A DNA stretch of 64,000 nucleotides from positions 806,001 through 870,000 of the forward strand of contig QAIB01000001.1 in the NCBI GenBank assembly GCA_030418545.1, in the 5' to 3' direction. Below the pieces are notes generated by a model, which saw only the letters and a program-made list of their open reading frames with translations, was not told where the DNA came from and ran no database searches. This DNA is from Xenophilus aerolatus. Its GTDB lineage: Bacteria > Pseudomonadota > Gammaproteobacteria > Burkholderiales > Burkholderiaceae_C. Numbering within the stretch: the stretch's first letter is position 1; each line of letters starts with the position of its first letter. The position numbers and the translations under genes were made by a program. Shown piece by piece: positions 1 through 64,000 of the stretch.

Positions 1-522
1 AAGGTGACCATGCTGGCCTTCGTCATCAAGGCGGTGGTCGCGGCACTGAAGAAATTCCCCGAGTTCAACACCAGCCTGGACGGCGACACGCTCGTCTACA
101 AGCAGTACTTCAACATCGGCTTCGCGGCGGACACGCCCAACGGCCTGGTGGTGCCGGTGCTCAAGGACGCGGACAAGAAGGGCATCATCCAGATCAGCCA
201 GGAGATGGGCGAGCTCGCCAAGAAGGCGCGCGACGGCAAGCTCGGCTCGGCCGACATGCAGGGCGGCTGCTTCTCGATCAGCTCGCTGGGCGGTATCGGC
301 GGCACGCACTTCACGCCGATCATCAACGCACCCGAAGTCGCCATCCTGGGCCTGTCGAAGGGCCAGATGAAGCCGGTGTGGGACGGCAAGCAGTTCGTGC
401 CGCGCCTGGTGCTGCCGCTGTCGCTGTCGTACGACCACCGCGTCATCGATGGCGCCGCGGCCGCGCGTTTCAACGCGTTCCTGGGCCAGCTGCTGGCGGA
501 CTACCGCCGCATCGTCCTCTGA
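1..522 (+). CDS. aceF: Pyruvate dehydrogenase E2, dihydrolipoamide acetyltransferase (C-terminal part; start lies before the window)
   Basis: The frame is open from base 1 to a TGA at 520-522, so only the last 173 residues of the protein are present. They form the catalytic 2-oxoacid dehydrogenase acyltransferase domain, which transfers the acetyl group from lipoyl-lysine to CoA in the cytoplasmic pyruvate dehydrogenase complex. The active-site signature SYDHRVIDG (H and D of HxxxDG) sits near the C-terminus, followed by the usual short helix. The downstream proteasome-like gene and the E3 gene at 1184 run on the same strand, consistent with a pyruvate dehydrogenase operon. The 2-oxoglutarate-specific E2 is separate, at 17882, which supports assigning this one to pyruvate. 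Lipoyl and subunit-binding domains are outside the window. Confidence 0.93.
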
Positions 523-544
523 CGCTCACCGCGGGCCACAACCG

Positions 545-1132
545 ATGACAACCGTGGTGGCCGTTCGCAAGGGCGGCCAGGTGGCGATCGGTGCCGACAC
601 GCTCGTGACCTTCGGGGACACGCGGCTGTCGCACCGCTCCGAGGACAACCGCAAGCTGTTCACCATCGACGGCGCGAACGGGCGCAACGTGTTCGCCGCC
701 TCGGGGTCGATCGCGCACTTTCCGGTGCTGCGACATGCGCTCGCGGCCATGCCCAAGGCCGACATCCGGCTGGGCAGCAAGGACGAGGTGTTCCTCACCT
801 TCACCAAGCTGCACCCGATGCTCAAGGAGACCTTCTTCCTCCAGACCAAGGAGGAGGACCACGATCCCTACGAGTCCAGCCAGTTCAGCCTTTTGCTCGC
901 CAACGCGAGCGGCATCTACGGCGTGTACAGCTATCGCGAGGTCTTCGAGTTCAAGGAATTCTGGAGCATCGGCTCGGGCCGCAGCTTCGCGCTCGGCGCC
1001 ATGCACGCCGCCTACGGTCGCGCCAAGGGCGCGCGCGAAGTGGCCGAGGCGGGGCTGGCCGCGGGTTGCGAGTTCGACCGCAGCACGGCGGGCCCGCTGG
1101 AAATCATCACTCTCAAACTCAAGGGCGCCTGA
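545..1132 (+). CDS. Proteasome-like Ntn hydrolase, probable BPH (betaproteobacterial proteasome homologue)
   Basis: A 195-residue protein beginning Met-Thr-Thr, as in HslV and proteasome beta subunits, where Met removal exposes the N-terminal Thr nucleophile. In mature numbering Asp17 is present, as in HslV. The position of HslV Lys33 aligns without gaps to Asp33, with a Lys at 36 as the likely substitute, so the catalytic set needs checking. The segment IGSGRSFALGAM matches the proteasome-fold IGSGG region. From family knowledge, BPH forms self-compartmentalised rings and has no assigned physiological role. It is neither HslV (no hslU beside it) nor obviously Anbu. It lies 22 bp after the E2 gene and 51 bp before the E3 gene. 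Such proteins are sometimes mislabelled MFS transporter; no membrane segment is visible here. Confidence 0.75.
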   Translation: MTTVVAVRKGGQVAIGADTLVTFGDTRLSHRSEDNRKLFTIDGANGRNVFAASGSIAHFPVLRHALAAMPKADIRLGSKDEVFLTFTKLHPMLKETFFLQTKEEDHDPYESSQFSLLLANASGIYGVYSYREVFEFKEFWSIGSGRSFALGAMHAAYGRAKGAREVAEAGLAAGCEFDRSTAGPLEIITLKLKGA

Positions 1133-1183
1133 AACCGCAAGGTTGGCGTCCGCACACCAAACACTGACTAGGGGACAGCGCAC

Positions 1184-3022
1184 ATGAGCGAACAACAAGT
1201 CAAGGTGCCGGACATCGGCGATTTCAGCGAAGTCGCGGTGATCGAGGTGCTGGTCAAGCCCGGCGACACGATCAAGGTCGAGCAGTCGCTCATCACCGTC
1301 GAGTCCGACAAGGCCTCGATGGAGATCCCGTCGAGCCACGCCGGCGTGGTCAAGTCGGTGGCCGTGAAGGTCGGCGACAAGGTGAGCGAAGGCTCGGTGG
1401 TGCTGACCGTGGAGGCGACCGAAAGCGCGGCGGCACCTGCGCCCGCGCCGGCCGCGGCGCCGGCCCCTGCGGCTGCTGCGCCAAAAGCGGCGCCGGCGCC
1501 CGCCCCGTCTGCGGCGCCGGCGATCAAATCCGCAGCATCCACCTACACCGGCAAGGTCGACATCGAGTGCGACACGCTGGTGCTGGGCGCCGGCCCGGGC
1601 GGCTATTCGGCCGCCTTCCGCTCGGCCGACCTGGGCATGAAGACGGTGCTGGTCGAGCGCTACGCTACGCTCGGTGGCGTCTGCCTGAACGTGGGCTGCA
1701 TCCCGTCCAAGGCGCTGCTGCACGTCGCCGCCGTGATGGACGAGGTCAAGCATTTCGCCGACCTGGGCGTCGAGTTCGGCGCGCCCAAGATCGACCGCGC
1801 CAAGCTGCTCGCGCACAAGAACAAGGTCGTGGGCAAGCTCACCGGCGGGCTCACCGCGATGGCGAAGATGCGCAAGGTAACCACCGTGCGCGGCCTGGGC
1901 ACCTTCCTCGATGCCTACCACCTCGAGGTCGACGAGACCACCGGCAGCGGCTCGGAAACGACCGGCAGCAAGAAGGTCGTCAAGTTCCGCAACGCCATCA
2001 TCGCGGCCGGGTCGCAGGCCGTCAGCCTGCCCTTCATGCCCAAGGACGACCCCCGCGTGGTGGACTCGACCGGCGCGCTGGAGCTGGGGACCGACCCCAA
2101 GCGCATGCTGATCCTCGGCGGCGGCATCATCGGCCTGGAAATGGGCACGGTGTATTCCACGCTCGGCGCGCGCCTGGACGTGGTCGAGATGCTCGATGGC
2201 CTCATGCAGGGCGCCGACCGCGACCTGGTGAGGGTCTGGCAGAAGATGAACGCCCCGCGCTTCGACAACATCATGACCGCCACCAAGACCGTCGGCGCCG
2301 AGGCGACCAAGGACGGCATCAAGGTCATGTTCGAGGGCGCCAACGCACCCAAGGAGCCGCAGGTCTACGACCTCGTGCTGCAGGCCGTGGGCCGCAGCCC
2401 CAACGGCAAGAAAATCGGCGCCGACAAGGCCGGCGTCACGGTGAGCGACCGCGGCTTCATCCCGGTCGACATCCAGATGCGCACCAACGTGCCGAACATC
2501 TTCGCCATCGGCGACATCGTCGGCCAGCCCATGCTGGCCCACAAGGCGGTGCACGAGGCGCACGTCGCGGCCGAGGTCATCGCCGGCGAGCAGCAGGGCA
2601 ACAAGGAGCTGGCGGCAGCCGCCTTCAACGCCCGCGTGATCCCCAGCGTGGCCTACACCGACCCCGAAGTGGCGTGGGTGGGCCTGACCGAGGACCAGGC
2701 CAAGGCCGAGGGCATCAAGGTCAAGAAGGGCCACTTCCCCTGGACGGCGTCGGGCCGTGCCATTGCCAACACGCGCGACGAGGGCTTCACCAAGCTGCTG
2801 TTCGACGCCGAGACGCACCGCATCCTGGGCGGCGGCATCGTCGGCACGCATGCCGGCGACATGATCGGCGAGATCGCGCTGGCCATCGAGATGGGCGCCG
2901 ACGAGATCGACATCGGCAAGACCATCCACCCGCACCCCACGCTCGGCGAATCGATCGGCATGGCGGCCGAAGTGGCGCACGGCACCTGTACCGATCTGCC
3001 GCCGCAGAAGAAAGCCGGCTGA
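1184..3022 (+). CDS. lpdA: Dihydrolipoamide dehydrogenase (E3) with N-terminal lipoyl domain, pyruvate dehydrogenase type
   Basis: A 612-residue flavoprotein that reoxidises dihydrolipoyl groups and passes electrons to NAD+. Residues 1-80 form a lipoyl domain with the lipoylation motif ESDKAS. An Ala/Pro-rich swinging linker (about 83-115) follows, then the E3 proper. The E3 shows an FAD-binding [10 protein letters not shown], a redox disulphide in [15 protein letters not shown], an NAD-binding [10 protein letters not shown] and the C-terminal HPHPTLGE carrying the catalytic His-Glu. Typical E3s are about 470 residues; the extra length is the fused lipoyl domain, known from some betaproteobacterial and Neisseria pyruvate dehydrogenases. 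AGGGGA about 9 bases upstream supports the start. A second E3 without a lipoyl domain lies at 19168 in the suc operon. Confidence 0.97.
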
Positions 3023-3032
3023 CGCGCCCTGG

Positions 3033-3053
3033 GCTGCTATTCTTTCGATAGCT
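3033..3053. repeat. Truncated copy of the dispersed GCTAT-N7-ATAGC palindromic element
   Basis: The core GCTAT-N7-ATAGC (3036-3052) lies 10 bases after the E3 stop codon. The longer GC-rich arm seen in other copies is missing here; a terminator hairpin follows directly. Related copies are at 13334, 20627, 28594, 37145, 46763, 51373 and 61145. Confidence 0.5.
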
Positions 3054-3054
3054 G

Positions 3055-3089
3055 GCTGCGCAATCCCGATGCGGGTTGCGCGGCTTTTT
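3055..3089 (+). terminator. Rho-independent terminator of the pyruvate dehydrogenase operon
   Basis: A 9-bp stem (GCTGCGCAA / TTGCGCGGC, one G-T type pair) encloses a 12-base loop and is followed by TTTTT at 3085-3089. It lies between the E3 stop and the next start at 3107. Confidence 0.8.
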
Positions 3090-3106
3090 CATTCTGAAGC
3101 TCGAAC

Positions 3107-4066
3107 ATGCAAGCCCTGCTCGACGCCATCGCCCGCATGGACCGGCCCACCGAGACCGTGCGCCTCTTCCACGGTCGCGGCGGTCTGCATCCCGGCTGCG
3201 AGCACTGGGCGCTCGACGCCTACCCGCCCGTGCTGCTGCTCACCAGCTTTCGGCCGATGGACCAGGCCGAGATCGACGCCGTCGGCGACGCGCTGGCCGC
3301 GCGTTGGCGGCAACTCGATGCCGGGCCGCTGAACTGGGTGCTGCAGGTGCGCGAAGGCGGCGGCCGCACCGAGACGTGGCCCATGGCGGGTGCGGTGCCC
3401 GATCCGCACGAGGTGACCGAAGACGGGCTGCGCTACCGCGTGCACGTGCTGCGCGGCCAGAACCATGGCCTCTTCCTGGACATGGCGGCGGGCCGCCGCT
3501 GGGTGCGCGAGCACATCGCGGGGCGCGTGGCCGCCGATGCCGCGTCGCGCGCTGGCGGCGGCTGGGCGCCGCGCCTGAAAGTGCTGAACCTCTTCGCCTA
3601 CACCTGCGCCTTCTCGGTGGCGGCGCTGCATGCGGGGGCCGATCAGGTGCTGAACATGGACATGAGCAGCGGGGCGCTGGCCATCGGGCAGCAGAACCAC
3701 CGGCTCAATGGCCTGGAGGGCGGCGCGAGCTTCCTGGGGCACGACATCTTCAAGTCCTGGGGGCGCATCGGCCGCGAGGGGCCGTATGCGCTGGTCATCG
3801 TCGATCCGCCGAGCTTCCAGAAAGGCAGCTTCGTCGCCACCAAGGACTACGCGCGGATCGTGCGCCGCCTGCCGGAACTGCTGGCGCCCGGCGGGCACGC
3901 GATGCTGTGCCTCAACGCGCCGGAACTCGGGCCGGAGTTTCTGCAGGCGCTGGTGCAGGCCGAAGCGCCGGCGCTGCGCTTCGTCGAGCGTCTGGCCAAC
4001 CCGCCGGCGTTTGCGGACGCGGCGCCCGAACGGGCGCTCAAGGTGCTGATCTACCGCGCAGACTGA
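3107..4066 (+). CDS. Class I SAM-dependent methyltransferase, RlmI/RlmK C-terminal type
   Basis: A 319-residue protein with a Rossmann SAM-binding region: NLFAYTCAFSVAALHAGA (motif I area), then NMDMSSGAL as the acidic loop, and DPPSFQKGSF as the DPP[SY] catalytic motif of nucleic-acid base methyltransferases. This pattern matches the C-terminal catalytic domain of 23S rRNA methyltransferases RlmI and RlmK. The N-terminal PUA domain of RlmI is not evident, so the exact target base cannot be assigned. It is transcribed alone between two terminators (3055-3089 and 4088-4113). The start ATG has only a weak GAAG upstream. Confidence 0.8.
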   Translation: MQALLDAIARMDRPTETVRLFHGRGGLHPGCEHWALDAYPPVLLLTSFRPMDQAEIDAVGDALAARWRQLDAGPLNWVLQVREGGGRTETWPMAGAVPDPHEVTEDGLRYRVHVLRGQNHGLFLDMAAGRRWVREHIAGRVAADAASRAGGGWAPRLKVLNLFAYTCAFSVAALHAGADQVLNMDMSSGALAIGQQNHRLNGLEGGASFLGHDIFKSWGRIGREGPYALVIVDPPSFQKGSFVATKDYARIVRRLPELLAPGGHAMLCLNAPELGPEFLQALVQAEAPALRFVERLANPPAFADAAPERALKVLIYRAD

Positions 4067-4087
4067 CGACGGCGCTGCCGGCGGACG

Positions 4088-4113
4088 AAAAAAATCCCGC
4101 AGCGCGCGGGATT
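4088..4113. terminator. Bidirectional terminator between convergent genes
   Basis: The 8-bp perfect stem AATCCCGC/GCGGGATT (4093-4100 and 4106-4113) with a 5-base loop has an A-run (4088-4094) on its left, giving a U-run for the minus-strand transcript, and a T-rich flank on its right. It sits between the methyltransferase stop (4066) and the minus-strand NlpC/P60 stop (4137). Confidence 0.75.
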
Positions 4114-4136
4114 CTTCTGGGCATCGGTCCGGGCGG

Positions 4137-4685
4137 TTATTCGCCGGCCGTCTTGTTGTCCTCGATGACGCGGCGGGCGCCATTGAAGCGGCGCTGCCAG
4201 TAGCTGCCGTTCATGTCTTCGACGCGCACTTCGGAGCCGGTGCGGGGGGAGTGGATGAACTTGCCGTCGCCGATGTAGATGCCGACATGGCTGAAGGCGC
4301 GGCGCATGGTGTTGAAGAAGACCAGGTCACCGGGCTTGAGGTCGCTGCGGTCGATCTTCTCGGTGGCGGCGGCCTGCTCTTCGGCGCGGCGCGGCAGCAG
4401 CAGGCCGACCGACTTGTTGTACATGGCGCGCACGAAGCCGCTGCAGTCGAAGCCCGTCTCGGCGCTGTTGCCGCCGCGGCGGTAGGGGACGCCCAGGAAG
4501 CCCATGGCGCTGACCACCAGCTCGGACGTGCGGTCGCTCACCGCGTGGCGCACGTTGTCGATGTGGCCCATGAGGCTGCGATCGGCAAGCGTCTTGTCCA
4601 TGTCATCGGTCTGGTTCTGTTGCGGGGCTGCGTAGGCAGAGGCGGCAAGAGCGAGGGCCAGAGCGGTGAGGACAATTTGACGCAT
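4137..4685 (-). CDS. Secreted NlpC/P60 family peptidoglycan endopeptidase (C40)
   Basis: A 182-residue exported cell-wall hydrolase. Residues 1-20 form a Sec signal peptide (hydrophobic LTALALALAASAYA). The NlpC/P60 domain has the catalytic Cys in FDCSGFV (C81), a His in SHVGIYIGDG (H133) and a further polar His (H145). The family cleaves D-gamma-glutamyl-diaminopimelate bonds in peptidoglycan peptides. The ATG at 4685 is chosen because it gives a clean signal peptide; a GTG at 4709 would add eight residues but lies upstream of the predicted transcription start. The gene is monocistronic, convergent with the methyltransferase and divergent from the sugar dehydrogenase. Confidence 0.9.
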   Translation of the reverse strand: MRQIVLTALALALAASAYAAPQQNQTDDMDKTLADRSLMGHIDNVRHAVSDRTSELVVSAMGFLGVPYRRGGNSAETGFDCSGFVRAMYNKSVGLLLPRRAEEQAAATEKIDRSDLKPGDLVFFNTMRRAFSHVGIYIGDGKFIHSPRTGSEVRVEDMNGSYWQRRFNGARRVIEDNKTAGE

Positions 4686-4693
4686 GGGCGCGT

Positions 4694-4722
4694 AGGATAT
4701 TGATGACACTGAACGATGTCAA
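4694..4722 (-). promoter_or_regulatory. Sigma-70 promoter for the NlpC/P60 gene, with overlapping dyad
   Basis: On the minus strand there is a perfect TTGACA (-35, 4722-4717), a 17-base spacer and TATCCT (-10, 4699-4694). The predicted transcription start is about 4687, two bases before the ATG at 4685, implying a leaderless or nearly leaderless mRNA. A dyad TGACA-N8-TGTCA (4704-4708 / 4717-4721) overlaps the spacer and -35 and could be an operator. The whole 4690-4900 interval is much AT-richer than its surroundings. Confidence 0.65.
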
Positions 4723-4901
4723 TTTGGAATATTGATTCAAAAAGTAGCGTAACCCATTGATTTTGTTCGACTTATTGCGGTGCAGCAAAAATAAAGTTGT
4801 AACACGTGCGGTTTTCATTGCCTGAGGTCATTGATCGCACACGCTCATTTGCGACTAAGTTAACGCGAAAGTTTAGGTTTCTGATTGCAAAGAGGCTGCA
4901 T

Positions 4902-6008
4902 ATGAAGGCAAGACACGGCATGTGGATCGGGCTCCTGTGGGCGGCAATGGCGACTGCGCAGGCCCAGGTGCGGCCCGAAGTGGTGGCTTCGGGGCTGGAG
5001 AACCCCTGGGCCGTCGCGTTCCTGCCGGGCGGGCGCTTCCTTGTGACCGAGAAGCCGGGCAGGCTGCGCGTCGTCGAGCCCGATGGCCGCCTGAACGAGG
5101 CGCTGCAGGGTCTGCCCCCCATCGCCGCAGGCGGGCAGGGCGGCCTGCTCGATGTCGTCACCGACTCGGCCTTCGCCAGCAACCGGACCGTCTACTTCTG
5201 CTACTCGGAGCCGGACGCCGGCGGCAGCGCCAACAGCACGGCGCTGGCCAAGGCGCAACTGTCGACCGATCGCACGCGGCTGGAGAACGTCCAGGTGCTC
5301 TTCAGCCAGAAACCGAAGGTGGCCAGCCGCCATCACTTCGGCTGCCGCATCGTCGAGATGCCCGATGGCACGCTGTTCATGACCCTGGGCGATCGCTTCA
5401 GCCGCAAGGAAGACGCCCAGACGCTGGACAACCACCTCGGCAAGGTGATCCGCATCCGGAAGGACGGCAAGGCGCCCGCCGACAACCCCTTCGTCAACCG
5501 CGCCGGCGCGCTGCCGGAGATCTGGAGCTACGGCCACCGCAACGGCCAGGGCGCCACGCTGGGACCGGATGGCAGGTTCTGGATGCACGAGCATGGCCCG
5601 CAAGGCGGCGACGAGATCAACGTGCCGCAGGCCGGCCGCAACCACGGCTGGCCGGTCATCACCTACGGCGAGAACTATGGCGGCGGGAAGATCGGCGACG
5701 GCCTCACGGCCAAGGCCGGCATGGAGCAGCCGCTCAAGTACTGGGTGCCCTCGATCGCGCCGTCGGGCATGGCCTTCCTCACCAGCGACCGCTACGGTTC
5801 CGGCTGGAAGGGCAACCTCTTCGTGGGATCGCTCAAGTTCGGCTACCTCGACCGCATGGAACTCAAGGACGGGAAGGTCGTGGCCGAACACAAGCTGCTG
5901 GAGGACGGCCGCGCGCGCATCCGCGACGTGCGCCAGGGTCCCGACGGACTGCTCTACGTGCTGACCGACGCCCAGGACGGCAAGCTCGTCCGCCTGCAGC
6001 CGCGCTAG
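4902..6008 (+). CDS. PQQ-dependent soluble aldose sugar dehydrogenase-type protein (secreted)
   Basis: A 368-residue protein of the glucose/sorbosone dehydrogenase beta-propeller family (soluble PQQ glucose dehydrogenase, E. coli YliI type), which oxidises aldoses in the periplasm. Residues 1-22 are a signal peptide ending AQAQ. Family landmarks are GLENPWAVAFLPGG near the N-terminus, the basic HHFGCR loop (near the expected PQQ catalytic His), GHRNGQG, HGPQGGDEIN and WVPSIAPSGMAF. The start at 4902 is supported by AAAGAGG seven bases upstream; an upstream in-frame ATG at 4806 would add residues unlike a signal peptide. Substrate is not predictable from sequence. It is divergent from the NlpC/P60 gene and convergent with the hydrolase at 6071. 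Confidence 0.88.
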   Translation: MKARHGMWIGLLWAAMATAQAQVRPEVVASGLENPWAVAFLPGGRFLVTEKPGRLRVVEPDGRLNEALQGLPPIAAGGQGGLLDVVTDSAFASNRTVYFCYSEPDAGGSANSTALAKAQLSTDRTRLENVQVLFSQKPKVASRHHFGCRIVEMPDGTLFMTLGDRFSRKEDAQTLDNHLGKVIRIRKDGKAPADNPFVNRAGALPEIWSYGHRNGQGATLGPDGRFWMHEHGPQGGDEINVPQAGRNHGWPVITYGENYGGGKIGDGLTAKAGMEQPLKYWVPSIAPSGMAFLTSDRYGSGWKGNLFVGSLKFGYLDRMELKDGKVVAEHKLLEDGRARIRDVRQGPDGLLYVLTDAQDGKLVRLQPR

Positions 6009-6025
6009 AAGGCTGCGGGCCACCC

Positions 6026-6078
6026 TTCAAAAGGCTCAAGACCCGTTCGGGCTGAGCCTGTCGAGAGGGCTCAGCCCG
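6026..6078. repeat. Intergenic repeat with perfect 11-bp hairpin between convergent genes
   Basis: Contains CGTTCGGGCTGAGCCTGTCG, a motif I recognise as common between genes in many proteobacteria. CGGGCTGAGCC (6048-6058) and GGCTCAGCCCG (6068-6078) form a perfect 11-bp stem with a 9-base loop. The right arm overlaps the stop codon of the minus-strand hydrolase (6071-6073). There is no U-run, so it may act as an mRNA 3' stabiliser rather than an intrinsic terminator. Confidence 0.6.
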
Positions 6079-6853
6079 CGCAGTGCGGCAGCGGTGCAGC
6101 GGCGAGCAGCCGCGCCCACAGGCCACGCCACGGGTCCCAGTCGTGGCCCCCCGGCGCGGTGAATACGCGCTCCGGCGGCAATGCGCCCGCGAGCACGGCA
6201 TGGCTGGCGGCGAGCCGGTCCTGAAGGCCATAGCCCAGGAAGATCGGCGACGTCGCCGCGCGGCCGGGCTGCAGCCGGCCCTGCAGAGCGCGCCACAGCC
6301 GGCGGTCGAAGGCCGTGTCGGGCAACTCGCCCGACGGGGCGGTCCAGCGGCGCAGGCCGCCTGCTGCGGCGATCTCGGCGGTCGCGTCGGGCTCGCCCAG
6401 GTAGGGCGCCAGCAGCAACGTGCCGGCGATGTCGGCGGGATGTTCCTCGGCATACAGCAGGGCCCCGAAGCCGCCCAGCGAGATGCCCGCGAGCCAGACC
6501 TGCCGGTAGCCCTGCGCACGCGCCGGCGCGACAACGTCGTCGTGCAGCCGATCCACGACCGTCCGGGCCTTGAAATAACCCAGGTGGGCGTCGGCCAGCC
6601 AGACGTCGATGGCCAGGCGCTGCGCACGCACCGCCTCGACGAAGCCTTCGCGCTCCAGTTCGCCCAGCGTCATGCCGCGGCCCGGCAGCAGCACCAGGAG
6701 CGTGTCGGCGCCTGGCCCGCAGGCGGCCGCAAAGCGCCGCACGGGCATGGGCACTGCCGGCTCCCGCGGCAGCCAGCCGCAGCCCGGGATTCCCGCCGCG
6801 GCGAGTGCGGCGGTGGCGGCAGACAGCAATGCGAAGCGGCGGCGTGGCGGCAT
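6071..6853 (-). CDS. Alpha/beta hydrolase, putative lipoprotein
   Basis: A 260-residue hydrolase. The N-terminus carries basic residues, a hydrophobic Ala-rich stretch and a lipobox-like GIPGC, suggesting a lipid-anchored protein. The alpha/beta hydrolase triad candidates are Ser in GISLGG, Asp in GLQDR and His in GGHDW. The early LLVLLPGRGM matches the oxyanion-hole strand. Substrate is unknown. Its last codons and stop lie in the hairpin repeat at 6048-6078. Confidence 0.75.
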   Translation of the reverse strand: MPPRRRFALLSAATAALAAAGIPGCGWLPREPAVPMPVRRFAAACGPGADTLLVLLPGRGMTLGELEREGFVEAVRAQRLAIDVWLADAHLGYFKARTVVDRLHDDVVAPARAQGYRQVWLAGISLGGFGALLYAEEHPADIAGTLLLAPYLGEPDATAEIAAAGGLRRWTAPSGELPDTAFDRRLWRALQGRLQPGRAATSPIFLGYGLQDRLAASHAVLAGALPPERVFTAPGGHDWDPWRGLWARLLAAAPLPHCAG

Positions 6854-6887
6854 CGACGCAGTATCGGCCGCCGGTCCGCCGCCCGCG

Positions 6888-8540
6888 TCAGCGCGGGTCG
6901 CGACGTGGCGCGGGCAGGTCCACCATCACCGGCTGGCCCGGTGGCGCGCAGCCCGCGTCGCAGCAGCGGCCCGGCTGGCGGTTGCGGGTGATGGCGCGGG
7001 CCGGGTCGTGCGGCGCGGCGGCGGCGGAGCCGTCGGCGGCGATGCCGCGCTCCAGCAGCCGCTCCACCAGTTCGACCTTCGAGCCGACGGGGTAGTGGCG
7101 CCAGATCTCCTGCTTCATCGCCGCGGGCGAGCCGCCGCCGTGCAGGCTGATGGTGCTGTACCACCCGCCCTGGTAGCCGGCCGTGAGGTCCTCGATGAAG
7201 CGGGCGGTCTCGATGCGCTGCTCGTATGGGACCTCGGGGTTGGCGCGCAGCAGGTCGGCCAGGCGGCCGGCCGTCTCGGGGTTGTGGTCCTCGTCGGGGC
7301 CGGGCAGGGTGACGATGAGCCCGCCGCTCACGTAGTGCGCGATGCGGTGCATGTCGTAGATCTTCGTGGCCAGCAGCAGCTTGCCGATGTTGGCGAACAC
7401 CGGCTCGGGCATGAAGACGGCGCAGTGCGGGTCGGCCTTGGCGTACACGCTGGCGGCCACGCCGCAGGCGAAGAAGCTCTCGGTGATGGTGATGAGCTCG
7501 ACCATCTGCTCGCGAAGATGCGTCTCTTGCCCCGGGTCGAAGCCGTTGGCCTCGCACATCAGCGCCCCGGCGCCGATCAGCAGGTCGCCGAAGCCGGCGC
7601 GCGCGCCGATGCAGCTGTGGCGGTGGTGCGTGGCGTAGCTGTAGGTGAGGTGGCTGCTGTGCTCCCAGCTGCCGTTGCTGCCGTCGTAGAAGACACGCGC
7701 CTCGGGCACGAACACGCGGTCGAAGATGCACACGCCGGTGCTCTGGCCGTACTTGCGGCTGAAGAGCGCGTCGCCGTGCTCCAGCTTTTCGCCGGGGCGG
7801 CCGGCGGGGCGGGCCACGATGGTGAGGCCGGGTGCGTCCAGCGGCACGGCGCAGCAGACGGCGAAGTCGGCGTCCTCGCGGCCCATCGCGCGGCATGGCA
7901 TCACCAGCAGCTCGTGCACGTAGGGCGCACCGGTCACGATCGCCTTGGTGCCGCTGATGACGATGCCGCGCTGGCCGCCTTGCACGGCGTTGCGCTCCAC
8001 CACGTGCACGTAGCTGTCCACGTTGGCCTGCTGGTGCGGGCGGCGGCTGCGGTCGCCCTTGGCGTCGGTCATGGCCACGCCCAGCGTCAGGTCCTGGTCC
8101 TGCACGCGGTGCAGGTACTCGGTGAAGCGCTCGGTGTGCGCGCTGCCCCCGCCGGCATCGTCGAGCCGCGCCGACACCTGCGCGATGGCGTTGAGCGCGT
8201 CGTGCGTGAGGTAACGCTGCGCGCAGCCGGTTTCCTGGCAGATGAGCCGCACCGCCTCCAGCTTGTTGAGCAGGTCGCCGCTGCCGGTGTCGATGTGGGT
8301 CATGCGGTTGACCCGCTTGCCGCTGGTGTGCTGCATCGCCGTCATCAGCGCTGCGTACTCGGGGCGGTGCGCAAAGTCGTAGGTGAGGGCGATGGCGTTG
8401 ATGCCGGGTTGCAGCGAGGGCGCATCGGCGATGGAGTCGATCCGCCGGCCATCGACGTAGACGGTGGGGTTCAGGCGCCTGAGCGATTCGCGGTAGTCGT
8501 CGCCCGTCATGAGCGCGGCGGTGGCGTGGGGAGCGTTCAA
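6888..8540 (-). CDS. HpaB/AbfD superfamily protein (4-hydroxyphenylacetate 3-hydroxylase / 4-hydroxybutyryl-CoA dehydratase fold)
   Basis: A 550-residue flavoprotein-fold enzyme. Its layout follows 4-hydroxybutyryl-CoA dehydratase (AbfD) more than E. coli HpaB: MTGDDYRESLRRLN start, MTDAKGDRS, KYGQSTGVCIFDRVFVPEAR, and a Cys-rich tail RQPGRCCDAGC. Against AbfD recalled from memory, the [4Fe-4S] ligands are only half kept: the Cys99 equivalent is C106 and His292 is H306, but Cys103 is Y110 and Cys299 is A313; Tyr296 is C310. A plain FAD-dependent aromatic or acyl-CoA enzyme is therefore more likely than a true dehydratase. The TTG start at 8540 is chosen for AGGAG six bases upstream; an ATG at 8510 is the alternative. 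Divergent from the isochorismatase gene. Confidence 0.75.
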   Translation of the reverse strand: MNAPHATAALMTGDDYRESLRRLNPTVYVDGRRIDSIADAPSLQPGINAIALTYDFAHRPEYAALMTAMQHTSGKRVNRMTHIDTGSGDLLNKLEAVRLICQETGCAQRYLTHDALNAIAQVSARLDDAGGGSAHTERFTEYLHRVQDQDLTLGVAMTDAKGDRSRRPHQQANVDSYVHVVERNAVQGGQRGIVISGTKAIVTGAPYVHELLVMPCRAMGREDADFAVCCAVPLDAPGLTIVARPAGRPGEKLEHGDALFSRKYGQSTGVCIFDRVFVPEARVFYDGSNGSWEHSSHLTYSYATHHRHSCIGARAGFGDLLIGAGALMCEANGFDPGQETHLREQMVELITITESFFACGVAASVYAKADPHCAVFMPEPVFANIGKLLLATKIYDMHRIAHYVSGGLIVTLPGPDEDHNPETAGRLADLLRANPEVPYEQRIETARFIEDLTAGYQGGWYSTISLHGGGSPAAMKQEIWRHYPVGSKVELVERLLERGIAADGSAAAAPHDPARAITRNRQPGRCCDAGCAPPGQPVMVDLPAPRRDPR

Positions 8541-8546
8541 ACGTGT

Positions 8547-8551
8547 CTCCT
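8547..8551 (-). promoter_or_regulatory. Shine-Dalgarno AGGAG deciding a TTG start
   Basis: AGGAG on the minus strand, six bases before the TTG at 8540-8538. No equally good site precedes the ATG at 8510, which is 30 bases further into the gene. Confidence 0.6.
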
Positions 8552-8663
8552 GCTGTTGTCGGGGCATTTCAGCATCGAAGCGTGCTCGCACCAAGTCCGC
8601 CCGGCGCGGGGCGGGTTCGGTGGTAGGGTCCGGCTTTCGCTTCGCTTTTCCCTCCCGACCGCC

Positions 8664-9269
8664 ATGCTGCTCGACGCTTCCCAATCCCAACTCGTCCTGG
8701 TCGACTACCAGGCCCGCCTGATGCCGGCCATCTTCGAGGCCGAGGCGGTGCTGCGCAACGCCAGCCGCCTGGCACAGCTCGCGAAGCTGCTCGACGTGCC
8801 GGCCTGGGGCACCGAGCAGAACCCGTCCAAGCTCGGCGAGAACCCGGCCGAGATCCGCGGCCTGTGCCGCAAGACACTGGCCAAGATGCACTTCAGCGGC
8901 GTCGAAGAGGGTTTGGGCGAGTGGCTGCGCACGCCCGCGCCGCAGGCGCCACGCGGCAATGCGCGTAGCCTGCCCAAGCACCTGCAGAAGCCCGCGGCAC
9001 CGGCCGAGGAGCGCAACACCCTCGTCGTGGCCGGCTGCGAGGCGCATGTGTGCCTGCTGCAGACCGCGCTCGACCTGCTCGAGGACGAATTCGACGTCTG
9101 GGTGGTGACCGATGCCTGCAGCTCGCGCACCGAGCGCAACCGCGACGCGGCCTTCGACCGCCTGGCCGGTGCCGGCGCCGAACTGGTCACGACCGAGATG
9201 GTGGGCTTCGAGTGGCTGCGCACGGCCGAGCACCCCGCGTTCCGGGAGTGGCAGGCGCTGATCCGCTGA
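8664..9269 (+). CDS. Isochorismatase-family hydrolase
   Basis: A 202-residue cysteine hydrolase of the isochorismatase/nicotinamidase superfamily. The triad candidates are Asp14 in VLVDYQ, a Lys in the CRKTLAKMHF segment, and the nucleophile Cys in GCEAHVCLLQTA, followed by the family's VTDACSSR. An insertion rich in Pro, Ala and Lys (about residues 91-115) precedes the nucleophile strand. Substrate is not predictable; it hydrolyses either a vinyl ether or an amide. The start gives the expected short N-terminus before the first beta strand. Divergent from the HpaB/AbfD-like gene, with 123 bp between the two starts. Confidence 0.85.
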   Translation: MLLDASQSQLVLVDYQARLMPAIFEAEAVLRNASRLAQLAKLLDVPAWGTEQNPSKLGENPAEIRGLCRKTLAKMHFSGVEEGLGEWLRTPAPQAPRGNARSLPKHLQKPAAPAEERNTLVVAGCEAHVCLLQTALDLLEDEFDVWVVTDACSSRTERNRDAAFDRLAGAGAELVTTEMVGFEWLRTAEHPAFREWQALIR

Positions 9270-9305
9270 TACCCGTCGCGGGATGCGCCGCCGGCGTCGT
9301 GCGCT

Positions 9306-10691
9306 TCAGCGCTGCGGCACGTCGCGGGCGAACAGCGGCATGCCCAGCGCCTGCAGCGCCTGCTGGACCTGCACCACCGGCACCTTGCGCACGCTGACGC
9401 CGGTCTCCACGGCGATCGCCGCCGCCACGCCGGCCGCCTGCCCGGTGGCCATGCAGGCCGGCATGTTGCGCGAGCGGGCGTGCGCGTCGTGGTCGGCCGA
9501 GATGCAGCGGCCGGCCACCAGCAGTTGCTCGACCTTGCGCGGCAGCAGGCAGCGATAGGGAATCTCGTAGGGCGGCATGCTCTGGAAGTCGACGTCGCCG
9601 CCCTTCGGGTCGTGGATGTCGAGTGCCGAGGCGTCGGCGCCGATGCTGTCCTCGAAATGCGTTTCGCCGCGCGAGTCGGCCCCGGTCAAGGTGTACTCGC
9701 CCTCGATGTGCCGCGTCTCGCGCACGCCCAGGATGGGCGACACCTGGCCGAGGCGCGCCTCCTCGAAGCCCGGCACGCGCTCGCGCAGGAAGCGGCACAC
9801 GCCCTCGATCTGGCGGTAGCACTCGAGGATCGCACCGGTGAACTCGGCCGGCGAGAACACGTTTACGCCGAGCACGCGCGTGGCGTTCACGTACATCTGG
9901 CCGTCGGCCGTCTTGAGCGTGATGTTGTCGCGCTGCAGCTTGACGCCGGTCTCGTCCTGGAATCGCCTGAGCATGCCGTTGAAGCCCGTCAGCCACAGGC
10001 CGTAGGCGAGGCCTTCGCGATCGCCCGGGATCGCGCGGGCTGGTACGTCATCGCAGTCGCGGGCCCAGTCCGCCAGGCGCACCAGGTCGACGTTCTTCAT
10101 GATGAAGTACATCGACACGGGCTGCATGCGCGCCTCGGCGTCGCCCGAGCCCATCACGAAGGGTGCACCGGCCTTGGCCGCCATGTCGGCGTCGGCCGAG
10201 CAGTCGATCAGCACCTTGGCCGCCACGAACTGGCGGCCGGCCTTGCTTTCGACGAAGACGCCCTTGACGGTGCCGTCCTCCACGTGAGGCGAGGATACGA
10301 AGGTCTCGAACAGGATCTGCACGCCGGCCTCCACGCACAGGCGCGTGAGCAGCATCTTCATGATCTCCGGGTCGGTGGGCGAGGCGATGCGCACGCCGCC
10401 GGTCTTGGTGGTGGCCATGTAGTCGTCGCCCGCGCCGCCGGCTGCGCGCGCCAGGTTCCAGATCTCCAGCGGGATGCCGCCGATCAGCGCGCCCGAGGGC
10501 TTGGTGTTCAGGCCCAGCGTGAGGATGCCGCCGAGCGAGCCGAAGCGCTCGATCAGCACCACCTTGCTCCCGCGCCGCGCGGCGGCGATGGCCGCGATCG
10601 GGCCGGTCGTGCCGCCGCCGACGACGACCACGTCGGCCTCTGTCAGCACGGGGACGTGTCGGCTGGGTTCCTGGATCATGGAGAGGCTCAC
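9306..10691 (-). CDS. FAD-dependent oxidoreductase
   Basis: A 461-residue flavoprotein of the FAD-dependent oxidoreductase group (PF12831-like). The dinucleotide-binding motif VVVVGGGTTGPIAAIAAA is near the N-terminus with ERFGSLGG at the end of the second strand, and LIDCSADADMAA marks the second FAD segment; the C-terminal QAAGVAAAIA closes the FAD site. Substrate is unknown. A GTG start at 10691 has AAGGAA seven bases upstream; ATG at 10679 is the alternative. The Bug receptor gene lies 55 bp upstream on the same strand, so both probably form one transcript under the divergent GntR regulator, suggesting uptake and oxidation of one carboxylate substrate (inference). Confidence 0.8.
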   Translation of the reverse strand: MSLSMIQEPSRHVPVLTEADVVVVGGGTTGPIAAIAAARRGSKVVLIERFGSLGGILTLGLNTKPSGALIGGIPLEIWNLARAAGGAGDDYMATTKTGGVRIASPTDPEIMKMLLTRLCVEAGVQILFETFVSSPHVEDGTVKGVFVESKAGRQFVAAKVLIDCSADADMAAKAGAPFVMGSGDAEARMQPVSMYFIMKNVDLVRLADWARDCDDVPARAIPGDREGLAYGLWLTGFNGMLRRFQDETGVKLQRDNITLKTADGQMYVNATRVLGVNVFSPAEFTGAILECYRQIEGVCRFLRERVPGFEEARLGQVSPILGVRETRHIEGEYTLTGADSRGETHFEDSIGADASALDIHDPKGGDVDFQSMPPYEIPYRCLLPRKVEQLLVAGRCISADHDAHARSRNMPACMATGQAAGVAAAIAVETGVSVRKVPVVQVQQALQALGMPLFARDVPQR

Positions 10692-10746
10692 GGGGATGTT
10701 CCTTGCGGTGTCTGGAGGAAAAGAATGGGGAGAGGGTGGGACGGGG

Positions 10747-11727
10747 TCAGTCCAGCTTGGCACCCGACTGCTTGACGGCCTGCGCCCACTTGGCGATCTC
10801 GGCCTCGTTCCAGCGGGCGAATTCCTGGCGGCTGTTGCCGACCACGATGGCGCCGGCCGAGGCGAGCTGGCGGCGCAGATCGGGGTCGCGCAGCACCGCC
10901 ACCATGTCGGCGTGGATCTTGTCGGCGACGGGTTCGGGCGTGGCGGCCGGCACGAGCGCGCCGATCCACGACACGGCCTCGAAGCCCGGCAGGCCCGACT
11001 CGGCCAGCGTGGGCACGTCGGGCAGCGTCTCGACGCGCTCCTTGCTGCTGACGGCGAGGGGGCGCAGGCGCTCGGACTTCACGTGCGGCGTGGCCGCCAC
11101 GATGTTGTCGAACATCAGCGCGATCTGGCCGCTGAACATGTCGTTGTAGGCCGCCGGCGTGCCCTTGTACGCAACGTGCACGAGGTCGGTGTTCGTCGCG
11201 CGCTTGAACATCTCGCCCGCCAGGTGGTTCGAGGTGCCCACGCCGCCCGAGCCGAAGTTCAGCTTGCCCGGGTTGGCGCGCGCATGCGCGATCAATTCCT
11301 TGACGTTTCCGAAAGGCACCGAGGGGTTCGCGACCAGCACCAGCGGCGTGATCGACACGAGGGTGATCGGCTTGAAATCCTTCAGGTAGTCGTAGTTGAG
11401 CCTGGTGTAGAGCGTGGTGCTGATCGCGTTGGCCACCGTGCCGAAGAAGATGGTGTAGCCGTCGCCCGGCGCCCGCGCCGCCAGCTCGGTGCCCAGGTTG
11501 CCGCCCGCACCGGGACGGTTCTCGATCACCACCGGCTGGCCCCACTTCTCCGACAGCTTCTGCCCCACGGCGCGCGCGATCACGTCGGTGGCACTGGCGG
11601 CCGGAAAGCCGAAGAGGATGCGCACCGGCTTGGTCGGCCAAGCCGGGTCTGCGGCGATAGCGGGCGCTGCCAGCGCCAGAAGGGCGGTGCCGATGGCGGC
11701 TGCCATCAGCGGTCGTCGTGTTTGCAT
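10747..11727 (-). CDS. Bug-family tripartite tricarboxylate transporter substrate-binding protein
   Basis: A 326-residue periplasmic receptor of the Bug (TctC-like) family, which binds carboxylates or related small molecules. A signal peptide (about 1-25, ending AIAADPAWP) is followed by typical family signatures WPTKPVRILFGFPA, VIENRPGAGGNLG and FGSGGVGTSNHLAGEMFK. No tctA or tctB membrane genes are nearby, so it is an orphan receptor, as is usual in Bordetella and Comamonadaceae. GGAG upstream supports the start. It is likely cotranscribed with the FAD oxidoreductase downstream. Confidence 0.93.
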   Translation of the reverse strand: MQTRRPLMAAAIGTALLALAAPAIAADPAWPTKPVRILFGFPAASATDVIARAVGQKLSEKWGQPVVIENRPGAGGNLGTELAARAPGDGYTIFFGTVANAISTTLYTRLNYDYLKDFKPITLVSITPLVLVANPSVPFGNVKELIAHARANPGKLNFGSGGVGTSNHLAGEMFKRATNTDLVHVAYKGTPAAYNDMFSGQIALMFDNIVAATPHVKSERLRPLAVSSKERVETLPDVPTLAESGLPGFEAVSWIGALVPAATPEPVADKIHADMVAVLRDPDLRRQLASAGAIVVGNSRQEFARWNEAEIAKWAQAVKQSGAKLD

Positions 11728-11775
11728 GCCTGTCTCCGTGGGGCCTCCGCCTGCCGGCGTGCCAGGTTTCTGAAT

Positions 11776-11811
11776 CCAAGAGCTTGGATGCTATGGTGCT
11801 ATAGAGCACTT
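11776..11811. promoter_or_regulatory. Candidate GntR operator region
   Basis: The region between the divergent Bug and GntR genes holds two dyads: a perfect 7-bp inverted repeat ATCCAAG-AG-CTTGGAT (11776-11791) and GTGCT-ATAG-AGCAC (11798-11811). Compact dyads of this size are typical for FadR/HutC-type GntR dimers. Assignment to the adjacent regulator is by position. Confidence 0.5.
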
Positions 11812-11850
11812 GTCAAACGGCCAGCGACGTTAGCATCCGGCCACGCCTCC

Positions 11851-12621
11851 ATGAACGCACGCCTCGCCCCCTCCACCGACGACCCGCTCGCTCCCTTCAC
11901 CCAGCCTCCGGCTCCGGGCCTGGCGAAGTACGCGCAGCTGCGTGCCACCCTGGCGTCAGCCATCCGCGGCGGCCACTGGAAGCCCGGCAGCCAACTGCCG
12001 GCTGAGCGCGAGCTTGCCCGGATGACGAACTACAGCCTGGGCACGGTGCAGCGGGCGCTGCGCGAATTGGCGGACGAGGGCGTCGTGGTTCGCACCCACG
12101 GCAGCGGCACTTACGTGGCCGAGGGCCGCGGTGCGATCGATGCGCCGCTGCATCTGCGCTTTCTGGGACGCGAGGACGAGCCGGCCTTCCTGCCGCTGTA
12201 TCCGAAGATGCTCGACCGCCAGCGCGTGGCCGAGCCGGGGCCCTGGTCCGACTGGCTGCATCCCGCCGACGGCGAGGTGGTGCGCATTTCGCGCCGCATC
12301 AGCGTCAATGGCGAATTCGACGTGTTCAACCGCCTCTACTTCAGCGCCCGGGCGTTTCCCGGCCTTGCGTCGGCGCCCCTGGCCGCGCTGGACGGCGCCA
12401 ACCTGAAGCAGATGCTCGGCAGCGAAAGCAGCATGCCGGTGACCGAGGTGTCGCAGCGCGTGGCCTTCGTGGCGCTGTCGGCCGAAGCAGCCGCTGCGGT
12501 CGGCGTGCAGGCCGGTTCGCTCGGCATGCTGCTGGAGAGCGGGGCGATGGCGGGGCGCGAACCGCTGTACTTCTTCGAATCCTTCATCCCGCCCAACGCG
12601 CGGCGTCTCGACGTGTCCTGA
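11851..12621 (+). CDS. GntR-family transcriptional regulator (HutC/UTRA type)
   Basis: A 256-residue regulator. The winged helix-turn-helix spans about residues 30-95 (LPAERELARMTNYSLGTVQRA, then the wing THGSGTYVA). A UTRA-type effector domain follows to the C-terminus, with FNRLYFSAR and PLYFFESFIPP as typical strands. It is divergent from the Bug-FAD oxidoreductase pair across 123 bp containing two dyads and probably represses it in the absence of a small-molecule effector (inference). The propionate-CoA ligase gene follows 112 bp downstream. Confidence 0.9.
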   Translation: MNARLAPSTDDPLAPFTQPPAPGLAKYAQLRATLASAIRGGHWKPGSQLPAERELARMTNYSLGTVQRALRELADEGVVVRTHGSGTYVAEGRGAIDAPLHLRFLGREDEPAFLPLYPKMLDRQRVAEPGPWSDWLHPADGEVVRISRRISVNGEFDVFNRLYFSARAFPGLASAPLAALDGANLKQMLGSESSMPVTEVSQRVAFVALSAEAAAAVGVQAGSLGMLLESGAMAGREPLYFFESFIPPNARRLDVS

Positions 12622-12733
12622 GAGCGCAGGACGCGCGGGACGGCACGTCAGCTTCGCGAAAGCGCCGCCACTCACGATGCCCGCGCGCATCGCAGCCGCG
12701 GGCTGGCGCGCCACAAGAACGACAGGAGACCGC

Positions 12734-14647
12734 ATGTCCAGCTACGCCGAATTCCACCGCCGCTCCCTGGAGCATCCCGAAGCCTTCTGGGCCGAGCAGG
12801 CCCGCCTGATCGACTGGCACCAGGCGCCGACGCAGATCCTGGACGCCAGCCGGCCGCCGTTCTGCCGCTGGTTCGTGGGCGGCCAGACCAACCTGTGCCA
12901 CAACGCGGTCGACCGGCACCTGGCCCAGCGCGGCGAGCAGCCGGCGCTCATCGCGATCTCGACCGAGACGGGCAGCGAGCGCAGCTATACCTTTCGCGAA
13001 CTGCACGCCGAGGTGCAGCGCACGGCGGCGATGCTGATCGAACTGGGCGTGCAGCGCGGCGACCGCGTGCTCATCTACATGCCCATGATCGCGCAGGCCG
13101 CCTTCGCGATGCTGGCCTGCGCACGCATCGGCGCCATCCACTGCGTGGTGTTCGGCGGCTTCGCCAGCGGCTCGCTGGCCTCGCGCATCGAGGACGCGCA
13201 GCCGAAGGTGGTCGTCAGCGCCGACGCGGGCTCGCGCGGCGGCAAGGTGGTGCCGTACAAGCCGCTGCTGGACGAGGCGATCCGCCTGTCGGCCCACAAG
13301 CCGGCGGCGGTGCTGCTGTACGACCGGGGCCTCGCTGCTATGGAATTGGTAGCGGGTCGCGACCATCTGGCGGCCGCTGCAGGCCAAAACCATGCCCAAA
13401 CGCAGGTGCCGTGTACCTGGCTAAATGCGACCGATATCAGCTACACCATCTACACCAGCGGCACCACCGGCAAGCCCAAGGGCGTGCAGCGCGACGTGGG
13501 CGGCTACGCGGTCGCGCTGGCGGCCAGCATGCGGCACATCTTCGATGGCCGAGCCGGTGAGACGTACTTTTCCACCAGCGACATCGGCTGGGTCGTCGGC
13601 CACAGCTACATCGTCTATGGGCCGCTGATCGCCGGCATGGCCACGATCATGTACGAGGGTCTGCCCACGCAGGGCATGGACCGCCAGCCGGATGGCGGCA
13701 TCTGGTGGCGCCTGGTCGAGAAGTACAAGGTGACAGTGATGTTCAGCGCGCCCACGGCCGTGCGCGTGCTCAAGAAGCAGGACCCGGCATTGCTCAGGAA
13801 GTACGACCTGTCGAGCCTGCGCGCGCTCTTCCTGGCCGGTGAGCCGCTGGACGAACCCACGGCCCGGTGGATCAGCGAGGGCCTGGGCGTGCCGATCATC
13901 GACAACTACTGGCAGACCGAATCGGGCTGGCCGATCATCACGCTGCCCAGCGGCGTGGAGCGTCGGCCGGCGAAGTTCGGCAGCCCGGGCATCGCGATGT
14001 ACGGCTACAAGGTGAAGATCGTGCACGAGACCACGGGCGAGGAACTCACGGCGCCCAACGAGAAGGGCGTGGTCGTGATCGAAGGACCGACGCCACCGGG
14101 CTTCATGCAGACCGTGTGGCGCGACGACGAGCGCTTCGTCAACACCTACTGGAAGAGCATCCCCGGCAAGCTCGTGTACTCCACCTTCGACTGGGGCATC
14201 CGCGACGTGGAGGGCTACTACTACATCCTCGGGCGCACCGATGACGTGATCAACGTCGCCGGCCACCGCCTGGGCACGCGCGAGATCGAGGAGGCCATCT
14301 CCGGCCATGCCAACGTGGCCGAGGTCGCGGTGGTGGGCGTCGCCGATGCGCTCAAGGGGCAGGTCGCGATGGCCTTCGTGGTGCCCAGGACGGGCAACGC
14401 TGCGACCGACAGCGCCGAGGCGATGAAGCTCGAGGGCGAGATCATGAAGCGGGTGGCCGACGACCTCGGTGCGCTGGCGCGGCCGGCGCGCGTGCGCTTC
14501 GTGCCCGGCCTGCCCAAGACGCGCAGCGGCAAGCTGCTGCGCCGCGCCATCCAGGCCGTGTGCGAGCAGCGCGACCCGGGCGACCTGACCACGCTCGACG
14601 ACCCCGCCACGCTGCAGGCCGTGCGCACCGCCGTGGCGGCGGGTTGA
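12734..14647 (+). CDS. prpE: Propionate-CoA ligase (acetyl-CoA synthetase family)
   Basis: A 637-residue AMP-forming acyl-CoA synthetase that activates propionate via propionyl-AMP. It shows the ACAS N-terminal domain, the P-loop-like YTSGTTGKPKGVQRD, the WVVGHSYIVYGPL and DNYWQTESGWP substrate-site segments, and the C-terminal TRSGKLLRR whose Lys is the acetylation-regulated catalytic lysine. GVQRD and VVGHSY favour PrpE over AcsA. ACAGGAGA four bases before the ATG supports the start. Unusually, residues 201-219 are encoded in frame by a copy of the dispersed palindromic element (13334-13389), in a loop between the adenylation core strands. It does not sit with prpB/prpC genes. Confidence 0.92.
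   Translation: MSSYAEFHRRSLEHPEAFWAEQARLIDWHQAPTQILDASRPPFCRWFVGGQTNLCHNAVDRHLAQRGEQPALIAISTETGSERSYTFRELHAEVQRTAAMLIELGVQRGDRVLIYMPMIAQAAFAMLACARIGAIHCVVFGGFASGSLASRIEDAQPKVVVSADAGSRGGKVVPYKPLLDEAIRLSAHKPAAVLLYDRGLAAMELVAGRDHLAAAAGQNHAQTQVPCTWLNATDISYTIYTSGTTGKPKGVQRDVGGYAVALAASMRHIFDGRAGETYFSTSDIGWVVGHSYIVYGPLIAGMATIMYEGLPTQGMDRQPDGGIWWRLVEKYKVTVMFSAPTAVRVLKKQDPALLRKYDLSSLRALFLAGEPLDEPTARWISEGLGVPIIDNYWQTESGWPIITLPSGVERRPAKFGSPGIAMYGYKVKIVHETTGEELTAPNEKGVVVIEGPTPPGFMQTVWRDDERFVNTYWKSIPGKLVYSTFDWGIRDVEGYYYILGRTDDVINVAGHRLGTREIEEAISGHANVAEVAVVGVADALKGQVAMAFVVPRTGNAATDSAEAMKLEGEIMKRVADDLGALARPARVRFVPGLPKTRSGKLLRRAIQAVCEQRDPGDLTTLDDPATLQAVRTAVAAG
13334..13389 (-). repeat. Dispersed palindromic element, copy inside prpE
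   Basis: The core GCTAT-N7-GTAGC (13337-13353) is followed by the GC-rich arm and ends in GCAGGCCAAAA. It is in reverse orientation relative to the copies in rluB and bamB. It begins exactly at codon 201 of prpE and adds about 19 residues (from AAMELVAG to AAGQN) without breaking the frame. Confidence 0.7.
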
Positions 14648-14768
14648 AAGGCGGGCCGGGTCATCCCGGTTGCCGCGCCGGTCCGGCATGCCAAGAATGG
14701 TCGATTTCTGCACGCGCGGATGACTGCACTGCCGACACTTGTATTGGGCGCCGTCCGGCGTCACATGC

Positions 14769-14796
14769 TTGACGTGGCACAATGCGATGGTACTCA
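14769..14796 (+). promoter_or_regulatory. Possible sigma-70 promoter of the suc operon
   Basis: TTGACG (14769-14774), a 16-base spacer and TACTCA (14791-14796) lie in the 254-bp gap before sucA. The -35 is good and the -10 weak. The rest of this gap shows no other gene or clear terminator. Confidence 0.35.
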
Positions 14797-14901
14797 GGCC
14801 CTTCCCCAGCCACAGTCGCATCCGCCAATCGGTTCAGCCGTGTCGCGGAAGGTTTTCAAACCAGCTAATGCTTCCTTCAGGGAAGCGGAGGTCAGCGGAA
14901 C

Positions 14902-17781
14902 ATGAGCGATTCTTCGTCTCCATCGACGGTCTACACCGCCTATCAAGGCAACTCCTACCTCTTCGGCGGCAACGCGCCCTATGTCGAAGAGATGTACGAG
15001 AACTACCTCGCCAACCCGGGCAGCGTGCCCGACAACTGGCGCTCCTACTTCGACGCACTCCAGCACGTGCCTGCCACCGACGGCAGCAACACGAAGGACG
15101 TCCCCCATCTTCCGGTCATCAACGCCTTCGCCGAGCGTGCGAAGCAGGGCACCACGAAGGTCGTGCAGGCCAGCGGCGCCGATTCCGAACTGGGCCGCCA
15201 GCGCACCGCCGTCCAGCAGCTGATCGCCGCGTACCGCAACGTCGGCGCCCGCTGGGCCGACCTCGACCCGCTCAAGCGCACCGAGCGCCCGGCCATTCCC
15301 GAGCTCGAGCCGTCCTTCTACGGCTTCTCCGACGCCGACCTCGAAACCGTCTTCAACACCAGCAACACCTTCTTCGGCAAGGACACGATGTCCCTGCGCG
15401 AGCTGCTGAATGCGCTGCGTGAAACCTACTGCGGCACCATCGGCGCCGAGTACATGTACATCACCGACCAGGCGCAGAAGCGCTGGTGGCAGGAAAAGCT
15501 GGAAAGCGCCCGCACGAATCCCAAGCTGAGCAACGAGCAGAAGAAGCGCGTGCTCGACCGCCTCACGGCCGCCGAAGGCCTGGAGCGCTTCCTGCACACC
15601 AAGTACGTCGGCCAGAAGCGCTTCTCGCTCGAGGGCGGCGAGAGCTTCATCGTCTCGATGGACGAGCTGATCAACCGCGCCGGCGAGAAGGGCGTGCAGG
15701 AGATCGTCATCGGCATGGCCCACCGCGGCCGCCTGAACGTGCTGGTCAACACCCTGGGCAAGATGCCCAAGGACCTGTTCGCCGAGTTCGACCACACCGC
15801 GCCCGAAGATCTGCCCAGCGGCGACGTGAAGTACCACCAGGGCTTCAGCTCCGACGTCAGCACCCCTGGCGGCCCGGTGCACCTGTCGCTGGCGTTCAAC
15901 CCCTCGCACCTCGAGATCGTGAACCCGGTCGTCGAAGGATCCGTGCGTGCACGCATGGACCGCCGCGGCGACAAGGAAGGCGACCAGGTCCTGCCCGTGC
16001 TGGTGCACGGCGATGCGGCCTTCGCCGGCCAGGGCGTCGTGATGGAAACGCTGGCGCTGGCCGAGACCCGCGGCTACTACACCGGCGGCACGGTCCACAT
16101 CGTCATCAACAACCAGATCGGCTTCACCACCAGCGACCCGCGCGACAGCCGCTCGACGCTGTACTGCACCGACGTGGTCAAGATGATCGACGCGCCGGTT
16201 CTGCACGTGAATGGCGACGATCCCGAAGCCGTGGTGCTGTGCACGCAACTCGCCCTCGAGTACCGCCAGGAGTTCAACAAGGACGTGGTGGTCGACATCG
16301 TCTGCTTCCGCAAGCTGGGCCACAACGAGCAGGACACCCCGTCCCTCACCCAGCCGCTGATGTACAAGAAGATCGCGGCCCACCCCGGCACGCGCAAGCT
16401 GTACGCCGACAAGCTGGCCGCGCAGGGCCTGGGCGACACGCTGGGCGACGACATGGTCAAGGCGCAGCGCGCCGCCTTCGACGCCGGCAAGAACACTTCC
16501 GACCCGGTGCTCACCAACTTCAAGAGCAAGTACGCGGTCGACTGGAGCCCCTACCTCAACAAGAAGTGGACCGATGCCGCCGACACGGCGATCCCGCTCG
16601 CCGAGTGGAAGCGCCTGGCCGAGAAGATCACCACGGTGCCGTCGGGCTTCACCGTGCACCCGCTGGTCAAGAAGGTGCTGGACGACCGCGCCGCCATGGG
16701 CCGAGGCGACGTCAACGTCGACTGGGGCATGGGCGAGCACATGGCCTTCGCCTCGCTGGTGGCCAGCGGCTACCCGGTGCGCCTGTCGGGTGAGGACTCC
16801 GGCCGCGGCACCTTCACGCACCGCCATGCGGTGCTGCACGACCAGAACCGCGAGAAGTTCGACGAAGGCACCTACGTGCCGCTGCAGAACGTGGCCGAGA
16901 ACCAGGCACCGTTCGTCGTCATCGACTCCATCCTGTCCGAAGAGGCGGTGCTGGCCTTCGAATACGGCTACGCCTCCAACGACCCGAGCACCCTCGTGAT
17001 CTGGGAAGCGCAGTTCGGCGACTTCGTCAACGGCGCCCAGGTGGTGATCGACCAGTTCATCGCCTCCGGCGAAGTGAAGTGGGGCCGCGTGAACGGCCTG
17101 ACGCTGATGCTGCCGCACGGCTATGAAGGGCAGGGCCCCGAGCACAGCTCGGCGCGCCTGGAGCGCTTCATGCAGCTCGCGGCCGACACCAACATGCAGG
17201 TCGTGCAGCCGACCACGGCCAGCCAGATCTTCCACGTGCTGCGCCGTCAGCAGATCCGCAACCTGCGCAAGCCGCTGGTCATCATGACGCCGAAGTCGCT
17301 GCTGCGGAACAAGGACGCGACCTCCCCGCTGTCGGAGTTCATCAAGGGCGGCTTCCAGACCGTCATCCCCGACAGCAAGGAACTCAAGGCCGAGAAGGTC
17401 AAGCGCATCGTCGCCTGCTCGGGCAAGGTGTACTACGACCTGGCCAAGAAGCGCGAGGAGAAGGGCGCCGACGACGTGGCCCTGCTGCGCGTCGAGCAGC
17501 TCTATCCCTTCCCGCACAAGGCCTTCGCGGCCGAGATCAAGAAGTACGCCAACGCGACCGAGATCGTGTGGTGCCAGGACGAGCCGCAGAACCAGGGTGC
17601 CTGGTTCTTCGTGCAGCACTACATCCACGAGAACATGCTCGACGGGCAGAAGCTGGGTTATGCCGGCCGTGCCGCCTCGGCCTCGCCGGCCGTGGGCTAT
17701 TCGCACCTGCACCAGGAACAGCAGAAGGCGCTGGTCGACGGCGCCTTCGGCAAGCTGAAGGGCTTCGTGCTGACCAAGTAA
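14902..17781 (+). CDS. sucA: 2-oxoglutarate dehydrogenase E1 component
   Basis: A 959-residue thiamine-diphosphate enzyme that decarboxylates 2-oxoglutarate and succinylates the lipoyl group of SucB in the TCA cycle. The N-terminal NSYLFGGNAPYVEEMYENY is the E2-binding segment typical of bacterial E1o. GMAHRGRLNVL, HVNGDDPEAV (ThDP/Mg region), FRKLGHNEQD and HGYEGQGPEHSSARLERF are conserved core motifs. Length is normal for the family. CGGAGG ten bases before the ATG supports the start. It heads the operon sucA-sucB-lpd, with 100 bp before sucB. Confidence 0.98.
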   Translation: MSDSSSPSTVYTAYQGNSYLFGGNAPYVEEMYENYLANPGSVPDNWRSYFDALQHVPATDGSNTKDVPHLPVINAFAERAKQGTTKVVQASGADSELGRQRTAVQQLIAAYRNVGARWADLDPLKRTERPAIPELEPSFYGFSDADLETVFNTSNTFFGKDTMSLRELLNALRETYCGTIGAEYMYITDQAQKRWWQEKLESARTNPKLSNEQKKRVLDRLTAAEGLERFLHTKYVGQKRFSLEGGESFIVSMDELINRAGEKGVQEIVIGMAHRGRLNVLVNTLGKMPKDLFAEFDHTAPEDLPSGDVKYHQGFSSDVSTPGGPVHLSLAFNPSHLEIVNPVVEGSVRARMDRRGDKEGDQVLPVLVHGDAAFAGQGVVMETLALAETRGYYTGGTVHIVINNQIGFTTSDPRDSRSTLYCTDVVKMIDAPVLHVNGDDPEAVVLCTQLALEYRQEFNKDVVVDIVCFRKLGHNEQDTPSLTQPLMYKKIAAHPGTRKLYADKLAAQGLGDTLGDDMVKAQRAAFDAGKNTSDPVLTNFKSKYAVDWSPYLNKKWTDAADTAIPLAEWKRLAEKITTVPSGFTVHPLVKKVLDDRAAMGRGDVNVDWGMGEHMAFASLVASGYPVRLSGEDSGRGTFTHRHAVLHDQNREKFDEGTYVPLQNVAENQAPFVVIDSILSEEAVLAFEYGYASNDPSTLVIWEAQFGDFVNGAQVVIDQFIASGEVKWGRVNGLTLMLPHGYEGQGPEHSSARLERFMQLAADTNMQVVQPTTASQIFHVLRRQQIRNLRKPLVIMTPKSLLRNKDATSPLSEFIKGGFQTVIPDSKELKAEKVKRIVACSGKVYYDLAKKREEKGADDVALLRVEQLYPFPHKAFAAEIKKYANATEIVWCQDEPQNQGAWFFVQHYIHENMLDGQKLGYAGRAASASPAVGYSHLHQEQQKALVDGAFGKLKGFVLTK

Positions 17782-17881
17782 GACGGGCAAGGGGCCGGCG
17801 CATCGCGCGCCGGCCCGCGTCCATGTGCGCCGAGCCCCGCGCCGGTACCGCTCCCCAGAAATGAACAGACAGAGATAAAAA

Positions 17882-19156
17882 ATGTCCATCGTTGAAGTCA
17901 AGGTTCCCCAGTTGTCCGAATCCGTGGCCGAAGCCACGATGCTCCAGTGGAAGAAGAAGGCCGGCGAAGCCGTCGCGGCCGATGAAATCCTGATCGAGAT
18001 CGAGACCGACAAGGTCGTGCTCGAAGTGCCGGCGCCCGCCGCCGGCGTGCTGGCCGAGATCGTCCAGGGCGACGGCGCCACCGTGGTGGCCGACCAGCTG
18101 ATCGCCAAGATCGACACCGAAGGCAAGGCCGCTGCCGCCGCGCCCGCGCCCGCTGCTGCCGCGCCGGCGCCCGCCGCCGCAGCGCCCGCACCCGCCGCGG
18201 CGGCTGCCCCGGCCGGCGGCGCCAAGTCGGATGTCGCCATGCCCTCGGCCGCCAAGCTGCTGGCCGACAACAACCTCACCGTGAACGACGTCGCCGGCAC
18301 CGGCAAGGACGGCCGCGTGACCAAGGGCGACGTGCTCTCGGCCGTGGCCAGGGGCGCCGGCGCACCGGCCGCCACGCCGGCCGTGCAGATTCCGACCGGC
18401 GCGCCCAAGACCGCGCTGCCGCAGGTGTCTGCGCCCAAGGGCCAGGACCTGGGCGACCGCCCCGAGGAGCGCGTGCCGATGAGCCGCCTGCGCGCACGCA
18501 TCGCCGAGCGCCTGCTGCAGTCGCAATCCACCAACGCCATCCTGACCACCTTCAACGAGGTCAACATGGCGCCGGTGATGGAACTGCGCAAGAAGTTCCA
18601 GGACGCCTTCACCAAGGAACACGGCACCAAGCTCGGCTTCATGAGCTTCTTCGTCAAGGCGGCCGTGCACGCCCTCAAGAAGTACCCGGTGCTCAACGCC
18701 TCGGTCGACGGCAACGACATCGTCTACCACGGCTACTTCGACATCGGCATCGCCGTCGGTTCGCCGCGCGGCCTGGTGGTGCCGATCCTTCGCAATGCCG
18801 ACCAGATGAGCTTCGCCGACATCGAGAAGAAGATTGCCGAGTTCGGCAAGAAGGCCCAGGAAGGCAAGCTCGGCATCGAGGAGATGACCGGTGGTACCTT
18901 CTCCATCTCCAACGGCGGCACCTTCGGCTCGATGCTGTCGACCCCGATCATCAACCCGCCGCAGTCGGCCATCCTGGGCGTGCACGCGACCAAGGACCGC
19001 GCCGTGGTCGAGAACGGCCAGATCGTCATCCGCCCGATGAACTACCTGGCCATGAGCTACGACCACCGCATCATCGACGGCCGCGAAGCCGTGCTGGGCC
19101 TGGTGGCGATGAAGGACGCGCTGGAAGATCCGTCGCGCCTGCTCTTCGATATCTGA
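17882..19156 (+). CDS. sucB: 2-oxoglutarate dehydrogenase E2, dihydrolipoamide succinyltransferase
   Basis: A 424-residue E2 core of the 2-oxoglutarate dehydrogenase complex. Domains in order: one lipoyl domain (about 1-78, lipoylation site in IETDKVVLE), an Ala/Pro linker (about 84-115), a peripheral-subunit-binding domain ([12 protein letters not shown]...[13 protein letters not shown]) and the catalytic domain (about 195-424) with active-site SYDHRIIDG near the C-terminus. A single lipoyl domain and the position between sucA and lpd identify it as the succinyltransferase. Confidence 0.98.
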
Positions 19157-19167
19157 GGACCAGGCAG

Positions 19168-20601
19168 ATGGCTGACACCAAGCAATTCGACGTTATCGTC
19201 ATCGGCGGCGGCCCCGGCGGCTACATCGCCGCCATCCGCGCCGCGCAACTGGGCTTCAACGTCGCCTGCATCGACGAGTGGAAGAACAAGGACGGCAAGC
19301 CCGCACCGGGCGGCACCTGCACCAACGTGGGCTGCATCCCCTCGAAGGCGCTGCTGCAGTCCTCGGAGCACTACGAGCACGCGGGCAAGCACTTCGCCGA
19401 GCACGGCATCGAGGTCAAGGGCCTCGGGCTGGACGTGGGCAAGATGCTGGCGCGCAAGGACGCGGTCGTGAAGCAGAACAACGACGGCATCCTGTACCTG
19501 TTCAAGAAGAACAAGGTCACGTTCTTCCACGGCCGCGGCGCCTTCGTGAAGGCGTCCGATGCCGGCTACGAGATCAAGGTGACCGGCGCGGCCGAGGAGT
19601 CCATCGTCGGCAAGCAGATCATCGTGGCCACGGGCTCCAACGCGCGTGCACTGCCCGGGGCGCCCTTCGACGAGGAGAACATCCTCTCGAACGACGGCGC
19701 GCTGCGCATCGGTGCCGTGCCCAGGAAGCTGGCGCTCATCGGCTCCGGCGTGATCGGCCTGGAGATGGGCTCCGTGTGGCGCCGCCTGGGCGCCGAGGTG
19801 ACGGTGCTCGAGGCGCTGCCCAGCTTCCTGGGCGCCGTCGACGAGCAGATCGCCAAGGAAGCGAAGAAGGCCTTCGACAAGCAGGGCCTGAAGATCGAAC
19901 TCGGCGTGAAGGTCGGCGAGATCAGCTCGGGCAAGAAGGGCGTGTCGATCGCCTGGACCAACGCCAAGGGCGAAGCGCAGACGCTGGAGGTCGACAAGCT
20001 GATCGTCTCCATCGGTCGCGTGCCCAACACCATCGGCCTCGATGCCGAAGCGGTGGGCCTGAAGCTCGACGACCGCGGCGCGATCGTGGTCGACGACGAG
20101 TGCAAGACCAACCTGCCGGGCGTCTGGGCGATCGGCGACGTGGTGCGCGGCCCGATGCTCGCGCACAAGGCCGAGGAAGAGGGCGTGGCGGTGGCCGAGC
20201 GCATGGCGGGCCAGCACGGGCACGTCAACTTCAACACCATCCCGTGGGTCATCTACACCAGCCCCGAGATCGCGTGGGTCGGCCAGACCGAGCAGCAGCT
20301 CAAGGCCAGTGGCCGCGCCTACAAGGCCGGCACCTTCCCCTTCCTGGCCAACGGCCGCGCACGCGCGCTGGGCGACACCACCGGCATGGTCAAGTTCCTG
20401 GCCGACGCGACGACGGACGAGATCCTCGGCGTGCACATGGTCGGCCCACAGGTCAGCGAGCTGATCTCGGAAGCCGTGGTGGCGATGGAGTTCAAGGCGA
20501 GCAGCGAGGACATCGCGCGCATCTGCCATGCGCACCCCTCGCTGTCGGAAGCGACCAAGGAAGCGGCCCTGGCCGTGGACAAGCGCACGCTGAACTTCTG
20601 A
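19168..20601 (+). CDS. lpd: Dihydrolipoamide dehydrogenase (E3) of the 2-oxoglutarate dehydrogenase complex
   Basis: A 477-residue E3 of normal length with no lipoyl domain. It has FAD motif [17 protein letters not shown], redox-active disulphide in [18 protein letters not shown] motif [12 protein letters not shown] and catalytic HAHPSLSEA. It starts 12 bp after sucB with AGGACCAGGCAG upstream, so it is translated as part of the suc operon. Together with the lipoyl-fused E3 at 1184, the window encodes one dedicated E3 per complex. Confidence 0.97.
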
Positions 20602-20626
20602 TCGGCGTGTCGGCGGGATTCGAGTG

Positions 20627-20680
20627 AAATCGGGCTGCAGCGCCCGCCCAACGGGCGCGTGCAGCTATGAATTCATAGCG
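20627..20680 (+). repeat. Dispersed palindromic element, intergenic copy
   Basis: A full copy between lpd and zapE: CTGCAGCGCCCGCCCAACGG with its complementary arm, then GCAGCTAT-N6-ATAGCG. The inner arms CGCCCG/CGGGCG pair, and the GCTAT/ATAGC core pairs again. It is the reverse-oriented counterpart of the copy at 61145-61200. Confidence 0.75.
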
Positions 20681-20702
20681 GTCTCGCCGTGCCTGCATCC
20701 TG

Positions 20703-21803
20703 GTGATCTCCGTCAAGCAAGCCTACGAGGCCGAGCTCAAGCAGCGCGGCTTCCAGAGCGATCCCGCACAGCTGCGTGCCGTGGAAGCGCTCGACCGCTG
20801 CGCCCGTGAATGGGCCGAGTACAAGACGCAGCGTTCCAACGCGTTCAAGAAGCTGATCCACCGGCCGGAGATCCCGCGCGGGGTCTACATGTACGGTGGC
20901 GTCGGCCGCGGCAAGAGCTTCCTGATGGACTGCTTCTTCAACGCGGTGCCGCTGAACCGCAAGACGCGCCTGCACTTCCACGAGTTCATGCGTGAGGTGC
21001 ACCGCGAGCTGGCGGACCTGCAGGGCATCCAGAACCCACTCGACGAGCTGGGCAAGCGCATCGCCAAGCGCTTCAAGCTGATCTGCTTCGACGAGTTCCA
21101 CGTCGCCGACATCACCGACGCGATGATCCTGCATCGCCTGCTGGTGGCGCTGTTCGACAACGGGGTGGGCTTCGTCACCACCTCCAACTTCAAGCCCGAC
21201 GACCTGTACCCTGGCGGCCTGCACCGTGACCGCATCCTGCCGGCCATCGAACTGCTGAATCGAAAGCTGGAGGTCATCAACGTCGACAACGGCACCGACT
21301 ACCGGCGCCGTACGCTGGAGCAGGCGCGCCTGTACCTCACGCCCAACGATGCGGCGGCCGAGAAGGAGATGCGCCACCTGTTCGACAAGCTGGCCGAGAA
21401 GGGCGACGACAGCCCGATCCTGCACATCGAGCAGCGCGAGATCCGCGCGCGGCGCCGCGCCGGCGGCGTGGTGTGGTTCGACTTCAAGACCCTGTGCGGC
21501 GGCCCGCGCTCGATGAACGACTACCTCGAGATCGCGAGCCAGTTCCACACCGTGCTGCTGTCCGACGTGCCCCACATGCCGGTGCGCATGGCCTCGGAAG
21601 CACGCCGTTTCACCTGGCTGGTGGACGTGTTCTACGATCGGCGGGTGAAGCTCATCATGTCGGCGGCCGTCGAACCGGAGGCGTTGTACACCGAAGGCCC
21701 GCTGGCCCACGAGTTTCCGCGCACCGTGTCGCGCCTCAACGAGATGCAGTCGACCGAATTCCTGGCGCTGGAGCGCCGCACTGTCGATACCCGCCTCACA
21801 TGA
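20703..21803 (+). CDS. zapE: Cell division ATPase ZapE (AFG1 family)
   Basis: A 366-residue AFG1-like AAA ATPase; in E. coli ZapE interacts with FtsZ at constricting septa. Walker A is YGGVGRGKS, Walker B is CFDEFHVAD, and TTSNFKPDDLYPGGLHRDRILP is a strongly conserved AFG1 block. The start is a GTG at 20703 with no strong Shine-Dalgarno; the resulting N-terminus (about 60 residues before Walker A) fits the family. Its stop overlaps the start of the next gene by ATGA (21800-21803). Confidence 0.93.
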   Translation: MISVKQAYEAELKQRGFQSDPAQLRAVEALDRCAREWAEYKTQRSNAFKKLIHRPEIPRGVYMYGGVGRGKSFLMDCFFNAVPLNRKTRLHFHEFMREVHRELADLQGIQNPLDELGKRIAKRFKLICFDEFHVADITDAMILHRLLVALFDNGVGFVTTSNFKPDDLYPGGLHRDRILPAIELLNRKLEVINVDNGTDYRRRTLEQARLYLTPNDAAAEKEMRHLFDKLAEKGDDSPILHIEQREIRARRRAGGVVWFDFKTLCGGPRSMNDYLEIASQFHTVLLSDVPHMPVRMASEARRFTWLVDVFYDRRVKLIMSAAVEPEALYTEGPLAHEFPRTVSRLNEMQSTEFLALERRTVDTRLT

Positions 21804-22471
21804 TCCTGCGTTCTTCCCTGGCCGTCTTCCTGGCGCTCGCGTTCGGCGCCGGCGCAGCCTTCGCCCAATCGGGACCCGCCGGCTCGCAGGGTGCGGCGGG
21901 GGCACAGAAGAACTACCAGCCCGAACGCGATCGCATCGCGGCCGAGCGAAAGGCCATCGAGGCGCGCTTCCAGCAGGAAGAGGCCGCCTGCTACCAGCGC
22001 TTCGCCGTCGACAACTGCCTGCGCGACAGCCGCGCCCGGCGCCGTGCCCAGACCGATGACCTGAAGCGCCAGGAAGCGGCGATCAACGACATCGAACGCA
22101 AGCGCCGCGGGGCCGAGCAGCTGCGGCGGCTGGATCAGAAGCAGGCCACGCCGCGCACGCAGGACCGCCCCGAGCAGCAGGAGCAGGCTCGCCAGGCTCA
22201 GCGCGACCGCGAGCAACGCGCGGCCGACCACGCACAGAGCCGTGCGAACACCGCGGCGCAAGCGCAGCAGCGCGAGCAGGCCTTCGAGAACAAGCAGCAG
22301 CGCCATGTGCAGGACGAGGCCAAGGCCGCCGGCCGGGCCGCCCAGGCGCCGGTGCAGCTCGACCGCTACCAGCGCAAGCAGGCTGCGGCCGAGCGCCGCC
22401 GTGCCGAGCGTGATCGCCGCAACGCCAGCCAGACCAAGCCGCCGGCCGCGCCGCTGCCGCCGGCGCCCTGA
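21800..22471 (+). CDS. Exported Gln/Arg/Ala-rich protein of unknown function
   Basis: A 223-residue protein with a clear Sec signal peptide (1-23, AVFLALAFGAGAAFAQ). The mature part is highly charged and rich in Gln, Arg, Ala and Glu, with long heptad-like helical stretches (RDREQRAADHAQ region) suggesting a periplasmic coiled coil. Its only mature cysteines are the pair in EAACYQRFAVDNC, probably a disulphide. I recognise no domain. It is translationally coupled to zapE by a 4-base overlap, which hints at a common envelope or division context but does not prove it. Confidence 0.75.
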   Translation: MILRSSLAVFLALAFGAGAAFAQSGPAGSQGAAGAQKNYQPERDRIAAERKAIEARFQQEEAACYQRFAVDNCLRDSRARRRAQTDDLKRQEAAINDIERKRRGAEQLRRLDQKQATPRTQDRPEQQEQARQAQRDREQRAADHAQSRANTAAQAQQREQAFENKQQRHVQDEAKAAGRAAQAPVQLDRYQRKQAAAERRRAERDRRNASQTKPPAAPLPPAP

Positions 22472-22477
22472 ACCGGA

Positions 22478-23251
22478 TCAGCCGGCCGCGCTGGGCAGCG
22501 CCTCGAGCTTGAGCAGGGCCAGCGAGAGGTTGTCGCCCGTGCCGTGCGCCCGCTGGCGCGCCTCCGACACCAGCAGCGCCACCGCCTCGCGCGGCGACTG
22601 TTCGGCGATCACCGCGCCCAGTTCCTCGGGCGTGAAGTAGTGCCACAGGCCATCGCTGCAGGCCAGCAGCGCGTCACCGGCGCCGAGGGGCTCCATCTCA
22701 TGCACGTCGATCGGCGGCGGCGTGGCGTGCATCCCGAGGCAGCCGACCAGGATGTTGGCCTGGGGGTGGCGCATCGCCTCGTCTTCGGTCAGCTCACCGC
22801 GCTCGATCAGCACTTCGACATAGGAATGGTCGCGCGTGCGCCGCACCAGCCGACCCTTGCGGAACAGGTAGACCCGCGAGTCGCCGGCATGGATCCACGC
22901 GCCGTCGCCCCCCGGGTTGAGCAGGAAGCCCGCCACCGTGCTGTGCGGCTCCTGCTCGCTCGAGATCGCCGTGAGCTTGATGACCGTGTGTGCGTCCTCC
23001 ACCACCTGGCGCAGCAGGGCCGACGCCGGCTGCGCATCGGGCGCGTAGCGCTCGAAGAGCTGGCGTGCGGTGAGCAGCACCTGGTCCGAGGCCTTGCGCC
23101 CGCCACTGCGCCCGCCCATGCCGTCGGCCACCACGGCCAGGATGCAGCCGGGCACGCGCGGATGCGCGATCAGCAGGACCTGGTCCTGCTGGTAGGGCCG
23201 GTCGCCTTGATGGAGGCCGGTGGCCGCAGTGAGTCGGAAGCCTCGGGGCAT
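22478..23251 (-). CDS. PP2C-family serine/threonine protein phosphatase
   Basis: A 257-residue metal-dependent phosphatase. PP2C motifs appear in order: NQD-like YQQDQV, ADGMGGRSGG (metal Asp), HAGDSRVYLFR, TRDHSYVE, ACSDGLWHYF and GTGDNLSLALL. This is a minimal cytoplasmic catalytic domain such as PrpC/Stp, with no extra domain. No partner protein kinase gene is in the window. The start at 23251 is chosen because residues upstream of it do not look like the family. Divergent from the DUF465 gene. Confidence 0.88.
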   Translation of the reverse strand: MPRGFRLTAATGLHQGDRPYQQDQVLLIAHPRVPGCILAVVADGMGGRSGGRKASDQVLLTARQLFERYAPDAQPASALLRQVVEDAHTVIKLTAISSEQEPHSTVAGFLLNPGGDGAWIHAGDSRVYLFRKGRLVRRTRDHSYVEVLIERGELTEDEAMRHPQANILVGCLGMHATPPPIDVHEMEPLGAGDALLACSDGLWHYFTPEELGAVIAEQSPREAVALLVSEARQRAHGTGDNLSLALLKLEALPSAAG

Positions 23252-23357
23252 CGGGGGGAGGGCGGTGAGGATGGCGAGACCGGATGTGCGCACCGGCCGG
23301 AAGGCCAAGGAGGAGCGCGTATTATCTGTTGAACATCGGTGGTCTTTTTTCACACTG

Positions 23358-23570
23358 ATGGCCTCTTTGGATTCCGATCTTCATTCCCTGTCACGCCGTC
23401 TGATCGAGCTGCGCATCGAGCATGCCGACCTCGATGCCAGCATTGATCGCCTGGGCGAAGCCCGGCCACAGGACGAGCTGCTGTTGCGCCGGTTGAAGAA
23501 GCGCCGCCTGGCCCTGCGCGACGAGATCCAGAAGACCCAGCAACTGCTCGTGCCGCCCGAGCCCGCCTGA
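23358..23570 (+). CDS. DUF465 (YdcH-like) small protein
   Basis: A 70-residue, highly charged, almost entirely helical protein (two helices joined near DASIDRLGEARP), matching the DUF465/YdcH family. Function is unknown in the family. An AT-rich TATTATCTGTTG about 35 bases upstream could be the promoter. Its last base is shared with the start of the helicase gene (overlap TGATG at 23568-23572), so both are translated together. Confidence 0.8.
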   Translation: MASLDSDLHSLSRRLIELRIEHADLDASIDRLGEARPQDELLLRRLKKRRLALRDEIQKTQQLLVPPEPA

Positions 23571-25582
23571 TGGCGCTGCGCGACGAGGTCGAAGGCGCTT
23601 TTGCCGAGGACGGCGTGCTGTCGCGCGCGGCCGAGCACTTTCGCGTGCGCAGCGGCCAGACGCAGATGGCGCTGGCGGTGGCCGACACCATCGACCGCGG
23701 CGGCGTCCTGGTGGCCGAAGCCGGCACCGGTGTCGGCAAGACCTTTTCCTATCTGGTGCCGGCGTTGCTCAGCGGCGAACGCGTGCTGCTGTCGACGGCC
23801 ACCAAGGCCCTGCAGGACCAGCTGTTCGGCCGCGACCTGCCGCGCCTGGTCGAGGCGCTGGGCCTGCCACTGAAGACGGCGCTGCTCAAGGGGCGCGCGA
23901 GCTACCTGTGCCTGCACCGCCTGGGATTGGCCCGGCACGACGCAGGCGTGGAGCGCGGCATGGCGCGCACCCTGGGCAAGATCGAGCAGTGGTCGCTGGG
24001 CACACGCACCGGCGACCTGGCCGAGCTGCCTGGTCTCGACGAGCGCTCGCCCGTGATTCCGCTGGTGACTTCCACCCGCGACAACTGTCTGGGCGCGCAG
24101 TGCCCGCAGTTCAAGGCCTGCCATGTGAACCTCGCGCGCCGCGAGGCGCTGGCCGCTGACGTGGTCGTGATCAACCACCATCTCTTCTTCGCCGACCTCG
24201 CGGTGCGCGAGTCGGGCATGGCCGAGCTGTTGCCGAGCGTGCGCGTCGTGGTGTTCGACGAGGCGCACCAGCTCAACGAGACCGGCGTCCAGTTCCTCGG
24301 GCTGCAGCTGGGCACGGGACAGGTCCTCGATTTCGCGCGCGACGTGCTGGCCGCGGGCCTGCAGCAGGCGCGCGGCCTGGCCGACTGGCAGCAGGTCGTG
24401 GCGAGCCTGGACCGGGCCGCGCGCGAACTGCGGCTGTCCGTCGGCAAGTCATGGCCGGGCGCCAAGCTGCGCTGGGCCGGGCCCGCGCCCGAAGGCGTCG
24501 CCGAGAGGCCATGGCAGGAGAGCCTGGAAGCACTGCGCCGCAGCCTTCATGACTCCATGGAAGCCCTGGACACGGTCAGCGAGATCGCGCCGGACTTCGT
24601 GCGCCTGCACGAGCGCGCCGCCCAGATGCTCGAGCGCGCCGAGCGGCTCGCCCAGCCGTGCGCGCCCGAGGCGGTGCGCTGGGTCGACGTGGGCACGCAG
24701 CTGCGGCTGGTCGAATCGCCGCTGGACATCGCGGATGCGGTGCGCAAGCGAGTGCTCAAGACCGACCGCGCGCCGCAGGACGGTGATGCGTCCGCCGACG
24801 GTCGGGCCTGGATCTTCACCTCCGCCACCCTCGGCGACGACCCGCGCCTGCGCTGGTTCACCGAGCCCTGCGGGTTGAGCGACGCGCAGATCCTGCGCGT
24901 GAGCAGCCCCTTCGACTACGGCGAGCAGGCCGCGCTCTACGTGCCGCGCAGCTTTCCGAAGCCGAACGATCCCGCGCACAGTGCCGAGGTGGCCCGGCTC
25001 GCGGCGCACGGCGCCGAACGGCTCGGCGGCCGCACCCTCGTGTTGACGACCACCTTGCGCGCGCTACGGACGATCGGTGATCTGTTGCGCCAGAGGGCGC
25101 AGACCGGCGGGGCCGACCTCGAAGTGCTCGTGCAGGGCGAGTTGCCCAAGCGGGTGTTGATGGAGCGCTTCCGCGAGGGTGCCTCGGCCGGCCGCAAGGG
25201 CTGCGTGCTGGTCGCTTCGGCCTCGTTCTGGGAGGGCTTCGATGCGCCGGGCGATGCGCTGCAGTTCGTGGTGATCGACAAGCTGCCCTTTCCGCCGCCC
25301 AACGACCCGCTGGTCGAGGCGCGCTCCAGGCGGCTGGAGTCGCAAGGGCGCAGCGGCTTCAACGACTACTTCGTTCCGGAGGCTGCCGTGGCGCTCAAGC
25401 AGGGCGCGGGGCGCCTCATCCGGCGCGAGAGCGACCGCGGGGTGCTCGCGGTGTGCGACACGCGCCTGACCGCCATGGGCTACGGCCGCCGCCTGCTGCA
25501 GGCCCTGCCGCCGATGCGGCGCCTGGACGACGCCCAGGCACTCGACGCGGCATTCGACGACTTGCTCGCATCGGCTCCATGA
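23570..25582 (+). CDS. DinG/YoaA-type ATP-dependent DNA helicase (iron-sulphur, superfamily 2)
   Basis: A 670-residue XPD-related helicase. Walker A is EAGTGVGKTFSYL, followed by the TATKALQDQL motif Ia. The iron-sulphur insertion has candidate cysteines in GRASYLCLHR and DNCLGAQCPQFKACHV (four in total). Walker B is the DEAH box in VVFDEAHQL. C-terminal motifs include SASFWEGFDAPG (motif V) and QGAGRLIRRESDRG (motif VI). The family unwinds damaged or structured DNA; YoaA works with HolC at forks. The length fits YoaA better than long DinG forms. It is followed by a hairpin terminator (25623-25644). Confidence 0.92.
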   Translation: MALRDEVEGAFAEDGVLSRAAEHFRVRSGQTQMALAVADTIDRGGVLVAEAGTGVGKTFSYLVPALLSGERVLLSTATKALQDQLFGRDLPRLVEALGLPLKTALLKGRASYLCLHRLGLARHDAGVERGMARTLGKIEQWSLGTRTGDLAELPGLDERSPVIPLVTSTRDNCLGAQCPQFKACHVNLARREALAADVVVINHHLFFADLAVRESGMAELLPSVRVVVFDEAHQLNETGVQFLGLQLGTGQVLDFARDVLAAGLQQARGLADWQQVVASLDRAARELRLSVGKSWPGAKLRWAGPAPEGVAERPWQESLEALRRSLHDSMEALDTVSEIAPDFVRLHERAAQMLERAERLAQPCAPEAVRWVDVGTQLRLVESPLDIADAVRKRVLKTDRAPQDGDASADGRAWIFTSATLGDDPRLRWFTEPCGLSDAQILRVSSPFDYGEQAALYVPRSFPKPNDPAHSAEVARLAAHGAERLGGRTLVLTTTLRALRTIGDLLRQRAQTGGADLEVLVQGELPKRVLMERFREGASAGRKGCVLVASASFWEGFDAPGDALQFVVIDKLPFPPPNDPLVEARSRRLESQGRSGFNDYFVPEAAVALKQGAGRLIRRESDRGVLAVCDTRLTAMGYGRRLLQALPPMRRLDDAQALDAAFDDLLASAP

Positions 25583-25586
25583 GAAG

Positions 25587-25644
25587 AAGGCCCCCACGCT
25601 CCCCCGCTTGGCGAGGTCCGCTGCCCCCCGAGGGGGCGCCTTTT
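25587..25644 (+). repeat. GC-rich intergenic element containing a terminator hairpin
   Basis: The string AAGGCCCCCACGCTCCCCCG with its continuation to CCCCGAGGGGGCGC is a type of intergenic repeat I recall from Comamonadaceae genomes; only one copy is in this window. Its end forms a perfect hairpin GCCCCC-CGA-GGGGGC (25623-25637) followed by GCCTTTT, which should terminate the helicase transcript. Confidence 0.6.
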
Positions 25645-25668
25645 CCATCTTGGGGCGGCCCGGCGATG

Positions 25669-25699
25669 AAAAAGCACGACGGCCGCACAGGGCGGCCGT
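25669..25699 (-). terminator. Rho-independent terminator of bamD
   Basis: On the minus strand the 8-bp stem ACGGCCGC/GCGGCCGT (25679-25686 / 25692-25699, 5-base loop) is followed by CGTGC and TTTTT (25673-25669), 34 bases beyond the bamD stop. Confidence 0.75.
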
Positions 25700-25732
25700 G
25701 GAATCAGGTGGGGCGCCGAGCAGCGGGCGCTC

Positions 25733-26542
25733 TCACCAGAGCTTCCACCAGGGATCGTCCTTGCGCTTGAAGCCGCTCACCAGGTATTCGCTGTTGGGGT
25801 AGTTGGTCGTCAGCACGCGCTTGGCATCGTCGCGCAGCTGGGTCATGCCCAGCGCGTCGTAGGACTGCACCATGATGTAGAGCGCTTCTTCGAGGGCCGG
25901 CACTTCGCGGTAGTCGGCGAGCGCGATCTGCGCGCGGTTGATGGCCGCCAGGTAGGCGCCGCGCGAGTAGTAGTAGCGCGCCACGTGCACTTCGTACTGC
26001 GCCAGCGAGTTGACGATGTAGCGCATGCGGTCGCGCGCATCCTTCGCGTAGCGCGAATCGGGGAAGCGCTCGACCAGTTCCTTGAAGGCCAGGAACGATT
26101 CCTTGGCCGCCTTCTGGTCGCGCTCCGACAGGTCCTGGCGCGTGAGCCACGAGAACATGCCCAGGTCGTCGTTGAAGTTCACCACGCCCTTGAGGTACAG
26201 CGCGTAGTCCAGTGCGGGGCTGGCCGGGTGCAGCTTCATGAAGCGGTCGAGCGTGGCGATCGCCTGGGTCCGGTCGCCGCCCTTGTACTGGGCGTAGGCC
26301 TTGTCCAGCTGCGCCTGCTGGGCCAGCGGCGTCCCTGCGGCGCGGCCCTCGAGCTTCTCGTACAGCGGCACGGCCTTGTCGTAGGAGCCGCCGTCGGCTT
26401 CTTCCTTGGCCTCGGCATAGATCCGGTTGGGGCTCCAGTTCGCCGTGCGGTCTTCCTTGGTCGACGAGCACCCGGCCGTCAGGGCGACCCCTGCTGCGAG
26501 GGCGAGCCAGACGGGGACGGCCGATAATTGGGTGCGAAACAT
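25733..26542 (-). CDS. bamD: Outer membrane protein assembly factor BamD (lipoprotein)
   Basis: A 269-residue lipoprotein of the beta-barrel assembly machine that scaffolds BamA function in the outer membrane. The signal peptide ends in a lipobox LTAGC (acylated Cys25). TPR-like repeats follow (GGSYDKAVPLYEKLE, YKGGDRTQAIATLDRFMKLHP, ARYYYSRGAYLAAINR), the five-TPR architecture of YfiO/ComL. The ATG at 26542 is preferred because it gives a standard lipoprotein signal; upstream in-frame starts would add charged residues. It is divergent from rluD with only 14 bp between the start codons. Confidence 0.96.
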   Translation of the reverse strand: MFRTQLSAVPVWLALAAGVALTAGCSSTKEDRTANWSPNRIYAEAKEEADGGSYDKAVPLYEKLEGRAAGTPLAQQAQLDKAYAQYKGGDRTQAIATLDRFMKLHPASPALDYALYLKGVVNFNDDLGMFSWLTRQDLSERDQKAAKESFLAFKELVERFPDSRYAKDARDRMRYIVNSLAQYEVHVARYYYSRGAYLAAINRAQIALADYREVPALEEALYIMVQSYDALGMTQLRDDAKRVLTTNYPNSEYLVSGFKRKDDPWWKLW

Positions 26543-26580
26543 CTGAGGCAGCTTTCTTGAAACAGGTCCTTCCAATTATA
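26523..26580. promoter_or_regulatory. Overlapping divergent promoters of bamD and rluD
   Basis: A perfect TATAAT on the minus strand (26580-26575) lies inside the first codons of rluD, 33 bases before the bamD ATG. GATAAT on the plus strand (26523-26528) lies inside the first codons of bamD, 29 bases before the rluD TTG. Neither has a convincing -35. Each gene's -10 would therefore lie in the other's coding sequence. GAGG (26545-26548) is the rluD Shine-Dalgarno, eight bases before TTG. Confidence 0.5.
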
Positions 26581-27582
26581 TCGACGCCCCCTCCGGACCC
26601 CGGGGGCGCGGCGGTGGAAGGAGAGGAGGGCGGCGACGCCGCGGAAGGCAGCGAGATCCGCCCCTTTGCCATTGCTGCGGCATTGCACGGCCAGCGGCTG
26701 GACCGGGCCCTGGCTCTGCTGGTGCCCGAGTTCTCGCGCAGCTACCTGCAGCAGCTCATCGAGGACGGCGCGGTGCTCCTGCAGGGCCGCGTCGTACGCA
26801 AGCCCTCCGTCGCGGTGCGCGTCGGCGACGCCGGCCAGGTCGAGCTGCGCCCGACGCCACAGAGCCAGGCCTTCCGGCCCGAGCCGATGCCGCTGGTGGT
26901 GGTGCACGAGGACGAGCACCTGTGCGTGATCGACAAGCCCGCCGGACTGGTGGTGCACCCGGCGCCGGGCCACTGGAGCGGCACGCTGCTCAACGGCCTC
27001 CTGGCGCGCGACCCGCGCGCCGCGCAACTGCCGCGCGCCGGCATCGTCCACCGGCTCGACCGCGACACCAGCGGCCTGATGGTGGTGGCCCGCAGCCGCC
27101 TGGCCATGGAGGCGCTGGTGCGCATGATCGCGGCGCGCGAGGTCACCCGCCAGTACGTGGCCCTGGCGCACCGGCGCTGGGAGGGGGCGCCCAGCCGCCA
27201 GGTCGATGCGGCGATCGGCCGCGATCCGCGCAACCGGCTGCGCATGGCGGTGGTCGACCTGCGCCAGCACCCCGGCAAGCCGGCGCGCACGCTGATCGAG
27301 TCCCTGGGCAGCCACGACGCTGGCTGCCTGGTCCGCTGCACGCTGGAGACCGGGCGCACGCACCAGATCCGCGTCCACATGGCGTCCATCGGCCACCCCC
27401 TGGTCGGGGACGAGACCTATGGCGGCGCGCCAGCGAACGGGCTGACGCGACAGGGCCTGCACGCCTTCCGCCTGGCCTTCGTGCATCCCGTCACGCAGCA
27501 GGCGCTGGACTTGCGCTCGCCCGTGCCGGACGACCTGGCCCATGCCGCCCGCGCATGGGGGCTGGACTACAATCCCGCCTGA
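26557..27582 (+). CDS. rluD: 23S rRNA pseudouridine synthase RluD
   Basis: A 341-residue RluA-family enzyme that makes pseudouridines at 1911, 1915 and 1917 in helix 69 of 23S rRNA. A short acidic N-terminal extension (about 1-35) precedes an S4-like RNA-binding domain (RLDRALALLVPEFSRSYLQQ). The catalytic Asp is in HRLDRDTSGLMV, and the C-terminal ETGRTHQIRVHM is the conserved motif III. The TTG start at 26557 has GAGG eight bases upstream. The rluD/bamD head-to-head arrangement is also found in E. coli, but there with a larger gap. Confidence 0.94.
   Translation: MKQVLPIISTPPPDPGGAAVEGEEGGDAAEGSEIRPFAIAAALHGQRLDRALALLVPEFSRSYLQQLIEDGAVLLQGRVVRKPSVAVRVGDAGQVELRPTPQSQAFRPEPMPLVVVHEDEHLCVIDKPAGLVVHPAPGHWSGTLLNGLLARDPRAAQLPRAGIVHRLDRDTSGLMVVARSRLAMEALVRMIAAREVTRQYVALAHRRWEGAPSRQVDAAIGRDPRNRLRMAVVDLRQHPGKPARTLIESLGSHDAGCLVRCTLETGRTHQIRVHMASIGHPLVGDETYGGAPANGLTRQGLHAFRLAFVHPVTQQALDLRSPVPDDLAHAARAWGLDYNPA
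27568..27573 (+). promoter_or_regulatory. Candidate -10 box (TACAAT) for scpB
   Basis: TACAAT falls in the last codons of rluD (LDYNPA), with the scpB start 145 bp downstream. No clear -35. The 136-bp gap after rluD holds no other gene that I can support. Confidence 0.35.
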
Positions 27583-27718
27583 CGGTGTCCTGCCGTCCCG
27601 GCGCCCCTCGGGCCCGGACCGCGTTGCTTCGCCGGCCCTGGCCCGCAACGCCTCGCCGATCCCCTCTCTGTTCTGAACGTGCGCCCCTGGCGGCGCCTCT
27701 TCCCGGACACCGCGAACC

Positions 27719-28540
27719 ATGAATACGGCGGATGCGAAGCGCATTCTTGAAACCGCCTTGATCTGTTCGGCCCAGCCGTTGCCCCTGCGCGAACTGCGCG
27801 TGCTGTTCAACGACGAAATCGGCGCCGACACCATCAAGTCGCTGCTGCACGAGATGCAGGACGACTGGTCGCAGCGCGGCCTGGAACTGGTCAACGTCGC
27901 CACCGGCTGGCGCTTCCAGAGCCGGCCCGAGATGCGCGACCACCTGGATCGCCTGCACCCGGAGAAGCCGCCGCGCTACACGCGCGCCGCCCTTGAGACG
28001 CTGGCCATCATTGCCTACCGCCAGCCCGTGACCCGCGGCGACATGGAGGACATCCGCGGCGTGACCATCAACTCGATGATCCTCAAGCAGCTCGAGGACC
28101 GCGGCTGGGTCGAGGTCATCGGCCACCGCGAGACGGTCGGTCGCCCGGCGCTCTACGCCACCACGCGCCAGTTCCTCGACGACCTGGGCCTGGCTTCGCT
28201 CGACCAGTTGCCGATGATCGAGGCGCCGCAGCATGCCCAGGCCATGGCCGAGGCGCTGTCCCGTGGCGTCGATGCCGACCAGCCCGGGCTGCCGATCGGC
28301 GAGCCCGATGCGACCGAGACAGGCGGGGAGGGTGCCGACCCCACGACGCCTGCGCAGGCCGATGCGGCTGCCGAGTCCACGCCACCGCATGAAGCGCCCT
28401 TGGCGACTGCTGCAGACCCGGAAGGCGATGAACCTTCGCGCACGGCACAAGCCGACGCCACACCGGCGCGCGGTCTTCCCGCCGGCGAGCCGCTCCCACC
28501 TTCCTCCTCCCCTGACTCCTCTTCCGGAACCCCCTCATGA
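27719..28540 (+). CDS. scpB: Segregation and condensation protein ScpB
   Basis: A 273-residue kleisin-associated subunit of the SMC-ScpAB chromosome condensation complex. The two winged-helix domains are in residues 1-175: [17 protein letters not shown], then [41 protein letters not shown], the family's hallmark, and [25 protein letters not shown]. Residues about 185-273 are a Pro/Ala/Glu-rich disordered tail not found in short ScpB proteins. scpA is not next to it. The stop overlaps the rluB start (ATGA, 28537-28540). Confidence 0.93.
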
Positions 28541-30192
28541 GCGCACCCGACCACGACGACGTCCCCCCCTCCGGTGCGCCTGCGGAGTCAGAAGAAAAAG
28601 TGGCCGCAGCCCCCGTCCAGCCTGCGCAGACCGCTACCGAATCCATAGCAGACGGGGCGGTGGCGCCGGCCCGCAAGCGTCGTCCGCGCAAGCCCAAGGC
28701 GGAGGCCGCCGATGCGTCGGCGGCTGCCGCTGACGCCGAGCCCGTTGCCGCACCCGAGCCGGTCGCCGCGCCTGCTGTTGCCGAGCCCCCGACGTCTCCT
28801 GCGGCGCCCGTGCCCAGCGACAACGGTGCCGTCCTGGACGGCGACGATGAGGCCGAGGAAGAAGAGGACGACGAGGACGACGAAGACGAGGACGAGTTCG
28901 ACCGCGCCCGCCGCGCTGCCGAGCGCGAACAGCGCAACGCGCCGCCGCCGGAGCCGATCCAGTTCGCCGACGTCGTCTCTGGCCAGTTCGATGCCGACGA
29001 GACCAGCCCCGACGTGGCGCCGCTCAAGCGCGTGCTGCTGCCGCAGGCCGATGCGCCCAAGCTGCACAAGGTGCTGGCCCAGGCCGGGCTCGGATCGCGC
29101 CTGGAGATGGAGCGCCTGATCCTCGAGGGCCGCATCTCCGTCAACAACGAACCGGCGCACATCGGCCAGCGCATCCAGTACGGTGACCAGGTCAAGGTCA
29201 ACGGCAAGCCGATCCGCTACCGCATCGCGCCCCCGCCGCCGCGCGTCATCGCGTACCACAAGCCGGTGGGCGAGGTGGTCACGCACGACGATCCGCAGAA
29301 TCGCCCCACGGTCTTCCGCAAGCTGCCGCGCCTGGTGCAGGGCAAGTGGCAGTCGGTCGGACGGCTCGACCTGAACACCGAAGGCCTGCTGCTCTTCACC
29401 AGCTCGGGCGAGCTGGCCAACCGGCTCATGCACCCGCGATTCGGGCTGGAGCGCGAGTACGCCGTGCGCGTGCTCGGCGCGCTGAGCAACGAGGAGAAGC
29501 AGCGCCTGCTCGACGGCGTGCGGCTCGACGATGGCATGGCGCAGTTCGGCACCATCGAGGATGGCGGTGGCGAGGGTTCGAACCAGTGGTACCGCGTGAC
29601 CATCTCGGAGGGCCGCAACCGCGAGGTGCGCCGCCTGTTCGAGGCCGTCGGCCATGCCGTGAGCCGCCTGATCCGCATCCGCTACGGCGCCATGGTGCTG
29701 CCGCGCGGCCTGCGGCGCGGCGCCTGGCTGGAGCTGGACGAGCGCGACATCCGCGCCCTCACGCAGGCGGCCGGTGCCGACATGCCGGCGCCGCGCCAGC
29801 GCGAGGACGGGCCCGGCCGCGGCGCCAGCGACCGTGGCAAGAAGCGCCGCCGCGGCGGCGCGAACAAGGGCGCCGGCGGTGGCGGTGGTGGGGGCAACGG
29901 CCCGCGCCAGCCGAACCCCCTCGCCACCCGTGGCAACCCGCAGGGCGGCAACGCCGGCGGCCCCGGCGGCAGGAAGAAGCGCGGCAACGACCGCGGTCCC
30001 AAGGCCGGCGGCGGGGCAGGGGGCGGGCAGCCCGACCCGATGAAGACCTCCTTCGGCTACATCGGGGCCGACAGCTTCTCGCGCCAGCGCAAGGATCCTC
30101 GTCGCGGCGGCGGCTCCGGCGGTGGTGGCGGTGGCGGTGGCGGCGCCCCGGGCGGCGGCGGTGGCCGCGGCCGGCGTTCACGTCCGCGCTGA
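28537..30192 (+). CDS. rluB: 23S rRNA pseudouridine synthase RluB with long disordered tails
   Basis: A 551-residue RsuA-family enzyme that modifies U2605 of 23S rRNA. The core is about residues 168-425: S4 domain ([21 protein letters not shown]), catalytic Asp in [14 protein letters not shown], and [18 protein letters not shown]. The N-terminal 165 residues are low-complexity, Ala/Pro/Lys-rich then very acidic ([14 protein letters not shown]). The C-terminal 120 residues are Gly/Arg/Lys-rich, resembling an RNA-binding RGG-type tail. E. coli RluB is about 290 residues, so roughly half of this protein is extension. Residues about 20-38 are encoded by a copy of the dispersed palindromic element. 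Confidence 0.92.
28594..28650 (+). repeat. Dispersed palindromic element, copy inside the rluB N-terminal tail
   Basis: AAAAAGTGGCCGCAGCCCCC followed by the GCGCAG arm and the core GCTAC-N7-ATAGC (28633-28649). It is read in the same orientation and frame as the copies in bamB and the ABC ATPase gene, encoding a peptide of the form APVxxAxxAxxxIA. Confidence 0.65.
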
Positions 30193-30274
30193 AGGCGGGC
30201 ACCGACGCAGGCAAGCCATGGGGCTGCCTGCGGTTTTTGCAGCGGGATGGCGCGAATCGGTCATTCGCCCCGGT

Positions 30275-30280
30275 TAAAAT
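30275..30280 (+). promoter_or_regulatory. Candidate -10 box (TAAAAT) for ndk
   Basis: GGTTAAAATGC lies about 103 bp before the ndk ATG in the 190-bp gap after rluB; no clear -35. The rest of the gap appears to be 5' untranslated leader. Confidence 0.4.
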
Positions 30281-30382
30281 GCAAGGCTTTGTCAAGACTG
30301 GCACACGCATCGTTTCAGGCGATGCAACTTCGTGCCGGTTCGACAGCTCATTCAAGATCAACATCCGCTCAGAAAGCACTCC

Positions 30383-30796
30383 ATGGCCATCGAACGCACC
30401 CTCTCCATCATCAAGCCCGACGCCGTCGCCAAGAACGTCATAGGCAAGATCGTTTCCCGCTTCGAAGCCGCTGGCCTGAAGATCGTCGCTGCCCAGTACA
30501 TGCAGCTGTCGCAGGCCCAGGCCGAGCAGTTCTACGCCGTGCACAAGGAGCGTCCCTTCTTCAAGGACCTGGTGAGCTTCATGGTGTCGGGCCCGGTCTT
30601 CGTGCAGGCGCTCGAGGGCGACAACGCCATCGCCAAGAACCGCGACCTGATGGGCGCCACCGACCCCAAGAAGGCTGCGCCCGGCACCATCCGCGCCGAC
30701 TTCGCCGACAGCATCGATGCCAACGCCGTGCACGGCTCGGATGCCCCCGAGACGGCCAAGGCCGAGATCGCCTTCTTCTTCCCCAACCTGAAGTAA
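30383..30796 (+). CDS. ndk: Nucleoside diphosphate kinase
   Basis: A 137-residue enzyme that transfers the terminal phosphate of ATP to nucleoside diphosphates. It begins with the canonical [12 protein letters not shown]. In most NDKs the catalytic His is in an NxxHGSD motif; here [12 protein letters not shown] supplies that histidine. Other family landmarks are [15 protein letters not shown] and [18 protein letters not shown]. It starts the conserved ndk-rlmN-pilW-rodZ-ispG-hisS run, with 25 bp to rlmN. Confidence 0.97.
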
Positions 30797-30821
30797 GCCC
30801 GCCACCGGGCCGGGCCGCCGC

Positions 30822-31973
30822 ATGAACGCAAGCACCAACCTGCTCGACTTCGACCTCGAGGGGCTGGCCGCGTTCTGCGAGGCGCTCGGCGAGAAGCGCT
30901 TCCGCGCCACGCAGCTGTTCCGCTGGATCCACCAGCGGGGCGCGAGCGACTTCGAGCAGATGACCGATCTGGCGAAGTCGCTGCGCGGCAAGCTCGCCGG
31001 CACGGCGCACGTGACGGCGCTGCCGGTCATTTCGCAGCAGCTGTCCGCCGACGGCACCATCAAGTGGCTGTTCGACGTCGGCGACGGCAATGCCGTCGAG
31101 GCCGTCTTCATTCCCGAGGATGACCGCGGCACGCTGTGCGTGTCGTCCCAGGCCGGGTGTGCGGTGGGCTGCCGTTTCTGCTCCACCGGCCACCAGGGTT
31201 TCAGCCGCAACCTCAGTACCGGCGAGATCGTCGCCCAGCTGTGGTTCGCCGAGCATTTCCTGCGCAAGCACCTGAACCGCGACGAACGCATCATTTCGAA
31301 CGTCGTCATGATGGGCATGGGCGAGCCGCTGCAGAACTACGCAGCCCTCGTTCCCGCACTGCGCACCATGCTCGACGACAACGCCTACGGCCTGTCGCGC
31401 CGCCGCGTGACGGTGTCGACCTCCGGCGTGGTCCCGATGATCGACCGCCTGGGCCAGGACTGCCCGGTCGCGCTCGCGGTGTCGCTGCACGCACCCAACG
31501 ATGCGCTGCGCGACGACCTCGTCCCGCTGAACCGCAAGTACCCGCTCGAGGAGCTCCTCGCGGCCTGCAAGCGCTACCTGGCGCATGCGCCGCGCGACTT
31601 CATCACCTTCGAGTACTGCATGCTCGACGGGGTGAACGACCAGCCCGAACATGCGCAGCAGCTCGTCGAGCTGGTGCGCTCGCAGGGCGTGTCGTGCAAG
31701 TTCAACCTGATTCCCTTCAATCCGTTCCCGGCCTCGGGCCTGCTGCGCTCGCCGCAGGCGCGCGTGCAGGCCTTCGCCCGGGCGCTGGGCGACGCCGGCA
31801 TCGTGACCACCGTGCGCAAGACGCGCGGGGACGACATCGACGCCGCCTGCGGCCAGCTGGCCGGCGACGTGAAGGATCGCACCCGGGCCGCCGAGCGCAT
31901 GGCGCAGCGGCGCACCGTGGTGCTCCACAAGGCGCGCCCGGGAGTGGCGGCCGATGCGACGCAGGAGCATTGA
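30822..31973 (+). CDS. rlmN: Dual-specificity 23S rRNA/tRNA adenine-C2 methyltransferase RlmN
   Basis: A 383-residue radical-SAM enzyme that methylates A2503 of 23S rRNA and A37 of some tRNAs. The radical-SAM cluster motif is [12 protein letters not shown] (CxxxCxxC); [11 protein letters not shown] is the SAM-binding GEP-type motif, and the C-terminal [18 protein letters not shown] contains the methyl-carrying Cys. The N-terminal domain ([14 protein letters not shown]) is typical. Followed by pilW, whose start is 5 bp after the stop. Confidence 0.97.
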
Positions 31974-31977
31974 ACCG

Positions 31978-32826
31978 ATGACAGAACACTCCCTGACCGC
32001 GGCGCGGCGTTCGCCACGCTGGCTGTGGAGCGGCGCAGGGGTGGTCGCGCTGGCGCTCGCCGGCTGCACGACGACCACCACGACGACCACTTCCTTCGCC
32101 GACATGAAGAACAGCCCGCCCACGACGGTGGCGGCCGAGTCGGCGCAGGCGCAGGCGCAGCGGCGCGCCGAACTGCGCCTGCAGCTCGCGGTCGGTTACT
32201 TCCAGCACGGCCAGACCGAGGTCGCGATGCAGGAGATCAACCAGGCGCTGGCGGCAGACCCCAATTACGCCGATGCCTACAACCTGCGCGGCCTGATCTA
32301 CATGCGCCAGGACGATGCGGCCCAGGCCGAGGACAGCTTCCGCCGCGCGATCGCGCTCAAGCCGCGCGACCCCGACACGCGCCACAACTACGGCTGGCTG
32401 CTGTGCCAGCAGAAGCGCTACGGCGACGCGATGGCCCAGTTCGGCGCCGCGCTCGCCGTGCCCACCTACCAGGACGCCGCCAAGACGCTGATGACGCAGG
32501 GCGTGTGCCAGATCCAGGCCGGCGATCGCGCCGCGGCCGAGAAGAGCCTCACCCAGGCCTACGAGATGGACGCCGGCAACCCGGTCATCGGCTACAACCT
32601 CGCGTCGCTGCTGTTCCAGCGCGAGGACTACACGCGGGCGCAGTTCTACGTCCGCCGCATCAACAACGGCCAGCAGGCCAATGCCGAGTCGCTGTGGCTC
32701 GGCGTGAAGACCGAGCGCCGCCTGGGCAACCGCGAAGCCATGGCACAGCTGGCCAGCCAGCTGCAGCGCCGCTTCCCCCAATCGCGCGAGGCGCTGGCGT
32801 ACGAGCGCGGCAACTTCAATGATTGA
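31978..32826 (+). CDS. pilW: Type IV pilus biogenesis/stability lipoprotein PilW (PilF-like)
   Basis: A 282-residue TPR lipoprotein that helps PilQ secretin assembly in type IV pilus systems. The signal peptide ends in a lipobox LALAGC (Cys30). Directly after the Cys comes a run of eight Thr residues (31-38), an unusual tether. TPR repeats follow (EINQALAADPNYADAYNLRG, EDSFRRAIALKPRDPDTRHNYGW). AGGAG 12 bases before the ATG overlaps the end of rlmN. Its stop overlaps the next gene's start by 8 bp. Confidence 0.9.
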   Translation: MTEHSLTAARRSPRWLWSGAGVVALALAGCTTTTTTTTSFADMKNSPPTTVAAESAQAQAQRRAELRLQLAVGYFQHGQTEVAMQEINQALAADPNYADAYNLRGLIYMRQDDAAQAEDSFRRAIALKPRDPDTRHNYGWLLCQQKRYGDAMAQFGAALAVPTYQDAAKTLMTQGVCQIQAGDRAAAEKSLTQAYEMDAGNPVIGYNLASLLFQREDYTRAQFYVRRINNGQQANAESLWLGVKTERRLGNREAMAQLASQLQRRFPQSREALAYERGNFND

Positions 32827-33739
32827 GCGGGCCAGTGAATTCGGCGCGTCGGCGGCCGTGCCGCTGACGCCGGGCGATACCACGCACATGAGCGCGGGCG
32901 ACATGCTGCGGCAGGCCCGCGAGGCGCATGGCCTGCATGTGGAAGTGGTGGCCGCGGCCCTCAAGGTGCCGCCGCAGAAGCTCGAGGCCCTGGAGGCCGA
33001 CGACATCGACGCGCTGCCCGACCCGGTGTTCGCGCGTGCCCTGGCCGCCAGCGTGGCGCGCGCGCTGCGCATCGATCCCGCGCCGGTGCTCGCCAAGCTG
33101 CCCGGCGCGCCGCAGGCCGCCCTGGCCGAGGCCGACCGCAGCATGAGCGGCAACATCCGCCAGCATCCGCACCGCGGTGCCGGCCGCCAGCCGCAGGGCC
33201 GCCTGCTCCCCAGGCCGCTGCTGGCGCTGGTGGCGGTGCTGCTCATCGGCGCAGCGGCGGTGTTCTGGTTGCCGCAGTCGGTCTTCGACGGCGCCGGCGC
33301 ATGGCTGGGCAAATTGACGGATCGGCAAGGCACGTCGTCGGCGACCGCGTCGTCGGACGGCGCAGCGGCGCCCGCCGCACAGCCCGGCACAGTGGTCGAG
33401 TCCGTGGTGGCCGCGCCGACGGCCGCGGCGGCGCCCGCAGACGCGGCGCCTTCCGCACCGGCTCCGGCGCCGGAGCCGGTCGCCACGGCCCCCAGCGACA
33501 TGCTGGTGCTGACGGCTGCGCGCGGCGAATCCTGGATCACCGTCACCGAGGCGGGCGGCAAGGTGCTGCTGCGCAGGCTGGTGGCGTCGGGCGAGACGGT
33601 CAAGCTATCGGGCAGCCTGCCGCTGTCGGTGGTGGTCGGCCGGGCCGGCAACGTCGACGTGCTCGTGCGCGGCAAGGCTTTCGACCTGGCGCCGCTCGCC
33701 AAGTCGGGCGGCGTGGCGCGCTTCGAGGTCAAATCTTGA
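32819..33739 (+). CDS. RodZ-like membrane protein with helix-turn-helix and DUF4115 domains
   Basis: A 306-residue bitopic protein. The N-terminal Cro/C1-type HTH spans about residues 24-90 ([26 protein letters not shown]), a transmembrane helix lies at about 128-146 ([18 protein letters not shown]), then an Ala/Pro-rich linker, and a C-terminal beta domain (about 220-306) matching DUF4115 ([19 protein letters not shown]). This is the RodZ architecture, which links MreB to cell shape, and the position between pilW and ispG is the conserved rodZ site in proteobacteria. It overlaps pilW by 8 bp. Confidence 0.88.
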
Positions 33740-33773
33740 CGCGGCGCGTCTGCGCGCTGCGAAGGAGCTGCAG

Positions 33774-35066
33774 ATGACCGATCGCATGGACAAGCTGCCA
33801 GACGGCCCCATCGCGCCGGCGGCGCCGGCGGCGCGCCGCTCGCGCCAGGCGCGCGTGGTCTGGGGCCCGCGGGTGGTCACCGTGGGGGGCGACGCGCCGG
33901 TGCGCGTGCAGTCGATGACCAACACCGACACGGTCGATGCCATCGGCACCGCGATCCAGGTCAAGGAACTGGCCCAGGCCGGCTCGGAGATGGTGCGCAT
34001 CACCGTCAACACGCCCGAGGCTGCCGCGCAGGTGCCCTACATCCGCGAGCAGCTCGACCGCATGGGGGTCGACGTGCCGCTGGTGGGCGACTTCCATTAC
34101 AACGGGCATCGCCTGCTCACGGAGTTCCCGGCCTGCGCCGAGGCGCTGTCGAAGTACCGCATCAACCCCGGCAATGTGGGCAAGGGCGACAAGAAGGACC
34201 GCCAGTTCGGCCAGATGATCGAGGCCGCGATGCGCTGGAACAAGGTCGTTCGCATCGGCGTCAACTGGGGCAGCCTCGACCAGGAGCTGCTGGCCAGCCT
34301 GATGGACATCAACAGCCGCCGCGCCCAGCCCTGGGACGCCAAGAGCGTGATGTACGAGGCGCTGGTCAGCTCCGCCATCGATTCCGCCAGGCTCGCCGAA
34401 TCGATGGGCATGGACGGCAACCAGATCATCCTCAGCTGCAAGGTCAGCGGGGTGCAGGACCTGATCTCGGTCTACCGCGAACTGGCCCGCCGCTGCGACT
34501 ACGCGCTGCACCTGGGCCTGACCGAGGCCGGCATGGGCACCAAGGGCACCGTGGCATCGGCGACGGCGCTGTCGATCCTGCTGCAGGAGGGCATCGGCGA
34601 CACCATCCGCGTGTCGCTCACACCGCAGCCCGGCGAGTCGCGCACGCAGGAAGTCGTGATCGCCTCGGAGATCCTGCAGGCGCTCGGCCTGCGCGTCTTC
34701 GTGCCGAGCGTCACGGCCTGCCCCGGCTGCGGTCGCACCACCAGCACCACCTTCCAGGAACTGGCCAAGCAGATCGACGACTACCTGCGCATGCAGATGC
34801 CCGTGTGGCGCCACAAGTACCCCGGCGTCGAGGCCATGAAGGTGGCCGTGATGGGCTGCATCGTCAACGGCCCCGGCGAGAGCAAGCATGCCGACATCGG
34901 CATCAGCCTGCCCGGCACCGGCGAAGCACCGGCCGCGCCCGTCTTCATCGACGGCGAGAAGGCGCTGACGCTGCGCGGCGAGAACATCGCCACCGAGTTC
35001 CACCAGATCGTCGAAAACTACATCGAGAAGCGCTTCGGCCAGCCCCAGGCCGCCGATGCCGCCTGA
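33774..35066 (+). CDS. ispG: 4-hydroxy-3-methylbut-2-enyl diphosphate synthase (flavodoxin type)
   Basis: A 430-residue iron-sulphur enzyme of the MEP isoprenoid pathway. The TIM-barrel start [12 protein letters not shown] and [11 protein letters not shown] are family signatures. The [4Fe-4S] ligands are visible as CPGCGRT (C316, C319) and GCIVNGPGE (C362), with the Glu following. AAGGAG six bases before the ATG supports the start. hisS follows after 11 bp. Confidence 0.97.
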
Positions 35067-35077
35067 GTTCCTCTTCC

Positions 35078-36409
35078 ATGGCTGACAAGATCAGTGCCGT
35101 CAAAGGCATGAACGACATCCTGCCGGCGAGCGTGCCGCGCACGGACAAGCTCCCCGACTCCGCCCTGTGGCACTGGTTCGAATCCACGGTGCGCACCGTG
35201 CTCGCGCGCTACGGCTACCATTACATCCTCACGCCGGTGGTGGAGCCGACGGCGCTCTTCGTGCGCGGGCTGGGCGAGGTGACCGACATCGTCGAGAAGG
35301 AGATGTACTCCTTCACCGACTCGATGAACGGCGACAAGCTCACCCTCCGCCCGGAGGCCACGGCCGGCATCGTGCGGGCGATGGTCGAGCACAACGCCCT
35401 GTACAACGGCCCGCTGCGCCTGTGGACGATGGGCCCGATGTTCCGCCACGAGCGGCCGCAGAAGGGCCGGTACCGGCAGTTCCACCAGCTCGACGTCGAG
35501 GCCCTGGGCTTTGCCGGGCCGGACGTGGACGCGGAGCTGATCCTGCTCGTGCGTGCGCTTTGGCGCGAGCTGGGCCTGGTCGAAGGCCAGCACGTCCGCC
35601 TGGAGATCAACAGCCTCGGCCAGCCCGCCGAGCGCCAGGCGCACCGCGAAGCACTGATCCGCCACTTCGAGGCGCATGCCGAGCTGCTCGACGCCGATGC
35701 CCAGCGCCGCCTGCACAGCAACCCGCTGCGCATCCTGGACACCAAGAACCCGGCGATGCAGGCCATGGTCGAGGCCGCGCCCCAGCTCATGGACTTCCTC
35801 GGCGAGGAGTCGCGCGCGCACTTCGACGCGGTGCGCGCCGTGCTCGACGCTGCCGGCCTGGCCTACCGCATCAACCCGCGCCTGGTGCGCGGCATGGACT
35901 ACTACAACCTCACCGTGTTCGAGTGGGTCACCGACCAGCTCGGCTCCCAGGGCACGGTGTGCGGCGGCGGCCGCTACGACGGCCTGATCGGCCAGATGGG
36001 CGGCAAGCCGGCCCCGGCCGTCGGCTTCGGCCTGGGCATCGAGCGCCTGCTGCTGCTGGTGCAGGAGCTGGGCCTGGCCGTGCCGTCGACGGCGCCCGCC
36101 GCGTACGCGATCGTGCCTTCGGCGGCCGCGCTGCCGCGCGCCATGGTCGCGCTCGAGCAACTGCGTGCGGCCGGGGTGGCCGTGGTCCAGCACGCCGGCG
36201 GCGGCGGGATGAAGGCCCAGTTCAAGAAGGCGGACGCCAGCGGCGCGCGCTTCGCGCTCATCTTCGGCGACGACGAAATGGCGCGCGGCGAGGTCACCGT
36301 CAAGTCGCTGCGCGACGGCAGCGGCGCTCAGGTCGCCCGGCCGCTGGCCGATGTGGCCGGCTGGGCCGCCACCCTACAATCCGCGGCTGCCCAGGGCGCC
36401 ACGTCCTGA
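35078..36409 (+). CDS. hisS: Histidyl-tRNA synthetase
   Basis: A 443-residue class II synthetase. Motif 1 lies near [19 protein letters not shown]; motif 2 is [18 protein letters not shown]; histidine-binding [15 protein letters not shown] and [14 protein letters not shown]; motif 3 is [12 protein letters not shown]. An anticodon-binding domain fills the last 100 residues. The C-terminal codons contain a TACAAT that may be the -10 of the yfgM-bamB unit. Confidence 0.97.
36375..36380 (+). promoter_or_regulatory. Candidate -10 box (TACAAT) for yfgM-bamB
   Basis: TACAAT inside the 3' end of hisS, 56 bp before the yfgM ATG. No clear -35; support is only the box and its position. Confidence 0.3.
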
Positions 36410-36435
36410 GGCTCTCTCTCACATAACGACAACGC

Positions 36436-37119
36436 ATGGCGACCCATCTCGATCTCGAAGAACAGGAACAGCTCGACCAGCTCAAGCACTTCTGGAACAA
36501 GTACGGCACGCTGATCACCTGGGTCGTGCTGCTGGTCGCCGGTGCCGTGGTGGCGTGGAACGGCTGGCAGTTCTACCAGCGCAACCAGGCGGCGCAGGCC
36601 GCAGCGCTCTACGACACGCTGGAACAGGCGGTGCAGGCCGGCGATGCGGATCGCGTCGAGCGCGCCTTCGGCGACGTCAAGAGCCGCTTTGCCCGCACGG
36701 CCTACGCGCAGCAGGCCGGCCTGCTGGCCGCGAAGTCGCTGGCCGACAAGGGCAAGCCCGAGGCCTCGCGCGCGGCCCTGGCCTGGGTGGCCGAGAACGC
36801 CGTCGATCCCGGCTACCAGGCGATCGCAAGGCTGCGCCTGGCCGCCGAACTCATGGACACCAAGGCCTGGGACGAGGCGCTCAAGCAGTTGTCGGCCAGC
36901 GTGCCCCAACCCTTCGAAGGCCTTGTGGCCGACCGCCGCGGCGACATCTACGCCGCGCAGGGCAAGCGCGACGAGGCACGCACCGAGTACGAAAAGGCCT
37001 GGAAGGCGCTCGGCACCGGCTCCGAATACCGCCGTCTGGTGGAGATCAAGCTCAATGCCGTGGGCGTGGACCCGAAGACCCTCGAAGCAACCGCGGCTCC
37101 GGCCAAGACCAACCCCTGA
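36436..37119 (+). CDS. yfgM: YfgM-like ancillary SecYEG translocon protein (tetratricopeptide, membrane-anchored)
   Basis: A 227-residue protein with a short cytosolic N-terminus (HLDLEEQEQLDQLKHFWNKYG), one transmembrane helix at about 26-44 and a periplasmic TPR-like domain. This is the YfgM family, which in E. coli associates with SecYEG and the chaperone PpiD. It sits between hisS and bamB, as in E. coli, with 11 bp before bamB. Confidence 0.93.
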   Translation: MATHLDLEEQEQLDQLKHFWNKYGTLITWVVLLVAGAVVAWNGWQFYQRNQAAQAAALYDTLEQAVQAGDADRVERAFGDVKSRFARTAYAQQAGLLAAKSLADKGKPEASRAALAWVAENAVDPGYQAIARLRLAAELMDTKAWDEALKQLSASVPQPFEGLVADRRGDIYAAQGKRDEARTEYEKAWKALGTGSEYRRLVEIKLNAVGVDPKTLEATAAPAKTNP

Positions 37120-37130
37120 TCGCACGCACC

Positions 37131-38285
37131 ATGAATTTCAAGCGTTTTAGTGCTCCAGCGCCCGTCCTTCGTGCGGGAGCAGCTATGGTTTTGATAGCGG
37201 TCGCCGCCAGCATCGCGGCCTGCTCGGGCACGGCCAAGCCCAAGCCGGCCGAACTGCCGCCCAACAACGCCTTGATGGGCGTTCGCCAGGCCTGGACCGC
37301 CAAGCTGCCCTCGGTGGCCTTCCCGCTGCAGACGGCGGTCAGTGGCGACACCGTCACGGTGGCCGCGGCCGACGGCACCGTGGTGGCGATCGATGCCCGC
37401 ACCGGCGCCGAGCAGTGGCGCGCCAGCGTGGGCGCGCCCCTGATCGCCGGCGTCGGCAGCGACGGTTCGCTGGCCGCGGTGGTCACGGCCAACAACGAAC
37501 TGGTGGCCCTGCAGGGCGGCAAGGTGCTCTGGAAGGAGCGCCTGCCTGCCGAAACCTACACCGCGCCGCTGGTGGCCGGCCGCCGCGTGTTCGCACAGAC
37601 CGCCGACCGCAGCACCACCGCCTTCGACGGGCAGAGCGGCCGCCGCCTCTGGACCCAGACCCGTGCCGCCGGCGACGCGCTGGTGCTGCGCAAGCCCGGC
37701 GTGATGTTCCCGATCGGCGACACCCTGGTCGCCGGCGTGGGCGCGCGCATGGTGGGCATGAACCCGAACAACGGCGTCTCGCGCTGGGAAGTCCCCATCG
37801 CCTCGCCCCGTGGCACCAACGACGTCGAGCGCCTGGTCGACCTGACCGGCACCGTGAGCCGTGTCGGCGAGACCGTCTGCGCGCGCGCCTACTACGCGGC
37901 CGTCGGCTGCGTCGACACCACCCGCGGCACGCTGCTGTGGAACAAGCCCTCCGTCGGCGCCGAAGGCGTGGGCGGCGACGAGCGCGCGGTGTACGGCACC
38001 GATTCGAACGGCAGCGTGGTCGCCTGGCGCCGCACCGACGGCAACGTGATGTGGACCTCCGACCGGCTGCGCCTGCGCACGCTCACCGCGCCGCTGGCCG
38101 TGGGTCGCACGCTCGTGGTCGGCGAAGACACCGGCACCGTGCACTTCCTGTCGCGCGAGGATGGCTCGCCGCTCAACCGCCTGGCACCCGATGGCTCGGC
38201 CATCGCGGCCGCGCCGGTGCTGGCCGCCAACACCGTGGTGGTCGTGACCCGCAACGGCGGGGTCTTCGGCTACCGGCCCGAATAG
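37131..38285 (+). CDS. bamB: Outer membrane protein assembly factor BamB (beta-propeller lipoprotein)
   Basis: A 384-residue lipoprotein of the Bam complex with an eight-bladed propeller built from PQQ-like repeats (DGTVVAIDARTGAEQWRA, NELVALQGGKVLWKERL, DSNGSVVAWRRTDGNVMW). The lipobox is SIAAC (Cys31). The n- and h-regions of the signal peptide (residues about 6-23) are encoded by a full copy of the dispersed palindromic element (37145-37199), so the export signal appears to be made from repeat DNA. Followed by a strong terminator at 38351. Confidence 0.95.
   Translation: MNFKRFSAPAPVLRAGAAMVLIAVAASIAACSGTAKPKPAELPPNNALMGVRQAWTAKLPSVAFPLQTAVSGDTVTVAAADGTVVAIDARTGAEQWRASVGAPLIAGVGSDGSLAAVVTANNELVALQGGKVLWKERLPAETYTAPLVAGRRVFAQTADRSTTAFDGQSGRRLWTQTRAAGDALVLRKPGVMFPIGDTLVAGVGARMVGMNPNNGVSRWEVPIASPRGTNDVERLVDLTGTVSRVGETVCARAYYAAVGCVDTTRGTLLWNKPSVGAEGVGGDERAVYGTDSNGSVVAWRRTDGNVMWTSDRLRLRTLTAPLAVGRTLVVGEDTGTVHFLSREDGSPLNRLAPDGSAIAAAPVLAANTVVVVTRNGGVFGYRPE
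37145..37199 (+). repeat. Dispersed palindromic element, copy encoding the bamB signal peptide
   Basis: TTTTAGTGCTCCAGCGCCCG, the pairing GCGGGAGC arm, then core GCTAT-N7-ATAGC ending at 37199. Same orientation and reading frame as the copies in rluB (28594) and the ABC ATPase (51373). Confidence 0.75.
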
Positions 38286-38350
38286 GTCCGGTACGGCGGC
38301 TGCGCCGCCCATCTTCCTGCCGCGCCGGCTGCAAATCCGGCCTTCCAAAC

Positions 38351-38375
38351 GACGCCGCCCTGCGGCGTCTTTTTT
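38351..38375 (+). terminator. Rho-independent terminator after bamB
   Basis: Perfect 8-bp stem GACGCCGC/GCGGCGTC (38351-38358 / 38362-38369) with a 3-base loop, followed by six T. It ends the hisS-yfgM-bamB transcript before der. Confidence 0.88.
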
Positions 38376-38417
38376 CTGCCGGCCGCGTTGTGCGCGTCCG
38401 CGGGATACAGTCAGCCC

Positions 38418-39770
38418 ATGAAACCCGTCATCGCCCTGGTCGGCCGCCCGAACGTGGGCAAGTCGACCTTGTTCAACCGCCTCACGCAGACGCGTGACGC
38501 GATCGTGGCCGACTTCGCCGGCCTGACGCGCGACCGCCACTACGGCACCGGGCACATCGGGCCGCGCGAATTCATCGTCATCGACACCGGCGGCTTCGAG
38601 CCCGACGCCGGCAGCGGCATCTACCGCGAGATGGCCAAGCAGACGCGCCAGGCCGTGGCCGAGGCCGACGTCGTCGTCTTCGTGCTCGACGGCCGACAGG
38701 GCCTCTCGGCCCAGGACCACGACATCGCCAACGAACTGCGGCGCCTGGGCAAGCCCTGCCTGCTGGCGGTGAACAAGGCCGAAGGCATGAAGGACAGCAG
38801 CCGCCTGGCCGAGTTCTACGAACTGGGCTTCGGCGACGTGCATCCGATTTCCTCGGCCCACGGGCAGGGCGTGCGCGCGCTGATCGAACTGGCGCTCGAC
38901 ACGTTGCCGCCGCCGCCCGACGAGCCGGAGGAGGGCGAGGCGGACGACCCGGCCAGCCGGCCGATCCGCCTGGCCGTCGCTGGCCGGCCGAACGTGGGCA
39001 AGTCCACGCTGATCAACACCTGGCTGGGCGAGGAACGGCTGGTCGCCTTCGACCTGCCCGGCACCACGCGTGATGCGATCAGCGTGCCTCTGGAGCGCAA
39101 CGGGCAGCGCTTCGAACTCATCGACACCGCGGGGCTGCGCCGCAAGGGGCGCGTGTTCGAGGCGATCGAGAAGTTCTCGGTCGTCAAGACGCTGCAGGCC
39201 ATCGAGTCGGCCAACGTGGTGCTGCTGCTCATCGATGCCACCGAGGGCGTGACCGACCAGGACGCCCACATCGCGGGCTTCGTCCTCGAGGCCGGGCGCG
39301 CGGTGGTGGTCGCGATCAACAAGTGGGATGCCGTCGACAGCTACCAGCGCGAGCAGATCCAGCGCCAGCTCGAGAACCGGCTGCCCTTCCTGAAGTTCGC
39401 CGCGGTGCATTTCATTTCGGCCAGGAAGCGCCTCGGCCTCGGGCCGGTCTGGCAATCGATCGTCCAGGCCCACCGCTCGGCGATGCGCAAGATGTCCACG
39501 CCGGTGCTGACACGCCTGCTGCTCGAATCCGTGCAGTTCCAGGCGCCCAAGAAGAGCGGCATGTTCCGGCCCAAGCTGCGCTATGCCCACCAGGGCGGCA
39601 TGAACCCGCCCGTGATCGTGGTGCACGGCAATTCGCTGGAGCACGTGAGCGAGAGCTACCGGCGCTTTCTCGAGGCGCGCTTCCGCAAGGAGTTCGACCT
39701 GGTCGGCACGCCGCTTCGGATCGAGTTCAAGACCTCGCACAACCCGTACGCCGACAAGCCAGGGGCTTGA
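38418..39770 (+). CDS. der: Ribosome biogenesis GTPase Der (EngA)
   Basis: A 450-residue double GTPase required for 50S subunit assembly. The first G domain has [21 protein letters not shown] and NKAEG; the second repeats [23 protein letters not shown] and NKWDAV. A C-terminal KH-like domain ends with [11 protein letters not shown]. The ATG at 38418 puts the first P-loop at residue 8, as usual; longer upstream frames carry no family similarity. Confidence 0.97.
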
Positions 39771-39926
39771 AACGGGCGGCAGCGTGCCCACCTGCTGCGT
39801 TCTGCCTTCGCGGCTGTCGGTCGCAACCGTCAATTTTCGAAGGCCATTCGGAAACCTTGCTGCAGCGCGGAAACGCTGTGTTAAGGTGCCCGGTCCAACA
39901 ACTTCTTTTTGAACACGGAGAATATC

Positions 39927-40172
39927 GTGAGCAACAAAGGGCAACTCCTACAAGACCCGTTTCTGAACACGCTGCGTCGCGAGCACGTGCCGGTCTCGAT
40001 CTATCTGGTCAACGGCATCAAGCTGCAGGGCCAGATCGAATCGTTCGACCAGTACGTCGTTCTGCTTCGCAACACAGTGACGCAAATGGTCTACAAGCAC
40101 GCCATCTCCACCATCGTGCCGGGCCGCGCGGTCAACTTCTCGGTCACCGAGAACGACGACGCAGGCGGCTGA
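39927..40172 (+). CDS. hfq: RNA chaperone Hfq
   Basis: An 81-residue Sm-like hexameric RNA chaperone that pairs small RNAs with mRNAs. The body [20 protein letters not shown] carries the distal and proximal face residues (Q8, F39/Y-type positions in [11 protein letters not shown], and YKHAISTI with the KH motif). The start is a GTG with GGAG six bases upstream; a TTG 18 bases earlier is in frame but has no ribosome-binding site. The order der-hfq-hflX-hflK-hflC is conserved in betaproteobacteria. A strong terminator follows. Confidence 0.97.
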
Positions 40173-40185
40173 ACGGCGCAGGGCA

Positions 40186-40212
40186 GGGCGGCTTCGGCCG
40201 CCCCGCCTTTTT
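40186..40212 (+). terminator. Rho-independent terminator after hfq
   Basis: Stem GGGCGGC/GCCGCCC (40186-40192 / 40197-40203) closed by a TTCG tetraloop, followed by CGCC and TTTTT (40208-40212). It partly separates hfq from hflX expression. Confidence 0.85.
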
Positions 40213-40228
40213 CTGAAGTCCGTTCCGA

Positions 40229-41407
40229 TTGTCTGAACCCATTCCCCGCCAGGACGGCGCCGTCATCCTCGTCGGCGTCGATTTCGGCCACCCCCATTTC
40301 GACAGCGACCTCGAGGAGCTCGGCCTGCTCGCGCAGACCGCCGGCCTCGAGCCCGTCGCCCGCCTCATCTGCAAACGCAAGGCGCCCGATGCGGCGCTCT
40401 TCGTCGGCAGCGGCAAGGCCGACGAGATCCGCGAACTCGCCGAACTGCATCGCGCCAGCGAAGTCATCTTCGACCAGGCCATCTCGCCGGCCCAGCAACG
40501 CAACCTCGAGCGCGCGCTCGGCGTGGCCGTCTACGACCGCACCTTCCTGATCCTCGAGATCTTCGCCCAGCGCGCGCGCAGCCACGAGGGCAAGCTGCAG
40601 GTCGAACTGGCGCGCCTGCAGTACCTCAGCACGCGGCTCGTCCGTCGCTGGTCCCACCTGGAGCGCCAGACCGGCGGCGCCGGCGTGCGCGGCGGCCCGG
40701 GCGAGAAGCAGATCGAGCTCGACCGCCGCATGATCGACGCGTCGATCAAGCGCACACGAGAGCGCCTGTCCAAGGTGCAGAAGCAGCGCGGCACGCAGCG
40801 CCGCCAGCGCGAGCGTCGCGACACCTTCAACATCTCGCTGGTGGGATACACCAACGCCGGCAAGTCCTCGCTGTTCAACGCGCTGGTCAAGGCCCGAGCG
40901 TATACGGCCGACCAGCTCTTCGCCACGCTCGACACCACGACGCGCCACCTGTACCTGGGCGACGTTGGGCGGCGCGTGTCGATCTCCGACACCGTGGGCT
41001 TCATCCGCGAACTGCCGCACGGCCTGGTGGATGCCTTCAAGGCCACGCTGCAGGAGGCCGTCGATGCCGACCTGCTGCTGCACGTGGTCGATGCCTCCAA
41101 CCCGCACCACCCCGAGCAGATCGCCGAAGTGCAGCAGGTGCTGCAGGACATCGGCGCCGGCGATGTGCCGCAGCTGCTGGTCTTCAACAAGCTCGATGCG
41201 CTGGATGCGGACCACCGGCCGCACGCCCTGGCCGACGAGATGGAGATCGACGGCCAGCGCGTGCCGCGGCTCTTCCTCAGTGCCCACTCGGGCGAGGGTC
41301 TGCCGGCGCTGCGCGAGCTGCTGGCGCAGCGCGCGGCGCAGGCGGCCGCACAGGACGAGAGCATGCCCCCAGCCGAGCACACCGAATTGCAGGGCGCCAC
41401 GCACTGA
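40229..41407 (+). CDS. hflX: Ribosome-splitting GTPase HflX
   Basis: A 392-residue GTPase that dissociates stalled ribosomes. The N-terminal HflX domain contains LFVGSGKADEI and FDQAISPAQQRNLE, with the GGAGVRGGPGEKQIELDRR linker. The G domain has GYTNAGKSSLFNAL, DTVGFIRELPHGLVDAF and NKLDAL. The start is a TTG at 40229, only 17 bp after the hfq terminator; no in-frame ATG lies nearby. Confidence 0.95.
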   Translation: MSEPIPRQDGAVILVGVDFGHPHFDSDLEELGLLAQTAGLEPVARLICKRKAPDAALFVGSGKADEIRELAELHRASEVIFDQAISPAQQRNLERALGVAVYDRTFLILEIFAQRARSHEGKLQVELARLQYLSTRLVRRWSHLERQTGGAGVRGGPGEKQIELDRRMIDASIKRTRERLSKVQKQRGTQRRQRERRDTFNISLVGYTNAGKSSLFNALVKARAYTADQLFATLDTTTRHLYLGDVGRRVSISDTVGFIRELPHGLVDAFKATLQEAVDADLLLHVVDASNPHHPEQIAEVQQVLQDIGAGDVPQLLVFNKLDALDADHRPHALADEMEIDGQRVPRLFLSAHSGEGLPALRELLAQRAAQAAAQDESMPPAEHTELQGATH

Positions 41408-41445
41408 TTGGGCACAATAGCTGCCTTCTATAAGAAGCGAAACGA

Positions 41446-42900
41446 ATGACGTCCATGCCAGAGAGCGCGCCCCGACCCGGATTGCTGCCGGCGCAGCCCC
41501 CGAGGAAGACAGAACGACGGGGAGCGGTGCTGCGTTTTCTCGCCAGCCGGTTTCCGGGCATGTTCAACCTGAACGACGGTCGCTGGGGCCGCAGCGACGA
41601 GCCGTCCTCCTCCGACGGCGAGCGCCCGGCACCGAGCCGACCGCCCGAGAACGATCCGTCCCCTCCGTCGGGCAACAACGGCAACCGCCCGCGTGGCCAA
41701 GGCCCCAACCAGGGCCCGCCCGACCTCGACGAACTGTGGCGCGACTTCAACCGCAAGCTCGGCGGCATGTTCGGCGGCGGTCGCGGCGGCGGCCCGCGAC
41801 CCAACGGCAATGGCGGGGGCGGCAACAACTACAAGCCCGACATGAAGAACGCCGGCTTCGGCATCGGCCTGATCGCCGCCGTGGCGGTGCTGATCTGGCT
41901 GGGCACGGGCTTCTTCATCGTCAACGAAGGCCAGCAGGCCGTGATCACCCAGTTCGGCCGCTACAAGGAAACCGTGGGCGCCGGCTTCAACTGGCGACTG
42001 CCGTACCCAATCCAGCGCCATGAACTGGTGGTGGTGACGCAGATCCGCTCGACCGACGTGGGCCGCGACAGCATCGTGCGCTCCACCGGCCTGCGCGAGT
42101 CGGCCATGCTCACCGAGGACGAGAACATCGTCGAAATCAAGTTCGCCGTGCAGTACCGCCTGAACGACGCCCGCGCCTGGCTCTTCGAGAGCAAGAGCCC
42201 GAGCGAGACGGTGGTGCAGGTGGCCGAGACGGCCGTGCGCGAGGTGGTCGGCAAGATGCGGATGGACGCCGCGCTGGCGGAGGAGCGCGACCAGATCGCG
42301 CCGCGCGTGCGCCAGCTCATGCAGAGCATCCTGGACCGCTACAAGGTCGGCGTCGAGGTCGTCGGCATCAACCTGCAGCAGGGCGGTGTGCGCCCGCCGG
42401 AGCAGGTGCAGGCGGCCTTCGACGACGTGCTCAAGGCGGGTCAGGAGCGCGAGCGGGCCAAGAACGAGGCCCAGGCCTATGCCAACGACGTGGTGCCCCG
42501 CGCCGTCGGTACCGCCTCGCGGCTGAAGGAAGAATCCGAAGCCTACAAGGCCCGCGTGGTGGCGCAGGCGCAGGGTGATGCGCAGCGCTTCGCGCAGGTG
42601 CTCACCGAATACCAGAAGGCGCCGCAGGTGACGCGCGACCGCATGTACACCGACGCCATGCAACAGATCTACAACAACACCACCAAGGTGCTGGTGGAGA
42701 CGAAACAGGGGTCCAACCTGCTGTACCTGCCGCTCGACAAGCTGATGCAATCCTCCGGCGCCGCAGCCGCTGCGCCCGCCGACGGCGCGCCGCCGAGCGT
42801 GGCCGGCACGGCGCCGCCGCAGTCCTCGTCCATTCCCGTCGCCCCGAGCGATTCGCGCGCCCGCGACAGCGGCCGCTCGCGCGACCGCGACGCACGCTGA
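41446..42900 (+). CDS. hflK: FtsH protease regulator HflK (SPFH domain)
   Basis: A 484-residue membrane protein that forms the periplasmic HflK-HflC cage around FtsH. A Pro/Gly-rich cytosolic N-terminus (about 1-135) is followed by one transmembrane helix (GLIAAVAVLIWLGTGFFIV) and an SPFH/prohibitin domain (NEGQQAVITQFGRYKETVGAGFNW). The C-terminal tail is Ala/Pro/Ser-rich. Met39 (41560), beginning FNLNDGRWGR, is a plausible alternative start because similar proteins begin there; neither start has a strong ribosome-binding site. hflC follows after 17 bp. Confidence 0.94.
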   Translation: MTSMPESAPRPGLLPAQPPRKTERRGAVLRFLASRFPGMFNLNDGRWGRSDEPSSSDGERPAPSRPPENDPSPPSGNNGNRPRGQGPNQGPPDLDELWRDFNRKLGGMFGGGRGGGPRPNGNGGGGNNYKPDMKNAGFGIGLIAAVAVLIWLGTGFFIVNEGQQAVITQFGRYKETVGAGFNWRLPYPIQRHELVVVTQIRSTDVGRDSIVRSTGLRESAMLTEDENIVEIKFAVQYRLNDARAWLFESKSPSETVVQVAETAVREVVGKMRMDAALAEERDQIAPRVRQLMQSILDRYKVGVEVVGINLQQGGVRPPEQVQAAFDDVLKAGQERERAKNEAQAYANDVVPRAVGTASRLKEESEAYKARVVAQAQGDAQRFAQVLTEYQKAPQVTRDRMYTDAMQQIYNNTTKVLVETKQGSNLLYLPLDKLMQSSGAAAAAPADGAPPSVAGTAPPQSSSIPVAPSDSRARDSGRSRDRDAR

Positions 42901-42917
42901 GCCGGGAGACCACAACC

Positions 42918-43823
42918 ATGAACAGAATCGGATTCATCGGCGCCTCGCTGCTCGTGCTGCTCGTGCTGGCCAGCTCCATGCTCTTCGTCGTCGACCAGCG
43001 CCAGTTCGGCGTGGTCTACGCCCTGGGCCAGATCAAGGAAGTCATCACCGAGCCGGGCCTGAAGTTCAAGCTGCCGCCCCCGTTCCAGAACGTGTCGTAC
43101 ATCGACAAGCGGCTGCTGACGCTCTCCAGCCTGGACACCGAGCCCATGCTCACGGCCGAGAAGCAGCGCGTGGTCATCGACTGGTACGTGCGCTGGCGCA
43201 TCGTCGACCCGCAGGCCTACATCCGCAACGTGGGCCTGGACGAGAACGCCGGTGCGGTGCAGCTCAACCGCGTGGTGCGCAACGCTTTCCAGGAGAACAT
43301 CAACAAGCGCACCGTGCGCGAGCTGATCTCCACCCGCCGCGACGACGTGATGAACGACGTCAAGCGTGAAGTCCTCTCGGTCGTGAAGGGCGGCAACCCG
43401 TGGGGCGTCGACATCGTCGACGTGCGCGTGACGCGCATCGACTACGTCGAGGCCATCACCGAATCGGTCTACCGCCGCATGGAGGCCGAGCGCAAGCGCG
43501 TGGCCAACGAGCTGCGCTCCACCGGCCAGGCCGAGGGCGAGAAGATCCGCGCCGATGCCGACCGCCAGCGCGAGGTCACGGTGGCCAACGCCTACCGCGA
43601 CGCACAGAAGATCAAGGGCGAGGGCGACGCCCAGGCCGCCGCCGCGTATGCCGATGCCTTCGGCAAGGACGCGCAATTCGCGCAGTTCTACCGCAGCCTC
43701 GAGGCCTACAAGCAGAGCTTCAACAAGAAGAGCGACGTGCTGGTGCTCGACCCTTCGCAGTCGGACTTCTTCCGCGCGATGCAGGGGTCCGGCGCAGCCG
43801 GCAGCCAGCCGCCGCGGCGCTGA
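42918..43823 (+). CDS. hflC: FtsH protease regulator HflC (SPFH domain)
   Basis: A 301-residue partner of HflK. One N-terminal transmembrane helix (SLLVLLVLASSMLFVV) precedes the SPFH domain (DQRQFGVVYALGQIKEVITEPGLKF). The coiled-coil section (ERKRVANELRSTGQAEGEKIRADADRQREV) is typical. GGGAGACCACAACC before the ATG contains the ribosome-binding site. Confidence 0.96.
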   Translation: MNRIGFIGASLLVLLVLASSMLFVVDQRQFGVVYALGQIKEVITEPGLKFKLPPPFQNVSYIDKRLLTLSSLDTEPMLTAEKQRVVIDWYVRWRIVDPQAYIRNVGLDENAGAVQLNRVVRNAFQENINKRTVRELISTRRDDVMNDVKREVLSVVKGGNPWGVDIVDVRVTRIDYVEAITESVYRRMEAERKRVANELRSTGQAEGEKIRADADRQREVTVANAYRDAQKIKGEGDAQAAAAYADAFGKDAQFAQFYRSLEAYKQSFNKKSDVLVLDPSQSDFFRAMQGSGAAGSQPPRR

Positions 43824-43844
43824 GTCGCGGCGCTGGGTCCGGCC

Positions 43845-44033
43845 GTGAGCAGCGATGCCTTCTGGAGCGCCGTGGCGCTCGTCCTGGTGATCGAGGGCAT
43901 CCTGCCCTTCGTGTCGCCCGGCGGGTGGCGGCGCGGCTTCAGCCAGCTCATGCAGCTGCGCGACGGTCAGCTGCGCTTCTTCGGGCTGTGCAGCATCGTC
44001 GCCGGGCTGGTCCTGCTCTGGCTCGCCAGCTGA
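43845..44033 (+). CDS. DUF2065 family small membrane protein
   Basis: A 62-residue protein with two predicted transmembrane helices (FWSAVALVLVIEGILPFV and GLCSIVAGLVLLWLAS) and a short basic loop, the pattern of DUF2065 (E. coli YjeT). YjeT also lies between hflC and purA in E. coli, which supports the call. Start is a GTG 21 bp after hflC. Function is unknown. Confidence 0.88.
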   Translation: MSSDAFWSAVALVLVIEGILPFVSPGGWRRGFSQLMQLRDGQLRFFGLCSIVAGLVLLWLAS

Positions 44034-44078
44034 TCGGCGCCCTGGCCGTGTGAAGGGGCTGCGGTCACCCGCGCCCGT

Positions 44079-44084
44079 TAGAAT
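44079..44084 (+). promoter_or_regulatory. Candidate -10 box (TAGAAT) for hisZ-purA
   Basis: CGTTAGAATCC lies 33 bp before the hisZ ATG in the 78-bp gap after the DUF2065 gene. No clear -35. Confidence 0.4.
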
Positions 44085-44111
44085 CCGTTTTTAACCACGG
44101 CCCCGTTTCCC

Positions 44112-46620
<2,509 letters not shown>

Positions 46621-46622
46621 AT

Positions 46623-46748
46623 GCGGACATCCGTACGCGAAGGGCGCGAAGATTGCGCGAAGGTCGCGAAAGAACAGCCGAAATTTTTATTCCTGATTTC
46701 TTCGCGTCCTTCGCGCAACTTTCGCGCCCTTCGCGTACGGAGGTCCGG
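46623..46748. repeat. Large near-perfect palindrome after purA built of CGCGAAGG units
   Basis: Left arm 46623-46674 and right arm 46698-46748 are inverted copies with about five mismatches over ~51 bp, enclosing a 23-base AT-rich loop. Each arm is internally made of repeated GCGAAGG-type units. It can fold into one long hairpin in RNA or a cruciform. It lies 3 bp after the purA stop, with no U-run, and is transcribed as part of any purA-phosphoribosyltransferase mRNA. Confidence 0.85.
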
Positions 46749-46762
46749 TTTTTGAAGTCAGA

Positions 46763-46814
46763 TCGGCCTGAAACGCCCACCCCACCTGCGCCACCAGCTA
46801 TCAAATCAGGAGCA
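46763..46814 (+). repeat. Dispersed palindromic element, intergenic copy providing a Shine-Dalgarno
   Basis: CGGCCTGAAACGCCC, CCTGCG arm and AGCTAT core are recognisable. The downstream ATAGC half has drifted to CAGGAGCA, creating AGGAG (46808-46812) ten bases before the next ATG. Confidence 0.6.
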
Positions 46815-46822
46815 AACGCCCC

Positions 46823-47347
46823 ATGTTGACCGAAGACGGCAAGCACCTTTACGTGAGCTATGACGAGTACCACAACCTGATCGAGAAGCTCGCGATCAAG
46901 GTGCACCAGTCGGGCTGGGAGTTCGACAACATCCTGTGCCTGGCGCGCGGCGGCATGCGGCCGGGCGATGTGCTGTCGCGCATCTTCGACAAGCCGCTGG
47001 CCATCATGTCGACCAGCTCCTACCGCGCCGAGGCCGGCACGGTGCAGGGGCACCTCGACATCGCCCACTACATCACCACGCCCAAGGGCGAGATCGCGGG
47101 CAAGGTGCTGCTGGTCGACGACCTGGCCGACTCGGGCCACACGCTCAACGCCGTGGTCGAACTGCTCAAGACCAAGTACGCGCCCATCACCGAGCTGCGC
47201 AGCGCGGTGCTGTGGACCAAGGGCCTGTCGAACTTCACGCCCGACTATTCGGTGGAGTTCCTGCCGACCAACCCGTGGATCCACCAGCCCTTCGAGGGCT
47301 ACGACAACATGACGCCGGCGAAGCTGCTGGCGAAGTGGTCGGTCTGA
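46823..47347 (+). CDS. Phosphoribosyltransferase (purine-type)
   Basis: A 174-residue type I phosphoribosyltransferase. The PRPP-binding loop is VLLVDDLADSGHTL; LARGGMRPGDVLSR is the pyrophosphate-loop area. The protein most resembles Xpt/Hpt-like salvage enzymes, and the place next to purA fits purine salvage, but the base is not certain. The ribosome-binding AGGAG appears to come from a decayed palindromic element. A terminator follows at 47373. Confidence 0.85.
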   Translation: MLTEDGKHLYVSYDEYHNLIEKLAIKVHQSGWEFDNILCLARGGMRPGDVLSRIFDKPLAIMSTSSYRAEAGTVQGHLDIAHYITTPKGEIAGKVLLVDDLADSGHTLNAVVELLKTKYAPITELRSAVLWTKGLSNFTPDYSVEFLPTNPWIHQPFEGYDNMTPAKLLAKWSV

Positions 47348-47372
47348 AGCCACCTTTCGCCGACGATGAAGA

Positions 47373-47397
47373 AAGCCGCTCCTTCGAGCGGCTTTTT
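47373..47397 (+). terminator. Rho-independent terminator after the phosphoribosyltransferase gene
   Basis: Perfect 8-bp stem AAGCCGCT/AGCGGCTT (47373-47380 / 47387-47394), 6-base loop, T-run 47393-47397. It lies between convergent genes and may also stop the minus-strand transcript. Confidence 0.85.
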
Positions 47398-47422
47398 CTT
47401 GGCCCCCGGCGGCGCGGAGGGC

Positions 47423-48298
47423 TCAGGAGGTAGCTGCCTCCGCCAACCGTCGCACGACCGCGCACAGCGGACTCGCCGCGTCCTCGAAGCCATGGATGGC
47501 GCTCAGGTGATCGGCGCCCGGCTGCGGCATCAGCTCACCCGTGTTGCCTGCGGCGCGCCAGGCGTCGAGCATGCGCGTGGACTGCTGCTCGAAGGCCGGC
47601 TGCTCGCGCTCGCCCCAGGTCAGCACCACCGGTGTGCTGCAGCGGCGTACATGGTGTACGGGTGAGTTGCGCTGCACGATGCCGTCGTCCAGCTGGATGG
47701 CAGGCTGCAGATAGCTGTAGCGCAGCGGCGCGATGTCGTACAGGCCGCTGACCAGCACCGCGCCGGCGAAGGGATCGTCCGGCAGCCCGTACTGCGCCTG
47801 CCAGGGCGTGTTCAGCAGCATTGCGCCAAGGTGGCCGCCCGCCGAGTGGCCGCCGATCACCACGCGGCGCGGGTCGCCGCCGTGCTCGCCGATGTGGCGC
47901 AGCACCCAGGCGGCCGCGGCACGCACCTGGCGCGCGATCTCGTCGAGCGTGACGGCGGGGCACAGCGCGTAGTCGACCAGCACGGTGGTGAAGTTCATCG
48001 CATGCGGCCCGAAGGCCACCTGCGCGAAATCGCGCGCGGCGTTGGCTCGCCAGTAGCCCCCGTGAATGAAGAAGAAGACCGGCGCGCCGGGCCGCCGGGC
48101 GGGCACGATGTCGACGGTCTCGGCCAGCGTCGGGCCGTACGGCAGGTTCGCCCGGTAGGGGAGCTCGGCCTGCGCCTGCGCGCTGCGTTGTGTCTGGCGC
48201 CGCGCTGCGCCATCGACGTCCGCCACACGCAGGCGCGGGTTGTAGGCTTCGTCGATCGCCTGCAGGCTCTCGAAACCGTGGGGCAGGGGCAGAGGCAT
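47423..48298 (-). CDS. Alpha/beta hydrolase, esterase/kynurenine formamidase-like
   Basis: A 291-residue serine hydrolase of the hormone-sensitive-lipase group. The oxyanion motif HGGYWR precedes the nucleophile in GGHSAGGHLG; the His is in GADHLSAIHGF. HGGYW and the N-terminal YNPR segment resemble arylformamidases (KynB type 2) but also generic carboxylesterases. No kyn genes are adjacent. The ATG at 48298 starts a conserved-looking region; upstream frame lacks similarity. Divergent from metC. Confidence 0.8.
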   Translation of the reverse strand: MPLPLPHGFESLQAIDEAYNPRLRVADVDGAARRQTQRSAQAQAELPYRANLPYGPTLAETVDIVPARRPGAPVFFFIHGGYWRANAARDFAQVAFGPHAMNFTTVLVDYALCPAVTLDEIARQVRAAAAWVLRHIGEHGGDPRRVVIGGHSAGGHLGAMLLNTPWQAQYGLPDDPFAGAVLVSGLYDIAPLRYSYLQPAIQLDDGIVQRNSPVHHVRRCSTPVVLTWGEREQPAFEQQSTRMLDAWRAAGNTGELMPQPGADHLSAIHGFEDAASPLCAVVRRLAEAATS

Positions 48299-48367
48299 CC
48301 GTCCATTGTGCCGCGCCGCATCGCCGCAGCGGCCGAAGTCGCGCCGCATCCGGGCTAGGATGGCCGC

Positions 48368-49561
48368 ATGACCAAGCCTGCGACCGACCTGATCCACCAC
48401 CCCTACACGCCACCCGATACCTTCGATGCCCCACAGCCCGGCGTCTTCAAGGCGTCCACCGTCTTCTTCAAGGATGTGGCGGCGATGCGGGCACGGGACT
48501 GGCGAACCAAGGCCGGCTACACCTACGGCCTGCACGGCACGCCCACCACCTTCACGCTGGAGGAGCGCCTCGCCACGCTGGAAGGCGGTACCGAGTGCCT
48601 GCTGGTGCCCAGCGGCCTCGCCTCGATCGCGCTGACGGACTTCGCGCTGCTCAAGCGCGGCGACGAGGTGCTCATCCCCGACAACGCCTACGGCCCCAAC
48701 AAGGCGCTGGCCACCGGCGAGTTGGCCAGCTTCGGCATCACGCACCGGCTCTACGACGCGATGAATGCAGCCGACCTGGCCGCCAGGATCTCCGAGCGCA
48801 CCCGCCTCGTGTGGGTGGAGGCGCCCGGTTCGGTGACCATGGAGTTTCCCGACCTGCGTGCGCTGGTCGCCGCCTGCCGCGCGCGCGGCGTGCTGGTGGC
48901 CCTGGACAACACCTGGGGCGCAGGCCTCGCCTTCGATCCCTTCGACCTGGCCGGCAGCGGGGAGGGCGTGGACATCTCGGTGCATGCACTGACCAAGTAC
49001 CCGAGCGGCGGTGGCGACGTGCTGATGGGCAGCGTGGTCACGCGCGATGCGGCGCTGCACCTGAAGCTCAAGCTCACCCACATGCGCATGGGCTACGGCA
49101 TCGGCGTGAACGACGTCGAGACGGTGTTGCGCTCCCTGCCCAGCCTGCCGCTGCGCTACGCGGCGCACGATCGCGCGGCGCGCGAGCTGGCGAACTGGCT
49201 GGCGGAGCGCGAGGAGGTGGCGCAGGTGCTGCATCCGGCGCTGGAAGGCTCGCCGGGCCATGCGCACTGGAAGGCGCTGTGCGGCCCCGCCGACCTGGCC
49301 GCCGGCCTGTTCTCGATCGTCTTCGACGAGCGCTACGGCACCGAATCGGTCGACCGTTTCTGCGACAGCCTGCGGCTGTTCCGGCTGGGCTATTCCTGGG
49401 GCGGCCCGACCAGCCTCGTGGTGCCCTACGACATCGGCCTGATGCGCGACGCCTCGGTGGCGCGCTGGCCGCACAAGGGCACGCTGGTGCGCTTTTCCAT
49501 CGGGCTGGAGGATGTGGACGACCTGCGCGCCGACCTGGCGCAGGCGCTGGCGCGGCTCTGA
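48368..49561 (+). CDS. metC: Cystathionine beta-lyase
   Basis: A 397-residue PLP enzyme of the Cys/Met metabolism family that cleaves cystathionine to homocysteine, pyruvate and ammonia. The PLP-binding Lys is in HALTKYPSGGGDVLMG; YGLHGTPTTFTLEERLATLEGG and VALDNTWGAGLAFDPFDLG-type segments are conserved. The YGxxGTPT and NTWGAG forms fit MetC rather than MetB or MetY. The genes around it do not help define the pathway. Confidence 0.9.
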   Translation: MTKPATDLIHHPYTPPDTFDAPQPGVFKASTVFFKDVAAMRARDWRTKAGYTYGLHGTPTTFTLEERLATLEGGTECLLVPSGLASIALTDFALLKRGDEVLIPDNAYGPNKALATGELASFGITHRLYDAMNAADLAARISERTRLVWVEAPGSVTMEFPDLRALVAACRARGVLVALDNTWGAGLAFDPFDLAGSGEGVDISVHALTKYPSGGGDVLMGSVVTRDAALHLKLKLTHMRMGYGIGVNDVETVLRSLPSLPLRYAAHDRAARELANWLAEREEVAQVLHPALEGSPGHAHWKALCGPADLAAGLFSIVFDERYGTESVDRFCDSLRLFRLGYSWGGPTSLVVPYDIGLMRDASVARWPHKGTLVRFSIGLEDVDDLRADLAQALARL

Positions 49562-49657
49562 ACGCCGCGCCGCATCGCGTAGGCGGTGTCGGTTTTATCG
49601 CTTACATTGCACCGCAGGGCGGTCCCGACCCCGGGGCACATCGACACAGGAGCCAAA

Positions 49658-49849
49658 GTGGCCACACCCAACTACGGATACGAGAAGCGCCAGAAGGAGC
49701 TCGCCAAGAAGAAGAAGAAGGAAGACAAGCTGCGCGCCAAGGCCGAACGCAAGCTCAATCCGGGCAGCCCCGACGGTGCGGACGGTGATGCGGCTTCCCT
49801 CGAGCAGGACGCCCCCGCCACCCCGGGAACGCCGCCCCAGGACGATTGA
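49658..49849 (+). CDS. Small Lys-rich hypothetical protein
   Basis: A 63-residue protein. The first half is strongly basic (YEKRQKELAKKKKKEDKLRA), the second half acidic and rich in Asp, Ala and Pro. It starts with a GTG that has AGGAG five bases upstream, and has its own terminator downstream, so it is probably expressed. Basic N-termini of this kind are seen in small conserved betaproteobacterial proteins of unknown role. Confidence 0.7.
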   Translation: MATPNYGYEKRQKELAKKKKKEDKLRAKAERKLNPGSPDGADGDAASLEQDAPATPGTPPQDD

Positions 49850-49894
49850 GCGCCGCACGGCTGTCCACCCCGGGTACGGCCTGCAAAGACATGC

Positions 49895-49931
49895 AACCGC
49901 TGCTGGCCAGGCCGGCAGCGGTTCTTTTTTT
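49895..49931 (+). terminator. Rho-independent terminator after the small Lys-rich gene
   Basis: Stem AACCGCTGC/GCAGCGGTT (49895-49903 / 49915-49923) followed by C and seven T (49925-49931). Confidence 0.88.
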
Positions 49932-49958
49932 GGAGCGCCGTGAATCGTCCCGACGCGC

Positions 49959-50642
49959 TCAGCGGGCGCTCTGGATCAGCTTGCGCAGCTCGGGCCACAC
50001 GTTGTCCAGCATGCGCGGCTGCGCCACCGCCAGCGGGTGGATGCGGTCGGCCTGGAACAGGTTCGCCGAGTCGGGCGCGTCCGCCACGTTCTTGAGCAGG
50101 AAGGGCACCAGCGCCGATTTCGTGGCCGCCGCCACCTTCGGGAACACCTCGCCGAAGCGGCGCGTGTAGTCGGTGCCGTAGTTGGGCGGCACCTGGATGC
50201 CCACCAGCAGCACCTTGGCGCCCGCGGCCTGCGAGGCCCTGGCCATCTGCGTCAGGTTGTCCTCGGTGCTGGGCAGCGGCAGGCCGCGCAGCGCATCGTT
50301 GGCGCCCAGTTCGAGCACCACGATGTCGGGCTTGTGCTGCGCCAGCAGGCCCGGCAGCCGGGCGCGGCCGCCCGAGGTGGTGTCGCCGCTGATGCTGGCG
50401 TTGACCACGCCGGCCGTCACCTTCTGCTCGGCCAGGCGCTTCTGCAGCAGCGGCACCCAGCCGTCGCCGCGCTTGAGGCCGTATTCGGCCGACAACGAGT
50501 CGCCCACCACCAGGACCAGCGGCCGCGCCGGTGCGGGCGCCGCCGGGGCCTGCGCCCAGGCGGAAGACCCCACGGCGGCGGCCGCCACCGCGGCAAGCGC
50601 GCTGCGCAGGCTAAAGTCACGTCGATTCATCCAGCCGATCAC
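49959..50642 (-). CDS. tesA: Arylesterase / lysophospholipase TesA-like (GDSL family, exported)
   Basis: A 227-residue SGNH hydrolase. Block I is GDSLSAEYGL, block II has the Gly in ISGDTTSGG, block III is ELGANDALRG, and block V has the Asp-x-x-His in RIHPLAVAQP. The N-terminus NRRDFSLRSALAAVAAAAVG resembles a Tat or Sec signal. GTG at 50642 has AAAGG six bases upstream; an ATG at 50630 would give a slightly shorter form. It is head-to-head with an ABC ATPase gene, as tesA-ybbA in E. coli. Confidence 0.9.
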   Translation of the reverse strand: MIGWMNRRDFSLRSALAAVAAAAVGSSAWAQAPAAPAPARPLVLVVGDSLSAEYGLKRGDGWVPLLQKRLAEQKVTAGVVNASISGDTTSGGRARLPGLLAQHKPDIVVLELGANDALRGLPLPSTEDNLTQMARASQAAGAKVLLVGIQVPPNYGTDYTRRFGEVFPKVAAATKSALVPFLLKNVADAPDSANLFQADRIHPLAVAQPRMLDNVWPELRKLIQSAR

Positions 50643-50654
50643 TTGCATCCTTTC

Positions 50655-51431
50655 ATGTCTTCGAGCCCCGCTTCCGCATCGCCGATCGTCAGCGTCGAGC
50701 ATGTGTTCAAGTCCGTCACCGATTCGGCGGGCACGCTGGACATTCTGCGCGACATCGATTTCACCCTCGGCGCGCGGGAAACGGCCGCCATCGTCGGCGC
50801 CTCGGGCTCCGGCAAGAGCACGCTGCTGTCCATCGTGGCCGGCCTCGACGTCCCTTCGCGCGGCACCGTGCGCATCGCGGGCGACGACCTCTTCGCCATC
50901 GACGAGGACGAACGCGCCGCGCTGCGTGCCAGACAGATCGGTTTCGTGTTCCAGAGTTTCCAGCTGCTCGGCAATCTCACCGCGCTCGAGAACGTGATGC
51001 TGCCGCTGGAGCTGTCCGACCGCCCCGAGGTGCAGCGAACGGCGCGCAAGGCCGCCACCGAGATGCTGGGCCGCGTCGGCCTGGGCCAGCGCCTGTCGCA
51101 CTACCCCAAGGTGCTCTCGGGCGGCGAGCAGCAGCGCGTCGCGCTGGCGCGGGCCTTCGTCGTGCAGCCGCAGCTGCTGCTGGCCGACGAGCCCACCGGC
51201 AGCCTGGACTTCGCCACCGGCGAGCAGGTGATGCGGCTGATGTTCGACCTCAACCGCGAGCTGGGCACCACGCTCGTGCTGGTCACGCACGACCGCGGCA
51301 TCGCGGCCCAGTGCGAGCGGCGCATCACCATCGAGGCGGGCCGCGTGTCCAGCAACGAATCTTCCGAGCCGGATTGGCCTGAAGCCCCCGTGGACAGTGC
51401 GCAGGCAGCTATCAATTCCGTAGCACCCTGA
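50655..51431 (+). CDS. ABC transporter ATP-binding protein (YbbA/LolD-like)
   Basis: A 258-residue ABC ATPase. Walker A is [12 protein letters not shown]-loop FQSFQLL, signature [14 protein letters not shown], Walker [13 protein letters not shown] and H-loop VTHDRG. It belongs to the MacB/LolD/YbbA group, and its divergent position to tesA matches YbbA. The expected YbbP-type permease gene is absent downstream, so the membrane partner must be elsewhere. The last ~18 residues (after EPDW) are encoded by a copy of the dispersed element. Confidence 0.9.
51373..51425 (+). repeat. Dispersed palindromic element, copy at the 3' end of the ABC ATPase gene
   Basis: ATTGGCCTGAAGCCCCCGTG, GCGCAG arm and AGCTAT-N6-GTAGCA core. 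Read in the same frame as the rluB and bamB copies, giving the tail [14 protein letters not shown]. The stop codon follows two codons later. Confidence 0.7.
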
Positions 51432-51453
51432 GACGCGGAGCACCGCACACGCC

Positions 51454-51945
51454 ATGAACCGACCGCCCCCCGATGCCATCGCCGCCCTGGAACGCGGCAA
51501 CCTCATCGATGCCATCAAGCGCACGCGCGAGGCGACCGGCCTGGGCCTGAAGGAGTCGAAGGACCTGGTCGAGCGCTACGCGAACGGCGAGGCCGGCGTC
51601 GACACCCCCGAGGACGCAGACGAGTTCGAGCACCTGCTGCAAGGACATCCCACCCCCGCGTCGGCACTGCCCGCGGCCGCGCGCGCCGCGCTGCAGCGGG
51701 GGCAGGTGCTCGAGGCCATCAAGCTCACGCGCGAAGCCACCGGCCTGGGCCTGAAGGAGGCCAAGGACCTGGTCGACGCGGCGCGCGCCGCGGACGGGTC
51801 GGTGCCCGGCCTCGCCGCCGCCGGTGCCACCTTCGACCCGATGCACGAGCCGGGTCGCGTGCGAGGTGGCGGCGCCAGGGTCGCGCTGCTGGTGGTCGTG
51901 CTGCTGTGTGCCCTGCTGGCCCTGTGGGCGGTGTTCGCCCGGTGA
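51454..51945 (+). CDS. Membrane-anchored protein with two ribosomal L7/L12 C-terminal-type motifs
   Basis: A 163-residue protein. Two near-identical segments, [20 protein letters not shown] (about 21-40) and [20 protein letters not shown] (about 89-108), match the factor-binding helix-turn-helix of the ribosomal L7/L12 C-terminal domain. A hydrophobic C-terminal helix ([21 protein letters not shown]) would anchor it in the membrane with the motifs in the cytosol. Function unknown; the L7/L12 motif normally recruits translation GTPases, so a link to ribosomes at the membrane is conceivable but is inference. It follows the ABC ATPase gene by 22 bp. Confidence 0.75.
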
Positions 51946-52061
51946 TGCTGGAGGCGGGAGACGCAGGCCGCATGCATCCGCGGCCCGCAGCGGTGGTCGT
52001 GGCCGTGATCGCCATCGGCTTGCTGTACGAACTGGCGCGCGGCTTTCTCCACCAGCGATGA
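51945..52061 (+). CDS. Possible 38-residue single-helix membrane protein
   Basis: The frame starts on an ATGA overlap with the preceding stop (51943-51945) and encodes one hydrophobic helix (AAVVVAVIAIGLLYELARGF) between a short N-terminus and a basic end. An internal ATG at 51972 is preceded by GCAGG at a short distance. No domain known. Coupling to the upstream membrane protein gene is the main support. Confidence 0.35.
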   Translation: MLEAGDAGRMHPRPAAVVVAVIAIGLLYELARGFLHQR

Positions 52062-52222
52062 TCGTTCCCGCCTGCTGGGCCGAAGGCCACCTCTAGCAGC
52101 GCGTCGCTGCAAGCGGTGCACACGCATCGACCGCTTCATCCGCCCGCACCACCGATGGCCCGAGACCGGCGCCTGCAGCCTACACGGGGTCGCCAGGCGC
52201 TGCCTCGATAATCGGCCGCGAT

Positions 52223-52981
52223 ATGGCTTCCTCCCCCAAAGTGATCTTCGGCTTCCACGCCGTCGGCGTGCGGCTCAAGACGGCACCGGCCTCGGTGATC
52301 GAGGTGCTCTTCGATGCCAGCCGGCGCGATGCGCGCATGAAGCAGTTCATCGCCCGCGCACAGGAGGCCGGCGTGCGCCTCATCGAGGCCGACGGCATCC
52401 GCCTGGCCAAGCTGGCCGGCAGCCACGGCCACCAGGGTGTGGCCGCGCGCGTGGAGGCCGTTGCGCAGACCCACTCCCTCGACGACCTGCTCGATGGCCT
52501 CGAGGCCGCGGGCACTGTGCCGCTGCTGCTGGTGCTCGACGGCGTGACCGACCCGCACAACCTCGGCGCCTGCCTGCGCGTGGCCGACGGCGCGGGTGCC
52601 CATGCCGTCATCGCGCCCAAGGACCACGCCGCCGGCATCAACGCCACGGTGGCGAAGGTGGCCAGCGGTGCGGCCGAGACGGTGCCGTATTTCATGGTCA
52701 CCAACCTCGCGCGCACCCTGAACGAGCTGAAGGAGCGCAACATCTGGTGCGTGGGCACCAGCGACGATGCGCCCGGCACGCTCTACCAGTGCGACTTCAG
52801 GCGGCCGCTGGCGCTGGTGCTCGGTGCCGAAGGGCAGGGCATGCGTCAGCTCACGCGCAAGACCTGCGACGAACTGGTCAGCATCCCCATGGCCGGCGCG
52901 GTCGAGAGCCTGAACGTCTCCGTCGCCAGCGGCGTGTGCCTGTACGAAGCCCTGCGGCAGCGCCAGCCCATCCCGGCCTGA
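52223..52981 (+). CDS. rlmB: 23S rRNA 2'-O-methyltransferase RlmB (Gm2251)
   Basis: A 252-residue SpoU-class knotted methyltransferase. An N-terminal L30e-like substrate domain is followed by VLDGVTDPHNLGACLRVAD (motif 1), LVLGAEGQGMRQLTR (motif 2) and IPMAGAVESLNVSVASGV (motif 3), the SAM-binding trefoil knot. The 160 bp before it holds only the tail of the possible small gene and no clear promoter. Confidence 0.95.
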   Translation: MASSPKVIFGFHAVGVRLKTAPASVIEVLFDASRRDARMKQFIARAQEAGVRLIEADGIRLAKLAGSHGHQGVAARVEAVAQTHSLDDLLDGLEAAGTVPLLLVLDGVTDPHNLGACLRVADGAGAHAVIAPKDHAAGINATVAKVASGAAETVPYFMVTNLARTLNELKERNIWCVGTSDDAPGTLYQCDFRRPLALVLGAEGQGMRQLTRKTCDELVSIPMAGAVESLNVSVASGVCLYEALRQRQPIPA

Positions 52982-53039
52982 GCGTCACATCGACGCACTA
53001 ACATCCCAACCACATCCAGCAGCGGGAGCATAGAGAACC

Positions 53040-53360
53040 ATGGAGCACGATCCCATCGACGGCCTGAAGATCACCGACAAGCTGGTCTTCGATCTGCAAC
53101 TGGCGCTGTACCTCGACCTCGTCGCCGTGCTCGAGCGCGCGGGAGCCGTGAGCTACCGGCAGATGGCCGCGCGCGTGCTCAACCTCAGCCTGATCGCGCA
53201 GAACGACGGCGACCAGCCGCTGGCCAACGTGCTCGAAGGCATCGCCGGCGGCTTCGCCAGCCAGGAGAACGGCCTGTCGCTCGGCGTGCTCAAGGCGGCG
53301 AGCGAGCTGCGCAACGACGAGGCGTTGGGCGACATTCCTTCGCGGCCCGAAGGGCTCTGA
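53040..53360 (+). CDS. Conserved-looking hypothetical protein
   Basis: A 106-residue soluble, mostly helical protein with no domain I recognise. The N-terminal DPIDGLKITDKLVFDLQLALYLDLVAVLERAG and a later QENGLSLGVLKAASELRNDEAL look structured. GGGAG upstream of the ATG supports translation. It follows rlmB by 58 bp and may be cotranscribed. Confidence 0.65.
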   Translation: MEHDPIDGLKITDKLVFDLQLALYLDLVAVLERAGAVSYRQMAARVLNLSLIAQNDGDQPLANVLEGIAGGFASQENGLSLGVLKAASELRNDEALGDIPSRPEGL

Positions 53361-53381
53361 GCCGCTTGCGCGGCCCTGCCG

Positions 53382-54293
53382 CTAGCGCGCGGCGCCCGAG
53401 CCGAACAGCGCCACCACCGTAGCCCTGAGCCAGCGGTTGGCCGCATCCTGGTGGTAGCGGGCATGCCAGTGCTGGCGCACGGCGAAACCCTCCACCGCCA
53501 CGGGGCAGCGGAACACCGACAAGCCATTGGACCGCGCCAGGGTCTCCCCGATATGGCGCGGCAGCGTGGCGATGAGGTCGGTGCTGCGGATGATCGCGCC
53601 CAGGCCCAGAAAGCCCGGCAGTTCCAGCACCACGTCGCGCTCGATGCGCGCACGCGCCAGCGCCAGCTCCAGCAACTGCGCCCCCGTGCCTGCCGCGATG
53701 GTGACGTGGCCCTCGGCGGCGTATTGCCGGATGCCCAGCCGGCGCCGCAGGCGGGGATGGTTCGCGTTGGCCAGGCAGACCCAGTCCTGTTCGTAGAGCT
53801 GCTGCTGGTACACGCCGTTGCCCAGCCAGGGCACGTAGCCGATGGCCAGGTCCGCCTCCCCCGACTCCAGCGCCCGCTCGGTGTTGCCATCGATGCGGGC
53901 CGCTTCCAGCCGCACGCCCGGCGCCTGGCCTCGCACGTGCGCCAGCAGGCGGGGCAGCAGCGCCACATGGCTGGCGTCGGTCATGCAGATGCGAAAGCGC
54001 CGGCGGGCGGTGGCCGGATCGAAGTCGGGCTCCCATGAGGTCAGCCGGCGCACCGACTCCAGCGCGGCGCGGCAGGGGCCGATGAGCGCGTCGGCCTGCG
54101 GCGTGGGCGCCATGCCGCCCGGCGTGCGCACGAAGAGCGGGTCCTTCAGGTGCGCGCGCAGGCGGTTGAGCCAGATGCTGACCGTGGGCTGGCTCTGGCC
54201 CAGCTGCTCGGCCACGCGCGTGACGCTGCGGGCGTCGTAGAGCAGGTCGAAGAGCTGCAGCAGCTTGAGCTCGGGAAGGTCGGTGGCGGCCAT
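53382..54293 (-). CDS. LysR-family transcriptional regulator
   Basis: A 303-residue regulator. The winged HTH is at about residues 6-65 (LLQLFDLLYDARSVTRVAEQLGQSQPTVS) and the co-inducer-binding domain follows (FRICMTDASHVALLP, then GEADLAIGYVP). It is divergent from the catabolic operon starting at 54386 with LysR-type dyads in between, so it very likely controls that operon and itself. ATG at 54293 places the HTH at the usual position. The N-terminal form resembles NodD/NahR-like members that begin with a short lead. Confidence 0.92.
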   Translation of the reverse strand: MAATDLPELKLLQLFDLLYDARSVTRVAEQLGQSQPTVSIWLNRLRAHLKDPLFVRTPGGMAPTPQADALIGPCRAALESVRRLTSWEPDFDPATARRRFRICMTDASHVALLPRLLAHVRGQAPGVRLEAARIDGNTERALESGEADLAIGYVPWLGNGVYQQQLYEQDWVCLANANHPRLRRRLGIRQYAAEGHVTIAAGTGAQLLELALARARIERDVVLELPGFLGLGAIIRSTDLIATLPRHIGETLARSNGLSVFRCPVAVEGFAVRQHWHARYHQDAANRWLRATVVALFGSGAAR

Positions 54294-54301
54294 GGACCGA
54301 T

Positions 54302-54338
54302 ATTGCACCAGGCAATGAAGCTATTGCAATCATTGCAT
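54302..54338. promoter_or_regulatory. Candidate LysR operator sites
   Basis: Two dyads lie in the 92-bp divergent gap: ATTGC-N5-GCAAT (54302-54316), a T-N11-A-type box, and TGCAA-TCA-TTGCA (54325-54337). Spacing is about two helical turns centre to centre. Confidence 0.55.
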
Positions 54339-54385
54339 TGCCGGCACCGATCGCGATGCCTATCGTCACGGCTCCTCAAGGAGAC

Positions 54386-55339
54386 ATGGTGAAGATTGCG
54401 ATCCTGGGTGCGGGTGCACTCGGCTGTGCCATTGGTGCCGCGCTGACCGAAGCGGGCCACGAGACCTGGCTGCTCAACCGCTCCGCTGCCCACGTCGAGG
54501 CCATGCGGCGCGACGGGCTGCGCGTGGACGATGCCGCCGGCACCCGCCACGTGGCGGTGAAGGCGGCCACGGCGGCGGCCGACGCCGGCGTGGTGGACCT
54601 GGTCGTCGTGCTGGTCAAATCCTTCCACACCGACGCGGCCATGCGCGGTGCGCTGAGCCTGGTGGGCCCGCACACGATGGTGCTGTCGCTTCAGAACGGC
54701 CTGGGGCACGAAGACCTGCTGGCCGACATCGTGGGGCGCGAACGCCTGCTGGCCGGCAAGACCTACGTCGGCGGCGTGATGCGCGGGCCGGGCCACATCC
54801 AGTCCGGCATCGCGCGCAAGGCGACTTACATCGGCGAACTGGACGGCCGGCGCACCACGCGCGTGGAGGCGATCGCCGCCGCCTTCGAGGCTGCAGGCCT
54901 GCACACCCTCGTCAGCGACAACATCCTGGGCACCATGTGGGACAAGCTGCTGGTGAACGTGGCCACGGGCGCCATCACCGGCATCACGGGGCTCACCTAC
55001 GGCCAGCTCTACGACGAGCCGCTGCTCCAGGCCACGGCCCTGGCCGCGGTGCAGGAGGCCATCGACGCCGCGCAGGCGGCCGGCGTGCGGCTGTCGATGA
55101 CCGAGCCCGAGCAGGCCTGGACGCTGGCAGCGGCGGGCCTGCCCGCCACCTTCAAGACCTCGATGCTGCAGAGCCTGGAGAAAGGCTCGGTGACCGAGGT
55201 CGACTTCATCAACGGCTCGGTCGTGCGCTGGGGACGGCGCCACGGCGTGCCCACGCCGGTCAACGCCACGCTCGTGGCCTGCATCAAGGGCATCGAGCGC
55301 GCCATGGCCGACCGGACACACAAGGAGACCTCCGCATGA
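54386..55339 (+). CDS. Ketopantoate reductase-family NADPH-dependent dehydrogenase
   Basis: A 317-residue 2-dehydropantoate 2-reductase (PanE/ApbA) family protein. The dinucleotide-binding motif ILGAGALGCAIGAAL is at the N-terminus, with the catalytic Lys expected in LVKSFHT or GTMWDKLLVN and TSMLQSLEKGSVTEVDFINGSVVR as the conserved C-terminal segment. First gene of the LysR-controlled operon, which suggests reduction of a 2-oxo or hydroxy acid in catabolism rather than pantothenate synthesis. AAGGAG is close to the ATG; a GTG at 54389 would have better spacing. It overlaps the next gene by ATGA. Confidence 0.85.
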   Translation: MVKIAILGAGALGCAIGAALTEAGHETWLLNRSAAHVEAMRRDGLRVDDAAGTRHVAVKAATAAADAGVVDLVVVLVKSFHTDAAMRGALSLVGPHTMVLSLQNGLGHEDLLADIVGRERLLAGKTYVGGVMRGPGHIQSGIARKATYIGELDGRRTTRVEAIAAAFEAAGLHTLVSDNILGTMWDKLLVNVATGAITGITGLTYGQLYDEPLLQATALAAVQEAIDAAQAAGVRLSMTEPEQAWTLAAAGLPATFKTSMLQSLEKGSVTEVDFINGSVVRWGRRHGVPTPVNATLVACIKGIERAMADRTHKETSA

Positions 55340-55731
55340 TCCATCCCAAGAAATCCTACCTGGAGCACGTTGCCATCTGGGTCAGGGACATCCATTGGCA
55401 CATCGACTTCTTCCAGCAGGTGTTCGGCATGGGCATGCGGGAAGTGGACGGGCCGGTCGAGGCCCCGCGCCAGTACTGGACGCTGGGCGGCCTGCAGTTC
55501 ATCCACGACCCGGACCATCAGGCGCCCGAGGGCCGGCTGGCCCACCTGGGCGTGATGTGCGAGGACCTGGAGGCGGCGCTCGCCGCGGCCCGGGCCTTCG
55601 GCGTAACCGAGATGCCGCAGGGGCGCAACTGGCTGCGCCTGCCCGACGGGCTCGCGATCGAGTTCATCCAGGCCAAGCCGGCCTCGTGCGTTGCACAGGC
55701 CCTTTCCATCGACCCGCGCGCGGAGGCTTGA
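55336..55731 (+). CDS. VOC (glyoxalase/dioxygenase-fold) family protein
   Basis: A 131-residue single-domain vicinal oxygen chelate protein. Metal-ligand candidates are His in YLEHVAIWV, His in AHLGVMC, and Glu in LAIEFIQAK, matching the beta-alpha-beta-beta-beta pattern. Reaction unknown; members include epimerases, dioxygenases and isomerases. Its start overlaps the stop of the reductase gene. Confidence 0.83.
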   Translation: MIHPKKSYLEHVAIWVRDIHWHIDFFQQVFGMGMREVDGPVEAPRQYWTLGGLQFIHDPDHQAPEGRLAHLGVMCEDLEAALAAARAFGVTEMPQGRNWLRLPDGLAIEFIQAKPASCVAQALSIDPRAEA

Positions 55732-55733
55732 CC

Positions 55734-56192
55734 ATGATCATCACGGAAAAGTATTGGGACGACGCCCGCGAAGGCGACGCGTGCACCAGCCCGAGCTACA
55801 CCGTCACCAGGGAACGCATCCTGGCCTATGCCGACCTCACGGGCGACCACACGCCCGTGCACGTGGACGAGGCCTATGCCAACGCCAGCCATTTCGGCTC
55901 GATCGTCGCGCACGGCCTGTTCGGCCTGTCGATCGCCGACGGACTGAAGACGCAGAGCGACTACCGCTTCCTGCCCGGCATGTCGCTGGGCTGGACCTGG
56001 GACTTCCTGCTGCCGATCAAGGTCGACGACGTGCTCCACGTGAAGTTCCGCGTCGGCAGCATGCGCGCCAGCAGGAGCAAGCCCGGCTGGGGCATCGTGG
56101 TGCTGCCCTCGGAGCTGATCAACCAGCACGGCCAGGTCGTGCAGCGCGGCGAGCACCGTCTCATGGTGCCGCGCCGGCCGGGAGCGCAATGA
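55734..56192 (+). CDS. MaoC-like dehydratase
   Basis: A 152-residue hot-dog fold protein of the MaoC/(R)-hydratase group, which usually hydrates enoyl-CoA esters. The catalytic dyad is visible in DLTGDHTPVHVDEAYA (D and H) with HGLFGLS following the family's AHG. It lies 2 bp after the VOC gene and overlaps the CoA-transferase gene by ATGA, so all are cotranslated. Confidence 0.88.
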   Translation: MIITEKYWDDAREGDACTSPSYTVTRERILAYADLTGDHTPVHVDEAYANASHFGSIVAHGLFGLSIADGLKTQSDYRFLPGMSLGWTWDFLLPIKVDDVLHVKFRVGSMRASRSKPGWGIVVLPSELINQHGQVVQRGEHRLMVPRRPGAQ

Positions 56193-57403
56193 TGCAGGCC
56201 CGTCCCCTCGAAGGCATTCGCGTCGTCGACTACAGCCACTTCCTGGCCGGCCCCTATGTGGGCCGCTGCTTGGCGGCGCTGGGCGCCGAGGTGATCAAGG
56301 TCGAACGGCCGGGCAGCGGCGACGCGGGCCGGCAGCACGCCACCGTGCTCGACGACCAGCAGAGCGGCTACTTCCTGCAGCTGAACATGGGCAAGCAGGG
56401 CGTGAGCGTGAACATGAAGGACCCGCGCGGCAAGGACTTCATGCAGCGCCTGTGCGACTCGGCCGACGTGTTCATCGAGAACTACCGCCCCGGTGCGCTG
56501 GACCGGCTCGGTCTGGGCTATGCCGAGCTGTCGGCACGCAACCCTGGACTCGTGTACTGCTCCATCTCGGCCTACGGCCACACGGGCCCCGATGCGCACC
56601 GCGCCGGCTTCGGCCTCATCGCCGAGGCCAAGAGCGGCATCATGCAGATGGTGGGCACGCCGGGCGAGGCGCCGCCGCTGCTGCGCATCTCGCTGGGCGA
56701 CATGTACACCGGCATCCATGCCGTGGCCGCCATCAATGCCGCGCTGCTGGGCCGGGCGAAGAGCGGCAAGGGCCAGCACATCGACATGGCGCTGTACGAC
56801 ACGCTGGTGTCGATGCACGAGTACGCGGTGCAGTGCTACACCCTCGGCGGCGTGCTGCCCGCGCAGACGGGGCACGACATGCCGACCTCCACGCTCTACG
56901 GCGTGTTCCGCGCGGCCGAAGGCGACCTGGTGATCGCCGCGCAGGTGGACGATGCGTGGAAGCGCTTCGCGGCGCTGGTCGAACAGCAGGGCGGCCCGGC
57001 GGGCTTCGGCAGCGACGCGCGCTTCCACGACAGCGGGGGGCGCAACGCGAATCGCGAGGCCATCCTGGCCGTCGTCAAGCCCTGGGTGGCGGCGCGCCCC
57101 GTGGCCGAGGTGCTCCGGCTGCTGGACGGCATCGACGTGCCCAGCGCCAAGGTGCAGCGCATCGACGAGGTGATGGCCGATCCGCAGATCCGGGCCCGCG
57201 GCATGGTGGTGGAGCAGCAGCACCCGCGCCTGGGCACGCTGCGCCTGCCCAACCTGCCGTTCCGCTTCTCCGACTGCGACACCACCATCCATCAGGTGGC
57301 GCCCGACCTGGGCGAACACAACGCCGAGGTGGCACACACCCTCGGCTTCTCGCCCGCCGAGATCGATGCCATGCAGACCGATGGCGTGCTCTTTTCCCGC
57401 TGA
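56189..57403 (+). CDS. CaiB/BaiF family class III CoA-transferase
   Basis: A 404-residue CoA-transferase. The CoA-binding and core motifs DYSHFLAGPYVGRCLAALGA, GAEVIKVERPGSGD and the catalytic Asp in SLGDMYTGIHA are present. It activates a carboxylic acid by transferring CoA from another thioester. With the MaoC gene upstream it suggests conversion of an acid to a CoA ester followed by hydration or dehydration. Substrate unknown. Confidence 0.92.
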   Translation: MMQARPLEGIRVVDYSHFLAGPYVGRCLAALGAEVIKVERPGSGDAGRQHATVLDDQQSGYFLQLNMGKQGVSVNMKDPRGKDFMQRLCDSADVFIENYRPGALDRLGLGYAELSARNPGLVYCSISAYGHTGPDAHRAGFGLIAEAKSGIMQMVGTPGEAPPLLRISLGDMYTGIHAVAAINAALLGRAKSGKGQHIDMALYDTLVSMHEYAVQCYTLGGVLPAQTGHDMPTSTLYGVFRAAEGDLVIAAQVDDAWKRFAALVEQQGGPAGFGSDARFHDSGGRNANREAILAVVKPWVAARPVAEVLRLLDGIDVPSAKVQRIDEVMADPQIRARGMVVEQQHPRLGTLRLPNLPFRFSDCDTTIHQVAPDLGEHNAEVAHTLGFSPAEIDAMQTDGVLFSR

Positions 57404-57412
57404 GGAATTCCA

Positions 57413-58249
57413 ATGACTGACCGCTACGCCGTGATCGGGAACCCGATCGGCCACACCAAGTCGCCCCTGATCCACGGCCAGTTCGCGCAGCAGACCGAAC
57501 AGGACCTGCGCTACATCGCCATCGAGGGTCCGCGTGAGCCCGAAGGCGCGTTTGCCGAGGCGGTCCGCTCCTTCATCGCCGAAGGCGGCAAGGGCCTGAA
57601 TGTCACCGCGCCGTTCAAGCTGCAGGCCTTCGCCATGGCCGACGAATCGAGCGACCGGGCCCGCATGGCGGGCGCCGTGAACGCGCTGAAGTTCGTGGAC
57701 GGCCGCATCCTGGCCGAGAACTTCGACGGCATCGGCCTGCTGCGCGACATCGCCGTGAACCTGAGCCGGCCGCTGGTCGGCCGCCGCGTCCTGCTGCTGG
57801 GCGCCGGCGGTGCGGCGCGCGGCGCGCTGCTGCCTTTCGTGGAAGCGGGCCCGAAGGAGCTGGTCATCGCCAACCGCAGCGTGGCGAAGGCGCAGGCTCT
57901 GGCCGAGCAGGTGAACGGCAAGGGCAGCGTCGTGCGCGCCTGCAGCTACCCCGGCCTGGCGGGGGAAGGCGCCTTCGACCTGGTGGTGAACGCCACCTCG
58001 GCCAGCCTCACGGGCGCCTTGCCGCCCGTGCCCGCAACCGTCTTCGATGCGGAGGGCCTCGCCTACGAACTGGCCTACGGCAAGGGCCTGACGCCCTTCC
58101 TGCGGCTGGCCCGCGACGCCGGCGTGCGCCAGCTGGCGGACGGCGTGGGCATGCTGGTCGAGCAGGCGGCCGAGGCTTTCGAGTGGTGGCGCGGCGTGCG
58201 TCCGCCGACGCGCGGCGTGATCGAGCAGCTGACGGTGCCCTTGCAATGA
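57413..58249 (+). CDS. Shikimate/quinate dehydrogenase-family protein (AroE-like)
   Basis: A 278-residue AroE-fold enzyme. The substrate-binding SPLIHG, catalytic Lys69 in LNVTAPFK and Asp105 in NFDGIGL are kept, and the NADP-binding GAGGAARG follows. The usual N-T-D-G is N-F-D-G. Being in a LysR-controlled catabolic operon rather than alone with aro genes, it may oxidise quinate/shikimate or a related hydroaromatic. It overlaps the AroQ-like gene by ATGA. Confidence 0.85.
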   Translation: MTDRYAVIGNPIGHTKSPLIHGQFAQQTEQDLRYIAIEGPREPEGAFAEAVRSFIAEGGKGLNVTAPFKLQAFAMADESSDRARMAGAVNALKFVDGRILAENFDGIGLLRDIAVNLSRPLVGRRVLLLGAGGAARGALLPFVEAGPKELVIANRSVAKAQALAEQVNGKGSVVRACSYPGLAGEGAFDLVVNATSASLTGALPPVPATVFDAEGLAYELAYGKGLTPFLRLARDAGVRQLADGVGMLVEQAAEAFEWWRGVRPPTRGVIEQLTVPLQ

Positions 58250-58734
58250 GCGCGCCCGCGGCTTCCGCTGGGGTGGCGCCCGAACGAAAGCGGGTGCTGA
58301 TGCTGCATGGCATCAACCACAACATGTTCGGCAAGCGCGACCCGGCGCAATACGGCACCGTCACGCTGGCGGACATCGACGCGCGGCTGCAAGGGCTCGC
58401 GCACGAACTCGGCGTCGACGTCGATTCGTACCAGACCAACAGCGAAGCGCAGATGTGCGAACGCATCCACCAGGCCTTCGAGGACAGGCAGGACGCGGTG
58501 CTCATCAACGCCGGCGCCTGGACGCATTACAGCTACGGCATCCGCGACGCGCTGGCGATCCTCATCTGCCCCGTGGTCGAGCTGCACATGTCCAACATCC
58601 ACGCGCGCGAGGCCTTCAGGCACCACTCCGTGTTCGCGGACATCGTGACCGGGCAAATCAGCGGCTTCGGGGTGGACAGCTACGAGCTGGCGCTGCGGGC
58701 CGTGGTGATGCGTTTGAGCCCTGCCACGGCCTAG
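58246..58734 (+). CDS. aroQ: Type II 3-dehydroquinate dehydratase-family protein (AroQ-like)
   Basis: A 162-residue dodecameric-type dehydratase. The catalytic Tyr36 and Arg31 are in KRDPAQYG; INAGAWTHYSYGIRDAL and ELHMSNIHAREAFRHHS carry the substrate-binding Asn, His and Arg. The N-terminal NGPNLN of typical AroQ is replaced by HGINHN, which marks a divergent subgroup. Paired with the AroE-like gene it would make 3-dehydroshikimate from dehydroquinate in a catabolic direction (inference). Confidence 0.85.
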   Translation: MSAPAASAGVAPERKRVLMLHGINHNMFGKRDPAQYGTVTLADIDARLQGLAHELGVDVDSYQTNSEAQMCERIHQAFEDRQDAVLINAGAWTHYSYGIRDALAILICPVVELHMSNIHAREAFRHHSVFADIVTGQISGFGVDSYELALRAVVMRLSPATA

Positions 58735-58742
58735 CCCGGTTC

Positions 58743-59759
58743 TCAATCCGCCTTGAAGCCCGTCGCCTTGACCGCCTTGCCCCAGGTCACGGTGTCGCTG
58801 TCGATGATGCGCGCGAACTCCTGCGCGGTGGTGCCGGTCACGCCGAAGCCGGCGTCTTCCATCTTCGACTTGCCGTCGGCCGATTGCATGGCCTTGCGGA
58901 TGTCGGCCTCGAGCCGGGCGACGATCTCCGGCGGCGTCTTCGCGGGCGCGACGATGCCGAACCAGGAGTTGAAGACCAGCTGCGGGTAGCCCTGTTCGCG
59001 GAAGGTGGGCACCTCGGGCAGGCCGGCGCTGCGCGCCTCGCCGCTGGAGGCGAGCGCGACCAGCTTGCCCGCTTTCACGTTCGGCGTGGCCAGGCCGACG
59101 CTGGCGAAGGCGCCGGACACGTCGCCGCTCATCAGGCCGGCCAGGGCGTCGCCGGTGTTCTTGTAGTGCACCGGCTCGGGCTTGATGCCGATGGCGTCGC
59201 CGAACAGGTAGGCACCGAAGTGGCCGGGCGTGCCGGCGCCGAAGGTGCCCATGAACAGGCCCTTCTGCTGCCTGGTCCAGTCGACGAATTCCTTGACGTT
59301 CTTCGCCGGCACCTTGGCCGGGTTGACCACCAGCATGAAGTTGCTGGTCACGACCTGGCTCACGGGCACGAAGTCCTTCTTCGGGTCGTAGGGCAGCTTG
59401 CTGTAGCTGCTGGGGGCGATCGCGAGCTGGCCGGTTTCGCCGAGCATCAGTGTGTAGCCGTCGGGCTGGGCGCGCACGGTCTCGTTGGCCGCGATGAGGC
59501 CGCCGGCACCGGGCTTGTTGTCGACGATCACGCCCAGGTTGCCCCAGCCTTCGGACAGCTTCTGCGCCAGCAGGCGGGCGACGATGTCCGGGCCCGTGCC
59601 GGCCGGGAAGCCGACGATGATGCGCACCGGCCGGTTGGGGAAGGGCGCGGCCTGGGCGGTCGCCTGCGATGCGGCCAGCGCGGCGGTCAGGCCCAGGGTG
59701 GCGCTGGCAATGAGCGTGAGCGCGCGGCGGCGCGCGCCCGTCGTGGGGGCGTTCGTCAT
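58743..59759 (-). CDS. Bug-family tripartite tricarboxylate transporter substrate-binding protein
   Basis: A 338-residue periplasmic receptor with a signal peptide ending AAPFPNRPV. Family signatures are PNRPVRIIVGFPAGTGPD, VIVDNKPGAGGLIAANETV and MGTFGAGTPGHFGAYLFG. AGGAGACAACC before the ATG is a good ribosome-binding site. It is convergent with the catabolic operon (8 bp between stops) and downstream of the DUF3237 gene on the same strand. It probably supplies the locus with its substrate (inference); no tctAB nearby. Confidence 0.92.
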   Translation of the reverse strand: MTNAPTTGARRRALTLIASATLGLTAALAASQATAQAAPFPNRPVRIIVGFPAGTGPDIVARLLAQKLSEGWGNLGVIVDNKPGAGGLIAANETVRAQPDGYTLMLGETGQLAIAPSSYSKLPYDPKKDFVPVSQVVTSNFMLVVNPAKVPAKNVKEFVDWTRQQKGLFMGTFGAGTPGHFGAYLFGDAIGIKPEPVHYKNTGDALAGLMSGDVSGAFASVGLATPNVKAGKLVALASSGEARSAGLPEVPTFREQGYPQLVFNSWFGIVAPAKTPPEIVARLEADIRKAMQSADGKSKMEDAGFGVTGTTAQEFARIIDSDTVTWGKAVKATGFKAD

Positions 59760-59795
59760 GGTTGTCTCCTCTTGGGTCGGAAAAAAAGGCGAGTG

Positions 59796-60284
59796 CTACA
59801 GCACGGTGAAGAAGCGCATGACCACCTGTGCCGGATGGCGGACCCCCACGCCGACGAACAGGCGCTCGGTGATCCAGCGCAGGGCCGGCGATGTCGTTTC
59901 GAAGCTCGGGCTGCAGCGGAAATAGATCTGCGACGGGTCCACCGGCTCGCCGCGCAGCAGCTTCGCCATGACCTCGGCCGGCGCGGTGCGCACGGCGCGG
60001 TTCTGCACGTAGACGAGGTCGCCGGCGTCGGTCTCGAGGCCGTAGCGGGCGTCGAGCTCGGAGGCGGTGTCGCTGGTGATGCGCTGGAAGTCGGCGCCGC
60101 CGGGCAGCACGCGGGCGCGCCAGCCCTCGCCGTGGGCGCTGCCGCCGACGATGGGGACCACGCGGCGCAGGCCGCCGGCGCCCTGGCCCAGGACCAGCGG
60201 CTCGCCCACGTCGACGGCCACGTCGGCGAACCAGCCGAGGGCAGGGGGGGCGAGCGGGTTGGTGTCGGCGGGGGAGAGAGGCAT
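59796..60284 (-). CDS. DUF3237 domain protein
   Basis: A 162-residue beta-barrel-like protein matching DUF3237 (UPF0311): GQGAGGLRRVVPIVGGSAHGEG, LPGGADFQRI, LDARYGLETDAGDLVYVQNRA and a C-terminal FVGVGVRHPAQVVMRFFTV. Family function is unknown, though it recurs beside aromatic and quinate catabolism genes in my recollection. It is followed by the Bug gene after 36 bp. Confidence 0.82.
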   Translation of the reverse strand: MPLSPADTNPLAPPALGWFADVAVDVGEPLVLGQGAGGLRRVVPIVGGSAHGEGWRARVLPGGADFQRITSDTASELDARYGLETDAGDLVYVQNRAVRTAPAEVMAKLLRGEPVDPSQIYFRCSPSFETTSPALRWITERLFVGVGVRHPAQVVMRFFTVL

Positions 60285-60331
60285 CGCGCTAGCGTAAGTC
60301 CGGTGGCTGGGCGAGGCTGTCATCCGCGAAG

Positions 60332-61162
60332 ATGACGGGCTTACCCGCACCGACTCCCATGCGCACCTGGACCCCCGAACCCTCGACCGAAGGCGCCGAG
60401 GCGCTGCTGGCGCGGTGCATGCCGCAGGTGGTGCCTGCCCTGGGCGAGCCGGGCTTCGGCGCCTGCCTGCTCGACGCGATGGCGCAGGCGCTGCCGGTGG
60501 GTTCGTTCTCCGTCTACCGCACCGGCCCGCGTCCGGCGATCTTCGTGAGCGGCAGCCGCGGCGTGCCCGACACCACCCGCGACTGCTGGCGCGCCTACCT
60601 GTCCGGGCCGATCCGGCACGACCGCACGCTGCGCGACGCTGGCGCGCCGCCGCTGCGCGTGTGCCACATCACGGCCGGCGAGGTGCCGCCCGAGCACCGC
60701 GCCAAGGTGTACGAGGCGCACGGCGTGCTCGAGCGGGTGTCGGTGGTCGAGGACGAATCGACCGAAGAAGGTGCGCTCTTCGCCGTCAATTTCTACCGCC
60801 ACAGGCACCAGCATGCATTGAGCGACGCCCAGATCGCGGACTTCGGTGCGGCCGGGCGCCTGCTGATGGCCCTGGCGCGCAAGCACGTGGCGCTGGTGCG
60901 CGCGGACGAGCGCCCGAACCTGCGCGAGCGCCTTCTGGCGCACTGTCCCGCACTCACGGTGCGCGAGCAGGAGGTCTGCCTGCGCCTGCTGCGCGGCATG
61001 ACGCAGGAGGGCATCGCTGCCGACCTGGGCGTGGCGCTGCCGACGGTCAAGACCTACCGAAACCGCGCCTTCGGCCGGCTCGGCATCCACTTTCGCAGCG
61101 AGCTGTTCGCGCTGATGCTGCCCGACGGCCGGACGCCGCCCGATCTGCTATCGGATGGATAG
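60332..61162 (+). CDS. LuxR-type helix-turn-helix transcriptional regulator
   Basis: A 276-residue protein. The C-terminal GerE/LuxR HTH is about residues 212-268 (LTVREQEVCLRLLRGMTQEGIAADLGVALPTVKTYRNRAF). The N-terminal 200 residues have no domain I can name. ATG at 60359 is an alternative start; neither has a ribosome-binding site. Divergent from the DUF3237-Bug pair by 47 bp, so it may regulate them. The last codons and the TAG stop lie in a palindromic element copy. Confidence 0.85.
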   Translation: MTGLPAPTPMRTWTPEPSTEGAEALLARCMPQVVPALGEPGFGACLLDAMAQALPVGSFSVYRTGPRPAIFVSGSRGVPDTTRDCWRAYLSGPIRHDRTLRDAGAPPLRVCHITAGEVPPEHRAKVYEAHGVLERVSVVEDESTEEGALFAVNFYRHRHQHALSDAQIADFGAAGRLLMALARKHVALVRADERPNLRERLLAHCPALTVREQEVCLRLLRGMTQEGIAADLGVALPTVKTYRNRAFGRLGIHFRSELFALMLPDGRTPPDLLSDG

Positions 61163-61200
61163 CTGCTCACGCCCGTGGGGCGGGCGCTGCAGCCACTTTT
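61145..61200 (-). repeat. Dispersed palindromic element overlapping the LuxR gene stop
   Basis: CTGCTAT-N7-ATAGCTGCTC followed by ACGCCCGTGGGGCGGGCGCT with internal pairing GCCCG/CGGGC. The ATAG core provides the TAG stop codon (61160-61162) of the LuxR-type gene. Reverse complement of the copy at 20627-20680. Confidence 0.75.
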
Positions 61201-61219
61201 GACCAATATTAAGGCTGGC

Positions 61220-61390
61220 TCAGGACGGGTCCTTGCTGCGAGTGCGCCCCACCGCACTGAAGATGCCGATCCCCAGCAGGATCAGCGCGCCGATGCCGAT
61301 GTAGACCGAAGGCACGCCCGCGACGGACGCGCCCCAGATGCAGCCGGCCAGAAAGATGATGAAGCCGATCATGTAGAGGGCGAAGGACAT
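61220..61390 (-). CDS. Small two-helix membrane protein
   Basis: A 56-residue protein with two hydrophobic helices (ALYMIGFIIFLAGCIWGASV and IGIGALILLGIGIFSAV) and a basic C-terminus. GGAGAG upstream of the ATG supports it. Small proteins of this type are widespread in Burkholderiales and uncharacterised. Confidence 0.75.
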   Translation of the reverse strand: MSFALYMIGFIIFLAGCIWGASVAGVPSVYIGIGALILLGIGIFSAVGRTRSKDPS

Positions 61391-61502
61391 GGATCTCTCT
61401 CCGTTGAGTCGAAACGGGAGCGAGATTGCCCGGGCGCGCGGATGCCGTCGTGCAGCGCGCGCCGCCTTTGCCTGTCGGCCGGTGCCTACCGGCAGGCCGG
61501 GC

Positions 61503-62459
61503 TCAGTCTTCGGCGCTTGCCGCGTCGAGCCGGGCGATGGTCTGGGCATCGAGCTTCAGCGTCGCCGCCTTCCTGAGCTCTTCCAGTTGCTCGAGCGAGG
61601 TCGCGCTGGCGATCGGCGCCGTGATCGAGGGCCGGGCGATCTGCCAGGCGATGGCGATCTGGCCCGGCGTGGCGCCGTGCTCCTGGGCGGCAGCGTCGAG
61701 CGCGTCCAGGATGCGCAGGCCGCGCGGGTTGAGGTACTTGCCGGTGGTGCTGGCGCCGCGCTTGCTCTTGGACGCATCCTCGGCGGTGCGGTACTTGCCG
61801 GTCAGGAAGCCCGCAGCCAGCGCGTAGAAGTTGATCACGCCCACGCCGCGTTCCAGGCACAGCGGCTCCAGCGCCTCCTCGTACACCTTGCGGTCGTACA
61901 GGTTGTACAGCGGCTGCAGTGATTCATAGCGCGGCAGCCCCGCGCGCTCGGACACGTCGAGCGCCTCGGCCAGCCGCGGGGCCGTGTAGTTGGAGGCGCC
62001 GATGGCGCGCACCTTGCCCGCACGGATCAGGTCGGCGAAGGCGCCCAGCGATTCCTCCAGCGGGGTGTCGGCGTCGTCGTCGTGCGACTGGTACAGGTCG
62101 ATGTGGTCGGTCTGCAGGCGCTTGAGCGACGCGTCCACCGCCTCCTTGATGTAGGCCGCGCGCAGGCCCTTCCTGCCTTCGCCCATCGGTTTGCCGACCT
62201 TGGTGGCCAGCACGATGCGCTCGCGCTTGCCGCTCTGGCGCAGCCACTTGCCGATGATCGTCTCCGACTCGCCGCCCACGTGGCCCGGCACCCAGGCCGA
62301 GTACACGTCGGCGGTGTCGACGAAGTTGAAGCCGGCATCCAGCCAGGCGTCGAGCAGGCTGAAGGACATCGCCTCGTCGACCGTCCAGCCGAAGACGTTG
62401 CCGCCGAAGGCGAGCGGAGAGACTTGCAGGCCGGAGCGGCCGAGGGGCTTGAGTTGCAT
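61503..62459 (-). CDS. Aldo/keto reductase
   Basis: A 318-residue NADPH-dependent oxidoreductase of the AKR superfamily. The catalytic tetrad candidates are Asp in FVDTADVYS with its Tyr (DTADVY), Lys in LATKVGKP and His in LYQSHDDD. The layout matches the YajO/YghZ-like AKR group with a C-terminal cofactor loop ITAPIASATSLEQLEEL. Substrate unknown. Confidence 0.92.
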   Translation of the reverse strand: MQLKPLGRSGLQVSPLAFGGNVFGWTVDEAMSFSLLDAWLDAGFNFVDTADVYSAWVPGHVGGESETIIGKWLRQSGKRERIVLATKVGKPMGEGRKGLRAAYIKEAVDASLKRLQTDHIDLYQSHDDDADTPLEESLGAFADLIRAGKVRAIGASNYTAPRLAEALDVSERAGLPRYESLQPLYNLYDRKVYEEALEPLCLERGVGVINFYALAAGFLTGKYRTAEDASKSKRGASTTGKYLNPRGLRILDALDAAAQEHGATPGQIAIAWQIARPSITAPIASATSLEQLEELRKAATLKLDAQTIARLDAASAED

Positions 62460-62569
62460 GGTGTCGTCCTGGATGAGGGCCGGCCAGTGTGCGCCCGTGC
62501 GGCCGGGCGTGCGGCCGGCTGCGCCCAAATCCCCGCGCCGCGTTCGGGCGTCGGCCCCAGCGCAGCGGG

Positions 62570-63169
62570 TCAGACGAAGCCCAGCACGCCCAGCAGCGCG
62601 CCCGCGCCCAGCAGCCACAGCAGGTGGATGCGCGTGCGCCAGACGATGAGGCCGGCCACGGCCGTGAGCAGCCACACGTGCCAGCCCGGCCGGCCGGGCG
62701 ACTGGTTGCTGTTGGACAGCACCCAGCCGGTGGCGATGAGCAGGCCCACCACCACCGGCGCCATGCCCTGCTTGAAGGCGCGCACCTCGCGCCGCGTGCG
62801 GTTGTGGTGGGCCCAGCGCGTGGCCAGGTAGGTGAGGGCGGTGCTCGGCAGCATGATGCCCACCATCGTCACGGCCAGGCCCAGCAGGCCCATGGCCCAG
62901 GCCTGCGGCCCGGCACCGATGCCGCCGCTGGCATTGAGGCCCACGTTCCAGCCCATCAACGCGACGAAGAGCACGTTGGGCCCGGGCGCGGCCTGCGCGA
63001 TGGCCACCGACGAATTGAGCTGCGCGGCCGTCAGCCAGTGCTTCTGGTCGACCAGGTAGCGGTGCATGTCGGGCACGGTGGTGATGGCGCCGCTGATCGA
63101 CATCAGCGACAGCAGCATGTACTGCCCCAGCAGGGCCAGCCAGTCGTGCCAGTGCATCGAGATCGTCAT
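62570..63169 (-). CDS. chrA: Chromate transporter ChrA, C-terminal-type half
   Basis: A 199-residue membrane protein with about six helices. It has the CHR-domain features SISGAITTVPDMHRYLVDQKHWLT and AIAQAAPGPNVLFVALMGW (APGPN motif). It overlaps the other half by ATGA (63166-63169), the short-chain ChrA pair arrangement, where both proteins together form the transporter. Function as chromate efflux is inferred from family. Confidence 0.88.
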   Translation of the reverse strand: MTISMHWHDWLALLGQYMLLSLMSISGAITTVPDMHRYLVDQKHWLTAAQLNSSVAIAQAAPGPNVLFVALMGWNVGLNASGGIGAGPQAWAMGLLGLAVTMVGIMLPSTALTYLATRWAHHNRTRREVRAFKQGMAPVVVGLLIATGWVLSNSNQSPGRPGWHVWLLTAVAGLIVWRTRIHLLWLLGAGALLGVLGFV

Positions 63170-63762
63170 GCCGACAGCCGCGTCCAGGTCCACACGCAGG
63201 CCGCGCCGCCGACGCACAGCAGCACCCAACCCAGCGGCACCTGCACCACGCCGATCAGCACGAACACCAGCGCGACGATGGCCAGGCTGGCACCGAAGCC
63301 CAGCGGGTGGCGCCGCAGCGGCGGGATCAGCTTGACGCCGGTGGCCGCGATCAGCCCGCCCGACACCGCGCCCATGCCGCGCAGTGCCGCCGCCACCTGG
63401 GGGTTGGCGGCGTAGTGGGCATAGAGCACCGCCAGCGCGAGGATCACGACCAGCGGCACCGTCAGCATGCCGGCCACGGCGGCCGCCGCGCCGCGCCAGC
63501 CGAAGTGGCGGTCGCCGATCATGAGCGCGAGGTTGATGACGTTGGGGCCGGGCATCACCTGCGCGACGGCCCAGTCCTCCAGGAACTCGTCGGCCGTGAG
63601 CCACTTCTTCTTCTCGACCAGCTCGCGCTGCACGATGGCCAGCACGCCGCCGAAGCCCTGCAGCGCCAGGAAGGTGAAGGAGACGAAGAGGTCGCGCGGC
63701 GAGCGCGGTTGGGGGCGGCCCGCGTCGGCGGGCGCGGGGGCGTGTTCGGGGGCCGGCGGCAT
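63166..63762 (-). CDS. chrA: Chromate transporter ChrA, N-terminal-type half
   Basis: A 198-residue CHR-domain protein with FTFLALQGFGGVLAIVQRELVEKKKWLT and VAQVMPGPNVINLALMIGD (PGPN motif) followed by several membrane helices. First gene of the split chrA pair, transcribed toward its partner. Confidence 0.9.
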   Translation of the reverse strand: MPPAPEHAPAPADAGRPQPRSPRDLFVSFTFLALQGFGGVLAIVQRELVEKKKWLTADEFLEDWAVAQVMPGPNVINLALMIGDRHFGWRGAAAAVAGMLTVPLVVILALAVLYAHYAANPQVAAALRGMGAVSGGLIAATGVKLIPPLRRHPLGFGASLAIVALVFVLIGVVQVPLGWVLLCVGGAACVWTWTRLSA

Positions 63763-63816
63763 GGTCGGCCGATTATGTCGGCGCCAGCCGGCCCGCCGGC
63801 TGACCGCGCGACCGCG

Positions 63817-64000
63817 TCAGTGGGCCGGCAGCGGCTCGCCCGTTCCGGGTGCCTGCAGCCGGGTGCGCAGCAGCAGGCCGCCCAGCAAGGCGGCGGCAGC
63901 GGCGAACAGCGCCCCGACGAAGAAGGCCGTCTGGTAGCCGCCGTTGAGGGCCGCGACCGGCGTGGCGCCCGCGGCCCCCAGCGCCGCCGTGCGTGCCGCC
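63817..64000 (-). CDS. MFS transporter, C-terminal fragment (start beyond the window)
   Basis: The minus-strand frame runs in from base 64000 and stops at 63817. About 60 residues are visible, including ALNGGYQTAFFVGAL and a Leu/Ala-rich last membrane helix ending LLLRTRLQAP. This looks like the last helices of an EmrB/QacA-type major facilitator. The gene would precede the chrA pair on the same strand. Confidence 0.6.
   Translation of the reverse strand, partial: AARTAALGAAGATPVAALNGGYQTAFFVGALFAAAAALLGGLLLRTRLQAPGTGEPLPAH

Follow-up and report, generated by a model that had tools for sequence, protein, structure and literature searches.

We show that a 17-bp palindromic core, GCTAT-N7-ATAGC, is held at fixed chromosomal sites in four related species by a force that acts on the DNA bases. 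The core belongs to a unit of about 64 bp, in which it follows a GC-rich block. Judged from sequence comparison, a recognition motif in double-stranded DNA is a better description of this unit than an element that inserts, because the core is constant, several genic copies came without a gain in length, core bases are retained at synonymous positions and the apparent stems do not covary convincingly. The explanation that we favour, with a probability of roughly 0.4, is that the motif and its core are maintained by a drive of the type that maintains DNA uptake sequences.

The initial annotation of this DNA had described a dispersed repeat, and the family is real. The genome, that of a Xenophilus relative, carries 206 perfect cores and 140 matches to the stricter pattern CAGCTAT-N7-ATAGC (strict matches below) against none for the reversed pattern; extrapolation of the 64-bp unit gives a genome total of about 535-640 copies, or about one per 10 kb. 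Strict matches occur in 95 of 250 genomes of the family (Comamonadaceae), and 50 of the 250 have at least 20, but the reversed control pattern itself yields 0-6 matches in other genomes, so that a count of one or two in those genomes carries little weight. Strict matches number 61 in Acidovorax facilis DSM 649 and 88 in Simplicispira metamorpha DSM 1837. A profile, R1, was built from 30 copies elsewhere in the genome that were picked by the core pattern. Searched across the window, that is, the whole stretch of 64,000 nucleotides analysed here, it recovers exactly eight copies at 31.5-70.2 bits, all at the places first proposed, and the next best match reaches 20.9 bits at position 1473. In 169 kb from nine element-poor congeners R1 gave nothing at E 0.05 or better, and in a further 57 kb of X. 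azovorans nothing at E 0.01; with the reversed pattern at zero in the genome, this rules out a chance origin of the motif. The copies are only about 73% similar to the consensus, which makes a consensus query at E 0.01 a weak test of other replicons; it gave one plasmid match (Diaphorobacter) and no phage match. At the Rfam gathering score no window copy was matched, the sole window match being sucA at 14816-14897. Open-access literature searches found no description of the GCTAT-N7-ATAGC motif, and a search with literal 12- and 11-base pieces gave no bacterial repeat, by title, among the matches listed. The window copies, and one near-copy, are as follows.

Copy 1, 3034..3097, minus strand: intergenic, with a dihydrolipoamide dehydrogenase-like gene on one side and a methyltransferase gene on the other; R1 38.7 bits.
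Copy 2, 13335..13398, minus strand: in prpE (AMP-binding, Pfam), opposite strand; R1 31.5 bits.
Copy 3, 20619..20681, plus strand: in the intergenic region upstream of the gene for an AFG1-like ATPase; R1 70.2 bits.
Copy 4, 28588..28651, plus strand: N-terminal linker of rluB; R1 44.6 bits.
Copy 5, 37137..37200, plus strand: signal peptide of bamB; R1 62.5 bits.
Copy 6, 46752..46815, plus strand: spacer upstream of a phosphoribosyltransferase gene; R1 46.6 bits.
Copy 7, 51363..51426, plus strand: in the final 22 codons of an ABC ATPase gene; R1 54.0 bits; orthologues aligned.
Copy 8, 61145..61208, minus strand: 3' end of a LuxR-type gene, its TAG stop included; R1 63.2 bits; orthologues aligned.
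Near-copy, 1473..1545, plus strand: lipoyl-domain linker; R1 20.9 bits.

Pfam matches and positions bear out that five copies lie in or overlap genes (prpE, rluB, bamB, the ABC ATPase and the LuxR-type gene), and by their codons those in rluB, bamB and the ABC ATPase share orientation and frame, as first noted; copy 8 provides the TAG stop codon of the LuxR-type gene. Where recovered, the window copies are orthologous and common to the four species G000, G013, G002 and G012. Copy 1 has orthologues in G002 and in a fifth species, G008; copy 3 has orthologues in G013, G002 and G012 and an altered core in G008. Copy 6 ends its core in GGAGC and its right half is identical across the four species; its AGGAG may double as a ribosome-binding site. 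The site of the near-copy scores 35.1 bits in G002, a few substitutions apart.

The constancy of the core stands out against its surroundings. Across the eight window sites, the four species differ at 2 of 400 comparisons of the ten core bases, compared with 426 of 3115 (14%) in the 40-bp flanks, and without the pairs that include G000 the figures are 0/190 and 207/1487. In G008, which is 93% identical over a 20-kb region, the core differs in 84 of 250 comparisons versus 361 of 1926 in the flanks, and core bases are changed at each window site. In bamB, the core encodes identical residues throughout the five species; the codons GCT and the rare ATA occur in the four maintainers only, and G008 uses GCC and ATT for the same residues. 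A tree places G008 as the sister of the four maintainers (support 0.996), so the idea that it is a loser nested within their clade was rejected. In Variovorax J22R193 and OK212 the rluB site also carries the motif with its core, as does the bamB site of Polaromonas C04. At these two sites this supports our inference that the motif was once present in G008, X. azovorans and Pseudacidovorax and has since been lost. For G008 the only ground for loss over non-completion is the cores shared with Variovorax (rluB) and Polaromonas (bamB); since it branches outside the four maintainers, its state could also be that of a motif never completed.

Comparison with outgroups suggests that the motif was gained, and lost, largely by substitution in place and not by jumping. 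Nine genic copies could be compared with an outgroup, and in five of them (trpF, prpE, pyrC, cobS and the ABC ATPase) length did not increase; in prpE (copy 2), the alignment to PDB 5gxd runs through the copy with a gap of 2 residues only. The outgroup orthologues of trpF, prpE, pyrC and cobS have no R1 match at the site, where G013 scores 33.6-46.8, and the tracts are 42-62% identical to the outgroups compared with 0.70-0.80 in the 60 bp on each side. Because length is unchanged against outgroups that lack the motif, substitution appears to have produced several of the genic copies. In six genes and two species, the strong motif positions at which every outgroup lacks the motif base show the motif base 103 times, a native base 55 times and neither 14 times; the count of 55 is inflated, because a base was scored as native if it matched any one of as many as four outgroups. 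Weak motif positions of the in-place sites have diverged as well (identity 0.48-0.61, versus 0.60-0.83 among outgroups), which exceeds what pure motif substitution predicts. Some copies do involve added DNA, since dapE is cleanly longer, by 66-78 bp, than its orthologues in three of four outgroups; gains in pccA (12 bp), sdr (6-15 bp) and lhr (varying) are partial or variable, and the empty intergenic sites in outgroups have highly variable spacer lengths.

These comparisons divide the original proposal of a mobile or gene-conversion-spread unit. Mobility is not well supported, given that the window copies are orthologous and that five of nine genic copies lack a length gain. Gene conversion may contribute: the recurrent core end GGAGC, a double change found in 4 of 50 intergenic copies, hints at templated copying, and the single change AGAGC was found in none. 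Recurrence of the same peptides at orthologous sites in distant genera, which had been named as evidence against the proposal, is seen in part: a similar bamB peptide occurs in X. azovorans and Variovorax, and the motif itself recurs at the Variovorax rluB and Polaromonas bamB sites named above.

That the element is tolerated as protein sequence is supported, yet genes are not its preferred location. Of 69 sampled copies, 55 are intergenic or at gene ends and 12 lie inside genes according to a gene caller based on codon-position GC (14 once the starts of bamB and rluB are corrected by hand), in a sample of which about 89% is called coding; copies inside genes therefore occur but are depleted there. 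They are biased in frame, with phase counts of 9:2:2 on the same strand and 4:0:0 on the opposite strand (17 placements), so that two frames are favoured. Between convergent genes we found 12 of 42 intergenic copies, several of them filling the gap. Gaps shorter than 2 kb are scarce (2 versus 7.2 expected, P 0.01). Spacing within the window is regular (CV 0.23, P 0.0005), but regularity was rejected over 480 kb (44 copies, CV 1.14), where just the scarcity of close pairs remains.

Under the uptake-type drive that we favour, a sequence-specific DNA-binding protein would read the core, fragments that bear the motif would be taken up preferentially and then recombined into the chromosome, and near-matches would be drawn towards the motif wherever the protein sequence permits. 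No uptake receptor was found with ComEC as the only competence gene tested. ComEC occurs in 79 of 80 genomes, including G008 and element-poor ones; it is absent only from the draft G007, and its match in G016, which has 28 strict matches to the motif, comes in three pieces. It does not discriminate motif-rich from motif-poor genomes and was rejected as the missing factor. More broadly, and at a little under even odds, we may be looking at an undescribed DNA-reading system of the Comamonadaceae whose 17-bp palindromic core, set in a 64-bp consensus, is driven into hundreds of loci, codons of housekeeping enzymes among them, and dissolves once the system is lost.

A less probable but serious reading is that a dimeric DNA-binding protein, nucleoid-organising or LysR-like, occupies hundreds of sites, each under ordinary cellular selection. 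The LysR-type box is T-N11-A, which CTAT-N7-ATAG fits, and the core, which has strict dyad symmetry around a 7-bp spacer, is conserved as sequence and not as fold; sites are seldom less than 2 kb apart, and loss of the binding protein would yield the state of G008. Such selection would need a strong benefit at each site, as sites were created in the structured enzymes TrpF and PrpE with amino-acid changes; no candidate protein emerged, and core counts that fall from more than 200 to 1-9 inside one genus speak against an ordinary binding site.

Spread of a REP-like element by the single-copy RAYT (Y1 transposase; G000:C32:153596-154288) is unlikely. An element-like copy does lie 3' of the RAYT stop codon in four genomes, with R1 scores of 43 bits in G012, 27.5 in G013 and 16-17 in G000 and G002. 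A GCTA[TC] half-site precedes the 3' TGTCCC of RAYT in 15 of 19 genomes with at least 20 strict matches versus 6 of the 24 genomes below that number (Fisher P 0.0007, ignoring kinship and leaving out G012 and G022, in which no 3' motif was detected). The catalytic residues are both kept in 21 of 21 genomes with at least 20 strict matches, and the RAYT of X. azovorans, a genome with 9 cores, has lost both the tyrosine and the second histidine of the HUH motif. Against this, RAYT is present in 241 of 250 family genomes, motif or none, many element-poor genomes retain its catalytic residues, and no match at E 1e-20 was found in G247 (41 strict matches) or G259 (13). In G008 it is intact and constrained (16 nonsynonymous versus 53 synonymous codon differences to G000), and the pair that belongs to RAYT itself, TGTCCCC..TCTGACCCC, occurs at RAYT alone in 868 kb. 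Neither copies gained without added length nor the stems fit such spread: over 97 copies no apparent stem covaries convincingly and GC-stem pairing does not exceed that of shuffled partners, which leaves hairpin or RNA structure unsupported by covariation. Ordinary transcription terminators or RNA elements are very improbable: the convergent-gene placements and a terminator-like hairpin overlapped by the GC-rich part of copy 1 (and present in G008 too) agree with them, but copies within genes on both strands, retained synonymous core bases, the unconvincing covariation and the lack of Rfam matches on the window copies do not.

A code in the DNA, one that takes precedence over codon choice and over some protein sequence, is a better explanation of what looked like a mobile repeat in genes. 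The maintainers, their altered-core sister G008 and the motif-poor outgroups together form a natural experiment through which the factor that reads it could be sought. Among known repeats, the Beta-proteobacterial repeat element (BRE; Hot et al., 2011) has been reported from Polaromonas, Acidovorax, Delftia and Rhodoferax and is 75-91 bp long, tandem and variable in copy number in Bordetella (PMC3110155); it resembles our motif in that some copies lie inside coding sequences and differs in length, tandem arrangement and variable number. REP/REPIN systems likewise combine hundreds of palindrome-bearing copies with a single-copy RAYT, but here pairing is not conserved, sites are fixed and shared, some copies brought no length gain, and RAYT is not sufficient and perhaps not necessary. 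For DNA uptake sequences, reading-frame and gene-end biases are reported (PMC2346458) and gradual molecular drive is proposed from mismatched forms (PMC2346458, PMC1939737). Like the DUS of Neisseriaceae and the USS of Pasteurellaceae, our motif has hundreds of copies, genic and intergenic, with frame and gene-end bias; it is over-represented inside and outside genes (140 against a control of 0) and, at the sites compared, appears to have evolved gradually in place, except in dapE, sdr, pccA and lhr. Known uptake sequences are shorter and denser than a 64-bp unit every 10 kb or so, and they differ too from a motif with a palindromic 17-bp core that is patchy within a genus. Should the motif prove to be an uptake signal, environmental betaproteobacteria would be shown to transform with a sequence bias; otherwise it would be a chromosome-wide binding code of several hundred sites. 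An undescribed DNA-reading system of this kind would thus either extend uptake signalling beyond the two groups in which it is known or represent a genome-wide binding code of a new sort.

The eight copies reported in the window (G000:C11:806001-870000) are genuine: a profile of the 64-bp unit (R1), built from 30 copies elsewhere in the genome picked by the core pattern, recovers exactly those eight at 31.5 to 70.2 bits, and the next-best match in the window scores 20.9 bits.

Window 3033, 13334, 20627, 28594, 37145, 46763, 51373 and 61145: the eight copies, with a GC-rich block followed by a core of the GCTAT-N7-ATAGC type (core end GGAGC in copy 6)
Window 14816-14897: Rfam SucA RNA motif, 87.9 bits, upstream of a gene whose start lies at 14902
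Window 46624-46747: another hairpin repeat, distinct from the unit and with CGCGAAGG-type arms, adjoining copy 6

The consensus of 97 copies is TTCGAGCCAAATCGGCCTGCAGCGCCCGCCCGGCGGGCGCGAGCAGCTATCAATTCGATAGCAA, its second block occurring as CGGGCGC or CCTGCGC. In these 97 copies, true partners of the apparent GC-rich stem pair no better than shuffled ones and covariation is not convincing (one of seven pairs at P 0.03, the rest at 0.25-1); given both results, the unit probably acts through its sequence and not through a folded structure. Among 50 intergenic copies, 4 end the core with GGAGC instead of ATAGC and none with AGAGC, a recurrence suggesting either copying from a template or an alternative end that is functional. 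The 5.84-Mb source genome contains 206 GCTAT-N7-ATAGC sites; one MAG aside, a der-gene scan makes Xenophilus azovorans DSM 13620 its closest named relative. At 31 bits or more, R1 finds 51 copies in 464 kb of sampled sequence and 44 along an uninterrupted 480 kb partly overlapping that sample, which extrapolates to about 535-640 copies in the genome; a genome-wide R1 search, in which 150 candidates were scored, gave a lower bound of at least 150 matches. Long copy-free stretches, with GC close to the genome value, lie at ~411-480, 635-668 and 736-779 kb of the contig (G000:C11).

At the eight window sites, comparison among the four maintaining species (G000, the source genome, with G002, G012 and G013) gives 2 differences in 400 for the ten core bases, against 426 in 3115 for the flanks; the pairs compared share ancestry, so the figures are counts rather than independent trials. 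Without G000, where the sites were ascertained, the values are 0/190 and 207/1487. By position class, differences among the maintainers are 100/560 at weak motif positions, 64/514 at middling ones and 135/1080 at the other strong ones; constraint beyond the flanks' own therefore sits in the core. In the sister species G008, by contrast, the core is the fastest part (84/250; flanks 361/1926), perhaps through loss of AT-rich bases under GC bias, and core bases are altered at all eight window sites (seven in one orthologue comparison, the eighth in another). The core-coded residues of bamB are identical in all five species, and the GCT and ATA codons are retained only in the four maintainers. Together, these comparisons show a DNA-level force that constrains the core bases in the four maintainers; in G008 the core is not so constrained.

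In a tree built on the 20-kb der region, G008 is sister to G000, G012, G002 and G013 (support 0.996), and its cores may have eroded or may never have been completed. Core counts among 15 genomes of the genus are 206-294 in G000, G040, G002, G012 and G013; G008 still retains 43 that are perfect, compared with 1-9 in the remaining nine, outgroups included. The sister position weakens one argument, which shared cores elsewhere restore in part, leaving the weighing of the explanations as it was: because a core occupies the matching position in rluB of Variovorax J22R193 and OK212, and another is present in bamB of Polaromonas C04, sequence comparison favours erosion at these two sites, with parallel gain a possible alternative.

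The view of the initial annotation that the element is a mobile or gene-conversion-spread unit was not well supported as regards mobility: sites are shared and five genic copies show no gain, although dapE did gain DNA. Gene conversion may still play a part. Window copies occur in G013, G002 and G012 at every site with matchable flanks (site 3033 could not be matched in G013 or G012, nor site 13334 in G012), and the copies at rluB, at bamB and in the phosphoribosyltransferase spacer have orthologues in G040, G012, G002 and G013. At that spacer a CGCGAAGG-type hairpin varies in sequence among species, as if exchanged. Ten genic copies were set against their G013 counterparts and, except for addB, against as many as four congeners from the outgroup, with flank identity mostly 65-89%, and 44-55% for the pyrC left flank, which runs into an intergenic region.

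Length comparison of genic copies with outgroups
trpF, prpE: equal in all species compared
pyrC: equal to all outgroups; G013 has 9 nt more, located in the flank
cobS: equal to three outgroups; G005 has 3 nt more
abc: 1 nt longer than its single outgroup
pccA: 12 nt longer, the extra bases lying right of the tract
sdr: 15 nt longer, but 6 nt when compared with G009
lhr: difference varies
dapE: clean gain against G004, G003 and G009; G005 has 46 nt of other sequence

R1 scores 33.6-56.9 bits in G013 for trpF, pyrC, dapE, cobS and sdr, with no match at the site in their outgroup loci, and 23.6 bits in pccA of G005. For prpE it scores 36.8 and 46.8 bits in two G013 copies, with no match at the site in four outgroups; G013 has two prpE genes (L206, L211) with the motif at the same site in both. 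The alignment of prpE to PDB 5gxd spans the motif site with a two-residue gap, and X. azovorans prpE already has the spacer bases found within the core of G013 and G002. At window 1473, a near-copy in G000 and a scoring copy in G002 are a few substitutions apart. These alignments suggest that the motif is mostly not an inserting unit. Pointing the other way are the GGAGC core ends, the DNA gained in dapE and the weak motif positions, which have diverged too at in-place sites; in-place change mixed with copying is possible. A similar CGCGAAGG-type hairpin repeat adjoins the pyrC copy upstream of that gene (L049 ~8340-8440).

With respect to genes, the gene caller placed 69 distinct copies (81 listed, 12 duplicates removed) as 42 intergenic, 12 inside, 10 across a 3' end and 5 across a 5' end; true starts put the rluB and bamB copies inside genes, leaving 55 of 69 outside or at gene ends. 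As ~89% of the sample is coding, genic copies are therefore depleted. Seven copies overlap a 3' gene end by 15-18 bases in opposite orientation, exactly 18 in five, which fits a core supplying the TAG stop, a TAG read in the sequence at 61145 only. The copy ahead of a prmC/hemK-like gene (L016) probably lies upstream of its true start. The frame bias noted earlier for genic copies holds across 17 placements (12 inside, three overlapping by at least 52 bases, bamB and rluB), with phases 9:2:2 on the same strand (P 0.009 for at least 9 of 13 in a named phase) and 4:0:0 on the opposite strand.

Across the family, the strict pattern CAGCTAT-N7-ATAGC is matched one or more times in 95 of 250 genomes (54 of 115 genera) and at least 20 times in 50, against 0-6 for the reversed control; these and the following counts are based on the core. 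Simplicispira metamorpha has 88, Acidovorax facilis 61, Paracidovorax valerianellae 44, Comamonas testosteroni 20 (control 2), Variovorax paradoxus 8, X. azovorans 3, and Pseudacidovorax NFM-22 and Hydrogenophaga pseudoflava none. A RAYT, the single-copy Y1 transposase associated with REP/REPIN repeats (features as given in PMC8049555 and PMC2817692), occurs in 241 of the 250; within the genus, 13 of 14 genomes have one Y1_Tnp match and protein search found that of the remaining G003. An element-like copy lies 3' of the RAYT stop codon in G000, G002, G012 and G013. The X. azovorans RAYT lacks both catalytic motifs, and that of G008 is intact and under constraint. The RAYT correlates with the motif yet leaves unexplained G008 as well as G247 and G259, which bear the motif and have no RAYT match at E 1e-20. 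A TGTCCCC...TCTGACCCC-like pair lies 3' of most RAYT genes examined (L061 3596-4288 and orthologous loci), abutted in many genera by a GCTAY-N-TTTGAT half-site.

In the four maintainers, though not in G008, the unit is a double-stranded DNA motif with a base-constrained core, and we propose that a putative reader protein recognises it and that drive maintains it. Uptake-type drive is preferred because it could place the motif within structured enzymes while costing the proteins little, and because it would account for the gene-end bias, the frame bias and the few close pairs; nearly as likely is a chromosome-binding protein under normal selection. ComEC, found in 79 of 80 genomes tested, does not discriminate either way. 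In one single-contig genome with 28 motif matches, the ComEC match is in three pieces (G016:C1:1836740-1837544), possibly a broken competence gene. The matches listed in a literature search included no description of this motif, and neither PMC3733652 nor PMC6006769 mentions the taxa looked for. For uptake sequences, our comparison drew on van Passel (2008; PMC2346458) and Bakkali (2007; PMC1939737). The Beta-proteobacterial repeat element (BRE), as described by Hot et al. (2011; PMC3110155), occurs in related genera, partly within coding sequences, and, compared with our motif by description, may or may not be related to it.
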